Shown: positions 1 to 64,000 of the stretch, one piece after another
Layout of the letters: each line of letters begins with the position of its first letter
How positions within the stretch are numbered: the stretch's first letter is position 1
NCBI GenBank assembly: GCA_949152475.1
Contig: OX424562.1
Span: 21,638,209-21,702,208, forward strand
Source: Terebella lapidaria
Lineage: Eukaryota > Annelida > Polychaeta > Terebellida > Terebellidae
DNA length: 64,000 nucleotides
Reading direction: 5' to 3'
Notes under the pieces: generated by a model
Told to the model about the DNA's origin: nothing
What the model saw: only the letters and a program-made list of their open reading frames with translations
The model's database searches: none
Made by a program: the position numbers and the translations under genes

Positions 1-2695
1 GGGATGGTGAGGAGGGGTGTTGAGATGTCCGGATGAGTATATATGAAGAATATAATTTTCGGATATATTGACCAGGTTTGCAAGGCGATTTCTTGATGAA
101 ATTTGGTGGAATCGTTGTGATTTACCCCTGGCCAATTCAGATCAAAACAGCAAAAAATAACAAGTGACATGATCTCTATTCATACTCTTCACAAGATGCC
201 CAATGTATTCCACCAAAATATTACAATGTACAAGCTGGTTTTTTGGCAGTATGCTATGGGCCGCTGAATTGCAACCATTTATCATTGATTCAAATGGACC
301 ATGTAATTGGTATCATGTGCTCCTATGACATGCTGTTGACACCTTTGGTGATACCAGATGCCATTATAACTCAGTTAATGTTTTTGACCCGCCAAAAATA
401 AAGTTGTTGGCTAATGAGGGCATGCCCCTAAATTCAAATATAAGGGCGTATTCGATTATGAGGGCATGCGCCTCAATCAAAGCGGACCAGCGGGCAAAGC
501 AGACCATCGGCTTAATTTGGTAAAATATTGAATAAGATATGTCTGATAGCTATTAAGTATTGCCGAAACAAAGTATCATATCTTTTAAAAACAGTATTCA
601 GTTTGTCAAGATCAAGATATAGAAACAAGAGTGAAACGTTAAAAATAAGCCAAATTTTTCTAATTTCGCTATTTTTCCCAATCAATAATACAACCATCTG
701 ACCAATAATATTCATTTTATTCCGACGCCATCAAATTCAATACAAATCAATAAAACATTGCTTTGCTGATGTATTTTATGTTTATTCAGGGGAAAGTATA
801 TATCCTACCTAAATTAAAGTACAGGAGAACTCCAGCCTGCGGTCACTCCAGAAATGTGGTCAACCCGTGCATTGTGGTCAGATGGATTGGTCCCGAACGC
901 CAGCATAGGCATTTACATGTTAAGGTTACTCTTATAATATGGTCACTCCCCTTATCCACAATGCGGTCAGTGTATCTGGTCCCAAAAGCCCATAAAATCA
1001 CACAATACGGCCACCAAGCAGCCAATGTCATCCCCCCCCCCCCCCCCTCAAACTCACTGATGAGGTCAATTGAACATTAGCCTCATGCGGCCAGCCAACC
1101 AGCCGTCTGCATGTCTTCATTGACCGATGCGGTCAGCTGAACATGTATCTAATGAATCACAAAGCGGACCACCGTCAGAGCATGTCCGCTTTGCCCGTCT
1201 AGATTTCTATAGCTGCCTGTGGTTCGAACCATCGTGATAAATACCATAGTAAGCAAGATTTGTGTTTCTCTTAATGAAAAATAACCTCATTTGAATGCTA
1301 GAAGTGTTACAAAATGATCATGAGATGTATTGTGATGTAAACGTTAACCTTGGATAGAGCGGATAGCACCATTAATTACATTTTTAAAAATTTATGCTAA
1401 AGCCAGTAAATAAAACTGCTAACACTTAATATGCCTAAACTAACAATTAATATAATGTGCATTACATGTCAAAACTATACATACAAATTCACTTCAGGGT
1501 ACGTACATTTTTGTTCATTAATTAAGTGGTAAATGATGTCACATTGGCAAAAATGGATGCCAAAACGTGATGTTAAGTTTAGGTTAGTACTTCACTGGAG
1601 TCTTTGTTTTTAATGTTAATGATAAAAAAAATTGTTTTTTGTAAAGCAGAATGCAAATCTGATAATTTACTTAACAAAGCAGTCAAAACACTCGACACTG
1701 TGTAGAAGAGCTAGTCTTCGTATACATAATGATGCCTTCAGTATCGTCAACGAACGCTAAACACATTTTCGGCTCAAAATGAGCTGCTATTGTGTGCATA
1801 TGGTCTGCACGCCGTCATTGCAGTGATATTAAACTTCCAATAAGCTATTTAACTGCTTAGCAATACATAGTTAATGTATGTATGTATTATATGCAAAAAT
1901 TATGACACAACGTGAAGCCAATTTTCAGAAAACATATGTGCCGGGCAAAGGAGATTGGGAGGTCTGCTTTGCCCTGACCTGCAAACACAATAATGAAACA
2001 CTGAAATTTTGAAATTTCTCAATAATGAAACAATTTTATATGAATTCGATGTTTTATACGATCGGTGAAACGTATAACGTCATAGGCAATAATCAATGTT
2101 ACAACAAAGAAATCCAGAAGATATTATTTGATAGATAACGAGCTTTTGAATGAAAGGGGTCCGCTTTGCCCGTCTCTCCCCTACAGGTGTGACTTGAATA
2201 TTTGACATTATCATGTCAATTATTTAAGAATTCTTTGCATTTGATTGCATTCACCAAACTTTGGTGAGCAGCCTGCATGCTATCAAAATTTTAGAAATTT
2301 GAAAATAAGCTACCTGTCTTTGTGATAGAGAATTTAAATGTAAGGTGCCGGTACTGATGTGCATCTTTTTGCTGAGTTTAAATATAAGCGACATTGTCAT
2401 TTCATATACCATATACCAAACTATTATTTGGTATACCTGAACATCATCAATTGACAACAAATGAATGATCCGAGGTGAAGTGATAATACAGCAGATCAGT
2501 ATTTTTTACAGAATGACAATAGTTACATGTATATAGTAAATATACAAAATTTCACAAACTCTCCCATTATCCTGTGTATAATTGCAACATATGTACATGG
2601 TAAAAAAACCCCATAATATTACGACGTGTAATATATTGTATTGACACGAAGAAGTGTTTAATTATTTACGTCAGGAGTAGAACTAATACAAAATT
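1..2695. other. Non-coding region with four copies of a GTCCGCTTTGCCC motif
   Basis: No convincing exon on either strand; the reading frames here are short and lack codon structure or homology. A G+C-rich word, GTCCGCTTTGCCCGTCT or its reverse complement, stands out against the AT-rich background. It occurs near 479-505, 1161-1200 (both orientations, able to form a hairpin), 1943-1974 and 2159-2175. These look like ends of small inserted elements, but no element could be delimited. A C homopolymer lies near 1032-1047. Confidence 0.5.
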
Positions 2696-2823
2696 GGGCC
2701 CAAGTAGCGCACCTTACTCTGTTAATATTACTCACCCGCTGAATGTATACCATATTTAATCCGTCTGGCACATTTTTAATCTTCGTTGAATTTAGAAGAA
2801 ATAGTAAGCTGCGCTACATGGGC
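2696..2823. mobile_element. hAT-type MITE, copy 1
   Basis: A 128-bp non-coding element with inverted ends: GGCCCAAGTAGCGCA on the left and its near reverse complement TGCGCTACATGGGC on the right. Flanks read ACAAAATT on the left and ACAAAATG on the right, an 8-bp target duplication with one difference, as hAT transposases make. The interior contains ATTTAATCCGTCTG, shared with the copies at 2887 and 9575. Confidence 0.7.
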
Positions 2824-2886
2824 ACAAAATGGTAACATTATCCGGCGATAAGTCTATTTATACATTCACCTCTTCATTGTCATATC

Positions 2887-2997
2887 GGCCCAAGTATCAT
2901 TCTATATTCAATAAGGATTAAAAAGGTGACAGACGGATTAAATGGCATTCATTTAGTGGACGAGTAGTATTAAGGCGCAGTGTATGATACTTGGGCC
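2887..2997. mobile_element. hAT-type MITE, copy 2
   Basis: A 111-bp element bounded by GGCCCAAGTATCAT and its reverse complement. Flanking 8-mers GTCATATC and ATCATATT agree at 6 of 8 positions, consistent with an older 8-bp target duplication. The interior (CAGACGGATTAAATGG, then GACGAGTAGTATTAAGG) matches copy 3 at 9575 closely. Non-coding; it would depend on a hAT transposase encoded elsewhere. Confidence 0.72.
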
Positions 2998-2999
2998 AT

Positions 3000-3320
3000 C
3001 ATATTTATATTCTAATTATGAATATGCCTGCTAACATGTATTTACCCATTACATTATTTACAAGTGTGGAATACTACATATATACATATTTACTTGTATT
3101 TATGACATGTAATTTATCAATGTCTTCATTCATATATGCTCATTTATGTGCATTTGCACGTTATGTCCAGGTGTCAAATATAATCGGCATAATACTATTT
3201 ACATGTATTCACCAGATTGTAAAATCAGGTTGCAGAATAACGGGCCCATTCACGTGTATTCACAAGCGATTTACAAATGTTAACTATATACGCATATTTA
3301 CATGTATTCAGGCGTAATTT
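3000..3320. repeat. Degenerate TACATGTATTCAC-like repeats
   Basis: Loose, diverged repetition of words such as ACATGTATTTACC, ACATGTATTCACC and ACGTGTATTCACA at irregular spacing. A frame is open across the stretch, but its composition follows the repeats and not a protein, so no gene is called. Confidence 0.35.
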
Positions 3321-3374
3321 GAGTGTTGTCATTTGAATGCCACATTGTGATGGAACACACTATAGTCTTATTGT

Positions 3375-4427
3375 CTATAAATCAGGAGTGGTTAGATAAT
3401 CTCTGGCAGTCCCAGGTAAATCAAGAGGACATGTCACAATGTACTCATCTCTCAACAAAAGATCATAGTTTCCCGACTGACTGTGCGTGGACGTGGATGT
3501 GTCGGTGTTTGTCCGTGTTTCCACTGGTGGCGTCACACGATGGTCTGATGACGCGCAAAATTCTTGGTTAGGTGACTGACTGTTTACATACGTGGATGTG
3601 TCAGTGCTTGCAGCTGCGCATGTCACAATGTATGCATCTCTTAACAGGTGCTCATAGTTGCCCGACTGACCATGTAGTGATGTGGATGCTTCAGTGCTGG
3701 CAGCACCAGTAGCAGACTTTGGAACGGTTGCGTCTTGATTCACTGGATCATCATAATGTAATGATGGCACATTATGGCCATGTTCTAGCTGCATGTGATT
3801 CGTCTCATTGCTCAAAGAATTTTAGGAAACTGTCTTTGGGACAGTTGCATCATGATCCACCAGGACATCATCAACTGATGATGTCCCTCGTTTGCTTGAT
3901 GACGCACAATGCCCTTGGTGACTTTTAACAGAAGTTGTCATGTCATTTCTTGAGTCATCAGTGGCAGGAGACTTCAGAACTGTTGCATCATTATCCACTA
4001 GGCCTTCTTCGCCAGTTGCCATCACAATCATGTTGGCCTGATTGCAGGACATAATTGGCTGGATGTGTACAATTGCAGTTGTCTCATTCATTGCAGCATT
4101 CAGGGTGACAGACTTTGGAATTGTTGAATCATGATCCACCAAGGCATCGACCACAAATGACCTCATACCATGAGTTGATGATGTGACACGCTTCTGGCTA
4201 ATTTGCTCGCTGTGAACGATGACCGCTGTGTCATGGGTTGAAGCACCACCAGAAACAAACTTTGGAATGGTTACATTTTGATCCACCAGGTCACTTGACG
4301 AGTTGTCACCAGAACATGGCGATTCCTGAATGGTTACACCAGAATCCAGTGTTTCTTCAGTCTGTTCAGCTGGCCTATTTCTGTTGTGGTGTTGTGGAAC
4401 TCTCGACTGGAGGTGGAATCTGCATGT
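3375..4427 (-). pseudogene. Ser/Thr-rich repetitive coding-like exon, interrupted
   Basis: On the minus strand one frame stays open for almost 1 kb, from a possible splice acceptor near 4427 (TTCACATGCAG) to a stop near 3375, with one in-frame stop near 3820. The predicted polypeptide is rich in Ser, Thr, Asp and His. It repeats the phrase VDHDATVPKS in variants (LVDHDSTIPKS, LVDNDATVLKS, PVNQDATVPKS) roughly every 50 residues, alternating with SSxxHGxxS-like segments. I do not recognise a family and see no membrane segment. It could be one exon of a larger, decayed or unusual host gene, or a coding-like minisatellite. The regular phrase with conserved reading frame favours former coding sequence. 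Confidence 0.4.
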
Positions 4428-4913
4428 GAAGATACATCAAAATTGTTTCTGTACAGTAAGTCAATTTTTTTTTTTTCAAAAAGTGTTTCCTACTATTTCA
4501 AATGAACTTAATTACTTTAGTGAATGAAGGTAAATGTTGCTGGAACAACCTAGTTTGCTTTGTGCATCACCATATTGTATACAGGTGACTGGAAGTATAT
4601 TTCTAAAATATAACAGGATATGTTGAAATAGTTGCAATTATAGATGTGTAGCATTTATATATGTATATCATATCTGAACAGTTTGCTTTGTTCGAAACAC
4701 ATTTGCTCTTCATAATTTTATAGAAAGGGTGTTCCAACATGCTGCTCACCATTTCAACTATTTTTAAGCACAGACATTACTACTCAATCACACCTTTTTA
4801 TCGGTTCATGATATGTTCTTCAATTAATATTCTCATATTAACATAGGTACATTGTATATGACCGTTTCCATTTAGACGGTAGTTATACAACGAAAAGTGC
4901 TTGGCTTATGATG

Positions 4914-5475
4914 TAGAGTGCTCGCTATATTTTGTAGAGCGCTCGCTATATTATGTAGAGTGCTCGCTATATTATGCAGAGCACTCATTATATCATGAAG
5001 AGCGCTCACTGTATTATGTGGAGCACTCAATATATCATGTCAAGTACTTGCTTTGACATTCCAAGCGCTCGCAATATTATGTAGAGCGCTCGGTGATGAC
5101 GAAGATGAGAGCTCGATATAAGTATGTTGAGCGCTCGCTATATTATGTCAAGCGCTTGCTTTGTTATTTCGAGCGCTCGAGATAATAAGTCGAGCACTTG
5201 AGATAATATTTTTTTCAAACACAGGTCCCTTCAGAGCCACCGTATACTCGAGAGAGCAAAAATAAATCTTTTAACATATCACGAGCGCTTGAGATGAACA
5301 AGTTGAGCGCTTGCTTTGTTATGTAGAGCGCTCACTATATTGTGTTGAGCACTCGCGTTTGTTGAATCGAGCACTCTATATGAGTATGGTGAGCGCTCAA
5401 TATAATATCTCGAGCGCTTGCTTTGTTATTTCGAGCACTCATCATAATATGTCAAGTGCTCGAGATAGTATTTTT
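4914..5475. repeat. 21-bp minisatellite built on AGCGCTCG
   Basis: Tandem 21-bp units, consensus GAGCGCTCGCTATATTATGTA, run from about 4914 to 5206. After a roughly 75-bp interruption they resume to about 5475. Each unit carries the palindrome AGCGCT next to TCG, with CTATATTATG as spacer; divergence between units is moderate. No coding potential beyond the repeat itself. Confidence 0.85.
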
Positions 5476-6330
5476 ACAGGACATAGAAGAAAAAAATATT
5501 AATCCGCCCGGGCGATCTATTCCCTTGCTGGACACCCTGTATTAAACTATTAGGTATTAACCTATAAATTTGGATGTTTGGTGCATACAAAATATCATAT
5601 GATACAGACAATCAAACCGAACTTCCTGCTAAAGAATTCTTAATTATAATTTAATCATCATTTGGTAATAGCTTCGAACAGAATAAAGTGCCAGCTAAAC
5701 AACAATTATCCTTATTTCTTGTGAAATGCACAAAAGTCGAACAATTCAAAACTAATAACGCAATGCATGTAATTTTCATCTAATGACGATAATCATCGCC
5801 ATTTCAGTTCTTCAAATAATAAAATTGGTCCATGCATAGTATTTACATAGCCTTTGGTTACGAGCGATACAGCATGATGGTGAGATGTGTTAAAAATTTA
5901 TATCGACCTATTACCCATACCATCAAATTATTGTGAACGCTACTGACCCACCTCTCTGCCTCCACAGTGAGCCGATATATGTACGAGCTGACAAGATTTC
6001 TATATGTTCGATTACTTTTATTTGAATATGTGACAGAATGATTATGTGTGAAAATACATATAGAGTGATATCGTAGCACTTGATTCCATTTGACATGGCA
6101 TTGTTTACCGTGGAAGAAGGAACGTTTTATAAAGACCAAAAACAGCTCTCTTTGTTTCTACCAGACAGTCTTTCAATTACCCAATTACCTAAACAATCAA
6201 TTCAGCTCACTATTTCAATCGGTGGCAATATATGTATGCGAGCATAGTGTGTAGTAAAATTTTCGGGCATATATAATATGAAGTATAATTTATGCTCGGT
6301 TACCTATACATGTATTGGTTGCCAAGGTTA
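5476..6330. other. Non-coding stretch
   Basis: No exon is supported. Near 5528 the sequence GGACACCCTGTA resembles the outer end of a Tc1/mariner-type element (compare 19184-19207), but no partner end or transposase lies nearby. Confidence 0.4.
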
Positions 6331-6675
6331 TGCCGCCTAACCATCTGTACGACAGCGGGGTGTGGCATAGTTATGCAGCATAACCATCAGTACGACAGCA
6401 GGGTGTGGCATAGTTGGCAGCGTAACCATCAGTACAACAGCAGGGTGTGGCATAGTTGGCAGCGTAACCATCAGTACAACAGCAGGGTGTGGCATAGTTA
6501 TGCAGCATAACCATCAGTACGACAGCGGGGTGTGGCATAGTTATGCAGCATAACCATCAGTACGACAGCAGGGTGTGGCATAGTTGGCAGCGTAACCACC
6601 AGTACAACAGCAGGGTGTGGCTTAGTTATGCAGCGTAACCATCAGTACAACAGCAGGGTGTGACATAGTTAAGCA
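6330..6675. repeat. 40-43-bp minisatellite
   Basis: About eight tandem units of the type CATCAGTACGACAGCAGGG followed by TGTGGCATAGTTATGCAGCA. Units alternate between a 43-bp form with ATGCAGCATAAC and a shorter form with GGCAGCGTAAC. The open frame across it is a by-product of the repeat. It is not a CRISPR array: there is no unique spacer between the units. Confidence 0.85.
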
Positions 6676-7270
6676 CCGTACCACTGTGACAATGACTTTA
6701 TAAGCATGATGCAAACGCGAAGCTCACAGAAATTTTACTTGACTACTATCATTATGGGCGTATACACTCCCAAAATCAATAACTTGGAATAGGAGTAATC
6801 AGTCGAACATCGAGTCCGACCAAATATGCATGCCAAAATTGATACAGTGTTCAGTAATATTATCATGAACAGTCCGTCATGGATAATATCCGTTATGGAG
6901 TAGTGTATATCATAGATACTTATAGAGAAATCATAGTTTCATTGTTTACTTTGTTTCGTTCCAAATTGAACTGGAACTCCGGTAATCGCGATGGTTAAGA
7001 ATGGACTGCTAGGTAAAAATCCAAACACTGTAGTGAGCCGCTCTCCTATTCATTCATAATGTAAACATAGAGGTAACAAAATCAGCAAGACTACACAACC
7101 TTACTTCCGGAAATTCCTTAACAGAGATAAGTATACCCATGGATGACGAACCGAGACGTGGTTCCAGAAATAATATCACAGGAATTGTACAAATTGATGA
7201 TCATAGATATCACTTTTACATGCGTCAGTAAAACACGTAGTATCTTCAATGTTACACACAAGCTGGTATT

Positions 7271-8333
7271 CACCCTGCAGCTAGCCGCCGAACGTTATCT
7301 GACCCAATTCTATTGTGTTGGGGTCAGGCCATGTTTATGTTGACGTTCTGTTGCACCAGATATGCCGATATACGGGAACAAAATATATATTTCTTTATTA
7401 AATTGTTGGAGTTGTGCAACGACTACATGTGGATTCCATGTCCCGAATACCCTGAAATTGTATGTATTGCTCTGAAACTTAATTTTATAGCCCAATATTA
7501 AGAAAAGTGTCATGTAATGTTGACACTTTGCTCATTTTCACGAACATCGTTCACTAATCAATGTATTTTTGTGTTCAAATTTTAGCTATAAAACAATATT
7601 GTGACATGTCTTATGTAACATTGTTCACACAGATTGGACAGTATGTGACAACAGGGCATGAATAGGTGCAATACACGAATGATCATTGTTTTGTTGGTAA
7701 AGTTAACGTATAGTGGATCGAATAATATTCAATTTTGAATATATGTGAAGGCTGTTCAATCTCATTCGTCCTATACGTACCGAAAAATTAACCTAAAAGC
7801 TCGAGAATCTCAACCTCATCAATGTTGTTTCCAGATGGCGAAATGAGGAATCCATCATTACCTTCCAAGCATCAATAGAACGTTAACTTGAGCCTCAGAA
7901 CGTTAACATGTCACCGTTGAATTGACAACACAAAATATCGTACAGATATAACGATGTATGGTATATAAACTTCAAACTAAACAACTTTTATACCTATATG
8001 CTAAATTTCTCTCGAAAATGCCAAATTTCCATGTCCAAATTGAGGGAAGTTTACGTCCATCCATGACTCTAGTGTTACATCGTCGTAGTGCAAGACACTT
8101 TTCTCCCAAACTCTCATTCCCGGTGTAGCAATCTCAATGCACAACTTTCAATAACACCCTCGGACATGGAATCGGATAGGTCATAAAAGTGTACTTACCT
8201 GGAAATTGCTCATTTTCACTTGTATACACCATATGTCGGACTTATGAAGTCACCAGAACGTTAATATAAGGATGACCTGACCCCAACACAAAACAATTGG
8301 GTCAGTTAACGTTCGGCGGCTAGCTGCAGGGTG
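7271..8333. mobile_element. 1.06-kb DNA transposon with about 60-bp TIRs, non-autonomous
   Basis: The left end begins CACCCTGCAGCTAGCCGCCG and continues GAACGTTATCTGACCCAATT; the right end is its reverse complement with few changes. The inverted match extends about 60 bp, to near 7330 on the left and 8274 on the right. The 4-bp word TATT flanks both ends (7267-7270 and 8334-8337) as a probable target duplication. The word GAACGTTAA from the TIR also recurs inside (near 7880, 7898 and 8252), a possible set of transposase-binding sites. No transposase is encoded. I cannot assign the superfamily. Confidence 0.75.
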
Positions 8334-8339
8334 TATTGG

Positions 8340-9570
8340 TAGGTACGTTTTGTTATATGGCCATAAAACAATAGATGCATATACGACTGGACTTTCTGCG
8401 AGTGGAATACAATAAGTGGATTTGGTGCACCCGAGTACAACTCACCAGTGAGCTTTACTACCATTAGTAGTTGTTCACAGTACAAATTCTCCTGCCGCTG
8501 TGCATGTTTTGTGTGCATCAGACATTTTATCAGACATTTAATGATTTTTAAGTTATCAGACAATCAATGATATTTATTCAAGAAACAAGTCTCCGTTGGT
8601 GATCCTTGATGGCTATATATCGTCATAGTAAATTCTGGTGCCAAATGGTTGTTTGCGTATTCATGATTTTGTTGCCTTTATATTCATATTATGAGTGAAT
8701 GGAGAGCTGGCGCATTCCAAATTCGCGATTTTACCTGCAGTCAATCTCTAATTGGAATGGGCTTCAAATTGATGAGTACATATATGGCAAGCTTAATATT
8801 GTGTGCTTTGTTCAATGAGGTATCCTTAATCGGTTTTCAATTGTAAATTCTACACCTTTGGTCAATTTAGAAATATCTGGACTGCATTTCTGCACTGCAT
8901 TGAACAGTGCATTGCATTTCAAAATCGAATGATCATCATCCAATCTGATGTTAATTTCTATGGAGAGTATTTCTCACACATGGCCATTAAATCGGATTCA
9001 CATCATGATACATACGACGAAATGACATTTCAGGAACTTTTATCATTGGCTAGACGAAAGTTTTCAATCCTATTCTACTTTGATAATGGCACCTAAAGAG
9101 ACTAAAATACGAAGAGGGGGCGCTGGGACATGTTTCCAAACTGACCACTCTTAGACTCTTGGACGGCCACTAGTTCCGATGTGAGCGATGATATGTGAGC
9201 AATCTAATCATTGAGTAGGTCAGTTCGATATGATAAATTGAACGACGTCATAAAGGCTTCGATATAAAAGAATCCACTATACACTGGACCTTTGAACTGC
9301 TGAATTTATTTGAATAATGATAACATACTGGATATTTCTACACAATTCAGAACGAATGGACACTCGTATTCAGTTGGGGAAAGGGGCAAATTTGGGGAAT
9401 GTTGTCTAATTTGATAGCAGTCCCCAAAGTGACCAACCAGGCGTTGGTAAATTTGGGTGAGCATAAAGTATGAGCATAACAAGTAGGGCATGTTTTGGCG
9501 GGCATATTGGGCGTCAGCACGTGTGGCGCGACTCGGGCAGTATACAAGGGTGCAGCATTGAACGGGCATT
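8340..9570. other. Non-coding stretch with one dispersed repeat
   Basis: No exon supported. About 9373-9465 is the reverse complement of a segment near 17815-17905 (shared words include CCAACGCCTGGTTGG and CCCCTTTCCCCAACTG), showing a dispersed repeat of at least 90 bp in opposite orientations. Confidence 0.5.
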
Positions 9571-9574
9571 GAAC

Positions 9575-9699
9575 GGCCGAAGTATCATATCCTGCCCCTT
9601 CCTCTATATTCAATAAGCATTATAAAGGTGCGAGACGGATTAAATGGTATGTTTCCAGTGGACGAGTAGTATTAAGGAGCAGTGTACGGTACTTGGGCC
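9575..9699. mobile_element. hAT-type MITE, copy 3, with intact 8-bp TSD
   Basis: A 125-bp element whose ends are GGCCGAAGTATCAT and GTACGGTACTTGGGCC. It is flanked on both sides by the identical 8-mer CATTGAAC (9567-9574 and 9700-9707), the signature of a hAT insertion. The interior matches copy 2 at 2887. Confidence 0.85.
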
Positions 9700-9791
9700 C
9701 ATTGAACGATGACAGGCACCTACCACTTGTGTGTCACAGCAGTTCGTGCGTATTGTGTCCACAACTTCGACACTTCAACACTCGGCATACT

Positions 9792-10958
9792 AGCGATCTT
9801 ACGTTAATACGGTTACGGATGCGTGAATTCACAACTGAATATATAATCCACCAATGGGCTAGCAAGAAGAGGACGGTCACGGTCTGATGGCGTTCGTCGT
9901 GACCGTCATGTCTCTATTTTCAATGACTAATGAGGACTGAATATGTAAATGCCGTAAGACTTTGTTATCACGCGTGGAAAACTGTTTAATTTGGGACTGA
10001 ACTTACATATGAAAACAACACATGAGTACATGCTTATAAGATATATTTCCCACAGATCATTCAAAAGTTAAACTAAAGTTGAATGTGTGTGAAGGAAACA
10101 TACTTTTCTGTCAAATCATTGAAACAAAGTGTTATACGTAGCATTGCTGATTCATTGTGATGTGATCGATATCAGACTCAAGTCAGGGAGGTGAGGGATG
10201 TTAGCACGTTATTACAGTACTAACTGATTGTGGCCACATGGGTTCCCTCAGACTTTGAATGTACGTGTCAGTGACGAAAAGATATTCGTAATTTTACTCG
10301 TGGAAATGGACGCATGTAAAGTATAACATTTCTGATGATCTTGGAGTGGCGAGAGTATTGGACTTGCAGAAGTGTCGTTTTTCTATGATCATGGTCGAAA
10401 TTGACATGTTTTTATCAATATACATATATTAGGTTTATAACTGTAGCATACTTTCCGTTAGGACCCAGCCCCAAAACCTATCCCGGTGCATACACTCATG
10501 TACATGTACGCGTCCCCTTCCACGCTTTAGATTACGAACATTTTCAATGGATGTTTCAAAATTTATAGAACATTGCCGTTTGACTCTCTGGTGCATTATG
10601 CCAATGTGCACGATGATATTTTTATCCGTTACTGGATCGAGGCCAAAAAGGAGTTTATTCAGTGAATTTTGCTCTTTGTTCTACGGCATGCATGCCCAGA
10701 ACGAACATTAGTGTTCTTCAACAGTGCAGTTGTTTATATCGGGTGATCATTCCCGGCGCTTTGCACGAGTTGCGCTCATCGAAATTGCCTCATGCATACA
10801 TTCGTCACATTAGTAGATTCTCCTCATTGAAAATAGAGACAGAACGGTCACGACGAACGCCATTAGACCATGACCGTCATTTTCTCGCTGCCCCATTGGT
10901 TGATTATATATTCAGTCGTGAAATCACGCATCCGTAACCGTATTAACGTAAGATCGCT
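9792..10958. mobile_element. Fold-back element with about 150-bp inverted ends
   Basis: The left arm begins AGCGATCTTACGTTAATACG and the right arm ends with its exact reverse complement. The arms match for about 150 bp with scattered differences (9792-9945 and 10808-10958). Inside each arm is a further imperfect palindrome around GACGGTCACG..CGTGACCGTC. The trinucleotide ACT flanks both ends as a likely 3-bp target duplication. The roughly 860-bp middle has no transposase. A non-autonomous MITE or fold-back transposon; superfamily not assigned (3-bp duplications occur in PIF/Harbinger and CACTA). Confidence 0.8.
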
Positions 10959-11315
10959 ACTGGGACGACAACTGCAACACTTCTGGGAGCTTTCATCGCA
11001 TCGAACATGACGGTTTTTCGGTGGTAATATACAGATTTCGTTACATCAGTAGCGATCATAACTCATAACTGTCGGTAGCGATTATGATCAAAACGTTGTA
11101 TTGGAACCAGATAAGTGGATTTGGTAAAAAAAAATATTCTTACTGCGTCTGTTGGACGGCTAGAATGGACCGATTCATAGATTTTCCCGCCAAATCATGA
11201 ATACTCGCAACTTTCCGTAATTTAAATGTACCACTTAGTGACTGGGCGCACATACGGGTACTCAGACCCGAATAATAAACAGACTGCTAAAACCACAGAA
11301 ATGGCGTGAGTTCAG

Positions 11316-11537
11316 AAAAAGTATGCGGTGCATAACTGTACCTACAACAGAGCCCCATTCCGTCGAATCCCACCAAAAAACAATATAATATGGTGGGAAT
11401 TTTTGAAACACACGGGTGTGCGGTCGGATGAAAAAAATGACCTCCGAATATGTGCCGCACACTTCTCGGAATGTAATCAAACGGCGCCGAGCATAGTGAG
11501 CGAGGTAAACAAGCATGTTACTCACCAGTATTTCTGA
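11316..11537 (+). pseudogene. THAP zinc-finger exon of the ISL2EU transposase
   Basis: The frame reads KKYAVHNCTYN, then a WWEFLKHTG motif, then ICAAHFSEC, about 55 residues. This follows the THAP pattern C-x4-C ... W ... C-x2-H, which binds transposon ends in several DNA transposases. The second Cys, the Trp and the C-x2-H pair are present, but the position of the first zinc-binding Cys is Tyr (KKY), which would cost zinc binding. The frame remains open to about 11537. It is the first recognisable exon of the transposase continuing at 12.35 kb. Confidence 0.6.
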
Positions 11538-12342
11538 TAGCCTTTCGCTTGACAATTCATACACCAACTAGCATACGATGTTTTTTGTATGCACGAGTAT
11601 TTCTTTACACTCTTTGGAACAATTCTGCACTTGAAACCTATCACAAAAGCAGTACATCTCACGGCAAGTCGCATGTGTGGACCCTGTCATATTGAGCTGC
11701 ACGTGCGCGCCTGTCACGCCACACATGTAAACAAACCAAGAAGACCGGTTAGTTGTTTTTCTCGCATTGCATAATATTTCACTGGTTGGGGGAGCAGTGT
11801 TGAATAAATTGTTTAACGAGACACAACAGTAGCCTACCTGCGTACAACCATTGAAAATTTTACAATGAATATGTACTGTACGTTTCAAATACGGTACAGA
11901 TAAAAGTTGATAGGCCAACTTTATTCAAGCGTGTCCCATAGATTCTACATTCACGCGTACTTGTATGATGCATATAATATGTACAATGCTCGCTGAGCCC
12001 AGTTAGGGAACACTACTGAATAAGCGGCAAATCTGTTGTAGACACTGGCGTCGGGGCCCGAGGAGGGGGGGCCTCTGGGGACCCGAGCCCCCACTTTTTT
12101 GACGGGGGGGGGGGGGGGTCGAGTACGATTGCCTCCCCCCCTTCTCTCCCCACATTTTTGCGTAATGTTGTTGGCATTAAACTTCCGATCAGCCAATACG
12201 ATTCTAAAAACATTATAATTATAGGCCTATAGTTTCCATATCCAAAAGATTTTGTTAATTGAATGACGCCTACATTATAGGCCTAAAAAAGGCTTACATT
12301 ATATAGATCTGAACGTTTCAATCATTTTTTAGATTTTCCATG

Positions 12343-13759
12343 CTAGATGGGCAGCGTATATATTTTTTTTTTCTGTCAGGACGACACGTTTATGACCGCT
12401 GTGTACTTTGTGGAAGTTGATGATAGGGGCTCGACCATCGACCAAGAACAGCCAAATGTACCAATGGTACACGAGCCACCATTCGTCTGTCCACACACTG
12501 TCTCAGTCGAGAGGAGAGAGGGTATAGTTGGTGATGAGATTTGTACAACCCATATGTGTAGCCTGTGTTGATTAATCAATTTGTATATATGTACATATAA
12601 ATGTGCAGCATACCGATTTTATGCAAAATATACTAGCATGACGTACTAGTAGATCTATCAAAATTAGTAATGTATATGACTATGCCATTTTTTATTATTT
12701 CCCCCTGCAGGAAACTCAACTTTGTCCCACTCCACCCAAGTGACACCAATTAAAACCAGGGTTTTGGGAACATCAACTTCTGATTCTAGGTCTGTCAGGG
12801 ATCGAGGCGTTGGTACTTCACTTGAGACGAGGGACGAAGGCACTCAGTTGAATGCAGCACCAATAACAATTGAACTCATAGGTGACAATAATAAGGATAT
12901 GAGACTGTATACAGGTCTTCCAGATTATCAAATGTTCTCGATCCTGCACAAGTATCTGATTGAACAGTGCACATGTGGGTCTAGAAAGTGCAAAAGCCCA
13001 GCCCAAAATTTCAAGTTCATTTCAACCGAAAATCAATTTCTACTTACCCTAATGAAGCTAAGGTGTGATCATACATTCAAAGTCATTGGCAAACATATGT
13101 CAGTTTCCACAGGATCCGCAAGTGAGATTTTCACATTTTGGATCAGGTTGATGTTCCGAAAGTTTAAACTTATAAATACCAATGTACATTTGGACCAGCT
13201 GCGAGATCAAATGCCAGAAGAGATTAAGCAGCAGTACCCAAACTTGCGAGAAATCTATGACTGCACCGAAATCAAAACCCAACGTTCATACGATCCGATA
13301 ACGCAGCGACAACTCTGATCTAGTTACAAACATAGCAGTACTGTGAAAGTGTTATGTGGATGTGATGCTTCTGGAATTCTCACTTCAGTGAGTGACACAT
13401 ACGGAGGATCCATTTCCGACAAAGACATATTTGTAAAATCGAAAGCGATCACACACTTAGACGAAGGTGACGCCATAATGGTAGACAAAGGGTTCCTAAT
13501 CCAAGATGTACTTCAAGGAACAGGTATCGAGTTATTACGGCCACCATACCTGAAGGGTCAACAACAGTTGGATGAGGAAGAGCGAACCACTGGCATGCGT
13601 ATCGCCAGGCACCGTGGAGTCATTGAAAACGTCAATGCCAGAATAAAACATTTCAAGATTTTGCACCATGTCATACCCATATCATTCATGCCGTTAATCA
13701 ATGAAATTGTATTTGTGTGTTCGTTCCTAACCACACTGAATCCACCTCTAAGGAAATGA
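12343..13759 (+). pseudogene. ISL2EU transposase, DDE_Tnp_4-type, one internal stop
   Basis: A short exon near 12378-12525 (DDTFMTAVYFVEVDD) is followed after a PyAG acceptor (CCCCCTGCAG, near 12710) by the main exon to 13759. The main exon contains RLYTGLPDYQMF, then an HTH-like segment (ENQFLLTLMKLRCD). The catalytic core has D in IYDCTE, D in IMVDKG and E in GVIENVNARIKHFKILH, so the full D-D-E set is visible. The GGSISDKD motif matches the GG-SDK signature of the family. A TGA near 13316 interrupts the frame between QRQL and SSYKHSSTVK, where relatives usually have an aromatic residue; the frame continues beyond it. Role in life: cut-and-paste of the 4.6-kb element. It ends just upstream of the convergent YqaJ gene. 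Confidence 0.75.
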
Positions 13760-14159
13760 ATGCTTATCGAGTCTCCTGAGCAAATGTTCAACAGCACCAA
13801 CAAATAAATGTGATGTGCCCATTTGTTCATTCTATTTTACATTGCTAGCATAATATTCCAGCATGCAGTCCGATATTTTTTGCTGTAAACGTTCACATAC
13901 ATGTGCGAATACTGGTAGCCAAAAGATTAAAGATTTTTATCAATAGTATTGATGGTCGTCATTCTCTCATTTCAATGATCACAATGCAATGCAATCTTTC
14001 TAAAAATAAAATACAATATTTTTAGACAACAGGTTGGTAACTATTATCCGTCAAGAACACACAACAACATGGAGATGTACTGCATTTACTCCAAAAGTTT
14101 CGGAACAACATAATTTTTATAGAATGACTCAAACTTAGGAATGTTCTTCATTAACCAAT

Positions 14160-15415
14160 CAGGGTCTGGATTGATGCGTTCGATGTGAATCTCGTTAACT
14201 TCATGATGATAGAGTGCGAGTTCCGCATACGTAGCAATGTCGGTACAACAGTAAAGTGCAAACTGTACTGGCTATACCATTGATGGTTTTTCTTAAGCTT
14301 GTTTTTGATGGTTACACTCCGATCGGTGGAAGTGCATGTGAACGCCAGTGGGTAATTCTTCTGGGTCACAGCCTTTCTTATGCTCACGTTAGCCCAAGAA
14401 GGTGGACATTTGATTTCTAAAATACCCATTTCGTCGTGCTCACGTTAGCCCAAGAAGGTGGACATTTGATTTCTAAAATACCCATTTCGTCGTTGCATCT
14501 AACAAGACCATCTGGGCTTGCTCCGAGAAAACATTTTAAGGGTTGGATGACGAATCCTATTTCTGAAACTGTGACATTTTTCTTTTTAGCTATGTACATT
14601 TCCCGTGCGACAGGCTCTTTGTCAATGCCATACTGAGTTGCAGCCGTCGAGAACTGTCTGGGAGCAATGATATCCTTGACCACATTGCTCGCGGAACCTC
14701 TACCTGTGAATGTAACTATGCGATGACATTTTGATGCAGTTATCATGCGCTCTCGTGCACGGAACCAAGTGTTCGTAGCAATTTGGAGTGATGTCTCATC
14801 CATGATTCTTTTCCTTTGTTCAGTGTTTACGGTGAATGAATCCAACACCTTCTGTGTTCTATCAGTGAGTTCTGTGTCAGATTTTAGCTCAGTTAGCACA
14901 GAGTCAATTCTGTTTATCCGAGTGAATACTTCTGAAACTGGTGGGGCAGCATACGTGCGCACAGGATTTCGTGTTGGTACCACCCTTAGCAATCCACGCG
15001 CTTATGCTCTTTCTCGGAGTATTGTCTCAGATCTCCAAGCAATGTAGACACAGCTGATTTGTCACAGTCACATGTATTCAAATCGTATTCGGCGGGATCT
15101 AAACCAGAGATGACCTTGCATTCTTTGCCGATTTTTCTCTTTTCGAAGCACATCTCGTACGTTGGGATGGATGGGATCACAATAAATTCATTTTATCACC
15201 CTTGTCATTTCCGATTTACTAATAATCGACCTGGACGTATCCTCTGCTAAACATCTGGTAAGAAGCATCACGAAGACTTCTATGGTCTGCCTTGGTTTCC
15301 AGGAAATATTGTGTGATTCTTGTGACATTGAAGGACGTTATTGCGGGACTTAATGCTGAAGAGAGGAAAGCCTTTCCGATAGGAGTCCATTCAGCGGCCG
15401 TCCGGTGATGATCAG
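14160..15415 (-). pseudogene. YqaJ-like nuclease of the ISL2EU element, frameshifted
   Basis: A minus-strand protein in three pieces. The N-terminal piece (15415-15240, with EWTPIGKAFLSSALSPAIT) and a Cys-containing linker (15180-14990, with NTCDCDKSA) precede the catalytic piece (14992-14417). That piece shows RARERMITASKCHRI, then GIDKEPVAREMY, then GASPDGLVRC and GILEIKCP. The Asp of SPDG and the Glu-x-Lys of LEIK are the PD-(D/E)xK active site shared with phage lambda exonuclease and YqaJ. In ISL2EU elements this second protein is thought to help process DNA during transposition or repair. The 56-bp duplication at 14381 breaks the frame; the C-terminal remnant continues to about 14160. 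Confidence 0.72.
14381..14492. repeat. 56-bp exact tandem duplication inside the YqaJ gene
   Basis: The segment starting TGCTCACGTTAGCCCAAGAA at 14381 is repeated from 14437, with a period of 56 bp. Because 56 is not a multiple of three, the duplication shifts the frame of the minus-strand YqaJ gene just after its catalytic Glu-x-Lys motif, so the region below 14417 reads in a different frame. Confidence 0.85.
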
Positions 15416-15794
15416 ACATGCTTGAGAATTTGCCAATATATGCCTACATCTGATGGATAAAGTATATGTATATTACTCATATTAATGCTATCACATTTTA
15501 CGTGCGTTTCCGATGCCTCAATATTAGAGCCATAGTTTACAACTAAAAAACCCCAAATATGTATATGAAAAAATAATCGCTCCCCAGATTTTTTATGCCG
15601 GCAATGTGGTTTTCTAGTCTGCACGTGCAAGTAGAATGGTTATAGCGAAATCGGCCCTAATACTCTCTATTTTGTAAACATGGATACATATATGACTATA
15701 TAATATGGCGATCTAGGTAAACTGCGTGACAAGGGTATCGTGAAAGGGCACTACATAAAATATGGCGGGAGAATTCTGTGAATCGGTCCATTTC

Positions 15795-17470
15795 TGCGCC
15801 ATTCCGAATTTCAGGCAAAGACAATTGACATGAATTTGCCAATATTTTCTTTCGAGACGCATTTTACGATTGAATGCTTACAGTGTACGTGCACTTCCTC
15901 CAATGAGGTTATATATGTCATTTACTTCATGGCAATCTTGCATTTGTGACAGGGTTATTGTCTGGAGATATGAAATTTTGTATATGAAATGAACTATTCA
16001 TTTTCCTTCCCACTCTCATTATCACAATTTGCAGATACGTGTAAGGTGCCTCCACCGAAATGCTCCTGCAAATTGCACGAGGACAAGTCCTTACATCGCA
16101 AATGCCACATCTCCAGAATATCATCCGAAAATATGCAATATCCTGTATACGAAAATTAATATCTACTGGTTTGTTGACGGCAAAGAGTGATTTTCTGTAC
16201 AATCTGTTTGCGGTTTATGCATCCAAAGAAATTGCGGAACCTAAAAAATAAATTGCGGATACTAAAAAGGCCAAGCATGACTTTTTCCAATACAAAACGT
16301 CTGACTTTATAAAGGAGGTAGTCAGTAGGCTATGTGGCAATGATGTACAATGCCAATTGGATATCATCGCTTTAGCATAATGTAGTGTTGTGGATGCAAT
16401 AACACGGTTGATATTCACTGCATTTATTGCCCGCTGACAGACCGACTGACCAGTAATTACAAAACCGACCTTTTTATAGCAAGGGTGGCGCTAGTGTAGC
16501 ACACATGAAATACATGGAATACGAATTCACAATATTGCCATTGTATTGTATATAACATCAGCATATTACACATAACAACTAGGAAACTTTGTAATGTAAG
16601 TATCAATTTATTACCACCAATACAGCCAAATTTTGATGATTCCAATAACAAAAATAAAATACAAAACAATGCCCTGAAAAAGCAATACCACAGATGCCAA
16701 TGCCTTCACCGGGACATATGCAAGTGTAGTGACAGCAATCAATTACTAACATGTACACCACCTGTAGTTAAAGCCTCCTTATCAGGCATCACAGACATTG
16801 ATGTCGCGGCACCAGTCATAAAAAGAAGAATGCGTTTCAATGCCTCATTGTACAATTGATGTATCGTGTGAATGCAAATTTCAATGTGAACGCTATTTTG
16901 CCAATAATGTTCTCATATATTTCACGTCAAAAAGTAAGTTGGCTTCTTGGGATCCTGAGATCCTGTACCCCATGTGGGTCTTTCACTTCGCTCATCAACT
17001 GGGTTAACAGCAAAGGCAAGGATAAGAACACTTCACCACAGGGGGGACATCATAACATTCTTTGATAATAATCAAGTGGTTGGGAAAAATTATGGAATTA
17101 AATTAGATAGCCGAGTACAACAATCAATCATGACGAACATTTTCCATATGCCTTGCAAGAGTGCAGCAACGGCTGACCCCACGCTGTCACCTGCTACGTG
17201 GTTGACGGACTTCGCACTCGCGGGAGACGACATTGGTCGCTACCAGCAAATGTTGGCTGATGCTGACGCAGAGCTCAGGTACATTTACCTGCAAATATAT
17301 TAAGTGGAACATATTTGGACAATTCGGACATAGCACCAGGTAATGATATTGCAAAAAATACTTCTCGTTCTCACAGTCGATGTCGCGATGAAGTGGTGGA
17401 ATCAGCCTTACAGGATCGTCCATTGGATACTGATGATGCAGAGGGAACAGATCCAGATGAAATAATCATG
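15795..17470 (+). pseudogene. Fragments of an unidentified transposon protein
   Basis: Plus-strand pieces with protein-like composition but broken frames. They include 16045-16251 (LLQIARGQVLTSQMPHLQN), a Cys-rich piece near 16690-16735 (HRCQCLHRDICKC), and 16925-17300, where two overlapping frames carry the segment RGDIITFFDNNQVVGKNYGI followed by SPATWLTDFALAGDD. The DNNQ..GK..x(n)..S pattern recalls large, poorly characterised transposon-encoded proteins of marine invertebrates, but I cannot name the family. No intact gene. Confidence 0.35.
16600..16665. repeat. Dispersed repeat family (also near 17697 and 19724)
   Basis: The segment TATTACCACCAATACAGCCA then TTTTGATGATTCCAATAACA recurs with changes at 17697-17765 and, more diverged, at 19724-19795. 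The three copies share the order CCA-AT(A/C)-GCC..GATGATTCCAA(C/T)AACAA. Copy length is at least 70 bp; full extent unknown. Non-coding. Confidence 0.55.
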
Positions 17471-17804
17471 GGGTAACCATTGTTTGTTAATTACACAACT
17501 GTCCATAATTGATCTTACGACAGTGTATGCCTTGAGTTGTTTGTCCGAGGGGATTACTATTATTCTGCAATATTTGTCCGAGGTGTACTCTTCACAGAAA
17601 AGGTGTTCAACAATGACAGTCGTAAGGTAAATTGCTCAGCCCACCCAAAAAAGGCACGCCATTCCACTTTGTATGGGTGAGTAATAGGTATCGATCTATT
17701 ACCACCAATATAGCCCAACTTTGATGATTCCAACAACAAACGCAAAATACATTTTGCAATAGAAACAAACCCCGACCACTTGCACGTACTTGCACGTGAA
17801 AAGT

Positions 17805-17910
17805 TGTTCGTGCGTACCCAAATTTACCAACGCCTGGTTGGCCAATTTGGGGACTGCTGTCAAATTAGACAGTCCCCAAATTTGCCCCTTTCCCCAACTG
17901 GGACTGACTG
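17805..17910. repeat. Dispersed repeat, inverted relative to 9373-9465
   Basis: Reads ACCCAAATTTACCAACGCCT then GGTTGGCCAATTTGGGGAC, ending near CCCCTTTCCCCAACTG. It is the reverse complement of about 9373-9465, with about 85-90% agreement by eye. Family unknown. Confidence 0.6.
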
Positions 17911-17964
17911 TTTTCAGAATATCCATATGCATATAAGCCAGCTCGGAAATGTTTTTTAGGTCAC

Positions 17965-18141
17965 GTCAAGTGGTATAAACAAAACGTTGGTGCGCAGCAT
18001 GTTCAAACGCGGGTGACGTGGTGAACTCGGAGTAAACAATGTATTTGGTATTGTACAGGCGAAATCGAGTGATGTGTTGGTGACAGTGACTCGACAATGG
18101 TAGCGCGACAGTATGAATTGGATATGTTTATACCACTTGAC
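17965..18141. mobile_element. Small MITE-like element with 17-bp TIRs
   Basis: GTCAAGTGGTATAAACA at 17965-17981 and its perfect reverse complement at 18125-18141 bracket 143 bp without coding capacity. Target duplication not clear. Confidence 0.5.
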
Positions 18142-18529
18142 CCTGACCCAATTCCACGGACATTTCCGAACTCACGTATTGAGGGCGAACATCGCTTGAC
18201 TACATAGTTGAAGACCAGGAGGGGGTATTTGAGTCGGACCAGTTTCCTCTATTTTCAATATGTCCTCATCTCCCCTTTGCCCATGAGTTCCGACCGCATT
18301 TTACGATGTATTGCAATAAATTGTCAATTTACCTAATATATTCACTGACTCTAATATATTTCCTGATACAAGTACAGATAAAAATGCACAATATGCACCC
18401 AAGAAATAAAAAAAAATTTTGCTCAAACTACGTAAAGTTATTGATATAATTTGAATTTCAAACAGGATTTTAAATTTTGATTGACACCACCAGGCTGCAC
18501 CAGTGCTTGTTTTCATGGTATCCAAGATG

Positions 18530-19207
18530 CATGGATGTGGCCCAGAAAAAAACCCAACCGATAAATACAAGCTCAAATAAAGTGTATTGTGTCATACAAT
18601 TTCATTCAAATCGATCTTCGCCATCAAAATAGCGGTCTTTCCATAAATATGCACCTCCATTATGATGTTACACAAAATGTTTTCATGAAAACATATGGTT
18701 ATAGGCAAGTTTCAATCATTACATATAGGTTCTCAGTCGTACAGTTCCAAAATGCTGAATCAGCAGAAATGACTCAATTCAGTGTTGAGGATAATGTTTT
18801 TCCTGTTGAAAAATATCATAAAAGGGTACTCTTTAAGAGAAACAATAGTTCCAGCATCAATGGGACATGCCGTACTAAGAAACATCCGTGACTGAAGAAT
18901 ACCCAGAGAGTGTAATATTAAACTCTTTGGAAAAACATCAGAAAGTGATCGATTCTTTACTCGATATCGATCTCCGAGCAATTTGAAAGAGAAAATTAGT
19001 TGGCGAGATTGTGGCCAAAAAGTGACACTTTGAACATATTGTTTAATGAACTGTACAGCTTTTGGACGTCAAATGTTATAATAGAAACGGCATGTATTTA
19101 CTATTTATTAAATTCTTCCATTTTGAATGCGTTTGACACACCAGGCTGGTGTAACATACAACACGAATGAGTTTCTGTTTCTGTTGGTTTTTTTTGGCCA
19201 CCCTGTA
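18530..19207 (+). pseudogene. Possible Tc1/mariner-like relic
   Basis: The right end near 19184-19207 reads TTTTTGGCCACCCTGTATAA, the inverted form of a TACAGGGTGGCCAAAAA-type terminus. A weak partner (GTGGCCCAGAAAAAAACCC) is at 18536. Between them a frame starting MTQFSVEDNVFPVEKYHK (18771) recalls the first helix of transposases whose N-terminus is of the form MTQxTxEERxFxVExY, but the rest is lost. At 0.68 kb the element would be internally deleted. Tentative. Confidence 0.3.
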
Positions 19208-20593
19208 TAAGCGGCAGGTTTCACACCCAGGGATAAATTTAGACACAGGTCGCTGGCCGAGAGAAGGAGTTGTGTTTACATCTGTACATACAGAGTCAGA
19301 GGCTTGCGGGAAAACCTGTCTACCATACCAGTCAGGTCACGAAGTGCACATGGATGTATATTGGCCAACATTAATTGCATTTGCCCAAAATAAAATGGTG
19401 TTACATATAATACATCATAATAGGCCTAACTTAATTTTATTAAAAAAAGAGACCAACCACTACAGACTGACAACTTGAACAGATCTCGAACAGCATGCTA
19501 TCTTGTTCACAAACACCACCGCTAGGACTCCGGCTGGCCCAGGGTGCTCAGCCAATAGCAGCAGAGCGTAGACCATGCCTTTAGAGCGTCACAAGTGATT
19601 CAATAATGAAATGTTAGAGCCCTAATGAGATGACGTTGTGTCTTTATATTACTAACGAATACAGTTTGAACTATTTGAAATCTCCAGTTCAAACAGTGTT
19701 GCTGGACATGTGCCATAAGTAGCGAAACATTACAACCAGATTGTGATGATGCCAATAACAAATATATGGTACAACATTTTGGAATAAAAACAGAGCCTGA
19801 CCGATTAGTTTATCCAAGGTCATACTGGCGCCATCAGGGGCAGACAGTGTGTGAGATGTAGTTGCTTTTGCTTCACGCCTGATAGAATTAATATGCAATA
19901 TATTTATTGTATTCTGAGTCTGTTGGCAAAGAGGAAATTTGTAAGTTTTCTATAAAGAATCTGAACACAGACTGTATTATCTGATCGTTTTGTTTTGTGC
20001 AATATGGCGTATATCGAAAATACCTGATGTGCAATTAACTAGTAAACATTCACTTTCATGCATCAGTTTGAACATACCTGGTACTGGTTGAAGATTATCC
20101 CCCTGGGAAAGAACTGTACAGCCTCGTAGTACCGTGCTGTGAACTCTCTCACAGACACGGTGGTGGTTCTCTCTCTCATGTACTCGGACAGGTCCTCTTG
20201 TAGGAATCAGTACTGGTCCTGTGATACAGATCACACGTGTGCAATTTTGTGAGATGTTGCTGTCAGAATTATCAGGTCCCGACTAGTCGCAACATTCCCA
20301 TTTACTTACAAAGTACATATTGAAAATTCAATATTCGCCTCAAATATTTAGAGAGAACCTGATATAGGATCTAGTGACGACTCATCACGTTTCCAGAATA
20401 TCTAGCTAATTCGATGTATAATGCTATCTGGCATGTTTGTGCTTGCTGAATTATGGGTGAACGAGTTCAAAATCAAAACATGGCTTGCAAATTGTGAAAC
20501 TAAACAATGTACTTGCTATTGCTAAACTACTACACACACCAAAGGTCTTACCAAACCGGTGTTGCGTTGTTTGCAACCATATCATATATATTA
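19208..20593. other. Non-coding stretch
   Basis: No exon or element supported apart from the third copy of the dispersed repeat near 19724-19795. Confidence 0.4.
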
Positions 20594-22295
20594 CACTTAT
20601 CCCGAAATACATAATTTCGTGAAAATGAACTGCAAAATGACACATCATATGATATACTGGCTGACATTGTGTCTTATACAATGTCTTATCAGGTCGATCC
20701 TTATTCGTGGTTACGAATAACACTAGTCGTATAAGCGACGAACATGATATATCTTGTTGGGAAAAAACTGAATATCCTCACAAGAGTATGCAAATGATCT
20801 TCGTAATTACAAAGTAAATACTCAGCTTACATGTATACTCTGATTTTTGAAAACTATTTGCACCGTGTATTATTTTGATGCTTAAGATTGGGTATCGAGC
20901 ACGATCCACGTAATTTCAATGGTTTCATATCACGTGCAATTTTGATTCATATCTCGGCCGTTTCATAACAAACTTACATGAAATTTGGAATATATATTCT
21001 GTATATATCTGTGAAGCTGACGTGAATAAGAGATTGAAGATTTCATTGATAAATTAGGATATAAATGGAGTTGCTTGAACAAATGTAACTTACGTTGCGT
21101 ACACGAAGCATTACATGATGTAGTTTCTTAACTGCAACGAGTGCACATATTCGTGATCAATAACCTACCCTTAAATATTAGGTATCCTATCGATAATCAT
21201 GTCAAGTTGATGTGCAAATGTGTATATCTATTGCGATCTGGCGAAAATGTCTTGTGCCGCTGGTCAGTGAAGCGCTAAGTACAGATCAGCGGATTATTCG
21301 TATGGCAAATACCGTCAATGCTCACCTGTCGAGAACGTTGTACTCAGGAGTGAGATGTTGTTGTGATTTTGGTTTTATACTGCACTTAGAAAATATTAGA
21401 GTCGCTGAATTCTTGATGTAGTCTGCGGTTGAGTTTACAATGCCAACGGATATAAACGTTATTAATGCAATTGACAATCATTTTCTTTTGCCCAGTGTAT
21501 TTTCAATGCGGATGATATATAACATGCTATTTTGACCATCAAACTGCCATCAAGTGTTTAGGAAAATCCCAAAACAGGCAGTAGGTTACTGTTCTATGAT
21601 AGCTATTCTAACCATAGTCAAGAAACTGTACCCTAAAACGCTGTCAGTTTTCTATGTAAGTTACATTTGATTCGCGGTGTATAACGTTCAGGATCAGTAT
21701 GAATATCGACCGGGTCTTCAATATGGCCATTGGACAAGCATTGTAGTCGTGGTTAGAACCTACACAACAATTTCAGCGCAATCCGTTACCAAACTGTAGA
21801 GTTATAGGCCATACCAGAATTCTGCTGATGAGGCATGGATCCTGACTGATAAGCATCCTTAATGGTATCATGCTATAACTTGTCATTTTTCACCTGGGTT
21901 TATTCTCAAGTAAAGTTCAAAGTATCCTGGGCTGAAATTGAGAAAATTGGCCATCTACGCTAATGTACGAATTCAGTCCAAAACGACATCACACAAATTA
22001 CATCCATGTAGTTATTGTAGCACTTTTGGACCAAGAGACTCACTAGGGGACATTTTTACACCAAATATTTTTAGTCTGACTTTTATTGAGCTTATTCGCG
22101 ATAAGCGATAATAATCGTGATAAAAAATGTATCATAGCTGTTGGTCTTCAAACGAGGAAGTCAATACAGTCTTGTTATACATGTAGTTTATTGATATGAT
22201 GTTTCCTGTTGTTCTCTTCCATTGATGTATGATAACGGTAATACCTAGGGTCTTCTATGCGTATCAAGTTGGTTACATAATGATAATAGTCGTCA
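20594..22295 (+). repeat. Dispersed repeat, copy with about 1.03-kb insertion
   Basis: Two blocks, 20594-20833 and about 21861-22295, match the reverse complement of 34140-34843, where the same two blocks are adjacent. Block 1 starts CACTTATCCCGAAATACATA and ends near ACAAAGTAAATACTCAGCTT; block 2 starts CTTAATGGTATCATGCTATA and ends near AGTCGTCATACATG. Agreement is about 90% by eye. The intervening 20834-21860 is absent from the other copy and is a candidate insertion. No coding capacity was recognised in the blocks. Confidence 0.75.
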
Positions 22296-24678
22296 TACAT
22301 GTCAGGTTACTGTCTCGCACAAGCCAAGAAAGCCCCTCGAGAGATTTGCTTGATAAAATATCATTAACACTGCATGGGGACCCCATGACGATGACCATTG
22401 CAAGTGGTCTAATGACATCAGGGGAAGCCGAATTACTATTTCCCACTACACTACTACGATTGCAATTTGTGATGGAGTCATTTGTAGTATCACAATGAGT
22501 TTTGTTTCAGAGCGGAACACCATTGTGCAATGTGCATGCAGTCTGAGAAACAGAGTGAGTTGGTGATGCTCGACTATGAAACGCGCATTATTATTGTAAT
22601 TAATAACATTCGCATCGTGGTGGGAACATTTCGCGTCCTGAAAGAAACATTTCCATTTTGTCATTAGCACCCCATCTGGGCCATCTATTTGCATCCCTGA
22701 CTTGAGTGATGAAAAAGAAATGGAACTATGGCAGTAAACAACAACATTATGTATTCATAAATAATGGCTTTGGCGATACTGAACATTAATAGTAACATCT
22801 AAGTCAAAGCTCCCAAGCGCAGAATGCTGACAGTGAAATATATACATATCCTAAAACCAAAATCAAATTTTGAACAGTACAGAATCAATGGAAATGGTCA
22901 AACGTTTCGTCTCAAATACACTCACACAAAAGGGATAGATGAGGTTTTGCGAAGTCATCTACAATAACTAACAACAATTCCCTCTAATACTCAATTTCAG
23001 TGGTAATGATAAATTACCAAGCACCAAAACTACTAAGCGTATTATAGTCTGTAAAAAATGACCCTGCTGGAAAAAGCAATACCATTGCTTCCAGGCACAG
23101 GGCTAGGATCAATAAAATAGAGCGGGAAAAACAAATAAACATGTATTTCAACTCTTGAATTATTTATTATTAACTATGTTAATATTACTATGGATCACGA
23201 TTAGTTACATTGTCCAGATATAGTAATGAATTAATAATGAATCACGTCAACAATATTCACTGACAACACCTGTTCAATATTATAATGTGTGTTAAGTGTA
23301 TGGAATATCAATTAACACGAAGCAACTCCGTGAATGAATTGACGATAAATCAATCGGTTTCATCTGATCCCATATCAGTCATATAGCGATATCCTAAAAC
23401 GAAGCAATGAAAGTAAGAAAATGATTACATGTTATTTGCATCTGTAATAAGGATTCAATGTAATCGTATTCAGACTCAAAATGACAGCGAATAAATTGTT
23501 AATGAACAAGTTTACATTAAAATCCACGATGAATGTAGATAAAAAGACAAGACAAGCAGAAATTGCAGACCCTCATATTGAATAGTAAATGATTATAATA
23601 TTTCCAGTGCAATGTCTTCAATTGCAGGTACATAGATCGGGTGTGTTATGCATGAAATTAACAAATATGATCATCAAAATTTACATACGTGATCAAGAAG
23701 ACCACCACATTTTTCGCCGGAATATGTACAATAGGTATATGCAGTTCCCATCAACAGGAATCAGTAATCTCATTGCCTTAGTGTCGTGAACGAGACTTGG
23801 ACCCCGGACCTCTAGCACTCAGGGCTTTATTGCTCCAGAATCAACACTAGCATCCTTTAGGCCATATAGGCGCTTGATTGGAAACCTGACTGTAGATATA
23901 GATGCATTGTAATCGGAAACTGAAACGTCATGCACAACTAACTAAATGTTGGCAGACTATTTTTTGTAAACGACATATTTCTATCCAAAGCTATCTCTGG
24001 GCACTACTCGTGTTCAATGTAGAACACTGCCAAATGGTTGCACATCCAAACACGCGGCGAGAATGAGAGATTAAAGTCATGTGAGGTGATATCTTTATAT
24101 ATTATAATAACAATTTTATCCGCCATTCACCGTGCATTGGTAATAATGATTACGCGAATATATAAATAAATTAAGACCGTTGAAGTTTCAAAGTGGAAAG
24201 ACCACCCAATCATCATGTAAGATGGCGGATACTAGTTGGAATAACTCCTCTCTAATCTCGTTCGTAGTTGTATACTCTGAGCCCCAGATACACAAGATCA
24301 GTCCGAAGACACGGGAACTCCTCGAGGTTGTAATTTAAGGGTCATGGACAGTCTCACACGACGAAACGCTTTTTTCATAAGCTAACCAGTCAACCAAGTT
24401 CGAAATCTCATTGACAAATCGAACTGACGTTATGACCAAATATGTGGTTTTTACCTTTCACGTGGAGTGTACTAAACATTTCCTATAATTATTTTCAAGT
24501 CAATTTTCGAAACAATTTCTTACATGCTCAGACAGACGAGGAACAAACAAATGCACTACAAAAGCCCCCCCCCCCCCCTTTCATGGCGAGGGTAATAAAT
24601 ACCATTAAATTGTTGCAGCATAGTCTGTTGACCACAGACCTGTGCTCATTGTCCTCACTTTTGTCGTACACGTGCATC
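22296..24678. other. Non-coding stretch upstream of SLC23 gene
   Basis: No exon is supported. It presumably contains the promoter and 5' leader of the downstream transporter gene. An ATG at 24223 opens a 39-codon frame that runs past a possible donor and stops; it could be an upstream ORF or alternative first exon, but nothing confirms this. A C-tract lies near 24564-24574. Confidence 0.4.
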
Positions 24679-27600
24679 ATGGAACGATCAACAACTCGTC
24701 AAGAAACCCCGTCTGGACTTCTGTTCAGAGTTTGGGACACACCGCCATGGAATATAACAATAGTCTGTGCTATACAGGTGAGAATTGATCATGTCATTTC
24801 AACATGAATAATTACTTATTTTGATCAAAATATTAGTCTGCAAGCATCACGTAAAATCATGTTTCTTGACAAATATAACATTTTGTTGTGACAAATCATG
24901 TGAAATTGTGAAGATTGTATAAAGGTTCCAATGATATTATATGTTCCAACATATATTAGTTCCAATGATAATCAATCTGAATATTATACAGCTGGTCCTG
25001 GCGTTCTTTGATTCCACTATCTCAATGTCATTCATCACAAACAACATAATATGCCCAGGAGAAGACAGCACGGTGATAGTGGAATTGATTTCACTTGCCT
25101 TTGTATCGATGGGGATTTCAACATTCATGGCGAACTTCATTGGCATTCGGTGACATTATAACATCTTACAACAAACAAGAATACGGCTAAATCTAAAACA
25201 CAATAATACCAATACACGAATATTGATACATTTGATGTATGATTTCATCTCAAAATGAAAATATTCATGTAAAAACATCGGACAAAAGCAGAGTATAGAT
25301 TTAAATATAATATTTTGGTACTTTGCATCGTTTACCATGTTTACTGGAATACAAAATGAAATGCAAGTATATTTGTGTGAATGCAGTTTGCCTGTAATAC
25401 AACCGCCATCGCTTCTTTTCGCGACAACGTTCACCGCACTGTTGACATCACCAAAGTGGAAATGTGTTCCTCTCAACAACAACAGCACTAGCGGTAAACC
25501 ATTAAAAATTATTAATGGGGTTACATAAATGGTTAAAGCATTAAATATTCTTATGATCAGGGGGGTAACAAGTGCGCGCTCTATATGTAATTATAAACTG
25601 ATCATGAAAAATATTGTGACATTTAGTTCACGAAAAATATTGTGATTTTCTTATCACATTCCATACGATCGTGATGGGGTCAGTTATAAGAGCCAGGCAG
25701 TTCAATATGTAGTTGTTACTATTGTATACATGGTGAAATAAGTACACAACTGCCTGAAGGGATAAGAATATCATGGTTTGGAACATGATATCCCTTGTAA
25801 AGTGCAGCCAGGCTGCCATTGTTGCTCAGCAAAGTACACCAAACCTAATCTCAATATAGTTATCTTCCAGCTGTGTGGTTCAACACAACTGAAACTGGGA
25901 CTGCAACGTATCCTCCTTGGCAAGTCAGATTACAAGGTGTATGTATAGCATTATATTTATATCTAGTTGACACAAATACACGCCACCAGAAATATGATAT
26001 TACATGTCTTCTAGAAACAGTGACATCGTGAGATCACCTTTCAGTTGGTTGGTGGTGTACTCGTTGGCTCGATGGTACAGATTGTGCTGGGTGTCAGTGG
26101 AGTCCTGGGGGTAATCATGAGGAGGGTGGGGCCTCTCACCACCATACCAACCGTGACACTACTGGGCATCTCAGTCATTTCGTCACTGATACCAGCTCTC
26201 GAGCAAAACTGGGGGATGTATTTCCTGTAAGTCCATTTGTTCTTCATATGCAACCGCGACTGACTCCGACGCATGTAAAACAGAAGATCAATTTGAGAAT
26301 CCACAATTACTCGTTTATATTCCAGAACAGTTGCCATGATTGTGCTATTCGCCATCATAATGAGGGATGTTACAGTGCCAATACCATCCTGTAACCGAGT
26401 AGGAAAAAGATGCGATGCCGTGCATCACCCTGTCTTTAGACTTTTTCCAGTGAGTAAGATGAAGATGTTTTTAAAATGAAGTATCATATATATGATTGGT
26501 TGATTGATTTCTAATCAACACAAGGGCCACATATTCACATTTGTATGTGTCCTAATCAAACGAACCAATCCGCACAGCATATCTTGGCCACGGGGATCGC
26601 ATGGTTATTCTGCTACATCTTGACAATAACGAAGGTATTGGCAGCACCTCGAGGCAGTACTGGCTTCTTTGCCAGAACAGATGCAAAAGTGTCCGCAATT
26701 TCTGACACTCCATGGATAATCATCTCGTACCCAGGTAATGTTCAGATTTATCTGCACTGCTATTCGCAATGTGTGTGCCGGGTCAAACGACTTATAATTT
26801 GCACTTTTCAGATATAGTATTGTTGCTAACCTATACGAGTTGCACAATTTCCAGGAAAATTCGGCTTCCCGACTTTTAGCGTAGACATGATTGTCGTCAT
26901 ACTGATGACAGTGATATGCAACATTCTGGAGACGAACGCCTCTTACCACGTGGTTGCCGAGGTATGTGACGTACCGACTCCTCCACCGTACGCGGTAAAC
27001 CGTGGCGTGTTCGTGGAAGGACTGGCTAACACCATCTCCGCGCTGCTGGGGAGTCCCTTTGGAACTCTAGCGGCAATGTCCTCCACAACCGTGGTGTCTG
27101 TGACCAGGGTAATGGTGTTGTGAATAGTTTTTATTGTGGATGGTTTGTACAAACGTAATAGAATAAAATACACGTCAATCAATGTTGTTTCCTAATGTCG
27201 AAGAGGTCACCAAATACACAATTCTTTCCAGCAATATGATGCGCATTATGTGATGTTGCACACAATAATCTTTTTTCGTGGTTTTGTAACTTTATGTGTA
27301 TATGCACTGTTTCTCTTAGAATGCCAGTCGAGCCCCGTACCTACTGGCATCCTTGTTCTTCATTGGCTGTGGTGTCGTGGGTAAATTCGCTGCGGTGTTG
27401 TCCACCATTCCAGATCCGGTGATAGCCGGGTTGACGTCATTCCAGCTTAGTGGCATAATAGCTGTGGGGATATCGGGAGCCAGCAAAATCGATATCAAGT
27501 CGGGTAGAAATTTGGTAATATTGGGACTGACTTTCTTCATTGGCGTCGCCGTCCCGGAATGGATCAGAACGGCGGTAAAACCCATACAAACAGGTGATCC

Positions 27601-28213
27601 TCCAATATATTTGGGTTATACTTGGATATGAAAGACTTCCAAAACACAGAATGCATTGCTATTCACCAACATTTTATCAGTCGATAATTATGACTCACCA
27701 TATTTTGTTAATATAAGACTAGAATTCCCTCTTCCTATGAACGATTTATTTTATACGTTCCAGGAAGTGAATTGGCTGATCAGATGTTGATTGTACTACT
27801 GGACAATCCTGTCCTGATTGGCGCTTCGTTGGGATTTGTGTTAGATAATTGCTTACCGGGTCAGTACACTTCGTCCACAATGATTTTGATGCCTATTTTG
27901 ATGTCAATAGCTATTGATTCGTCATTCTCTCCATGAATAAACAGGCACAGATACAGAACGAGGTATCGGTCGACTGGATGGACCACAGACGGGCAATGAA
28001 TCGCACGACAGTAACCGCATTTACGCAGATTTGCCACTTGCGAAATACTGCAAGTCCATTCCCAATGTACCCATCCCACTATGTCCTGGATTCATTGGGT
28101 ATGGCTGCAACTGTTTGGAACGGGTAGGAACAGACGAGGTAGTGACCATTGGTCACCAGGCGACCTCAATTGACCACACATGCTCCAGGGAGACTATAAT
28201 GACAGTTTTGTGA
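24679..28213 (+). CDS. SLC23-family (nucleobase/ascorbate) transporter, 11 exons
   Basis: Eleven exons: 24679-24777, 24992-25149, 25387-25493, 25871-25938, 26045-26226, 26326-26449, 26578-26734, 26855-27108, 27320-27593, 27764-27859, 27945-28213. All have GT..AG borders, frame holds throughout, and the sum is 595 codons plus stop, the size of vertebrate SVCTs. Family landmarks in order: DTPPWNITIVCAIQ (TM1), YPPWQVRLQG, VSGVLGVIMRRVGPLTTIPT, FFARTDAKV..PWIIISYPG, FGFPTFSVDM, ILETNASYHVVAEV, PPPYAVNRGVFVEGL, FAAVLSTIPDPVIAG, IDIKSGRNL, IGASLGFVLDNCLPG, DTERGI. The SLC23 family moves ascorbate or nucleobases with Na+ or H+ across the plasma membrane. Odd points: the TM1 Gln-His pair is Gln-Leu (AIQ|LVL), and the NIG motif of TM10 is replaced (AAMSSTTVVSVTR). 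Substrate therefore cannot be inferred. A poly(A) signal AATAAA lies at 28218. Confidence 0.92.
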
Positions 28214-29280
28214 ACCAAATAAATTCATCATGTGTTGGATGTCGCAATGTCCTTGTAGAATTGAATTGAGTTGTTTTTGCCCGTGCTGCGAGCATCTCAA
28301 CACTTGTCATCTCGGGACAATCAAGCACAATGAGGTAAAAACGATACAATTTTGGGGAAAACAATTTTGGGGGAAAAAGTTACAAAAACACAGGTCACTG
28401 GAGCAGATGGTTACTGTTGTGTTTTCTGAATGAGTTGCCCACGCGTATGCCATAACCATAACGCACCCTACAAGAGTTCATTTAAAATATCGATAAAATT
28501 CTTGCCCACACATGCTTCTGCAACAAACCACACCCACAGATATGTTTTTTTTCCGATACGAGAATCCCGCAGCCGTAGTGCAACACTTGAAATGGTCAAT
28601 CGAGTATTTCTGGAATGAAGCATGCATAGGTCTATGTTGTATTTTTAAAAAGGTACTTAATTTACCTGTCTGATGTTGTATGTTTTTCTTCCCAGTTATC
28701 AAATGCAGCGATACAAGACTTGAGATGCACAGGAAAAAAGTATACTCGGCCGCATGAAAATCAAAATTATGATCACATCAATTATCCCCTTTATCATGCC
28801 TACGACAGAAATTAGCTCTCGGTCTTAATAAGAAACTCTTAAAGACCGACGCCTTTGACTGGCATCACCGAATATACATGTAGACACATTTTAGTGTGTT
28901 GCATTTAGGATTGTGATTTAATTTGCGGAATGATGTTCCAAACTTTCCCAGCAGGTCGTATATTCGAGAAGACATTCTGGTGTACTGTGCTGATGTCTAC
29001 ATTTGATGTTGCCGTCCCATTAACCCAGAGCCATCTCGGACCTCACTCTGCATCCTCATGATACAAGTTGCTTTGTCCCTTATTCATCACAACTGCACAG
29101 CAACAATATAGGAACCATAACAATCAACAATATTTACGTAAGAATAGTCATTGTTGAAGCTGATGACACAGTTTCACTGATGGCTGTAGGGTGCCTGTTG
29201 ATCAGAGACCATTTGACACAAATCTCCCCAGCAAACATAATATTTGGTAACCGATTTCTTGCGCTGCCATAATAAAATCT
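28214..29280. other. 3' flank of SLC23 gene, non-coding
   Basis: AATAAA at 28218-28223, five bases after the stop codon, is the likely poly(A) signal, though very close to the stop. No further exon is supported up to the minisatellite at 29.28 kb. Confidence 0.4.
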
Positions 29281-29935
29281 AGATTGCATACTAGTGGTGG
29301 GTCTAATGGCGGGCAAATCAATACTAATGGTGGACCTATTGGGGGAAAATAACATACTAGTTGAGGCCTGATGGTGGGCCTATTGGGGGGCAAATAACAT
29401 ACTAGTTGAGGTTTGATGGTGGCCCTATTGGGGGGAGGTGGGCCTAACATACTAGTTGAGGCCTGATGGTGGGCCTATGGGGGCAAATAACATACTAAAT
29501 AAATCTGATTATTATTTTATATTATTACTACTTGAGGCCTGATGGTGGGCCTATTGGGGGGAAAATAACATACTAGTTGAGGCCTGATGGTGGGACTATT
29601 GGGGGGCAAATAACATACTAGTTGAGGCCTGATGGTGGGCCTATGGGGGGCAAATAACATACTAGTTGAGGCCTGATGGTGGACCTATTGGGGGGCAAAT
29701 AACATACTAGTTGAGTTTGATGGTGGACCTATTGGGGGGGGGGGGGGAATAACATACTAGTTGAAGCCCGATGGTGGGCCTATTGGGGGGCAAATAACAT
29801 ACTAGTTGAGGCATGATGGTGGGCCTATTGGGGGGCAAATAACATACTAGTTGAGGCCTGATGGTGGACCTATGGGGGGCAAATAACATACTAGTTGAGG
29901 CCTGATGGTGGGCCTATTGGTGGACAAATTAATAC
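29281..29935. repeat. About 46-bp minisatellite
   Basis: About 14 tandem units of the type AACATACTAGTTGAGGCCTG followed by ATGGTGGGCCTATTGGGGGG and CAAAT. The unit varies by G-run length and by GGGCC/GGACC. One roughly 40-bp AT-rich interruption lies at 29494-29530. Frames across it reflect only the repeat. Confidence 0.88.
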
Positions 29936-31240
29936 TTAAAGTGGAATAATCGGTTTCTGAAATTCGTTATAAATCAATTGGCTAGCATATATTAGATGAT
30001 ATAGCACCGTTACAACGTTTTTATCTGGTTTCGACAAAATTTGAAGGGGTCCGAGCAACTACCATAGTACCCAAGCCCTATAAATTTCGAATCAATCGGA
30101 CCGTTTGCCTTCGAGTTATGAACACAGACATATTCACTGACAAATCGCTGGCAAAAAAATAACCGAAATCGTGACCCCCCCCCCCCCCCTCCAAATCCTC
30201 GACATCGGCCGATATTGGAGAGTTTTCGTCGTACGCCCATCGGCCATACACCATACAATCGGCAATTGGCCAAAGAAAAATACAAAAATAGTTGAATGAA
30301 ACAATAATATAACTTTTCACAGCTTCCATAATTCCTAGCGGCCTAACTTCATGCCAAACTTCAGAAAGATTGTATAGTAAACGGAAAAGTTAGCCCGTTA
30401 GGGTCTGTAAGTGAAATTTGAAACGTCACATTATTTTGCGTTATTTGTTGTTTTGGGTCCATATCGTTTTCCCGCCGAATTTTTGGTCAGATCTTCAAAA
30501 TACTGTGTATTCGGTCGCCAAATGCACAAAGAGAAATTATCCGAACTGTGTCGGATCTTCACTCCACAATTATTCACACATTCCCACCACTATCAAACTG
30601 CTGAATGTATTCTTCCACGAATATTATCTGCCGATTGAAGATTTGAACTAACTATGTTTCTGGGGAATGGGGTCATGACCTTGACGGAATAAAAAGCTTT
30701 AAAACTAAGTCAGCGGTATACTTTCTATCCGTGGTTTGAGTAACTACATATGATTAAACAAGTGTTTGGTCCTAACTTTGGTGTAACATCACAGAGATAC
30801 TTGTGATTTAGTCGAATATATGCCCCAGAAACGCACTCTCAAACACAACTTGGATTGGGGTCAATTTCAATATAGAAAAATATACTTCCGTTTATTTGAA
30901 TATTGTCAGTAAATAATCAAGAGGTCTTTCATTACATTTGAGAAAAAATAGTAGAAATATTCCCAATCAGTTTTTGTGCGGTACTTCCAAAATCAAACTA
31001 AAAACTTAATGACCACGTGTTAGGATTTGACCCGGAAGTACAAGATAACATCATGAAAATGTTTTTTCAGAGCATGTGCAGAATAGTCCTATCCATCCGA
31101 AACCAGGGTTAGTTTGTGCGCATGCGCGCGCATTGCATTGTGGACCAAGTTGTGTTCATATCAACTGATCAGAGGAAACAAACAATGTGGACGAACTGTC
31201 AAACTGTCCGACAGATGACAGGCTGTGGGAATCGATAGAA
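29936..31240. other. Non-coding stretch
   Basis: No exon supported. A C-tract at about 30176-30190 makes open frames on the minus strand that look artefactual. A CpG-containing patch (GCGCATGCGCGCGCATTGC, near 31119) lies just before the second ISL2EU copy. Confidence 0.35.
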
Positions 31241-31289
31241 CTATGAACTGTTCCAGTTTTGCGAACAATCAGATGGGGTCTTGATCAAG

Positions 31290-31715
31290 AGCCAAGAGCT
31301 ATCCAGAGACGCTAACTTGAGAGAGAGCATCACCACAAAAGCTTCTCCTTGCAGAACACCGGGCTCTGGGTTTCTCTGGACAGACTCTTCATCGCTGCCA
31401 GTCCTGACAGTTTGGTGAAGTGCAGCTGTTGTGGTGCTGGTGTGATTGAAGTCAAATATCCGTGGACTTGTCGAGAAAAAACAGGTCACAGGTTATGCCA
31501 AATCCAAAGCATCATGTATCAAGGAGACAGATGGCAAGCTGACATTGGACCGAAATCACCAGTATTCAAGTTCAGACACAGATGTACTACACAGGTGCAG
31601 ATTATGGTGACTTCGCACTCATGGTAAGCGCCAGCTCCGACAACTTCTTCACGTGTCGTGTCATGAAAGACGAGGACTTTCTTACCAGCATGTGTGGAAA
31701 AATCACTTCACCATG
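31290..31715 (+). pseudogene. YqaJ-like nuclease remnant
   Basis: One frame gives LWVSLDRLFIAASPDSLVKC then GAGVIEVKYPWTCREKT. The Asp of SPDS and Glu-x-Lys of IEVK are the YqaJ PD-(D/E)xK residues. After about 31545 the homology moves to another frame: IQVQTQMYYTGADYGDFAL, then FTCRVMKDEDFLTSM, typical of the YqaJ C-terminal half. At least one frameshift, and a missing N-terminus. Confidence 0.6.
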
Positions 31716-32312
31716 AGCTCAAAACTTTGTCGAACAGAAGCTTATCAGTTGAGAAATTACATGGCCACATGTATGTAAATATTGTTTTGAAATTTGAGCA
31801 TTTACTGTATCAAAATGTATTGTTATGTGCTTCTATATACAATGTTGAATCAAATGATGTATATAAAGTATGGGCAATGCTGCACAAATGGTTAATTAAT
31901 ATCCGTGGTTTGTATTGAAAAAACAGTATACAATGTTACATATAAATGACAACAAATATATATTGCTATTATATTACTGATGGATATTCCATTGTGTTTA
32001 TAGGATAATAAAACATTGCATGTACTACAACGCGTATAATAAAATTATAAGCATTTTCTAACTATAATTTTGATGATTTACAAAAAAGGAAGAGCTATGC
32101 GCAATATACTCTTCTGTGTTCATAGCACATGTAAAATCATTTGATATGCACAAAGACTGTGAACAGTGGTACTTCATATTTATTCACACACACGCGCATT
32201 CATTTCAGTCTGCACTCACAACAGATCGTTTCAAGTTAGTCAGAGCTATACATGCTCTGACTGCTGGGGTGACCAAGTCCAACTAACTGATGGGGATGAC
32301 ACCATTAACGTA

Positions 32313-33494
32313 TTAATAGTCTCTTAAACGTCCAATAACTCTTTCAACATGAATTCGTGAATGTGCTATTCTCATGTTGGAACTGTTTTCGTCATCTGTG
32401 AAAGGTTTGCCACCTTTTACAAAGGGGGGAATTATCAAGTCCACACCACGTTCCAATAATTCACCTTGAACACGAAATCCATTATCAGCCATACATTTGT
32501 CACCTACAAAGAATTTCTGCAGTATTCCACACTGAAGGAAAATTCCTTTGTACGTCATGTTACCACCAGCAACGTTTGAAATGTAGGAGATTGAAACACC
32601 TGTGTGCAAGCCAAGGAAACATTGATGTAGGTCGATTTTCGTGAGTGGAGAAGATCTGGCTGTTAGCCTCCACATGTGACGGTCGCTTGGTTGGAACTTC
32701 GAAGCAGTCTACTATTGCTGTGATGTTTTCCCACAGTTTGAAGCATTTGGGATAACACAACTTGACTTCTTGTCTTGAAGGCCAGTACACGAGTCCTGAC
32801 AGTTCAAGACTAAGCATCGGTATTGATAGTAGCATGGAAACTGAGCTGGGTGTAATTCCAAACAAGAAAGCGAGATAGTCGCCAGATAAATTTAGTTTTA
32901 GTTTCATCAAACACAGTAGTAGTTCATTCTCCAAGGTCAGTGCATGTGAAGACACCCGTTTCTTCATTTCGGAGCTGCCATATGTGTTGCCTCTGCATCC
33001 CAGTACTGCATGGTCTCAGCTGCAGGGCGGATTTCATCCAGGAACCATTCGAACATAGCATAGCTAGGCAAACCCGTGTGTAATGTGACAAGTGAATCCG
33101 AGTGTTTGATTTTTTTTATATCCATCAGTGATTTTTGCAATTCATGTTCATCAACTTGCATTTGTATGTTGCTGACTTTATGTCTAAGATCATTGCGCTG
33201 ACGTGTTCGAAGGTCCACTTCCTATCTTAGTGGCTGTACATCAGAATCTAGCGACTTGATCTTAGCTTCCAATTCGGTGATTTTCTTACGACAATGATCT
33301 TTCCTGCATCGTTTCTTGTGGCTCTTCGGTGTGTTCACAATTTCAACATGAGAGTCTGCTGATGAGCTGCTTTGTACATGAATGTTGTCACTGGATGTCT
33401 TCGGAGAATTGTAATTGTGAATTTCATTGATGAGCATTTTTTCCTTGTTCATTCTGCTATCCCGGACACTCACATCTCCGTTTGAATGGGTCAC
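32313..33494 (-). pseudogene. ISL2EU transposase remnant
   Basis: Minus-strand pieces in order. 33494-33222 is a basic coiled-coil-like segment with KKRCRKDHCRKKITELEAKI. 33218-32964 contains LVTLHTGLPSYAMFEWFLDE, the counterpart of the RLYTGLPDYQMF segment in the other copy. 32967-32560 has ENELLLCLMKLKLNLSGDYL and the first catalytic Asp in AIVDCFEV. 32675-32313 has SYISNVAGGNMTYK, the second Asp in CMADNGF and the Glu in IHVERVIGRLRDY. All three DDE residues are visible, but the gene is split by a stop near 33220 and frameshifts near 32965 and 32600. It lacks a recognisable THAP finger. Confidence 0.68.
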
Positions 33495-34139
33495 TTGTCT
33501 TGGTTGTTTTCCTTCAACAGGAATTCCATGTGTGAAGAACGCAAGAATCTCCAGACACTTTCATACAGGGATGACATCCTGCACATAACCGATCAATTTC
33601 CTCGCAACAGTTTTATCCAGGTTGATGCACTGGTCAAGTGTCATGCTGGAGCGTCCGAGGTAACTTTCAAACAAAGGCTTGAGGTCCTGGGGTTGAGCGT
33701 GCCGACACATGTCGTCCAGTACCTCGCCCACGATGTCATCTCCAACCTTCTGAAGTTCAGCTCGGACTTTGGTAATATTGCGAGCCCATGATGGGTACGA
33801 ACGAAGATGTAGTGTAGAGTGGCGGCTGCTGTATAAAGGCTTTCCATGCCTAAAAAAAGGCTTTCCATGTCTAAAAAAATATTTAGGTATAGAATCCAGA
33901 TATCATCATCGGGTAACTCACGTATGATAAAAAGCAATAGTAATAGGCTCACTATCATAACTTTTCTTGACATTAATATATACCATGTACATTTAGAAGC
34001 TGTTGAGATAGAGTGAACTGTTTTTGAAAAATGGTAGCGTCTATGTCTTAAAATAAATATATGCCTAATTGCATGCTGTGATTTGATCCTCAAAATGGGA
34101 GCGGGAACACTTTTTATTTTTTAATTGAGAATTGTAAAG

Positions 34140-34843
34140 AAAAAAATCTATATCATGTATGACGACTATTATCATTATGTAACCAACTTTATACGCATCA
34201 AATACCATAGATATTACCGTTATCATACATCAATGGAAGAGAACAACAGGAAACATCATATCAATAAACTACTCGTGCATGTATACCAAGACTGTATTGA
34301 CTTCCTCGTTCGAAGACCAACAGCTATGATACATTTTTATCACGAGTATTATCACTTATCACGAATGAGCTCAATAAAAGTCAGACCAAAAATATTTTGT
34401 GTAAAAATGACACCTAGTGTGTCTCTTGGTCCAATACTTCCTTGAATGTAATTTGTGTGATGTCGTTTTGAACTGAACTTGTACATTAGTGTAGATGGCC
34501 AATTTTCTCAATTTCTGCCCAGGATGCCAGAACTTTATTTGAGAATTCACCCAGGCGAAAAATGACAGATTATAACATGATACCATTAAGCCTCGCAACA
34601 ATGTAAGTTGAGTATTTACTTTGTAATTACGAAGATCACTTGCATACTCTTGTGAGGATATTCAGTTTTTTCCCAACAAGATATATCGTGTTGGTCGCTT
34701 ATGTGACTAGTGTTATTTGTAACCACGAATAATGATTGACCAGATAAGACATTGTATAAGACACAATGTCAGCCAGTATATTATATGATGTGTCATTTTG
34801 CAGTTCGTTTTCACGAAATTATGTATTTCAGGATAAGTGCTTG
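34140..34843 (-). repeat. Dispersed repeat, uninterrupted copy
   Basis: Reverse-complement counterpart of 20594-20833 joined directly to 21861-22295 (see that entry). This copy shows the original junction near 34601-34608, without the 1-kb segment found at 20.8-21.9 kb. Confidence 0.75.
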
Positions 34844-36427
34844 GCTTTTAGCACGTTTGCCAAGTTACTCCCCGTTCTCGCATTGTTGGGGTGGAACAGA
34901 AGCCTGATGGGACTGCGTTCACATCCGGACCATTTCGGGCAGTTTCAAACAGTACAAAACTGCCGTAGTGATTGTCCAGGACCTTCCCGTATCGATTCGA
35001 ACCATCCAGGACTGCCCAGGTCTGTCCAGCACCATCCCGGGTTGATTACAGATTGAGCCCCGGACTGCTGAAATTTCAGTTTGGTAGGGTTAGTCCGAGA
35101 CGTGGATGTGAGTGTTACTTCACGATCACTTGCAATATTTAGTCATAATCAGGATAGGTTATTACTATTTATACTTGAACAATATTGGCCAAAATGTGAC
35201 GGTAACGTGTAGATCCTTACTGACTAGGTTGAGTTCTTTTGCCCGACTCTTGTGGCAATGAGGAGGAAAGCATGATAATTATAAACCACGCTCTCCGTGA
35301 AATAATCGGTCTCTGTTAATATTTGTTACCATGGAAGAAGAGGCGGAGGGGAGTTCACAGACGTGTATGTGACATGGAAAATAGAAAAAGCGCATCACTG
35401 GGAGATTTGTGTGTGTGTCTGTTTCAAACTACAACGGATATAGCAAGCAGGAAGGTTGTGATGATACAATAATACCATTATATTGTATGATTGCATTACC
35501 TGCTGATTAAAAAGAGCCTGTACATTACCAGTGACATCTTATTTATTTAATACATTATCTATTTCATGTATTTTTGCACACGACACTTGATTAGATGTTT
35601 GTGAATTTCAAAGCTGATGTGATCTTGAGTAAGAATACTCTTCAGGGAAGATTACAGCGAGTAGCCCATACACTCACTATTATCGTCAATTAGAATTGGG
35701 TACTGAATATAATATTCCAGGAGTGCAGATTTTGCTACGTCATGTGCAATACGTCTTTGGCATATGATCGGAAGTGAAAACGGATCTCGCACTCCGCTAT
35801 AATCGTAAACTCTCCACTGCTTTGTTCCCTGTGTTGACCATGCGGCTCCATGACAACGCCGGGCGAATGGTCGCTCGAGGGTGAGGCAGGCGGCAGTAAC
35901 CATGGACCTGTCCGTGATGTCCCTACCATGGAAGGGCTCTGCCTCGTGGGGTTCTGAAGCCTGTTATAAGACTGAGAAGCAAACACCCCACCGTTACAAA
36001 ATGATTTAGTGGGAGAGATTAATCATGAAAACGTCTTGGGCCACGAGCGACGGACTGTGGTTATTTAGTGGAGGCGCCGGCAGTTGCTGTGTGGCAGTGG
36101 TCTGTCATGATGGCATGTTGTAGAAAGCACAACAAAACGTATCTGCCACTAGAATGACAACATTGTGTTGGGCTGAATGTGAGTTGCAGGACGGCGGGTG
36201 TCTGATTCACGGATGTGAGTGTGCACATTTGTGTTGTGTACCATCTGTCTTGGATTCAATTTGGATACGGAGATGGTTATGTGAGCTAGTGCAAACATAT
36301 TGCGTCAGCAGGGCCGGAGTTTGACTTCCCTTCTCATAATGGAAGAATGCTCTTTTGCCTTTGTTAATGCGCGGACACAAGTTACATTAGCAATGTGCCT
36401 AATTGAATAAGATAAACATAATTAAAG
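34844..36427. other. Non-coding stretch
   Basis: No exon supported. Minus-strand frames at 35.65-35.99 kb are open but show no recognisable domain, and the two overlap each other in different frames. In-frame stops are present just upstream of the ORF at 36428. Confidence 0.35.
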
Positions 36428-36865
36428 ATGCGTCCAATATTGCGGACGAGCCATGAGCAGCGAAGACGGTCGAGCACGCAAGCTGCTCTCAACCAGGAAC
36501 AGATGCAACATCTGAAGAGTTTGCACCACTCAGCCATATCTCCACTCGCCGAAATAACGGGCATAAAGAAACATGGTGTACCACAGCACCGAAAACAATC
36601 CTTGCCAAGTAGCGGTTTGCTTGGGGTGGCCGGTGCATCGGACAACAAAATGTTTAGTAGTTTCGATCATATTGATAACACTGTGACAAAACGGATATCA
36701 CGCGATGCGGCCGAGAGAACCTGTTCTCGAAGAGGATCACGGGATATGAGATTATCTGGAGTGGACAGACGAATACAATGGCGGATCCTCTTCATGATTC
36801 TTATAATTGTTTTGATTATGGTTGCAGTTGTAGTGTTTGCCCTTTACTTGAAGAGATTATTTTGA
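36428..36865 (+). CDS. Small single-pass membrane protein, C-terminally anchored
   Basis: A 145-codon ORF without introns. The ATG is preceded by an in-frame TAA nine bases upstream, so this is the natural start unless an upstream exon is spliced in. The protein is basic and Ser/Arg-rich for 115 residues (HEQRRRSSTQ, RISRDAAERTCSRRGSRD, possible kinase sites RRRSS and RRGS). It ends with one strong hydrophobic helix of about 23 residues (ILFMILIIVLIMVAVVVFAL) and a short basic tail YLKRLF. There is no signal peptide, so the topology fits a tail-anchored or type II protein with the bulk in the cytosol. I do not recognise a family; SNARE-like heptads are not evident. It could also be the last exon of a larger gene. 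Confidence 0.5.
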   Translation: MRPILRTSHEQRRRSSTQAALNQEQMQHLKSLHHSAISPLAEITGIKKHGVPQHRKQSLPSSGLLGVAGASDNKMFSSFDHIDNTVTKRISRDAAERTCSRRGSRDMRLSGVDRRIQWRILFMILIIVLIMVAVVVFALYLKRLF

Positions 36866-38350
36866 ATAAGTCATCAGATGTTTGCATGTATATTATTTGA
36901 AAATAATTATTCACATAATCAGATTACAAAATGTAAACTGTAGAGAACAATTTTTTGTTGAACATTTTGAGCAAAACGTTAGGTCAAATATTCAGCATCA
37001 ATGCAATGATAGCATACCGTATGTATTACTAAGCTAATTTTCATAATTTATAAAGCTATTATGAGGGCGACTTTTTTTATGAAATGATATTTATAATGCT
37101 CAGCAGACAAAATGGTGCTGTAAATATTTGCCGATTCCATCCATCTAGTGTAGTCGGACTGTATATTGATGAAAGTTCGCACCTTTAGGAATGATCATGA
37201 TGATGAATGGGTGTAAATCATTCGCAATTATTTTGAGATTTCTTGTCGTTGCTTAAATTGTTGTATTCTCATGGTTATACGTGAAGTTTGCAGCGGACAT
37301 TTTATGTTTTCTTTATAATGTGCTTCAATTAAAATTACCTTATTAACTGAATGACTCAAGGTCTTTCCAAGCTTGCAGACACTATTCACTTCATCAATTT
37401 GGAAAAGACCAGATGATTGTGTGGAGATACTTTCACAATTGACGTTCTCATTGTCAAATGATATAGCATATGTACGTCACTAATACAAAAAAAAACATAT
37501 ATAATATTATAACTGACTTAGTCTTCAGCGGGCCGTGATGATATAAATAATAGCCATGACACGTGTTAGCGATCACTGCTGTATGGCATTTAGTGGAATA
37601 CGTTTCTCTGAATTGGTTACTGCATGTGGCGTAGGAGTATTGAACAATGCCACAAGGGGGTTCCATGAATGCGTTATTTGGCCACATACATGTAGCTTCA
37701 TATATTTATGGTGACTAGGAAAATTAATATAACTGGAAAACTATCATATACTCAAAACCTTGGAGCTGCTTGAAACTCGCCATATACTTAATTTGTCATT
37801 ATAAAATTAATATGAACATGAGGGTATTTTACCAATTCCTATGAAGATTATCAGATTATGAAGAAACTCCCGGAATCCAATCAATATCTCCCTAAAAGCA
37901 ACTCCAAACGCCTCCTTGTTAGAATAATAATCAATGAATAGTGATCCATGGAATGTATTTGAATATTTGGAATCAACCTTGATGGGAAACGTGGAGGAAA
38001 AAGGGAATAAACGAAACTAACTGGCTCTCACAATATATCACACAGTTTGATCATCTGATGCTTTAGACGTAGAATCAATACCCAGGGTAAAGTATTCCGA
38101 GCAAACAAAGCAGGGTCCGTTATCCAATCTCATTGTCCGGGGACAGAAAGTCGTATCAGGCATACGAAGTGAGAGAAAACAAAAATGACAAGGAAACTCA
38201 TGAACATGATGAACTCCCAAAAATGGTAGGAGGTGAAATCAGGTGTCCCGGAAAGAGTGAGCATTTCCTGCCCCACTAGTGGCACCCGTCATGAATTTCC
38301 CAAAACTATCATGAAAATAGATCTAGTTGCATGGCAGTCATGGATTTGGT
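36866..38350. other. Non-coding stretch
   Basis: No exon supported. It may contain the 3' UTR of the small membrane-protein ORF. A minus-strand Cys-containing frame at 38038-38220 has no recognisable family. Confidence 0.35.
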
Positions 38351-38354
38351 GTTT

Positions 38355-38600
38355 TATCAACCAGATGATGATGACGTCCATAGAATTTCTCGAAGGCAGC
38401 TATTAAGTCTTGGTAAAACATATCCTTGTCGCAGCAGTTTAGAGACTAGCTGGGCACTTCGATAAACAAGGTCCTCATATTTGCAACTAGCTTTGGAATA
38501 GCGTATAAGTTGAGAAGCAAACACATCATATGCTGGTGACATAGGAATGTTGTTGCTTAGAAAAGGGAAATTGGCTATGGAAAATTTAATTTTATCACGT
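38355..38600 (-). pseudogene. C-terminal scrap of a reverse-transcriptase retroelement
   Basis: The minus strand reads FSIANFPFLSNNIPMSPAYD then VFASQLIRYSKASCKYEDLV and SKLLRQGYVLPRLNS. An adjacent frame gives FYGRHHHLVDK. The order NFP-x-N-x-P-x-AY-x-SQLIRY...LL-x-QG...FYGRHH is a C-terminal signature I have often seen in invertebrate reverse-transcriptase proteins of non-LTR-like elements. Only about 80 residues remain, with one frame change. Exact clade not assigned. Confidence 0.5.
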
Positions 38601-41010
38601 TTGTCATATAATCAAGTTTACAGATTAGAATTTTGAATCGTAGTTTTAACTCGTGTTAAAAACAACGGATAAATTGTCAAATGATATCTACTCCATATAT
38701 GTGCAAGAATACAACTGAAGTACACATCAATCATCTTCCCAATATACTCCATCTCAACACCACCACCACTTTTCACCTGGAAGAATGCTTATGTGGAGGT
38801 TCCCATTCTGGGTGATCAGTCCTCTTGGTCACAACTACTGAATGAAAGGCATGTTATTTTTTCACTTATGGTTATATAGTCTTACACTCAGTAATGGAAA
38901 ACCTACAGATGATACAGGGGTTGTAAGAAGGGTTATTGGATACAAGGACCGAGGTCATTATCTGAAATCTTTGGGTTGACGTTTCTCTTTGTGGGTCTTG
39001 ATGTGATGAGAGCAATTGTTGTCATCAAAATCAAATGGGAATATTGAATAGGAAACTGTTAATTTGTTATGCAAAACTTTCTTCCCCTATATACTGGAAG
39101 AAGTAAGGCCCACTTCAAAAAATTTAATTATTGCTGGGAAGAATAACTCTATTCGATTTTACTGATAAGCATAAAAATAGTATGCCGACAGAATAAATGT
39201 TATTGTGAAGAACAGATCCAATAATGAGTACAAAGTATCTCAATGAACAGCAATATCTCAGATAACATATAGTGTTATTATTATTGTAAATGTATTGCAA
39301 TTGGGTACGTCTGTGTTTCTGTCCATACACATATTTCAACGAGAAATAGTTTGATTGAGTTTATGGAATAAAGTGGCTCGTGTCGCCTCAATATTGGTGA
39401 AAATGGGATAAAAAATTGTTGAGATGGTAATGAAAAATGCGGAAATCACATGAATAGCTATAACCTTCCGTTTTTATAGTTTCTATGAATAATTCCTGAC
39501 CCTTTTTTTGGCCGATATTCGTAAGAGCAGAACTCCCCGTTATCGCTCGAACTCGGAAATTTGAAGGGTCATGATTTTATTCCCGGATGTCTTGAAATTC
39601 AAGACCATATTTTGAAGCCAGTAAAAAATAATTCTTTCAAACCTGGATCGTCGAAACAAAACTAAATCATTAGAGCTCAAAATTGATCTACAAGATCAAG
39701 ATCACATGATCAATTTTCCCTATTATTATTTCTTTTGCATTTCTCAATGGCCAATTCCCAATCATATGCTACATAATTGGTAGTCTCACCACAAAAATTC
39801 CATGTTATCCCACAAGATAGAAAATGTAAGGGCCATCAGCTGAAATCAAGAATTTATCCTTTTCAAGTCAGTACAATCTCAAAACGAACTGACGACTTTC
39901 AAATGAATATTGAACATAATGTATCAAGCAACGATAGCTCGCAAAGTGTCAGAGGTTAAAGCAGCTGCCTTCGAAACCAGTCAATATTTTTTTGAAAACT
40001 ATAGTTCATATTAAACATGCTAAACTAACTGAATGAAACATACTCACATCAAATGTTATGAAAATAACCAGTCCTCAGGGAAATTTTGCTCATTTGAACA
40101 GGCGGTTCTCGCGTAAATACAGGAACTGTATCCATCACACGCATATGTAAACAAAGCATAGAAGTGCGAGATAGACTGAAAATTCCACGAACATCATGGT
40201 ATATCACTGATTATTCTCTCATAACTACACCATATATGCCCATGCGAACTGGAAAATGTACTCGATGAGGACTTTTAAGCGCGATTTGAGCGTTTGTTTA
40301 CATTCGGGTTTGATGGATACACTTCGTTTGTTTATTTACAATACCGGTACAAAATGGGCACTAAAACGGATGAAAAGACAACTCGGACGGACTGTGATTG
40401 TCAAAATCATTGAGCACACATTTTGTTATATCACATTAGATGTGTTCAACAAAAAATTGGTATTGAAAAAAATATTCCATACATTCGAAGGCAGCAGCTT
40501 TAAGACTTCAGGTCATAGTCGAAAATCACAACTTTACTTTCATTCATGATCAATTCTTTCTATGATTTTTGTTTTTCTGTGGCAAATTGCACACCATTTG
40601 ATGTATGACCGATGGTCATACCACCAATATGATTGCCTGATGTCGAAGTTTACGGGTGATCAGATGGAACTATAGTGACTGAATCTATTCGACAATAGTT
40701 GTGACTACGCTGTGAGAAGAGTTTTGAGCAGTTTAGCATGAGCAGCTAATAACACATGACACCCGAAAAAAACAAAAAACAGATCAGATATGCTGAAATT
40801 TGTCCCTAAAGGAAAATAAAGGGATATCTTCATGGCTACCGAATTTGTAATCAGAGATATCAGTAGATCACATGTCTGGTCTGATGGCAAGAGACATCAT
40901 TTTGTCTGAACCGTATGTAAATTCATATGCCGAGAATCAAACGACAAATTCATCTGTCCTAATACAACGAAACTATACATAAAAACAGTGTCTGTTGAAT
41001 TTTGGCGGAT
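38601..41010. other. Non-coding stretch left of the giant transposon
   Basis: No exon is supported; one plus-strand frame (40256-40549) is open for 97 codons but lacks domain similarity. The stretch ends at the hairpin-forming edge of the large TIR element. Confidence 0.4.
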
Positions 41011-41048
41011 TTCTTATCCGCCAAAATACCCATCTTTTTAAATCAGAG
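41011..41048 (+). repeat. Left TIR of the giant transposon
   Basis: 38 bp, perfect inverted match to 63963-64000. It contains TTTAAATCA, half of the 16-bp palindrome found throughout the element. The adjoining bases make a hairpin: TTTTGGCGGA (41000-41009), a 7-base loop, TCCGCCAAAA (41017-41026). The match stops at 41049. Confidence 0.9.
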
Positions 41049-41238
41049 AGATGTGTGCATTGTGACCGTTCGGCGTAACCGAATTAGCACCGTTATCACA
41101 ACATCCAAAAGACAATTTTGTGGCGTTATACATGTGCTCTTTATTGTATAATGCAAGTAGCATTCACATATTGGCCTTCAATGTGTTGAAAGTACACATG
41201 TATAGGTACAACAAACGGATATTTGAATGGTTTGAAAA

Positions 41239-44200
41239 CTATTTATTCTGCAATGTCGAAAGGATGTTACTGGGAAGCCTGTTCGATTTCGTCAGACAGA
41301 AGGTGTGGTGCTGCGTGCCGGATAACTTGAGTTTTTTGGAAACATTATGTCCACTGTTTAGCGTCATTGGTTCCCATGAACCAGATAGACGCCCTCGGTA
41401 CACGATGATTTCTACGTCACCGCGTTCTACAGCTATGACTTTGCCGATCGTCCAATTTTCATTCACCAGAACAGCCACCATGAACCCAATAGTCGGACTT
41501 TGAGAGGGGGTAGTGTCCTCCGCGAGTGCTCCGTGTTGGGTCTTGCGTCTTTTTCCGTGATAGACCTGGGGTAAAAAAATCATCATGCGGTAAAGCATGG
41601 GTATAAAGAGATGAACTCATTGTGGATCTACATATGGGCTCGCGTTACAGATATAGGACGATGTGACCAATCGATGCATTACCTCTGGAATTGTCCTTTC
41701 CTTTTCCACCACACCTGACAGTGGTGAAGCGAGGTTGTGTTGTCTTCTAGGAGCATCACGGTCCTCTGCCAGGAAACCGTTTGGTTTCAATTGTTCCAGA
41801 TGAAAAGGGGTTTGAGGATTGTGGTGTTTTAAGGGGTTATTCAAAAATTCTGTCCACCAGGTGTACTGTGAGAAGGAAAGATGCATCTTTATCTTCTCAA
41901 TATTGTTCGCGATATCTTCCATAGTGTTTTTCCGTTGAAAGTCAGGCACAACTACATCAGGGCGACCTGTGGGATAAGTTGCTGCACCATTGTTATTCGC
42001 TTTGAAAATTTCAAGTGGTTCACGGTCGGACTGTGGCAGCCAATCAGAGTCAGTCGCCCAATTCTTATACTGCAGTCTGGTATTGCCATGATCATCTTTG
42101 TATATTCTGGGGGGAAAAAAACCTCTATAATTGGTATTGAAGAATTGGTATAAAATGAGGTAAATTTTAAAACGAGCTATTTTGAATATATTATTATAAA
42201 TAATTGATGATTACGTTCTGTGAATATTTTATTTCAATTCTGCATGAATGAGACGACAATCCGACGAGAAATATATAACTACTTTTACATGTACAAGTAC
42301 ACCCGAAATGACTGCATGGAATATATTATACTGCAGTTATTTGAACATCTCATTGTAGACCGTAAAACTTGAGTGCAGGTTAGAATTGAATTACCGGTAT
42401 ACGTGCGGATGCAGATGATTATGTAGATCATTTAAATACGGGCTGATCCAGTCCTTGTAGTTGTACACCGTTCGTAGGAACTCTGGTTTCATAACGCCAT
42501 TGCCCATGCAGCCGAGAATGACTTGCGTCAAATCTGCTAGTGTCATCGCGTCGCTTCGTTTTAGGGCTGCGGATATCTTCGAGAATCTTGCGTCGATATC
42601 TTTGAATAAAATAATGATAATAATAATAATAATATAATATTTTGAAAGAGCACAGGCCAATAAGAAATAATTAATTATATTCATGATGGTATAAATATAT
42701 GGTTAATTTACCTTCGTGTGTATGGCCAACCATCAGAAAACTCAGCTGCACCATACTGACGATTTCCTTGGCAACTAGAAGTGACATAGCTCCAATGAAG
42801 AATTTGTTTTTGTTTTCTCTGGAACAGTTATCTAGCTGCACGTATATATTCTTGGGGAGAATCCCATCTGAAGATTCCGCAACTAGCGTTTCCATAACAC
42901 AATTTATCGTGAGATTGGAGTCATGTGGCCATTCATTGCAGTCAATTTTGCAGTACGTCTGTCGTCCATGAACTAAAACACCCGTGACATGGGTGTGTAA
43001 CTGCTTCGTTGGATCATGAATCTGCAGAATACAAAATAAGGGTAATGTTTGCGCAATATTTGTTAAACTTTGTTGTCCTTCAAATTGAAAGTGCTTTAAT
43101 CATCATACATGTACTACTTATGGATTCATATTCACGAATGTCTCATCTGGATTATCAGTATTCGTGAAACTCACAGACGGAGGTCGCCATCCTCTCCAGT
43201 GTGGAATGTCGGTCTTTGATTGGTCCATCCCATCACATATCAAACTCAGATAATCACCAGGTTTTGCAACAGCTTCTGCGCGTCGTTCATAGTAAGAAAT
43301 GCGTTCGTTGCTGGAAATGTGCACATAAAATAAAATCATTATATTTACATTGTGACAAAATACACTAAATTCAACATGTTACTACTTGTACCAATATCAA
43401 TGCTAACCGTTGTAATTCCAAATGTGCTTGCCGGTCTTTGAGAATTAATTCCCGTGCGTCGGGCTGGATGTTCTGGCTGAGTAGAGTTCTTGCTAGTGAA
43501 CATACGTTGCACTTCGTCATCCTGCAATACTGTTGTAGGAATGAAAGGTCCATTTTTATAACGGTTGGTGGCGTTTCCCACTTTATCGAGAATTCACTTT
43601 AGTTCATTGCCCACCGGTACTGGTATAAATTTTTGTTTCCATACTATATGGTGTATTTAGGAATGAGCTTTAGGATGTTTATGCATTCTTCGTAATAAAG
43701 ACAAAAAAATCAGAATACAATGCATATACCTAAAAAGATTTACACATGTAAGTTCTGATTTTTAAAACTCGTTAACATAATTTTTCGCTGATATTGTGAG
43801 ATGCTGTAACAAAGGCATCGTGTTATAACTCGGTATACTTCATCTAGGAGTCAAACGGCACTTTCATGGTAAATTTCAGACTTCTATCGCAAGAATCAGA
43901 GACAGATGGTACTAGTACTTACTCGTTGCTGTGAAACGTGTGACATTTCAGATCGCCACAAGTCGTAGAAATACACCATCGATATTTGTTCTCCTTTTGG
44001 CGTTGATTTCAAATATTCTCCATAGATCTCTCTCACACAAAGTCCAGCTGGTAACACAATTCTGGAGGATTCGGGGTGATGGTCGGCCGTGACGGACACA
44101 TACCACTTCATGTACCCCAAAGCAAATGATCCTGTTTGAAAACGAAGATAGAGCGTAATAATGATTAAAATTAAGTAAAGTATACATACACCTTGTCCGT

Positions 44201-47200
44201 ATGAATATGATTTAAATAAATCAACCGTCCAATAAAACACCACTACGAGCCTACAATTTACATTTTGCTGGTGGTTTGCATTTTCAGGGCCATACAGTAA
44301 TGGCCCACCTGCTCGTCATACTTGTTGCATTCGACATGCATTGTACAATAAATTATATATTACATACTGCATGTAGTGGACCATAAATCGTTGCCGAAAA
44401 TGTTATCCTATGAGTTCTGAGAACTTATGACACCAATTTGTTTTAGTTACCAATAGCGAAAAGATCACAAAATATTTTGTTCCGACTGCTGACTGCAGTA
44501 GTCTAGCCCTATATGTCTGCCATCATCATACATGCAGGCTACGGCAAGGATCTCACTACATGTATGATCTGTCGCAATTCAACGACAGAGACAGTCGCTT
44601 CTTCACTGCGACTCCAGAGACTAAGTACATGCCAAAGCTAGTGTATCATTCTCCTCCTTTTGTAACATCCAGGTCTTCATGAAAAAAAGGGGAATATGAT
44701 TTAAATAAATCATGCACATTTCCAAGGCCGCAAGACACGAGATTGCAACATAACGAGACTCTACACAAGGCCACTGCCTTAAAAAAATATCGTAGACATA
44801 TCAGGCTTAGGCTCTACATGATTGCTCCAAAATGATTGCGAGAGTCTTAACACCGAAATATTTCTGCGTGTAGTTACCGGGTTTTGGCCCATTTTGGGGG
44901 AGCCCTGATAACGTACCCTACCCCTATATGACGTTCAAGAGAGTTCTACAGGCTTGACTTTCGGTGTCAACATTAACATACATCGGCTTTACTGTCAGTG
45001 AACAAAAATGGTGAAGCAGATACTAGAACACACCATGCCCATACTGTATATATTGTAACGGTTTTGGGGCGTACCCAAAGGTTTCCCCTAGGTAATTATG
45101 TTAGTGTTTTGTGATATTATGGTTAAATAACCGTTTATTAGGGTGTATATGTGTTTAAAGGTTCATACGGTTCTGTATTGTTAATGTTTTAAAGGTTTTC
45201 CGTCTCGGAACTTAGTAATTTATGATGTCGGTAAAGCCGGAGACGGAGCCGGAACCGGAGACGGAACCGGACACGGAGCCGGAACAATGGAGTACAAAAA
45301 CGTAATGACGTTATTTCCGGAAGGTCATGTGATCAGCCTCATTTTCGGTTTAAAAGGTGACGTGTCAGCCACTGATTGGTTCTAGAGTGTTTTTAGAAAT
45401 CCGGAAAATATCAGTGTTTTGGCGGACTATGACGTCACAATAGGTTGGTCACGTGACGTGGGTCTCAGGTCTATAAAAGCCCCCGCTTCACAGCGGACGG
45501 CGGAGTTGGTGTCCTGACGTCGACCTGTGCAGACCCCTTCTCCCATAGCAGAGTACTCCCTTGTTCCGGATAGAGTCATCCAGATGATAGCAGTTAAGTC
45601 TTCCGACTGTGAACTTGGAAAATAAACATGAAAACTTCAACCGAGTTGTTTTTCCGTGTTCGTTAGGGAACTGGAAGTTATAATAAAGTTAGTTTCCCGG
45701 AAAAGACAGTTATACGGAGTAAAGGGAGATAAGACTACAGTCGGTTAAGACCAAGTTGTAACGACGTCTTAGGGTGATCTAAGAACCCAGATCACCGAGG
45801 AAGGAGTCGGAGACGGAGACGGAGGTGGAAATCAACGGAGCAACTACGGAGGCGGTATCGGACGGAGCAGTTGCAGAGACGGGAACGACGAAGCAGTTGC
45901 AGAGGCGGTACCGGACGACGGAGTTGCAGAGGCAGTACCTGACGGAGCGGTTGCGGTAACCGGAAGTAGGAACACTTCCGAGATACTCCATTTCAGGTGC
46001 AGTCGCAGGTTGCGGTGAGGCGGAGCCAACCGGAGCAGATTGCAGTGCGGCGGAACCTGGCAGAGCGGTTGCAGTATTCGGAAACGGCAACGTTCCCGGA
46101 TTCTTTATTCCAGGCGCAGTCGCAGTTTGCAGTAAGACGGAAAACGACGGAGCTGTTGCAGTAAAGCGGTTTCCCGACGGAGCAGTTGCAGTACCCGGAG
46201 ACGGAAACGCCTCCGGATCCTTACTTTACAGGTGCAGTTGCAGACTAGCAGTCGGGCAACGGTTAAGAGGTCCATTCCAGACCACGCTACCAACCTTAGA
46301 GACTTCTAGCCGGAGTTCAACCGTACAACAGTAGCAGTTTCCCGGAGTTTTACCGTTTCAGCTCCGGTTAAACAACAACTCACCCACCTCCCTAGAAAAC
46401 CGGTTCATCAAGACGTCACAGAAGGGTTCAAACCCGTTACAACTTTTTGGTGGCAGCGGTGGGATCATCTGCAGTATGACTACTAGACGGGGCAAATTGG
46501 CGGAACAGCAGCTGAAGGCAGCCGTGTCGGACACAGAGCAGCCTGTAGGAGCAGTAGGAGCTGAGCCGTTGCAGATGCCGGTTGCGGAAAAGGAAGCGGT
46601 TCGTCCTGCCGAGCGGAAGCTGTTGCAGCCGGAAATGCAGAAAGCAGTTGCAGACGAGCCCCTCCGGGTTCCTCAAGGAGAACAGCCTGCAGAGCAGTTA
46701 GCAGAGGCGGAAGTTAACTTTCCGGACCAGGCTGGCGATCGGGAACCGGATGCGGACCCGGAAGGCGGAGAGAACTTAGTCGACAACCTGACCAGATTAT
46801 TGGCGACCCAAATGGAGGTGTTTCAGCAGCACCTGGCAGTAACCGGAAAGCAGCAGCAGGCAGAAGCAGTACAACAGCCAGCACCAAGGGCAGGAGTAGC
46901 CAGATTAATGACATACGACGGAACTGATCCGTGGCCGGAATATGAGGCTCACCTCCTTGAATACGCTCGGTACTACCGTTGGACAGCAGAGGAAAAGGCG
47001 CTGAACTTATGTGTCAGTTTGAGGGGTAACGCCCGCAGCATACTACTGGATCTGTCCGCGGAGCAGAGACGCAGCTTTGATACGGTTGTGGCGGCATTAA
47101 AACAGCAGTTTTGTCCGGGGGAGAAAACATTTGTTTTCCAGGCAGAATTGCAGACACGGAAATTGCAGCCGGAGGAGGAGCTGTCCGAGCTGGCCAGAGA

Positions 47201-50200
47201 CATACGGAGCAAGACGCGGCTAGCTTACCCAAAAGCAGATCCGGCAACAACAGAAGTGCTCATGAAGATGCATTTCTGCAACAGCCTGACTAACCGAGAT
47301 ATGCGGTTGTCGGTATTGAAAAGCCACCCGGAAACGCTGTCGCAGGCCCTGGCTTTCGCTACCGAGTATGAGAGCATCATGAAAACGGACAACAGCAGAC
47401 CAGCGGAGCGACACCGGACGAGGCAGCTGAACACGGAGCCGGAGTGGAGCCAGCAGGTGAACGAATTGCGGAAGCAAGCCGAGCAGACTCAGCAGCAGTT
47501 GGCGGATCTGATGACTCAGGTCAAGGAAGCGGTTAGCCGGCAGCAGCAGCAGCGCAGTTCCCGAGCGGATTTAGAATGCTTTAACTGTGGTCGGAAAGGG
47601 CATATTGCCCGAGACTGCAGATTGCCGAGACAACAGCAGCAAAGGCGGCAACCCCAGCAGCAGCAGCAGCAACAGCAGCAACCACTGCAGCAGCAGCAGA
47701 GACAGCAGCAGCAACAGCGGATTGCCCGGATTGTCCGACAGACCCGAAGTAGTGGAATTCCACAGCCCAAGCCAAGGAAGGGAGGTCGTCGGAGTCAGTC
47801 ACGGAAACAGCAGCGCCGACCAAGAGCAGATCTGGAGTGTTTTAACTGCGGCAGGAGGGGGCATTTCGCCCGAGATTGCAGGCTCCCGAGACCACAGCAG
47901 CAATGGCGGCAACCACCGCAGCAGCAGCAGAGACGGCAGCAGCAACGATGGATTGTCCGGATTGTCCGGCAGACCCGGAGCAGTGAAACTCCAGAGCCCG
48001 AACCAAAGAAGGGGGGACGCCGGAAGCGGTCAAGGAGATCGGGCGGAGAAGCAGAACTGACGGAGGAAGCAGTCCCAAGGAAGGCGGTTGCAGTAGCGGA
48101 GAAAGCAGCGTCCCGGAAGCCGGTTGCGGTTGCGGTGACAGAGGAAGCAGTCCCAAGGAAGGCGGTTGCAGTAGCGGAGAAAGCAGCGTCCCGGAAGCCG
48201 GTTGCGGTTGCGGTGACAGAGGAAGCAGTCCCAAGGAAGGCGGTTGCAGTAGCGGAGAAAGCAGCGTCCCGGAAGCCGGTTGCGGTTGCGGTGACAGAGG
48301 AAGCAGTCCCAAGGAAGGCGGTTGCAGTAGCGGAGAAAGCAGCGTCCCGGAAGCCGGTTGCGGTTGCGGTGACGGAGAAAGCAGCGTCCCGGAAGCCGGT
48401 TGCGGTTGCGGTGACAGAGAAAGCAGTGTCCCGGAAGCCGGTTGCGGTTGCGGTGACGGAGAAGGCAGTTCCAGGAAAAGCGGATGCGGTTGCAGAGCAG
48501 ATTAGGCTGGCGGAGAATGCGGACCAGGATACTGTGCTGGGGCAGAAATATCGACCAGATGATTTGCGGAGAATGCAGCAAGCAGAACCTTGGTACTCAC
48601 TGGTGACGTCGCTGATCGACGGGAGCGGTACAGCTGGCAGTGCAGACTTTTCCAGCATGAGCAGCGAGGAGAAAGTGCTGTACGGGATGCGGAAGACCTT
48701 GCTGAAAGTCGACGGAGTAGTCTACCGGAAATGGAGAACGGCAGAAGGAACCAGCCGAATGCAGTTAATAACCCCGAAGGAGCTGAGACAGGAGATTTTC
48801 CGTCTGGCCCACCAGAGCCGGACGGGAGGACACCTCGGAAGCAGAAGGATGGCGGCTAGCATTCGGAGGCGGTATTTCTGGCCGGCTATGATGCGGGACA
48901 TAAAGCAGTGGGTGCTGAGCTGTGACGAATGTGCGTCAAGAAGTATGCAGAACTTGAAACGATCTCCGATGCAGAAATACCGGGTTGGAGCGCCCATGGA
49001 GAGGGTGGCAATGGACGTGATGGGTCCGTTACCTAAATCCACCCGGGGGAACCGGTACATCTTAGTAATCGGCGATTACTTCACCAAGTGGGTAGAGGCT
49101 TACCCGATGCCGAATCAGGAAGCGGTGACGGTTGCGGACATATTCGTCAACCAGTTTGCAGCACGGTACGGTATCCCGATGGAGATACACACCGACCAAG
49201 GCAGAAATTTCGAGTCCGACTTGCTGAGAAATGTTTGCAGAATCCTGGGGATTCACAAGACACGGACAACCGCTTTCCGACCTCAGTCGGACGGTTTCAT
49301 CGAGCGATTCAACCGGACGCTGCAGCAGATCTTGAGCCTGTACGTAAGCGAGCGGCAGACCAACTGGGATCAGCTAGTTCCGTTGGCGATGGCAGCTTAC
49401 CGGAGTACCCCGCAGGAGACAACCGGGCAGAGTCCCAACTTGCTGATGCTGGGCAGAGAAGTCAACACTCCGGTAGAGTTACTGATTGGCAGACCGCCGG
49501 GAGAATCAACGGCAGAAGTAACAGAGTATGGCAGTCAGCTCCGGGAGCGACTAGAGGCGGTATACAAGGCGGTTCGAGCGAAATCTGGCAGAGAAATGGA
49601 ACGGCAGAAGAAGCTGTACGACCGGAGGAAGGTCAACAATCAGTTCCAGCCAGGAGACCGAGTGTGGATGGCGGTCAAAACACGGAAGAAGGGCAAAGCT
49701 CCCAAGTTGCAGAGGAAGTGGAGCGGTCCAAAGCTAGTGCTGAGCAGATTTACCGACGTGACCTACGAGATTGCAGAGAGTGAAACTCGACAGAAGGTGG
49801 TTCACTTCGATTTGCTGAAACCGTATAATGGCGTCAAGCATCCGAGATGGATGAAGCGGAGAATGGCGGATTCCTGGAGGCAGACGGAGCCGCCGAAGCA
49901 GAGTAGTGTTCCGGAGACGGAACCGACGGTCTCTGAGTCGGATACGGACTCGGAGTAAAGCCGCAGAGGACGCAGAAATATTAGAAGACGGAGTGAGCTG
50001 TAGAGCAGGAGAAGGAGATAGCTGAGACCCTGGTAAAACGTTGAGTTCCGGCAGAGAGCGACCGCAAGAAGTCGAAGCAGTGAGCAAGTGCTGGTTCCGG
50101 AAACAGGGCGGAGAAAGGAAGCAGAGCGGAAAGCGGTGCAGAGACCGGATAGAGACATCCTTGAGGTTCTGACTGGTTTGAGCGCATAGTCAACCAGTCC

Positions 50201-53200
50201 AGGGTAGCGGCCAGGGGTCCAGAAGAACCTGGGTTAGCGGTCTAGTATCTCCAGAGAAGCAGCTACACGTCTTCCGTATTCAGAGAATTAAGACGGAAAA
50301 GTTTTCCGGCTGTAGACATCCAACCGGAGTTTCCACTTAGCAGAGACAGCAAACCGGCTGCAGATCGACAGAAGCGGTGAAACATCATTCCAGATAGGAA
50401 GGGCCCTCCTTCTGGACAAGAATGTATGCAGTTTCCAGTGTCGACAAGCAGTAATACCAGTGAGCAGATATGCAGTTGACGAAGCAGTACAGATGGCGGA
50501 AACGCCCAACTTGCAGTCTAGATGTTCGTCTGAGAGGCAGATTCAACTGGCTGAGACCCTCCTGATGGCAGAGATACTTCAAAATTGAAACCCTCCTGAT
50601 GGCAGAGATACTTCAAAATTGCAGATACTTCGCTCGGAGAAGCAGTTGAAAGGGAGCCGGAAATACCCGGAGAAGCCGGTTGAGCCGGAGACGGACACCT
50701 CTCGGTTAACGGTTGAGTTTTTGCATAATTGTGACGACACTCCTGAGGCAGCCAATCAGCGTGGAGCTTTCCAAGTCACGTGAGCAGAAAGGGTATAAAA
50801 GGGCCTTGAAATCGGGCTCTGAGAGCAGTTGAAGAACAGACCTCGAGCTGTGCACATCGCAGACAAAGTTTGGCGGAATTGAATCAAGTCCAGCATTTTC
50901 CGGCTGCGGCAGATTTTGCAGTGAAAAACGACTAAGTGTTTCCCGGAAGACCATCAGTCCGGAGAAGCGGTTCAGTAGAAGCGGTGCAGTAGTTAGACGA
51001 CTTCTGTTTCCCGGCTTTCCGGATGGCGTATTCGGCGTTCCTAGGAAGACAAGGTGGCGGAAGCGGAGGCGGTGTGGCAGTAGACGGAGGCGGTTGGCAG
51101 TGTAGCGGTCGACGGAGGCGGAGCAGAAAGCAGATCCAGCGGCCGAGACGATAGCAGAGCAGATAGCAGAGCAGATAGCAGAGCCGATAGCAGAGCGGGT
51201 AGCAGAGCCGATAGCAGAGCAGATAGCCGAGCGGACAGCAGATCCGGAGGCAGACCAGAGACCAAAACGGAAGGCGGAAACCGGAGCAGAGCTGGCAGTG
51301 AGACGGAGACCCGAGGATCCACGGAGCGAACTTTGCCGGCAACCATTCAAGCAGTAGCCGGAAGCAGAACCAGTTCAGCGGCTAGGGATGACGGAATAGA
51401 GTCTTCCGCGTCTGAACGAAGCCATGCGGACGTGCAGAGAGCCCGGAGGAGTATCCTGGTAGATCAAGCCAGAGCTACACCCGGAATCCTGTCTCCGGTG
51501 GAAACCCGACCTCGACAGTCTTCCAGTGAGCGGTCCGGAAGGAGCCAAGTCCGAGCACCAACCCAGAGTCCACCCTACACATTCTACCCGTTTGGCGGTC
51601 CTTCAACTCAACCGTGTCCGTCACATTGTTTCCCGGTGAATATTGGGGGACGGAGCGCTTCCGTCTTTGCGCCCGCAGTCCCGGAGCACGCTAGATACTA
51701 TGCAGTACGTTGGGGACCGGAGCAGTGGGGGCCAGCCGAGATGAGAGACTCCGGCGTCTACGTAGAGATCATGGAGCAGAGAGAGTCACCGTTTGGTCTC
51801 GTCCCGACCCGTCAGATCGTCCGGATTCCAGATTGGTCCATCCGAGACGAACGCCTCAGGAATGGGTTCTACGTCCCGCCCCAGTGGAGCCTCCATGATC
51901 CGGATCTTCTCCCGGTTGATGCCAGAGGGACAAGCTTCGGACGACCATTGGTACCACAGACCTTTCCACCGCGTCCGCCGTCGGGGAGCAGTTCGCGCCG
52001 TGATACTGGTGGGCAGTAGTCGTCGCAAGTCGTCGCAAGTCGTCGCAAGTCAAGTCGGCGCAAGGAGAAGAAAGAAGAACCGTTTCCCGGATTCTAGTAT
52101 AATTAAGAGTTAAAAAGTGGGAAACGGAACAAGCAAGATATCCGGGTACAGTGACGGTAAACTAGTTAAGAGATACCAGTACCCGGATCACGGAGACAAG
52201 TTGTGTTTGATTTTACGGACAGTTTAACGGTTGACAATTTGTATATATGTGATATTGTTCTGTTCGGGACGAACAGAGTCTAAGGAAGGGGGAGTGTAAC
52301 GGTTTTGGGGCGTACCCAAAGGTTTCCCCTAGGTAATTATGTTAGTGTTTTGTGATATTATGGTTAAATAACCGTTTATTAGGGTGTATATGTGTTTAAA
52401 GGTTCATACGGTTCTGTATTGTTAATGTTTTAAAGGTTTTCCGTCTCGGAACTTAGTAATTTATGATGTCGGTAAAGCCGGAGACGGAGCCGGAACCGGA
52501 GACGGAACCGGACACGGAGCCGGAACAATGGAGTACAAAAACGTAATGACGTTATTTCCGGAAGGTCATGTGATCAGCCTCATTTTCGGTTTAAAAGGTG
52601 ACGTGTCAGCCACTGATTGGTTCTAGAGTGTTTTTAGAAATCCGGAAAATATCAGTGTTTTGGCGGACTATGACGTCACAATAGGTTGGTCACGTGACGT
52701 GGGTCTCAGGTCTATAAAAGCCCCCGCTTCACAGCGGACGGCGGAGTTGGTGTCCTGACGTCGACCTGTGCAGACCCCTTCTCCCATAGCAGAGTACTCC
52801 CTTGTTCCGGATAGAGTCATCCAGATGATAGCAGTTAAGTCTTCCGACTGTGAACTTGGAAAATAAACATGAAAACTTCAACCGAGTTGTTTTTCCGTGT
52901 TCGTTAGGGAACTGGAAGTTATAATAAAGTTAGTTTCCCGGAAAAGACAGTTATACGGAGTAAAGGGAGATAAGACTACAGTCGGTTAAGACCAAGTTGT
53001 AACGACGTCTTAGGGTGATCTAAGAACCCAGATCACCGAGGAAGGAGTCGGAGACGGAGACGGAGGTGGAAATCAACGGAGCAACTACGGAGGCGGTATC
53101 GGACGGAGCAGTTGCAGAGACGGGAACGACGAAGCAGTTGCAGAGGCGGTACCGGACGACGGAGTTGCAGAGGCAGTACCTGACGGAGCGGTTGCGGTAA

Positions 53201-56111
53201 CCGGAAGTAGGAACACTTCCGAGATACTCCATTTCAGGTGCAGTCGCAGGTTGCGGTGAGGCGGAGCCAACCGGAGCAGATTGCAGTGCGGCGGAACCTG
53301 GCAGAGCGGTTGCAGTATTCGGAAACGGCAACGTTCCCGGATTCTTTATTCCAGGCGCAGTCGCAGTTTGCAGTAAGACGGAAAACGACGGAGCTGTTGC
53401 AGTAAAGCGGTTTCCCGACGGAGCAGTTGCAGTACCCGGAGACGGAAACGCCTCCGGATCCTTACTTTACAGGTGCAGTTGCAGACTAGCAGTCGGGCAA
53501 CGGTTAAGAGGTCCATTCCAGACCACGCTACCAACCTTAGAGACTTCTAGCCGGAGTTCAACCGTACAACAGTAGCAGTTTCCCGGAGTTTTACCGTTTC
53601 AGCTCCGGTTAAACAACAACTCACCCACCTCCCTAGAAAACCGGTTCATCAAGACGTCACAGAAGGGTTCAAACCCGTTACAATATGATAGTTTTCACTA
53701 CTTTTGTGTTTGTGATTTAAATAAATCAGTTTCAAAACGTCAAAAGACAATTGGAAAAAAACTCATAGGCCTACCTTGGGACGGGCAATAACACACATCA
53801 GTCTCATTACAGTACATAATACAGTTTGCCTATCGGTAAAAATATTGCGGCTATCATATGTTGTCGTATCGTATTTACCCTTTCCACCAGCGGTTCTAAT
53901 ATCCTCATTTTTCTCGTTGAATAGATTTTCAATGCCAAATTTTGCAGCTTGCTTTATTCTGGAGTATGTCCTTTGAGATATGCCCAGCAAAACACACCAA
54001 GCGTTCCTGCAAATGCAAGGAGACATGTTAAATACTGCAGTAAGTTGTATTAAAGATAATTCGGACAGGGCCCACAGGCGCCACCCAGCGAACGATATTA
54101 CGGCTTTATCAAAACGTCATGACGTCAGAAAGTGGCATAAAATGATCACGTATAGTAACCAGTAATCTAACGAACTGAGCTAAACTGCGCAAGCCCGGCC
54201 TACCGTAGGCTATGCAGTAAAATAAATATGCAGATTTTAAGTGAATAATACCGCGTGGTGTAGGCCTATTCACGGTGATGAGGAGCACGGTGACGGTAGT
54301 CGCCGTAGTCATTTTAGCTGGTTTACGGCGTCACCATACTCACTTAAGCATAACACAATCCACGTCTGGAGTCTATAAGTTTTGTCGTGTATATTTTTGA
54401 TTGCCACTATGCTGAGCTGTATGAATCTAAAGTTTGATAAATAATACCCTGAAAAAAATAACAGTGCGTTCATGAGCAGGTGACTCGGAGTGAACATGTA
54501 GGAGCACGGTGACGCTGGTGTGAGAGCACGTGACTTTGTCGTTGGCCTATCTATGCAAGTAACGCTAACTAGGCCCATGAGTATAAACTGTAGGCTTTTA
54601 CCTATGGGTATAAACTGTAGGCTTTTACCTATGGGTATAAACTGAAGGCTTTTACCGAAACGAAATTCATCGGGAGAGCACCAGGCAGCATGTTAGGCTA
54701 TCTGTTTCGAGACGCATGCCGTGATTATTTGCAGCCTTTTAGATTGGGTAGTGTGCTTGCCACGGAGTTCAGCTAGTAATATATACTAGCACTGTAATAA
54801 TATATATAATGGAAGTCCAGCAATAGAGTCACGGATTAAGGGATAAACAGATATTCAATAATAACCCACATGAAACACTGATAAATTTTCAATAGCAGAT
54901 GGTGAGCCGATGCTCCGACCCAAACACTCTTAACCGTATATGCCTATTATGTCAATGGTGTGCACTGCTGCCATAATATCGTGAAATCAATGCAAATAAG
55001 TACTGCTTCCGATATCGTCCTCCTCCGGGACATCGATTACTCACCATGATTGCGAAAAAACGTAAAGACGTATTCCTGGCGGTCACAAGAAATTTCCCGC
55101 CAAAATGGGGCTAATTGGTTCATTTTTCACTCAAAAATTGTCAATATCTCAGAAATTAATTCGGTGACCTATATTTTTTATTTTCTCTACACGTGTATTT
55201 TTCAAAGATGTACATCATATAAAAAAATCAGTGAAATCTGACGACTGGATTTTTTTCTATTGCATTAATAATGATCAAAATTTGCATTTTCCCATTCACT
55301 CCCATTATAAAATTAATACAAAACACATATTTAAAACGTTATCATAACTCGAAAACTAGTTCGGTGACATATATATTTTTTTTCACCTACTATCCCAGTA
55401 CTACTTCATGCATTAACTGACGAATTTTAAAAAAATTCTGAGGAAATTTTTGTTTTGTCCGAATTATCTTTAAATAGGGCCTATTGCAGCTATCGGTATA
55501 GTCGAGACTTGATTTCCACATGTTTTATTTATTATTGTCATGATTGTTTTCTAGTCAGTTGTATGTGGAGTTTGTATAATGAAGGCTATTTAAAACATTT
55601 TGAAAATTGGACTTGATTGAAAATATATACCTAATCATGTCGTAAACCTAACAAGTGCGCTCATAATAAAAAAAAAATAGGCAAAGAGTCTAAAATGGTC
55701 GTATGGGACATATATGTAATTAGGTTTATGAGTCTAGGCCTAGAATAAATACCTGCATATCCTTTTGCCTTCTGCTATATGCGTTGTTCTGCTGCGTCCT
55801 GATTCGAACAAAGTTTCCTTGTAGACATCTAAAATCCTCAAAAGTTTCTTTGTTCCATTAGGTATGTTGTGTAATTTGTTTCTCCAACGGACTAAATCCT
55901 GAACAGTAAGGTGCTCATTGCATTGCAACGAACATCCACAAGCTAGTAACGATAGTTCTTCTTTAATGCGATCAAGTGATGATAGCTTGTTCTCTTTAGA
56001 TCTACACAATATAGTTTTGTCAACGATATTTGATCGCTGCAGTATCAAAATCAGCTGGACCATGAAAACTTTAGGTGACAGTGATGAAAAAATACTTATC
56101 GTGGACGACAA
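41239..56111 (-). CDS. DUF7869-like protein, probable DDE-type transposase, about 9 exons
   Basis: Minus-strand exons, 5' to 3': 56111-55753, 54006-53775, 44131-43923, 43529-43408, 43310-43136, 43021-42712, 42599-42395, 42106-41632, 41565-41239; about 800 codons. Every junction has GT..AG, and all agree in phase except exon 2 to 3. There the best donor leaves phase 0 while exon 3 needs one carried base, so a weaker donor or a hidden small exon is likely. Landmarks: GCSLQCNEHLTVQDLVRWRN; ICRNAWCVLLGISQRTYSRI (helix-turn-helix-like); RIVLPAGLCVREIYGEY; CRMTKCNVC; LICDGMDQSKTDIPHW; THVTGVLVHGRQTYCKID; IYVQLDNCSRENKNKF; VGHTHEDIDARFSKI; and a C-terminal IGFMVAVLVNENWTIGKV segment. These match, from memory, DUF7869 proteins of marine invertebrates. 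Asp in CDGMD, Asp in QLDN and Glu in HTHE are spaced D-x95-D-x38-E, as in RNase H-fold transposases; that role is my inference. The LTR element sits in intron 2. The 5' start is uncertain (ATG at 56111 or 56063). Confidence 0.82.
44208..44223. promoter_or_regulatory. 16-bp near-palindrome TGATTTAAATAAATCA, first of about 11
   Basis: Exact copies at 44208-44223, 44697-44712, 53713-53728 and 56941-56956, and in reverse orientation at 63347-63362. One-base variants at 56703-56718, 57633-57648, 60033-60048 and 60744-60759. A perfect palindrome TGATTTAATTAAATCA at 60685-60700 and a more diverged copy near 57314-57330. All are in introns or flanks of the giant transposon's two genes. None was noticed in the first 41 kb or in the LTR element. 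The TIRs contain the half-site TGATTTAAA. Likely a binding site for an element-encoded protein (inference). Confidence 0.7.
44244..45053. other. Intron 2 of the DUF7869-like gene, left of the LTR insertion
   Basis: No further exon recognised, though a small one may hide here given the phase mismatch between exons 2 and 3 of the minus-strand gene. Contains one copy of the 16-bp palindrome (44697). Confidence 0.4.
45054..46441 (+). repeat. 5' LTR of the Gypsy-type element
   Basis: 1388 bp, begins TGTAACGGTTTTGGGG and ends AACCCGTTACA, so the ends carry the short inverted repeat TGTAACGG/CCGTTACA. A TATA box (TATAAAAG, 45472-45479) follows a cluster of TGACGTCA/CACGTGACG-type words. AATAAA is at about 45620. 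The last half is rich in CGGAGACGGAG-like repeats. Confidence 0.92.
46476..49958 (+). CDS. gag and integrase region of the Gypsy-type element (fossil)
   Basis: One 1160-codon frame. Residues about 130-330 resemble a Ty3/Gypsy gag (YARYYRWTAEEKALNLCVSL). Two CCHC zinc knuckles follow: CFNCGRKGHIARDC (near 368) and CFNCGRRGHFARDC (near 454), separated by Gln/Arg-rich stretches. Residues about 530-680 are a 26-residue Ala/Val-rich tandem repeat. An integrase comes next: zinc-binding HQSRTGGHLG..CDECAS, catalytic Asp in AMDVMGPL, Asp in HTDQGRNFE, Glu in DGFIERFNR, and a C-terminal QPGDRVWMAVKTRKKG segment. Long open frames on the opposite strand here are shadows. The element as a whole is an incomplete fossil. 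Confidence 0.88.
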   Translation: MTTRRGKLAEQQLKAAVSDTEQPVGAVGAEPLQMPVAEKEAVRPAERKLLQPEMQKAVADEPLRVPQGEQPAEQLAEAEVNFPDQAGDREPDADPEGGENLVDNLTRLLATQMEVFQQHLAVTGKQQQAEAVQQPAPRAGVARLMTYDGTDPWPEYEAHLLEYARYYRWTAEEKALNLCVSLRGNARSILLDLSAEQRRSFDTVVAALKQQFCPGEKTFVFQAELQTRKLQPEEELSELARDIRSKTRLAYPKADPATTEVLMKMHFCNSLTNRDMRLSVLKSHPETLSQALAFATEYESIMKTDNSRPAERHRTRQLNTEPEWSQQVNELRKQAEQTQQQLADLMTQVKEAVSRQQQQRSSRADLECFNCGRKGHIARDCRLPRQQQQRRQPQQQQQQQQQPLQQQQRQQQQQRIARIVRQTRSSGIPQPKPRKGGRRSQSRKQQRRPRADLECFNCGRRGHFARDCRLPRPQQQWRQPPQQQQRRQQQRWIVRIVRQTRSSETPEPEPKKGGRRKRSRRSGGEAELTEEAVPRKAVAVAEKAASRKPVAVAVTEEAVPRKAVAVAEKAASRKPVAVAVTEEAVPRKAVAVAEKAASRKPVAVAVTEEAVPRKAVAVAEKAASRKPVAVAVTEKAASRKPVAVAVTEKAVSRKPVAVAVTEKAVPGKADAVAEQIRLAENADQDTVLGQKYRPDDLRRMQQAEPWYSLVTSLIDGSGTAGSADFSSMSSEEKVLYGMRKTLLKVDGVVYRKWRTAEGTSRMQLITPKELRQEIFRLAHQSRTGGHLGSRRMAASIRRRYFWPAMMRDIKQWVLSCDECASRSMQNLKRSPMQKYRVGAPMERVAMDVMGPLPKSTRGNRYILVIGDYFTKWVEAYPMPNQEAVTVADIFVNQFAARYGIPMEIHTDQGRNFESDLLRNVCRILGIHKTRTTAFRPQSDGFIERFNRTLQQILSLYVSERQTNWDQLVPLAMAAYRSTPQETTGQSPNLLMLGREVNTPVELLIGRPPGESTAEVTEYGSQLRERLEAVYKAVRAKSGREMERQKKLYDRRKVNNQFQPGDRVWMAVKTRKKGKAPKLQRKWSGPKLVLSRFTDVTYEIAESETRQKVVHFDLLKPYNGVKHPRWMKRRMADSWRQTEPPKQSSVPETEPTVSESDTDSE
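48060..48486 (+). repeat. 78-bp coding tandem repeat in the Gypsy-type element
   Basis: Four nearly identical 78-bp units plus shorter variants encode peptides such as EEAVPRKAVAVAEKAASRKP. The units are almost identical in DNA, so the expansion is recent or kept uniform by template switching. Confidence 0.85.
51333..52019 (+). CDS. Downstream ORF of the Gypsy-type element, unknown function (fossil)
   Basis: 228 codons after the integrase and before the polypurine tract. Ser/Arg/Pro-rich N-terminal half, then a more globular segment (HARYYAVRWGPEQWGP, VRIPDWSIRDERLRNG) and a Pro/Ser-rich end. No signal peptide or membrane helix, so it is not an obvious envelope protein. A TATA-like word (TATAAAA, 50794-50800) lies about 530 bp upstream in otherwise non-coding internal sequence. 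I do not recognise the protein. Confidence 0.55.
   Translation: MPATIQAVAGSRTSSAARDDGIESSASERSHADVQRARRSILVDQARATPGILSPVETRPRQSSSERSGRSQVRAPTQSPPYTFYPFGGPSTQPCPSHCFPVNIGGRSASVFAPAVPEHARYYAVRWGPEQWGPAEMRDSGVYVEIMEQRESPFGLVPTRQIVRIPDWSIRDERLRNGFYVPPQWSLHDPDLLPVDARGTSFGRPLVPQTFPPRPPSGSSSRRDTGGQ
52295..53682 (+). repeat. 3' LTR of the Gypsy-type element
   Basis: 1388 bp, same length as the 5' LTR, with no difference seen by eye. Preceded by the polypurine tract and followed by the ATAT target duplication. Confidence 0.92.
54575..54660. repeat. 28-bp triplication
   Basis: Three tandem copies of ATGGGTATAAACTGTAGGCT then TTTACCT (first copy ATGAGTATAAACTG, last with GAAGGC), within intron 1 of the minus-strand gene. 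Confidence 0.8.
55130..55390. repeat. Diverged duplication around TTCGGTGAC
   Basis: Two AT-rich segments about 210 bp apart share the order ATATCTCAGAAATTAATTCG / CATAACTCGAAAACTAGTTC, then GGTGAC(C/A)TATAT and a T-run. Non-coding, within intron 1 of the minus-strand gene. Confidence 0.5.
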
Positions 56112-59100
56112 AGAAGTTGGTTACGTTTCGGGTAAGATTCCTGGTAGAAAAGCTACAGTTACTGCACTTGTTCTGTGTGATAGGCTGTTGAATCAACTTA
56201 AAAAGTGAAACACATAGATCTCTGCGGTAATATTTAAAAATCTACATAGACTGTCATGCAATTCCACGAATTTAGTCATGTTTAATCATTGTGAATTTCT
56301 TTCAGATATAACTGCCGTGGATGACAAAGATATCGTTGAGGTAAGTGCCAATTTGAAAGCCATATACTGTATATGTAACATTGTACATTTCTGACTGAAC
56401 AAAACATAAATCAGACGGTAGGCCTACGTCAATCAGATTATCTGAAAATGTTTTGACCCTTTCGTCCAGGGACGCTCGCGATATGGGGGGTGGGGGGTGG
56501 GGGGGGGGGGTTGTTGCGAAAAGGGGGGGGGGGGGTACCCCCGATCGTATGGCAAATATCTGATGGTTGATATCGACTACTGACCTCCTGTAATTACGTA
56601 TACCGTATAGATCTACTCGGTTAACATCCACACCACATCTATAATATTTTTCTACTAAATCTAGATCTACTCTTCACATTCGTTGGGATAGACACTAATA
56701 TGCGATTTAAATAAATCAAAACAATCCCGGCACGCTGGCGAAATGGGGGAAGGTGGTGGAGTACGCCCGATAATATATGTATAGCCATGCAATAGCCTAT
56801 CTACCTGATGGTAGATCCGCTACTGACCTCCTTTCATTTAGTACACTGTAGGCCTACTCGGCTATTTAACATCCACGGTCTATTATATTTTTCTACGTAT
56901 AGGCACACTCTTCATCGTTGGGCTAGAACCAAAAAATATGTGATTTAAATAAATCAAAACACGCGAACCCGATATCAATTCAGAATTCTAGTCTATATTG
57001 AATTGAACTCAAAATTGCGGGGTTTTCTTTTATGCGCCACTTGGGCTAGTACAAGAAGGGGCACAGACCACTCGTCACAGTCATTCCTCACCACTATATA
57101 CTTCTTGCAACGGACAGTGAATTTCAGACGTATGTTTCTCTCGGAAAGTCCATGTCTACTAGTATTGCAAACAATGTCCTAGGGGTGTTATTGTCTGTTG
57201 CTAACCTAGAGGTGTTAAGGACGTAGTTATGATGTAGTCATGAACTTTATGAGAAACCCAGGCTCCTTCATTTAGCGGCAACTCTCGTGCGGTTAGGATA
57301 ATATTAAATATCCTCGATATAAATGAATCACCAAAGCTCAGGTAGTCCTCCATTGACAAAGAATTGCCTTGGTTCTAATAATACGGATTATAGGCCTACT
57401 CTAGTATTTTTCAATTACAAATTAAAAAATTATGCTTGCGATACAGTCAGTTATACCCATCGACCGTATCAAGACAAGTGTGAATGAAATTTCAATCGAA
57501 TTCCCAACAAATCACGCTTTTACCGTTTACAATGTGCATGCTTGATGATTTCCGCCAATGTAGGGGTGGGACGACAAAGTTTCTGGGCTAGAATTTAGAA
57601 GCCAGCTTTTATGTATCTGGAACAAAATCGTTTGATTGAAATAAATCACCAAAATTTATAGTTGAACTTCATAGAATATTCTAGTATATGTGGATAGTAC
57701 ACAAACTGTGTTCATTTCATTACATTCTCTATACATAATACGTTTTGAATAAATGTAATTATATAAATCTATTTTGATACCGGTACATTAATTCATTTGC
57801 AGATAAAGTTAGATGACAACTCTACTTTCGTTCTGTCAATATCTTATTTCCGAGGATGCGACACCCACTCAGCCGAGTTTCTGTACTCTGACAGTACCGC
57901 CCCTTTCATTTCAACTTTCAAAAAACAATTTCTCCAGCCGTTGATCATGGACGGAGTCGCAGAAGGAGTTGTTAGAAGTCGATATATTGAAGATGACCAG
58001 AACTCCATGAGCCTTGAGAAAGATACGAGTATCTCAACTGTGCTTGATAGATTCAGAGGGGTCCAACACGTCGCCTTCAACAAACTTCTCTCACCAGAAG
58101 AACCTTATCAAGTTCGGCGCGTCAACCAGGATCGCATCAATGATCTTTTCATCAAACTTAACACGACTGACGCAAAAGAACTGACGTCCCAGCTCACAGT
58201 AATGGTCAGCTCCACGAGACCAGGCTACTACGTCATCCTGGACGGTAATCATAGGTATAGAGCCATGCAGAAGGTCCGACAGGAGCCTACGAAACAGGAC
58301 TACTTCGAGTCTGTGGAGTGTTTCGTATATTCCGCTCTCCCACCACGCGACGCGCTGGTCCTTGGGATGGAGAGGAACAGAATCGCCCAAGATACCAGAC
58401 GTATGACTGATTACGACACTGTCGAATGTTTGCGAAAGATATTCGGCTCTTACGGTCAAGAGATAGACACACAGAAAACTTTGAGTGATGTTTATGCTAA
58501 CTTGCATGTGACAACGGTATATATAATATATACATATCATCTTCCTCAAATCGATGTAACTGGCAGTACTGGGTTCAGTTACTAGTAAACTCGTTACTCG
58601 TAGTATGACTTGAGTTATAACAATTTCACGCACTAAAATAAATTACTACTAGCATTTGATTCTGCCTTTTAAAAAGTAGGATTTCCACAATAAACGAATT
58701 ATTTTATGTATGAAATACTAGTATATACAGCTATATGTACCATGATGAAAAAAGTAAGCCTCCTATGATATGAAATATGATAATGCGGTGAACCGTTATT
58801 TTGTGAATAATTTGATGAGTTTAAACATACATTATGTGTATTTTTATGTTCAAAACACCAGCGAGAAGAGAAACAGGCTCTACAACCCCATGCCTTCGTG
58901 GCCCGTCTATCGAAGAGATGTTACAGCCTAATACGAAGAGGTTTGAAGGAGAACAAGTTCAAATCTACATCTTTTAACGGACTAAGAAAACTGAAAGAGG
59001 AGGAACAGTACAACACCCTGGCAAAGTTCAAAGAATCCGACTATGACAAGGGCATTCTGCGATCAATGACAGCCAAAAAACAAATCAAGTTGAAAGAAAA

Positions 59101-62100
59101 GGTAGGGCCAACTATAGTATGATATTGTTGCAGATATTGAATGCATTACATGATAGTGCTGCAAACCAGAACATGACTGCGAGGATGAACTATCGGTCGG
59201 AAACTCTAACGCATACCACAATCAAAATTATGGTATCATAGTTGCAACATTCAGTGCAGCAATGCACTCGGGAGTAAAAATGTATGTGATGTTCAATATG
59301 AAACTTGTGGATTTTGATATTGTAATTGGCAAATACTTAAATTTTTAAAGGCGTGCTGTATCCTAGTACACTGCTTGACAATAAATAGTACTTGTTCGGG
59401 GTTTCCATGCATGCTAGCATGATATACACCGATTCTGAGGCATCCACGATCAGAATCGGCTGATTGATTGATAATATTACGTGCGATACTGGATTACTAT
59501 ACGGAGTAACTGTTTAATGTGCAGGACTTGCCACTGAATGTGACGTGCACAGAGGACGGCGTTGTAGTTAAAAGGGGGGCGACTGTGTTGGCGTCAAATT
59601 CGATCGAAATGTATGGCATGAGGATGTCTGCCCAAGAATTCCATCGCGCAACGAAAGGTTCGATATACCGTAATTAACACATATACCGTAATTAACTGAA
59701 AATGATTACTCAAAAAGTTGTTCAAACAACCACCTAATTGTGTACCTATGCTATCCAAAGTGATATGTTTAAAATGTATTTATTACAAGTATTGTAAAAC
59801 TTATTCGGCGCTGTTGTAAATACATTTTATACAAAATGTATATTATTTTACAGAAGCGACCCGACATGTTTTGGAAAAACGACTAATTGGTAGGCTAAGT
59901 CTATATATTGTTTAATGTTTACTCACTTGCGTTATGCATAAATTTAATGAATATAGGATGAAAGTGAGAAGATTGATTTTGAAGTACTAGTATGCATTAT
60001 TGTAACTGAACATTAATTGCCAGCCATTTCTATGATTTAAATAAATCGAAGATCCAATCCCGCTTCCAAATCTAAAATGATTTGTTAATCTTGCATGTGT
60101 TTTCACAAAATATTTTACACATTATTACAGAACCATCCCGACGACTATCAGAAAACCCAATTGGTATGTGTCCTGTCCTTGTTATTTTTTTTCATTGTTT
60201 ATACGTCTAACATTTATAAGAACAAAAGGGACGAAATTATGAACGTGATACTGAAACAGAGATTTGTGATTTTGCTGTCGTTAAAGTAGATATTTCAATT
60301 TTGTTGAAGGCACTCGTAATTATTTTTATTGTAGAGCAAAATTGTAACATATCAAGGTAATGTGAAATTGAATATTATATAAATTTACCCCTTTTTATTT
60401 CAGTAGTCAACACCGAGTCTGCTAGAGGATCAGAATCGTCTAAGTCATCCAAGATAACAAAGAAAAGTAAACTGTTTTGTACTGTGCTACCAGTATTAGA
60501 CTAAGTATGCTGAGGAACTTTAAGCGTTCGTCATAATCGTCATGACTGAAATTGAAATAATACCACTGACTTAATCTCGCTAACATTCAGCAGGAAAAAA
60601 GACTTCTTGAGTATATGCAATTGTTGTGATTATTAGTAATGCAGTACTGGTATACAATTTACTGAATACGGCCAACCATCTGTATGATTTAATTAAATCA
60701 AAATCGTCTGCCGTCAACATGTCATTATGACAAGCAATTTATATGATTTAAATAAATCGAGGAACTATTTCAGCTTCTTAATCTAAAATGGTTCGTTATT
60801 ATTACAGAAGCATCCCGGCAACTATCAGCAGAACAAATAGGTATGTGTCATTGGTTTTTTTTTATTATTTGTATGTCCCACATTTTTTACGTATTTTTTA
60901 CGTACATTTTATACGTATTAAAGGGAAGAAATTATACACAGAATACTAAATCAGAGAATAATGATTTTGTTATGAATAGTTGGTTGTCTACTTTGTTGAA
61001 GGCATTCGTAGTTCTTTTTCCACATTAACATTTATACAGCAAAACTAAACAGAAAGTAACACAATTTTTTTTATTTCAGAAGTCGACAACGAGTCTTGGA
61101 GGACCAACAGAAGCACAGATCTCACCCAGGAAAGCAAAGAAAAGTAAACTATTTTGTGCTATGTTATGCTGAGATCCTTCACAGTTTATTATTTATTACT
61201 TTGTTGAAAGCACTCGCAGTTTAATTTTTGCATTTGTATGGCAAACTTTGGACAGATCGAGGTAACTCAAACTTGGATATCACATATTGCCCCTTTTTAA
61301 TAAAGAAGTCAACAACGAAGCTTCTGGAGGATCAGAAGAGCAGAGCTCGTCCAAGAAAACAAAGAAAAGTAAAATATTTTGCGCTATGCTATGCTGAGAT
61401 GCTTCATGGTATCACTACGTTTATCTTCATGGACAGAAATAACATCATTAGCTTGATTTTTACAAACATTAAGCCAGATCAAATAGTATTATATTAGTAT
61501 TGAATGAAGGATAACACAAAATACTGGCCCATACTAGTATATTCATAAAAGTATTGACTATGTAGTTCAATGAGATTTTTTTTTTTTCATTTCAGGAGTG
61601 AACAACGACTCTTCAGCTGGACACCACCAAAGTTCACTAAAAAAAGCAAAGACAGGTAAGATGCTATTTTGTGCTAAATCAAGCTCAGACGTCTACATCT
61701 TTCTTTGGGAAGGGAGATATCATCAATGATTTTTACAGACATTCATCCAATATGTGTTGATTTCTATATATGTAGGAATAACTCACACAATCCAAGTGGT
61801 ATGAATGTATATTTATTTTGGAAATACCAGTCGCAGATGTCCGCGCAAGTGACGCAGATATGACACTGAAGATGTCAACAACCCCTTTACCAAAAGGTAA
61901 TAATTACAATATTGGTAGAGAATATATTAAGAGTTTAGTTTGTAACCAAGTACACGCAGTAAGTGTTTTCATCAGAAGCAGACTTGATGTCAGACTTTGA
62001 ACCTGAGTTTTCAAATATCTGCTGACATCAATATATATATATATATATTTTTTTTTTCCATTCCAGGTATCGTGATTTCCCCTGTCGACCTACAGATCGG

Positions 62101-62347
62101 GGAATTCGTAGTAGTGAAGCCCCCAAGTGGGGTAACGGCCGAGTATCCGTGGGTTGGTGAAGTCCAGAAAATGACAAAAACGAAACTACTGATTAGATGG
62201 ATAGAGAAGTCTGATGATGGTTGGGAAGCCAAGGGAGAAGAGATGATCTCTCGGGGACACGCTCTGGCAAAGTTTGCCAAAGAGCTGTGGGCCGACAAAT
62301 CATCTCTTCCCCCTGGCTTCGAGGCCTTTTTAAACGGACTTATTTAA
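56062..62347 (+). CDS. ParB/sulfiredoxin-domain protein with duplicated mini-exons, about 14 exons
   Basis: Exons: 56062-56131, 56306-56340, 57803-58516, 58862-59101, 59525-59657, 59854-59889, 60131-60163, 60404-60466, 60808-60840, 61080-61143, 61306-61368, 61596-61655, 61831-61896, 62067-62347. All use GT..AG, and phases agree except for the 64-nt exon at 61080, one base too long; skipping it keeps frame. About 609 codons without it. The 57803 exon holds the ParB-like core: VRRVNQDRINDLFIKL, VILDGNHRYRAMQKV (the GxHR-type motif of ParB/Srx folds), then LGMERNRIAQDTRRMTDYD, matching the ENxxRxxLs segment. Exon 58862 is basic (LSKRCYSLIRRGLKENKFK). Next come short duplicated exons with EASRQLSAEQIG-like and VNNEASGGSEEQ..KKTKKS-like peptides, probably a flexible linker. 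The last exon has LQIGEFVVVKPPSG and YPWVGEVQK, a Tudor/BAH-like barrel by pattern. ParB domains bind DNA or act as CTPases or nucleases; which applies here is unknown. Confidence 0.75.
56341..57802. other. Intron 2 of the ParB-like gene
   Basis: About 1.46 kb without recognisable exon. Carries up to four copies of the 16-bp palindrome (56703, 56941, near 57314, 57633) and G-tracts near 56486-56535. Confidence 0.6.
59854..61655 (+). repeat. Tandemly duplicated mini-exon cassette
   Basis: Two exon types alternate, all phase 1-1. Type A (33-36 nt) is at 59854, 60131 and 60808, encoding EATRHVLEKRLIG, EPSRRLSENPIG and EASRQLSAEQIG. Type B (60-64 nt) is at 60404, 61080, 61306 and 61596, encoding Ser/Lys-rich peptides ending in KK-x-KKS or a variant. 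Introns are duplicated too: TGATTTAAATAAATCG precedes the A exons at 60033 and 60744, followed in both by TCTAAAATG. The unit is about 680-710 bp at 60033-61140; the later B exons sit in shorter partial units. Confidence 0.75.
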
Positions 62348-63962
62348 GTTTTCAGCAGCCATGAGCTCCTTCCAGGATAGGAACTCTTTTACAGTTGATG
62401 TTGTTTTACTGATGCTGTATACTAGATGATATTTTGAACTCTTTCGCAGATTTTTTTCTTTATATTTTTTTAATGCTCAATGACTTTCATGAAGTATGTC
62501 TTGAAAGTGTACTTGGTCTACGACAGATTTTTTTCCCCTGGTTGGGGTTGACACCAGTTGGTATGTTCTGCGATGCTAAAAATATATTATAACTTGGCAC
62601 ACTTCACATGGGAGACAACCGGCAATTTCCTAGAAAACTGCAGACTCATATCACAATTTTTTTTTAAAAAAAAGGGGCAAATCTATCTATGTTAATTTCA
62701 GCTTCTTCGCTGAATTTCTGGGTCTGCACAGGCTTTTGTGCATTTGCTTGCAATTTGTCGGTGGGCAATCTTCATTTGTGTAATACTAGTAGAAGTCTGA
62801 AATTTTGGATAAAATTGCCATTTGACTCCCATGTAATTATGCCAAGTTATAATAAATACCATTCAGCAGCGCAAAAGTATACTATCATAGTGTAATTAGT
62901 GTACTGTATGATGGAACACAATCTACACGTAGTTCACTCGGGGGTTTGGTAGTTTGATGTGCACATCAGTCCTCGGATGGTCGCTTGTGGCGATGTTTTT
63001 TCTCTCTTACTGTTATTATTATACAAGATCAGTAGCATTGGTAAGCACCAGTTCCACTACGATGTTTCAATTTGGCTGCCTGAGATTTTAATTCAGCACC
63101 AAAAAGATTTATGCACGACTTGTACACGACTTGCAACTGAAAGTCGCCGATTACAACACTAGTAGTGTTATCAGATTGTTGATCTGTTTATTTCGCGAGT
63201 ACGATATGGTTGCCTTGTGAATGCTTGTGCATTTGAGTTTTTAGACTATTGTATAAGCTTTCAATAAAAGTGCATTCTTATTTGCAATATGTACATTGTC
63301 TACTTTTTACTTGAATGTTAGGACGCCCAGTGACGATGAACAAGTGTGATTTATTTAAATCATACTGCCAATTACGGTTAACACATCAAGCTGTGTATAT
63401 GATCAATACATGTACCCACTACAATGCCGAAACGCTTGAGCCATGAATGGTTGAGTCTTCACATGTTGATGATGCATATCCAATGCAGCATGTGGGAGTT
63501 ACTTGAATAGTATGCGAAAGAAAAGCTTCGAACTTTGGACCCGGTACCGGGGACTTATTCGACTTATGATATATATTCGTCAGAGAAGTGAGGTAGAGAA
63601 TGGTTTTATTAGTTTCCTGACACCGTAAGTTCAAATTTCATGACTTTGCGTTCAGACTCATTTACATAAACATTGGCACTGGCGTGCCTTACAAACTGCT
63701 GATACTTGTATGATGTCATTTCTTCATTCTCCCAAACCATTCGCTAACGTCTGGTATTTGAAGAAATTTGAAGAAATGAAACGTTGACCTGTTCAAAGTC
63801 GACCATTTTTACAGTGAAGTAAACGGAAGATGTATTGGTATCTTGTAGCCTAAAGGCTGTCACAGTGGACCGTCACTATTGTTGTGCTGAGGGTATTTCA
63901 TCGTTCGGCACAAATCACATATGGATGATACTCGAGTGAGAGTAACACTACAGTGCACGAAA
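62348..63962. other. 3' UTR and right subterminal region of the giant transposon
   Basis: No exon. AATAAA at about 63263 is a candidate poly(A) signal for the ParB-like gene. A reverse-oriented copy of the 16-bp palindrome is at 63347-63362, about 640 bp from the right end. Confidence 0.45.
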
Positions 63963-64000
63963 CTCTGATTTAAAAAGATGGGTATTTTGGCGGATAAGAA
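63963..64000 (-). repeat. Right TIR of the giant transposon (cut by window end)
   Basis: CTCTGATTTAAAAAGATGGG then TATTTTGGCGGATAAGAA, perfect reverse complement of 41011-41048. The window ends inside or at the edge of the TIR, so the outermost bases and the target duplication cannot be read. Confidence 0.9.

Follow-up and report, generated by a model that had tools for sequence, protein, structure and literature searches.

A probable cut-and-paste DNA transposon carrying DUF7869 and ParB-like genes in the annelid Terebella lapidaria

The locus and its limits

The window, a stretch of 64,000 nucleotides of Terebella lapidaria contig OX424562.1, contains an element bounded by inverted repeats, within which lie a DUF7869 gene (T) and a ParB-like gene (P), a foreign LTR retrotransposon and ten copies of a 16-bp palindrome (Table 1). 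The initial annotation had set the limits at 41011..64000, from a 38-bp inverted repeat. The pairing stands: 63963-64000 is the perfect reverse complement of 41011-41048, and the sequence has no further occurrence within the window. The extent had to be revised: the true ends are 27 bp farther outward on each side, and the right repeat seemed to stop at 64000 because the window stops there. In sequence fetched from past that point the right terminal inverted repeat (TIR) reaches 64027, and the left one starts at 40984; the full repeats, 40984-41048 and 63963-64027, are identical at 64 of 65 bases. Each TIR includes a palindrome whose arms covary from element to element when the ends of related elements are compared.

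In the gene models, the two divergent genes fall within the element limits, as had been claimed. The two LTRs of the nested retrotransposon agree over 1389 compared bases, and ATAT flanks it on each side. The start of T lies beyond this insertion, which occupies the second intron of the gene, a correction of the first reading; before the insertion, the locus was the two-gene TIR transposon of about 14.4 kb, with its DUF7869 and ParB-like genes, that had been described. The two gene models overlap at their predicted start codons; therefore, one or both starts are probably wrong. The model of P does not include a further copy of a repeated exon (about 61079-61143), which breaks the frame. The palindrome copies had been said to lie all inside the element: this holds for 10 of the 11 window sites with at most one arm mismatch, the eleventh being a weak match outside, at 33129.

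Table 1. Features of the element and its flanks, in window coordinates
Feature	Position	Strand	Remarks
Target duplication TAAA, left copy	40980..40983	.	4 bp
Left TIR	40984..41048	+	65 bp; begins AACAGTGT
Palindrome within TIR	40999..41027	.	arms 40999-41010 and 41016-41027; 5-bp spacer TTCTT
Gene T, DUF7869, DDE-fold transposase candidate	41239..56063	-	9 exons, 723 aa; start codon uncertain
T exons 1-5 (high-low)	56063-55753, 54006-53879, 44131-43923, 43529-43408, 43310-43175	-	
T exons 6-9 (high-low)	43021-42712, 42599-42395, 42106-41683, 41565-41239	-	
T exons 5 and 6	42712..43310	-	three acidic motifs: DGMDQ, QLDNC, GHTHE
16-bp palindrome	44208..44223	+	TGATTTAAATAAATCA
16-bp palindrome	44697..44712	+	
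LTR retrotransposon	45054..53682	+	foreign to the element; nested in T intron 2
16-bp palindrome	53713..53728	+	
Gene P, ParB-like	56062..62347	+	13 exons, 608 aa; least certain in its first and its small repeated exons
P exons 1-5	56062-56131, 56306-56340, 57803-58516, 58862-59101, 59525-59657	+	
P exons 6-9	59854-59889, 60131-60163, 60404-60466, 60808-60840	+	
P exons 10-13	61306-61368, 61596-61655, 61831-61896, 62067-62347	+	
16-bp palindrome	56703..56718	+	one arm mismatch
16-bp palindrome	56941..56956	+	
16-bp palindrome	57633..57648	+	one arm mismatch
P exon 3	57803..58516	+	ParB N-domain; DGNHRYRAM motif
16-bp palindrome	60033..60048	+	one arm mismatch
16-bp palindrome	60685..60700	+	centre variant
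16-bp palindrome	60744..60759	+	one arm mismatch
16-bp palindrome	63347..63362	-	reverse orientation
Right TIR, part visible in window	63963..64000	-	continues to 64027 (L006:963-1027)
Target duplication TAAA, right copy	64028-64031		beyond the window

Relatives in the genome

Window positions 41011-41110 find five matches genome-wide: two are the ends of the element itself, two more are those of a short copy of 371 bp, and the last is a decayed right end. No near-identical second full-length copy turned up. The expectation of several copies sharing ends and gene pair is borne out in part: one divergent element of 29.3 kb (C2) has both TIRs and both genes; in addition, the short copy joins both ends, and the decayed copy has its right TIR 3.4 kb from a remnant of P. 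The 16-bp palindrome led to C2 as well as to elements that have these TIR ends and in which T was not found. It occurs 63 times genome-wide (control, 3); the C2 element has 54 copies, some 42 of these in a tandem array. Its genomic clusters mostly coincide with the transposon family, and two of 17 are without any of T, P or TIR. Among the 27 T loci in the genome, 20 are more than 10 kb from any exact motif. One pairing of T and P, at C17, is without an exact motif, and no TIR is present in the 551 bp read there (left end at C17:20986). Likewise, no TIR was seen in 1.75 kb at the right end of the element at C1:41107-41121, nor a partner for the end at C8:20309 in the 5 kb read. Pattern searches for T and P in viral contigs gave 45 and 51 matches, none of them a confirmed relative.

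Six elements have both ends: the window element, C2, C5, C1a, C16 and C1m. A target duplication of 4 bp gives 18 of 24 agreements across them, against 6.2 expected, with TIR boundary and duplication length both fixed on this same set of ends. The duplication is exact in the window element and C5, agrees at three of four positions in C2, C16 and C1m, and at one of four in C1a, which relies on its empty site: this relative sits in a repeat of which other copies have the insertion site uninterrupted, and comparison with the empty site gives a duplication of GTAT, the left copy carrying extra bases. Exact in two of six, the short duplication predicted for the copies is therefore a property of the set rather than of each element.

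The two predicted proteins

DUF7869 is a domain of unknown function present in many invertebrate proteins. In the predicted model of a T relative, the parts of an RNase H core follow one another as they do in DDE transposases and integrases, and the catalytic positions are occupied by invariant D, D and E; the residues concerned (D280, D361, E400) are kept in all 51 T relatives. The T family thus has a DDE/D triad on a predicted RNase H fold, and may be catalytic. Structure comparison for the relative gave a best Z of 8.6, a level that the tool warns can be common. As a separate observation, the T profile (616-743) matches two Nipped-B chains at E 3e-13.

P has a predicted ParB N-domain fold. 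Its DGNHRYRA corresponds to the GxxRxxA-type nucleotide motif that is a feature of ParB/Noc proteins; D, N, H, R and A are invariant in a 9-row alignment, and G is replaced by D in one row. The model has a mean pLDDT of 62 and is weak outside the core; past residue 190 of exon 3, the region considered for a central HTH, it is helical at low confidence. A Pfam scan of the full P model (E<=5) matched neither ParB in the C-terminal part nor any methyltransferase domain. Homology of the T and P C-termini, also considered, is unsupported (best blastp E 3.4).

Transposon class and the place of P

We read the locus as a DNA transposon of the cut-and-paste type, in a superfamily matched to no named one with the libraries used, at a probability of roughly 0.8; catalysis by T and a role for P and the palindromes are inferred. 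The element resembles DDE/D TIR transposons in its TIRs and short target duplications, and T resembles their transposases and retroviral integrases (Mos1 mariner, Sleeping Beauty, TnsB, IstA) in the predicted RNase H fold with D, D and E. Unlike those proteins, T is without a sequence match to a Pfam transposase family; in further contrast to these systems, the element has a long intron-rich gene, a 4-bp duplication and an additional ParB-like gene. As DUF7869 is linked here to TIRs, target duplications and a DDE fold, it acquires a testable function.

In the mechanism that we propose, T would cut and join the TIR ends, and the shorter elements in which these ends are present but T is undetected would have moved in trans. 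P would load onto the 16-bp palindromes in the manner of ParB on parS. It might form a nucleotide-dependent clamp, coating or bridging the long element and letting ends 14 to 29 kb apart pair; alternatively, the clamp might mark or keep the element. That this is a eukaryotic, probably animal, superfamily with its own ParB/parS-like system, in which a nucleotide-switched clamp on family-specific palindromes aids end pairing by a DUF7869 transposase or retains excised copies, is a tentative proposal, held at somewhat under even odds. P differs from bacterial ParB/Noc in being an intron-rich gene inside a transposon and in having no ParB match in its C-terminal part. With a ParB N-domain beside a family-associated palindrome, the transposon, probably an animal one, would be putting a fold that sorts bacterial chromosomes to a new use, and P with its palindromes offers a direct test of end pairing in very long transposons.

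The palindromes might instead be internal sites bound by T, with P in another role, such as regulation or an action on chromatin. A related half-site can be read in the aligned TIRs of the window element and of the C1a type, and the motif is present in C1a and C5, where tblastn detected no P; but T was not found in these two either. In the window element nine of ten copies are more than 3 kb from the nearer end and all ten are outside coding exons, and 16-bp palindromic sites are known for ParB proteins. We regard binding by T as rather unlikely.

Less probable still is a named superfamily (KDZ, Sola, EnSpm/Chapaev or Academ, for instance) too diverged for the libraries used. Known superfamilies also have 4-bp duplications and CAG/CAC-like ends. 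AcademX duplications are given as 3 or 4 bp in the literature, and accessory genes are on record for giant elements of the KDZ, EnSpm and Sola groups. A ParB-like protein is encoded by one Sola1 family: Sola1-1_Ec32 of Ectocarpus, 21.5 kb, is likewise giant, with that protein on the strand opposite the transposase, and similar algal transposons have a ParB-like accessory protein (PMC12477816). As reported there, the host is an alga, the transposase is filed as Sola1 and ParB is fused to a DNA methyltransferase, in all of which the window element differs, P having no such domain match (PMC12477816). Against a diverged member of a named superfamily, DUF7869 is matched by 51 of 51 T relatives and a Pfam transposase family by none at E<=0.01; at E<=5 the T of the window finds DUF7869 and, weakly, a chromo-like model, with no other matches, and the literature searched for DUF7869 or GHTHEDID yielded no paper.

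P could also be a passenger or host-derived gene, acquired by chance and without a part in movement. Of 29 P loci, 26 have T neither within 10 kb nor in their own element (with C2 delimited by its TIRs); the protein collection gave a single relative, among 6250 candidates with a two-row P alignment, and no hits among 7997 scored candidates with full-length P. However, T and P stand side by side in divergent orientation at three loci, the C17 pair included, against a chance expectation of 0.023 for proximity; P is open over 608 aa, and the C2 copy is 47% identical over the ParB region with the core motif retained. Chance acquisition is thus improbable.

That this is a host locus in which an inverted repeat arose by accident, as the single nearly full copy might suggest, can be set aside in view of the TIRs common to differently flanked sites, the set-wise target duplications and the empty site of a relative. 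The terminal pattern has 12 exact matches genome-wide and its reversed control none, which also rules out that the right repeat is an unrelated short repeat; all 12 are ends that the other searches had also found.

The window element and its genes

WIN, the transposon of the window, belongs to a real DNA transposon family that pairs a DUF7869 gene (T, the DDE-fold transposase candidate) with a ParB-like partner (P). The initial annotation had proposed such a two-gene element, and this is upheld by its terminal inverted repeats (TIRs), the gene pair, a second element (C2) and further relatives in the same genome; the family has mobile-type architecture, predicted folds and a family-wide association of its parts. 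The window lies at C8:21638209-21702208 in a genome of 761.6 Mb. The 38-bp inverted pair reported earlier is an exact match. The limits drawn from it hold as inverted-repeat ends but not as exact boundaries: the window edge falls inside the right repeat, and fetched flank lengthens the repeat outward on both sides. The TIRs are 65 bp, 64 of them identical, with the left end starting at 40984 and the right at 64027 (in the fetched right flank), for a total length of 23,044 bp. Subtraction of a nested LTR retrotransposon and one ATAT yields the 14.4 kb or so claimed for the element before that insertion.

Features in the window, in window coordinates
Feature	Position	Strand	Description
Gene T	56063 down to 41239	minus	nine exons, 723 aa
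Gene P	56062 up to 62347	plus	thirteen exons, 608 aa
Duplicated P exon-intron units	60022-60095, 60733-60806, 60385-60489, 61287-61391		duplicated nearby
Nested LTR retrotransposon	45054-53682		inside WIN, in second intron of T; ATAT on each side
Its single long frame	46476-49958		zinc knuckle and integrase
Inverted-repeat pieces	20594-22301, 34154-34839		88-97% alike, ~12-14 kb apart
Tandem array	6327-6680		unit 43 bp
Tandem array	29327-29936		unit 45 bp
Tandem array	4907-5195		unit 21 bp

The two LTRs of the retrotransposon are identical across the 1,389 bases compared (agreement at the final base is perhaps chance), which suggests a recent insertion. No reverse transcriptase matched in the scanned pieces (46476-47770, 48390-49955 and 51084-52016), so this copy may depend on others.

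In the models of T and P every intron is GT-AG and the frames are open; the predicted start codons overlap each other. Both models are hand-made and draw on a single genome, so the start codons and the small repeated P exons are uncertain; the repetition of these exons in the P tail results from nearby duplication of exon-intron units. T matches DUF7869 at 8e-69, and no transposase model matched it in the same domain search.

Relatives, ends and target site

The C2 element (54517490-54546804; 29,315 bp) has the layout of WIN, with T on the minus strand at the left and P on the plus strand at the right, and its TIRs begin AACAGTGTATGG. In three shorter elements, C1a (7,199 bp), C5 (7,181 bp) and C16 (8,253 bp), each terminus is of the AACAGTGTCTGC type, and the inverted arms are long, with 83-96% identity over pieces of at least 366 bp. 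T was looked for in all three and not found, and C16 weakly matches the C-terminus of P; they are probably non-autonomous derivatives. A larger element on C17 likewise has the family's ends and long inverted arms, and the arms of these elements seemingly contain remains of the last exon of P (in C5, by eye). One 371-bp copy consists of just two ends. A third divergent T-P pair lies at C17:20986-20992, with no exact copy of the internal palindrome described below and no TIR within the 551 bp read.

With the boundary at AACAGTGT and a target duplication of k = 4, six elements give 18 matches in 24 (random mean 6.2, reached by 0 of 20,000 draws), boundary and k having been fixed on the same ends that were then scored; no other length between 2 and 10 does as well (0.012 for k = 6, 0.018 for k = 2, 0.028 for k = 5). 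The short duplication anticipated by the initial annotation is thus present across the six elements as a set but exact in WIN and C5 only; it is one base off in C2, C16 and C1m (a further relative), and 1/4 in C1a. C1a sits in a repeat, and its site is intact in the repeat copies fetched, as the empty-site search proposed earlier had sought. Of the 42 matches to its joined flanks, 34 cross the junction and 6 are one-sided; the other 2 are the flanks of C1a itself. Because all six copies fetched from among the 34 read CACGTATGG, where C1a reads CACGTAATT, element, GTATGG, its insertion evidently duplicated GTAT, the left copy having since been altered by a base or two.

The TIR itself contains a 12-pair palindrome. 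Over 21 aligned ends, 16 of them distinct, 87.0% of cells are paired (81.1 when shuffled, at most 51.0 in slid versions), and both sides have changed in 10 cells (shuffled mean 3.9, reached by 0 of 500 shuffles). Against covariation, these changes fall in 4 of the 12 pairs, which 66 of 500 shuffles reach; further pair types are not above the shuffled level (234/500); and two pairs are broken in 9/16 and 7/16 rows. On balance, the palindrome is maintained, as DNA or as RNA, though imperfectly.

The internal palindrome and a possible mechanism

A distinct 16-bp palindrome, TGATTTAAATAAATCA, occurs inside elements of the family. With at most one arm mismatch, WIN has 10 sites, all outside coding exons, and the rest of the window one weak site. 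The C2 element has 54 copies. Its T-to-P interval, ~9.7 kb, repeats at ~620 bp with two or three copies per unit (joined positions ~16139-25793, read by eye). Exact matches number 63 genome-wide, against 3 for the reversed pattern, and form 17 clusters, 15 of them with T, P or a TIR. Among 27 T loci, seven have a cluster no more than 10 kb away (expected 0.013); the remaining 20 do not. Over 31 sites from four elements, C2 excluded, the 16 positions are nearly fixed, the arms having been selected for, and the commonest base in flanking columns never exceeds 21/31. A protein-binding site would look like this.

T probably acts at the TIRs, and P may bind the 16-bp sites, where, by analogy with ParB, it could slide or bridge. 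If ends 14-29 kb apart have to be paired, this would account for the abundance of copies inside the elements and for the C2 tandem array. It is just as possible that P regulates the genes or marks the element; T rather than P could also be the binder. The clamp role of P, suggested by analogy, is a testable hypothesis.

Standing of the family and other DUF7869 loci

Repbase has 23 superfamilies, 21 of them DDD/E, according to the IS481EU paper (PMC10045372). The literature search found no paper with DUF7869 or GHTHEDID. An Ectocarpus paper (PMC12477816) describes a Sola1 transposase with a ParB-methyltransferase protein encoded opposite it, and refers to algal proteins of a similar kind; among the matches listed for ParB and eukaryotic transposons, nothing nearer was found. 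As far as these searches reach, superfamily and accessory system are new. Four further DUF7869 loci (C7:20128604, C11:9947074, C6:10249690 and C9:17779398), with equal scores and 388-aa open frames, are possibly a separate, recently multiplied family.
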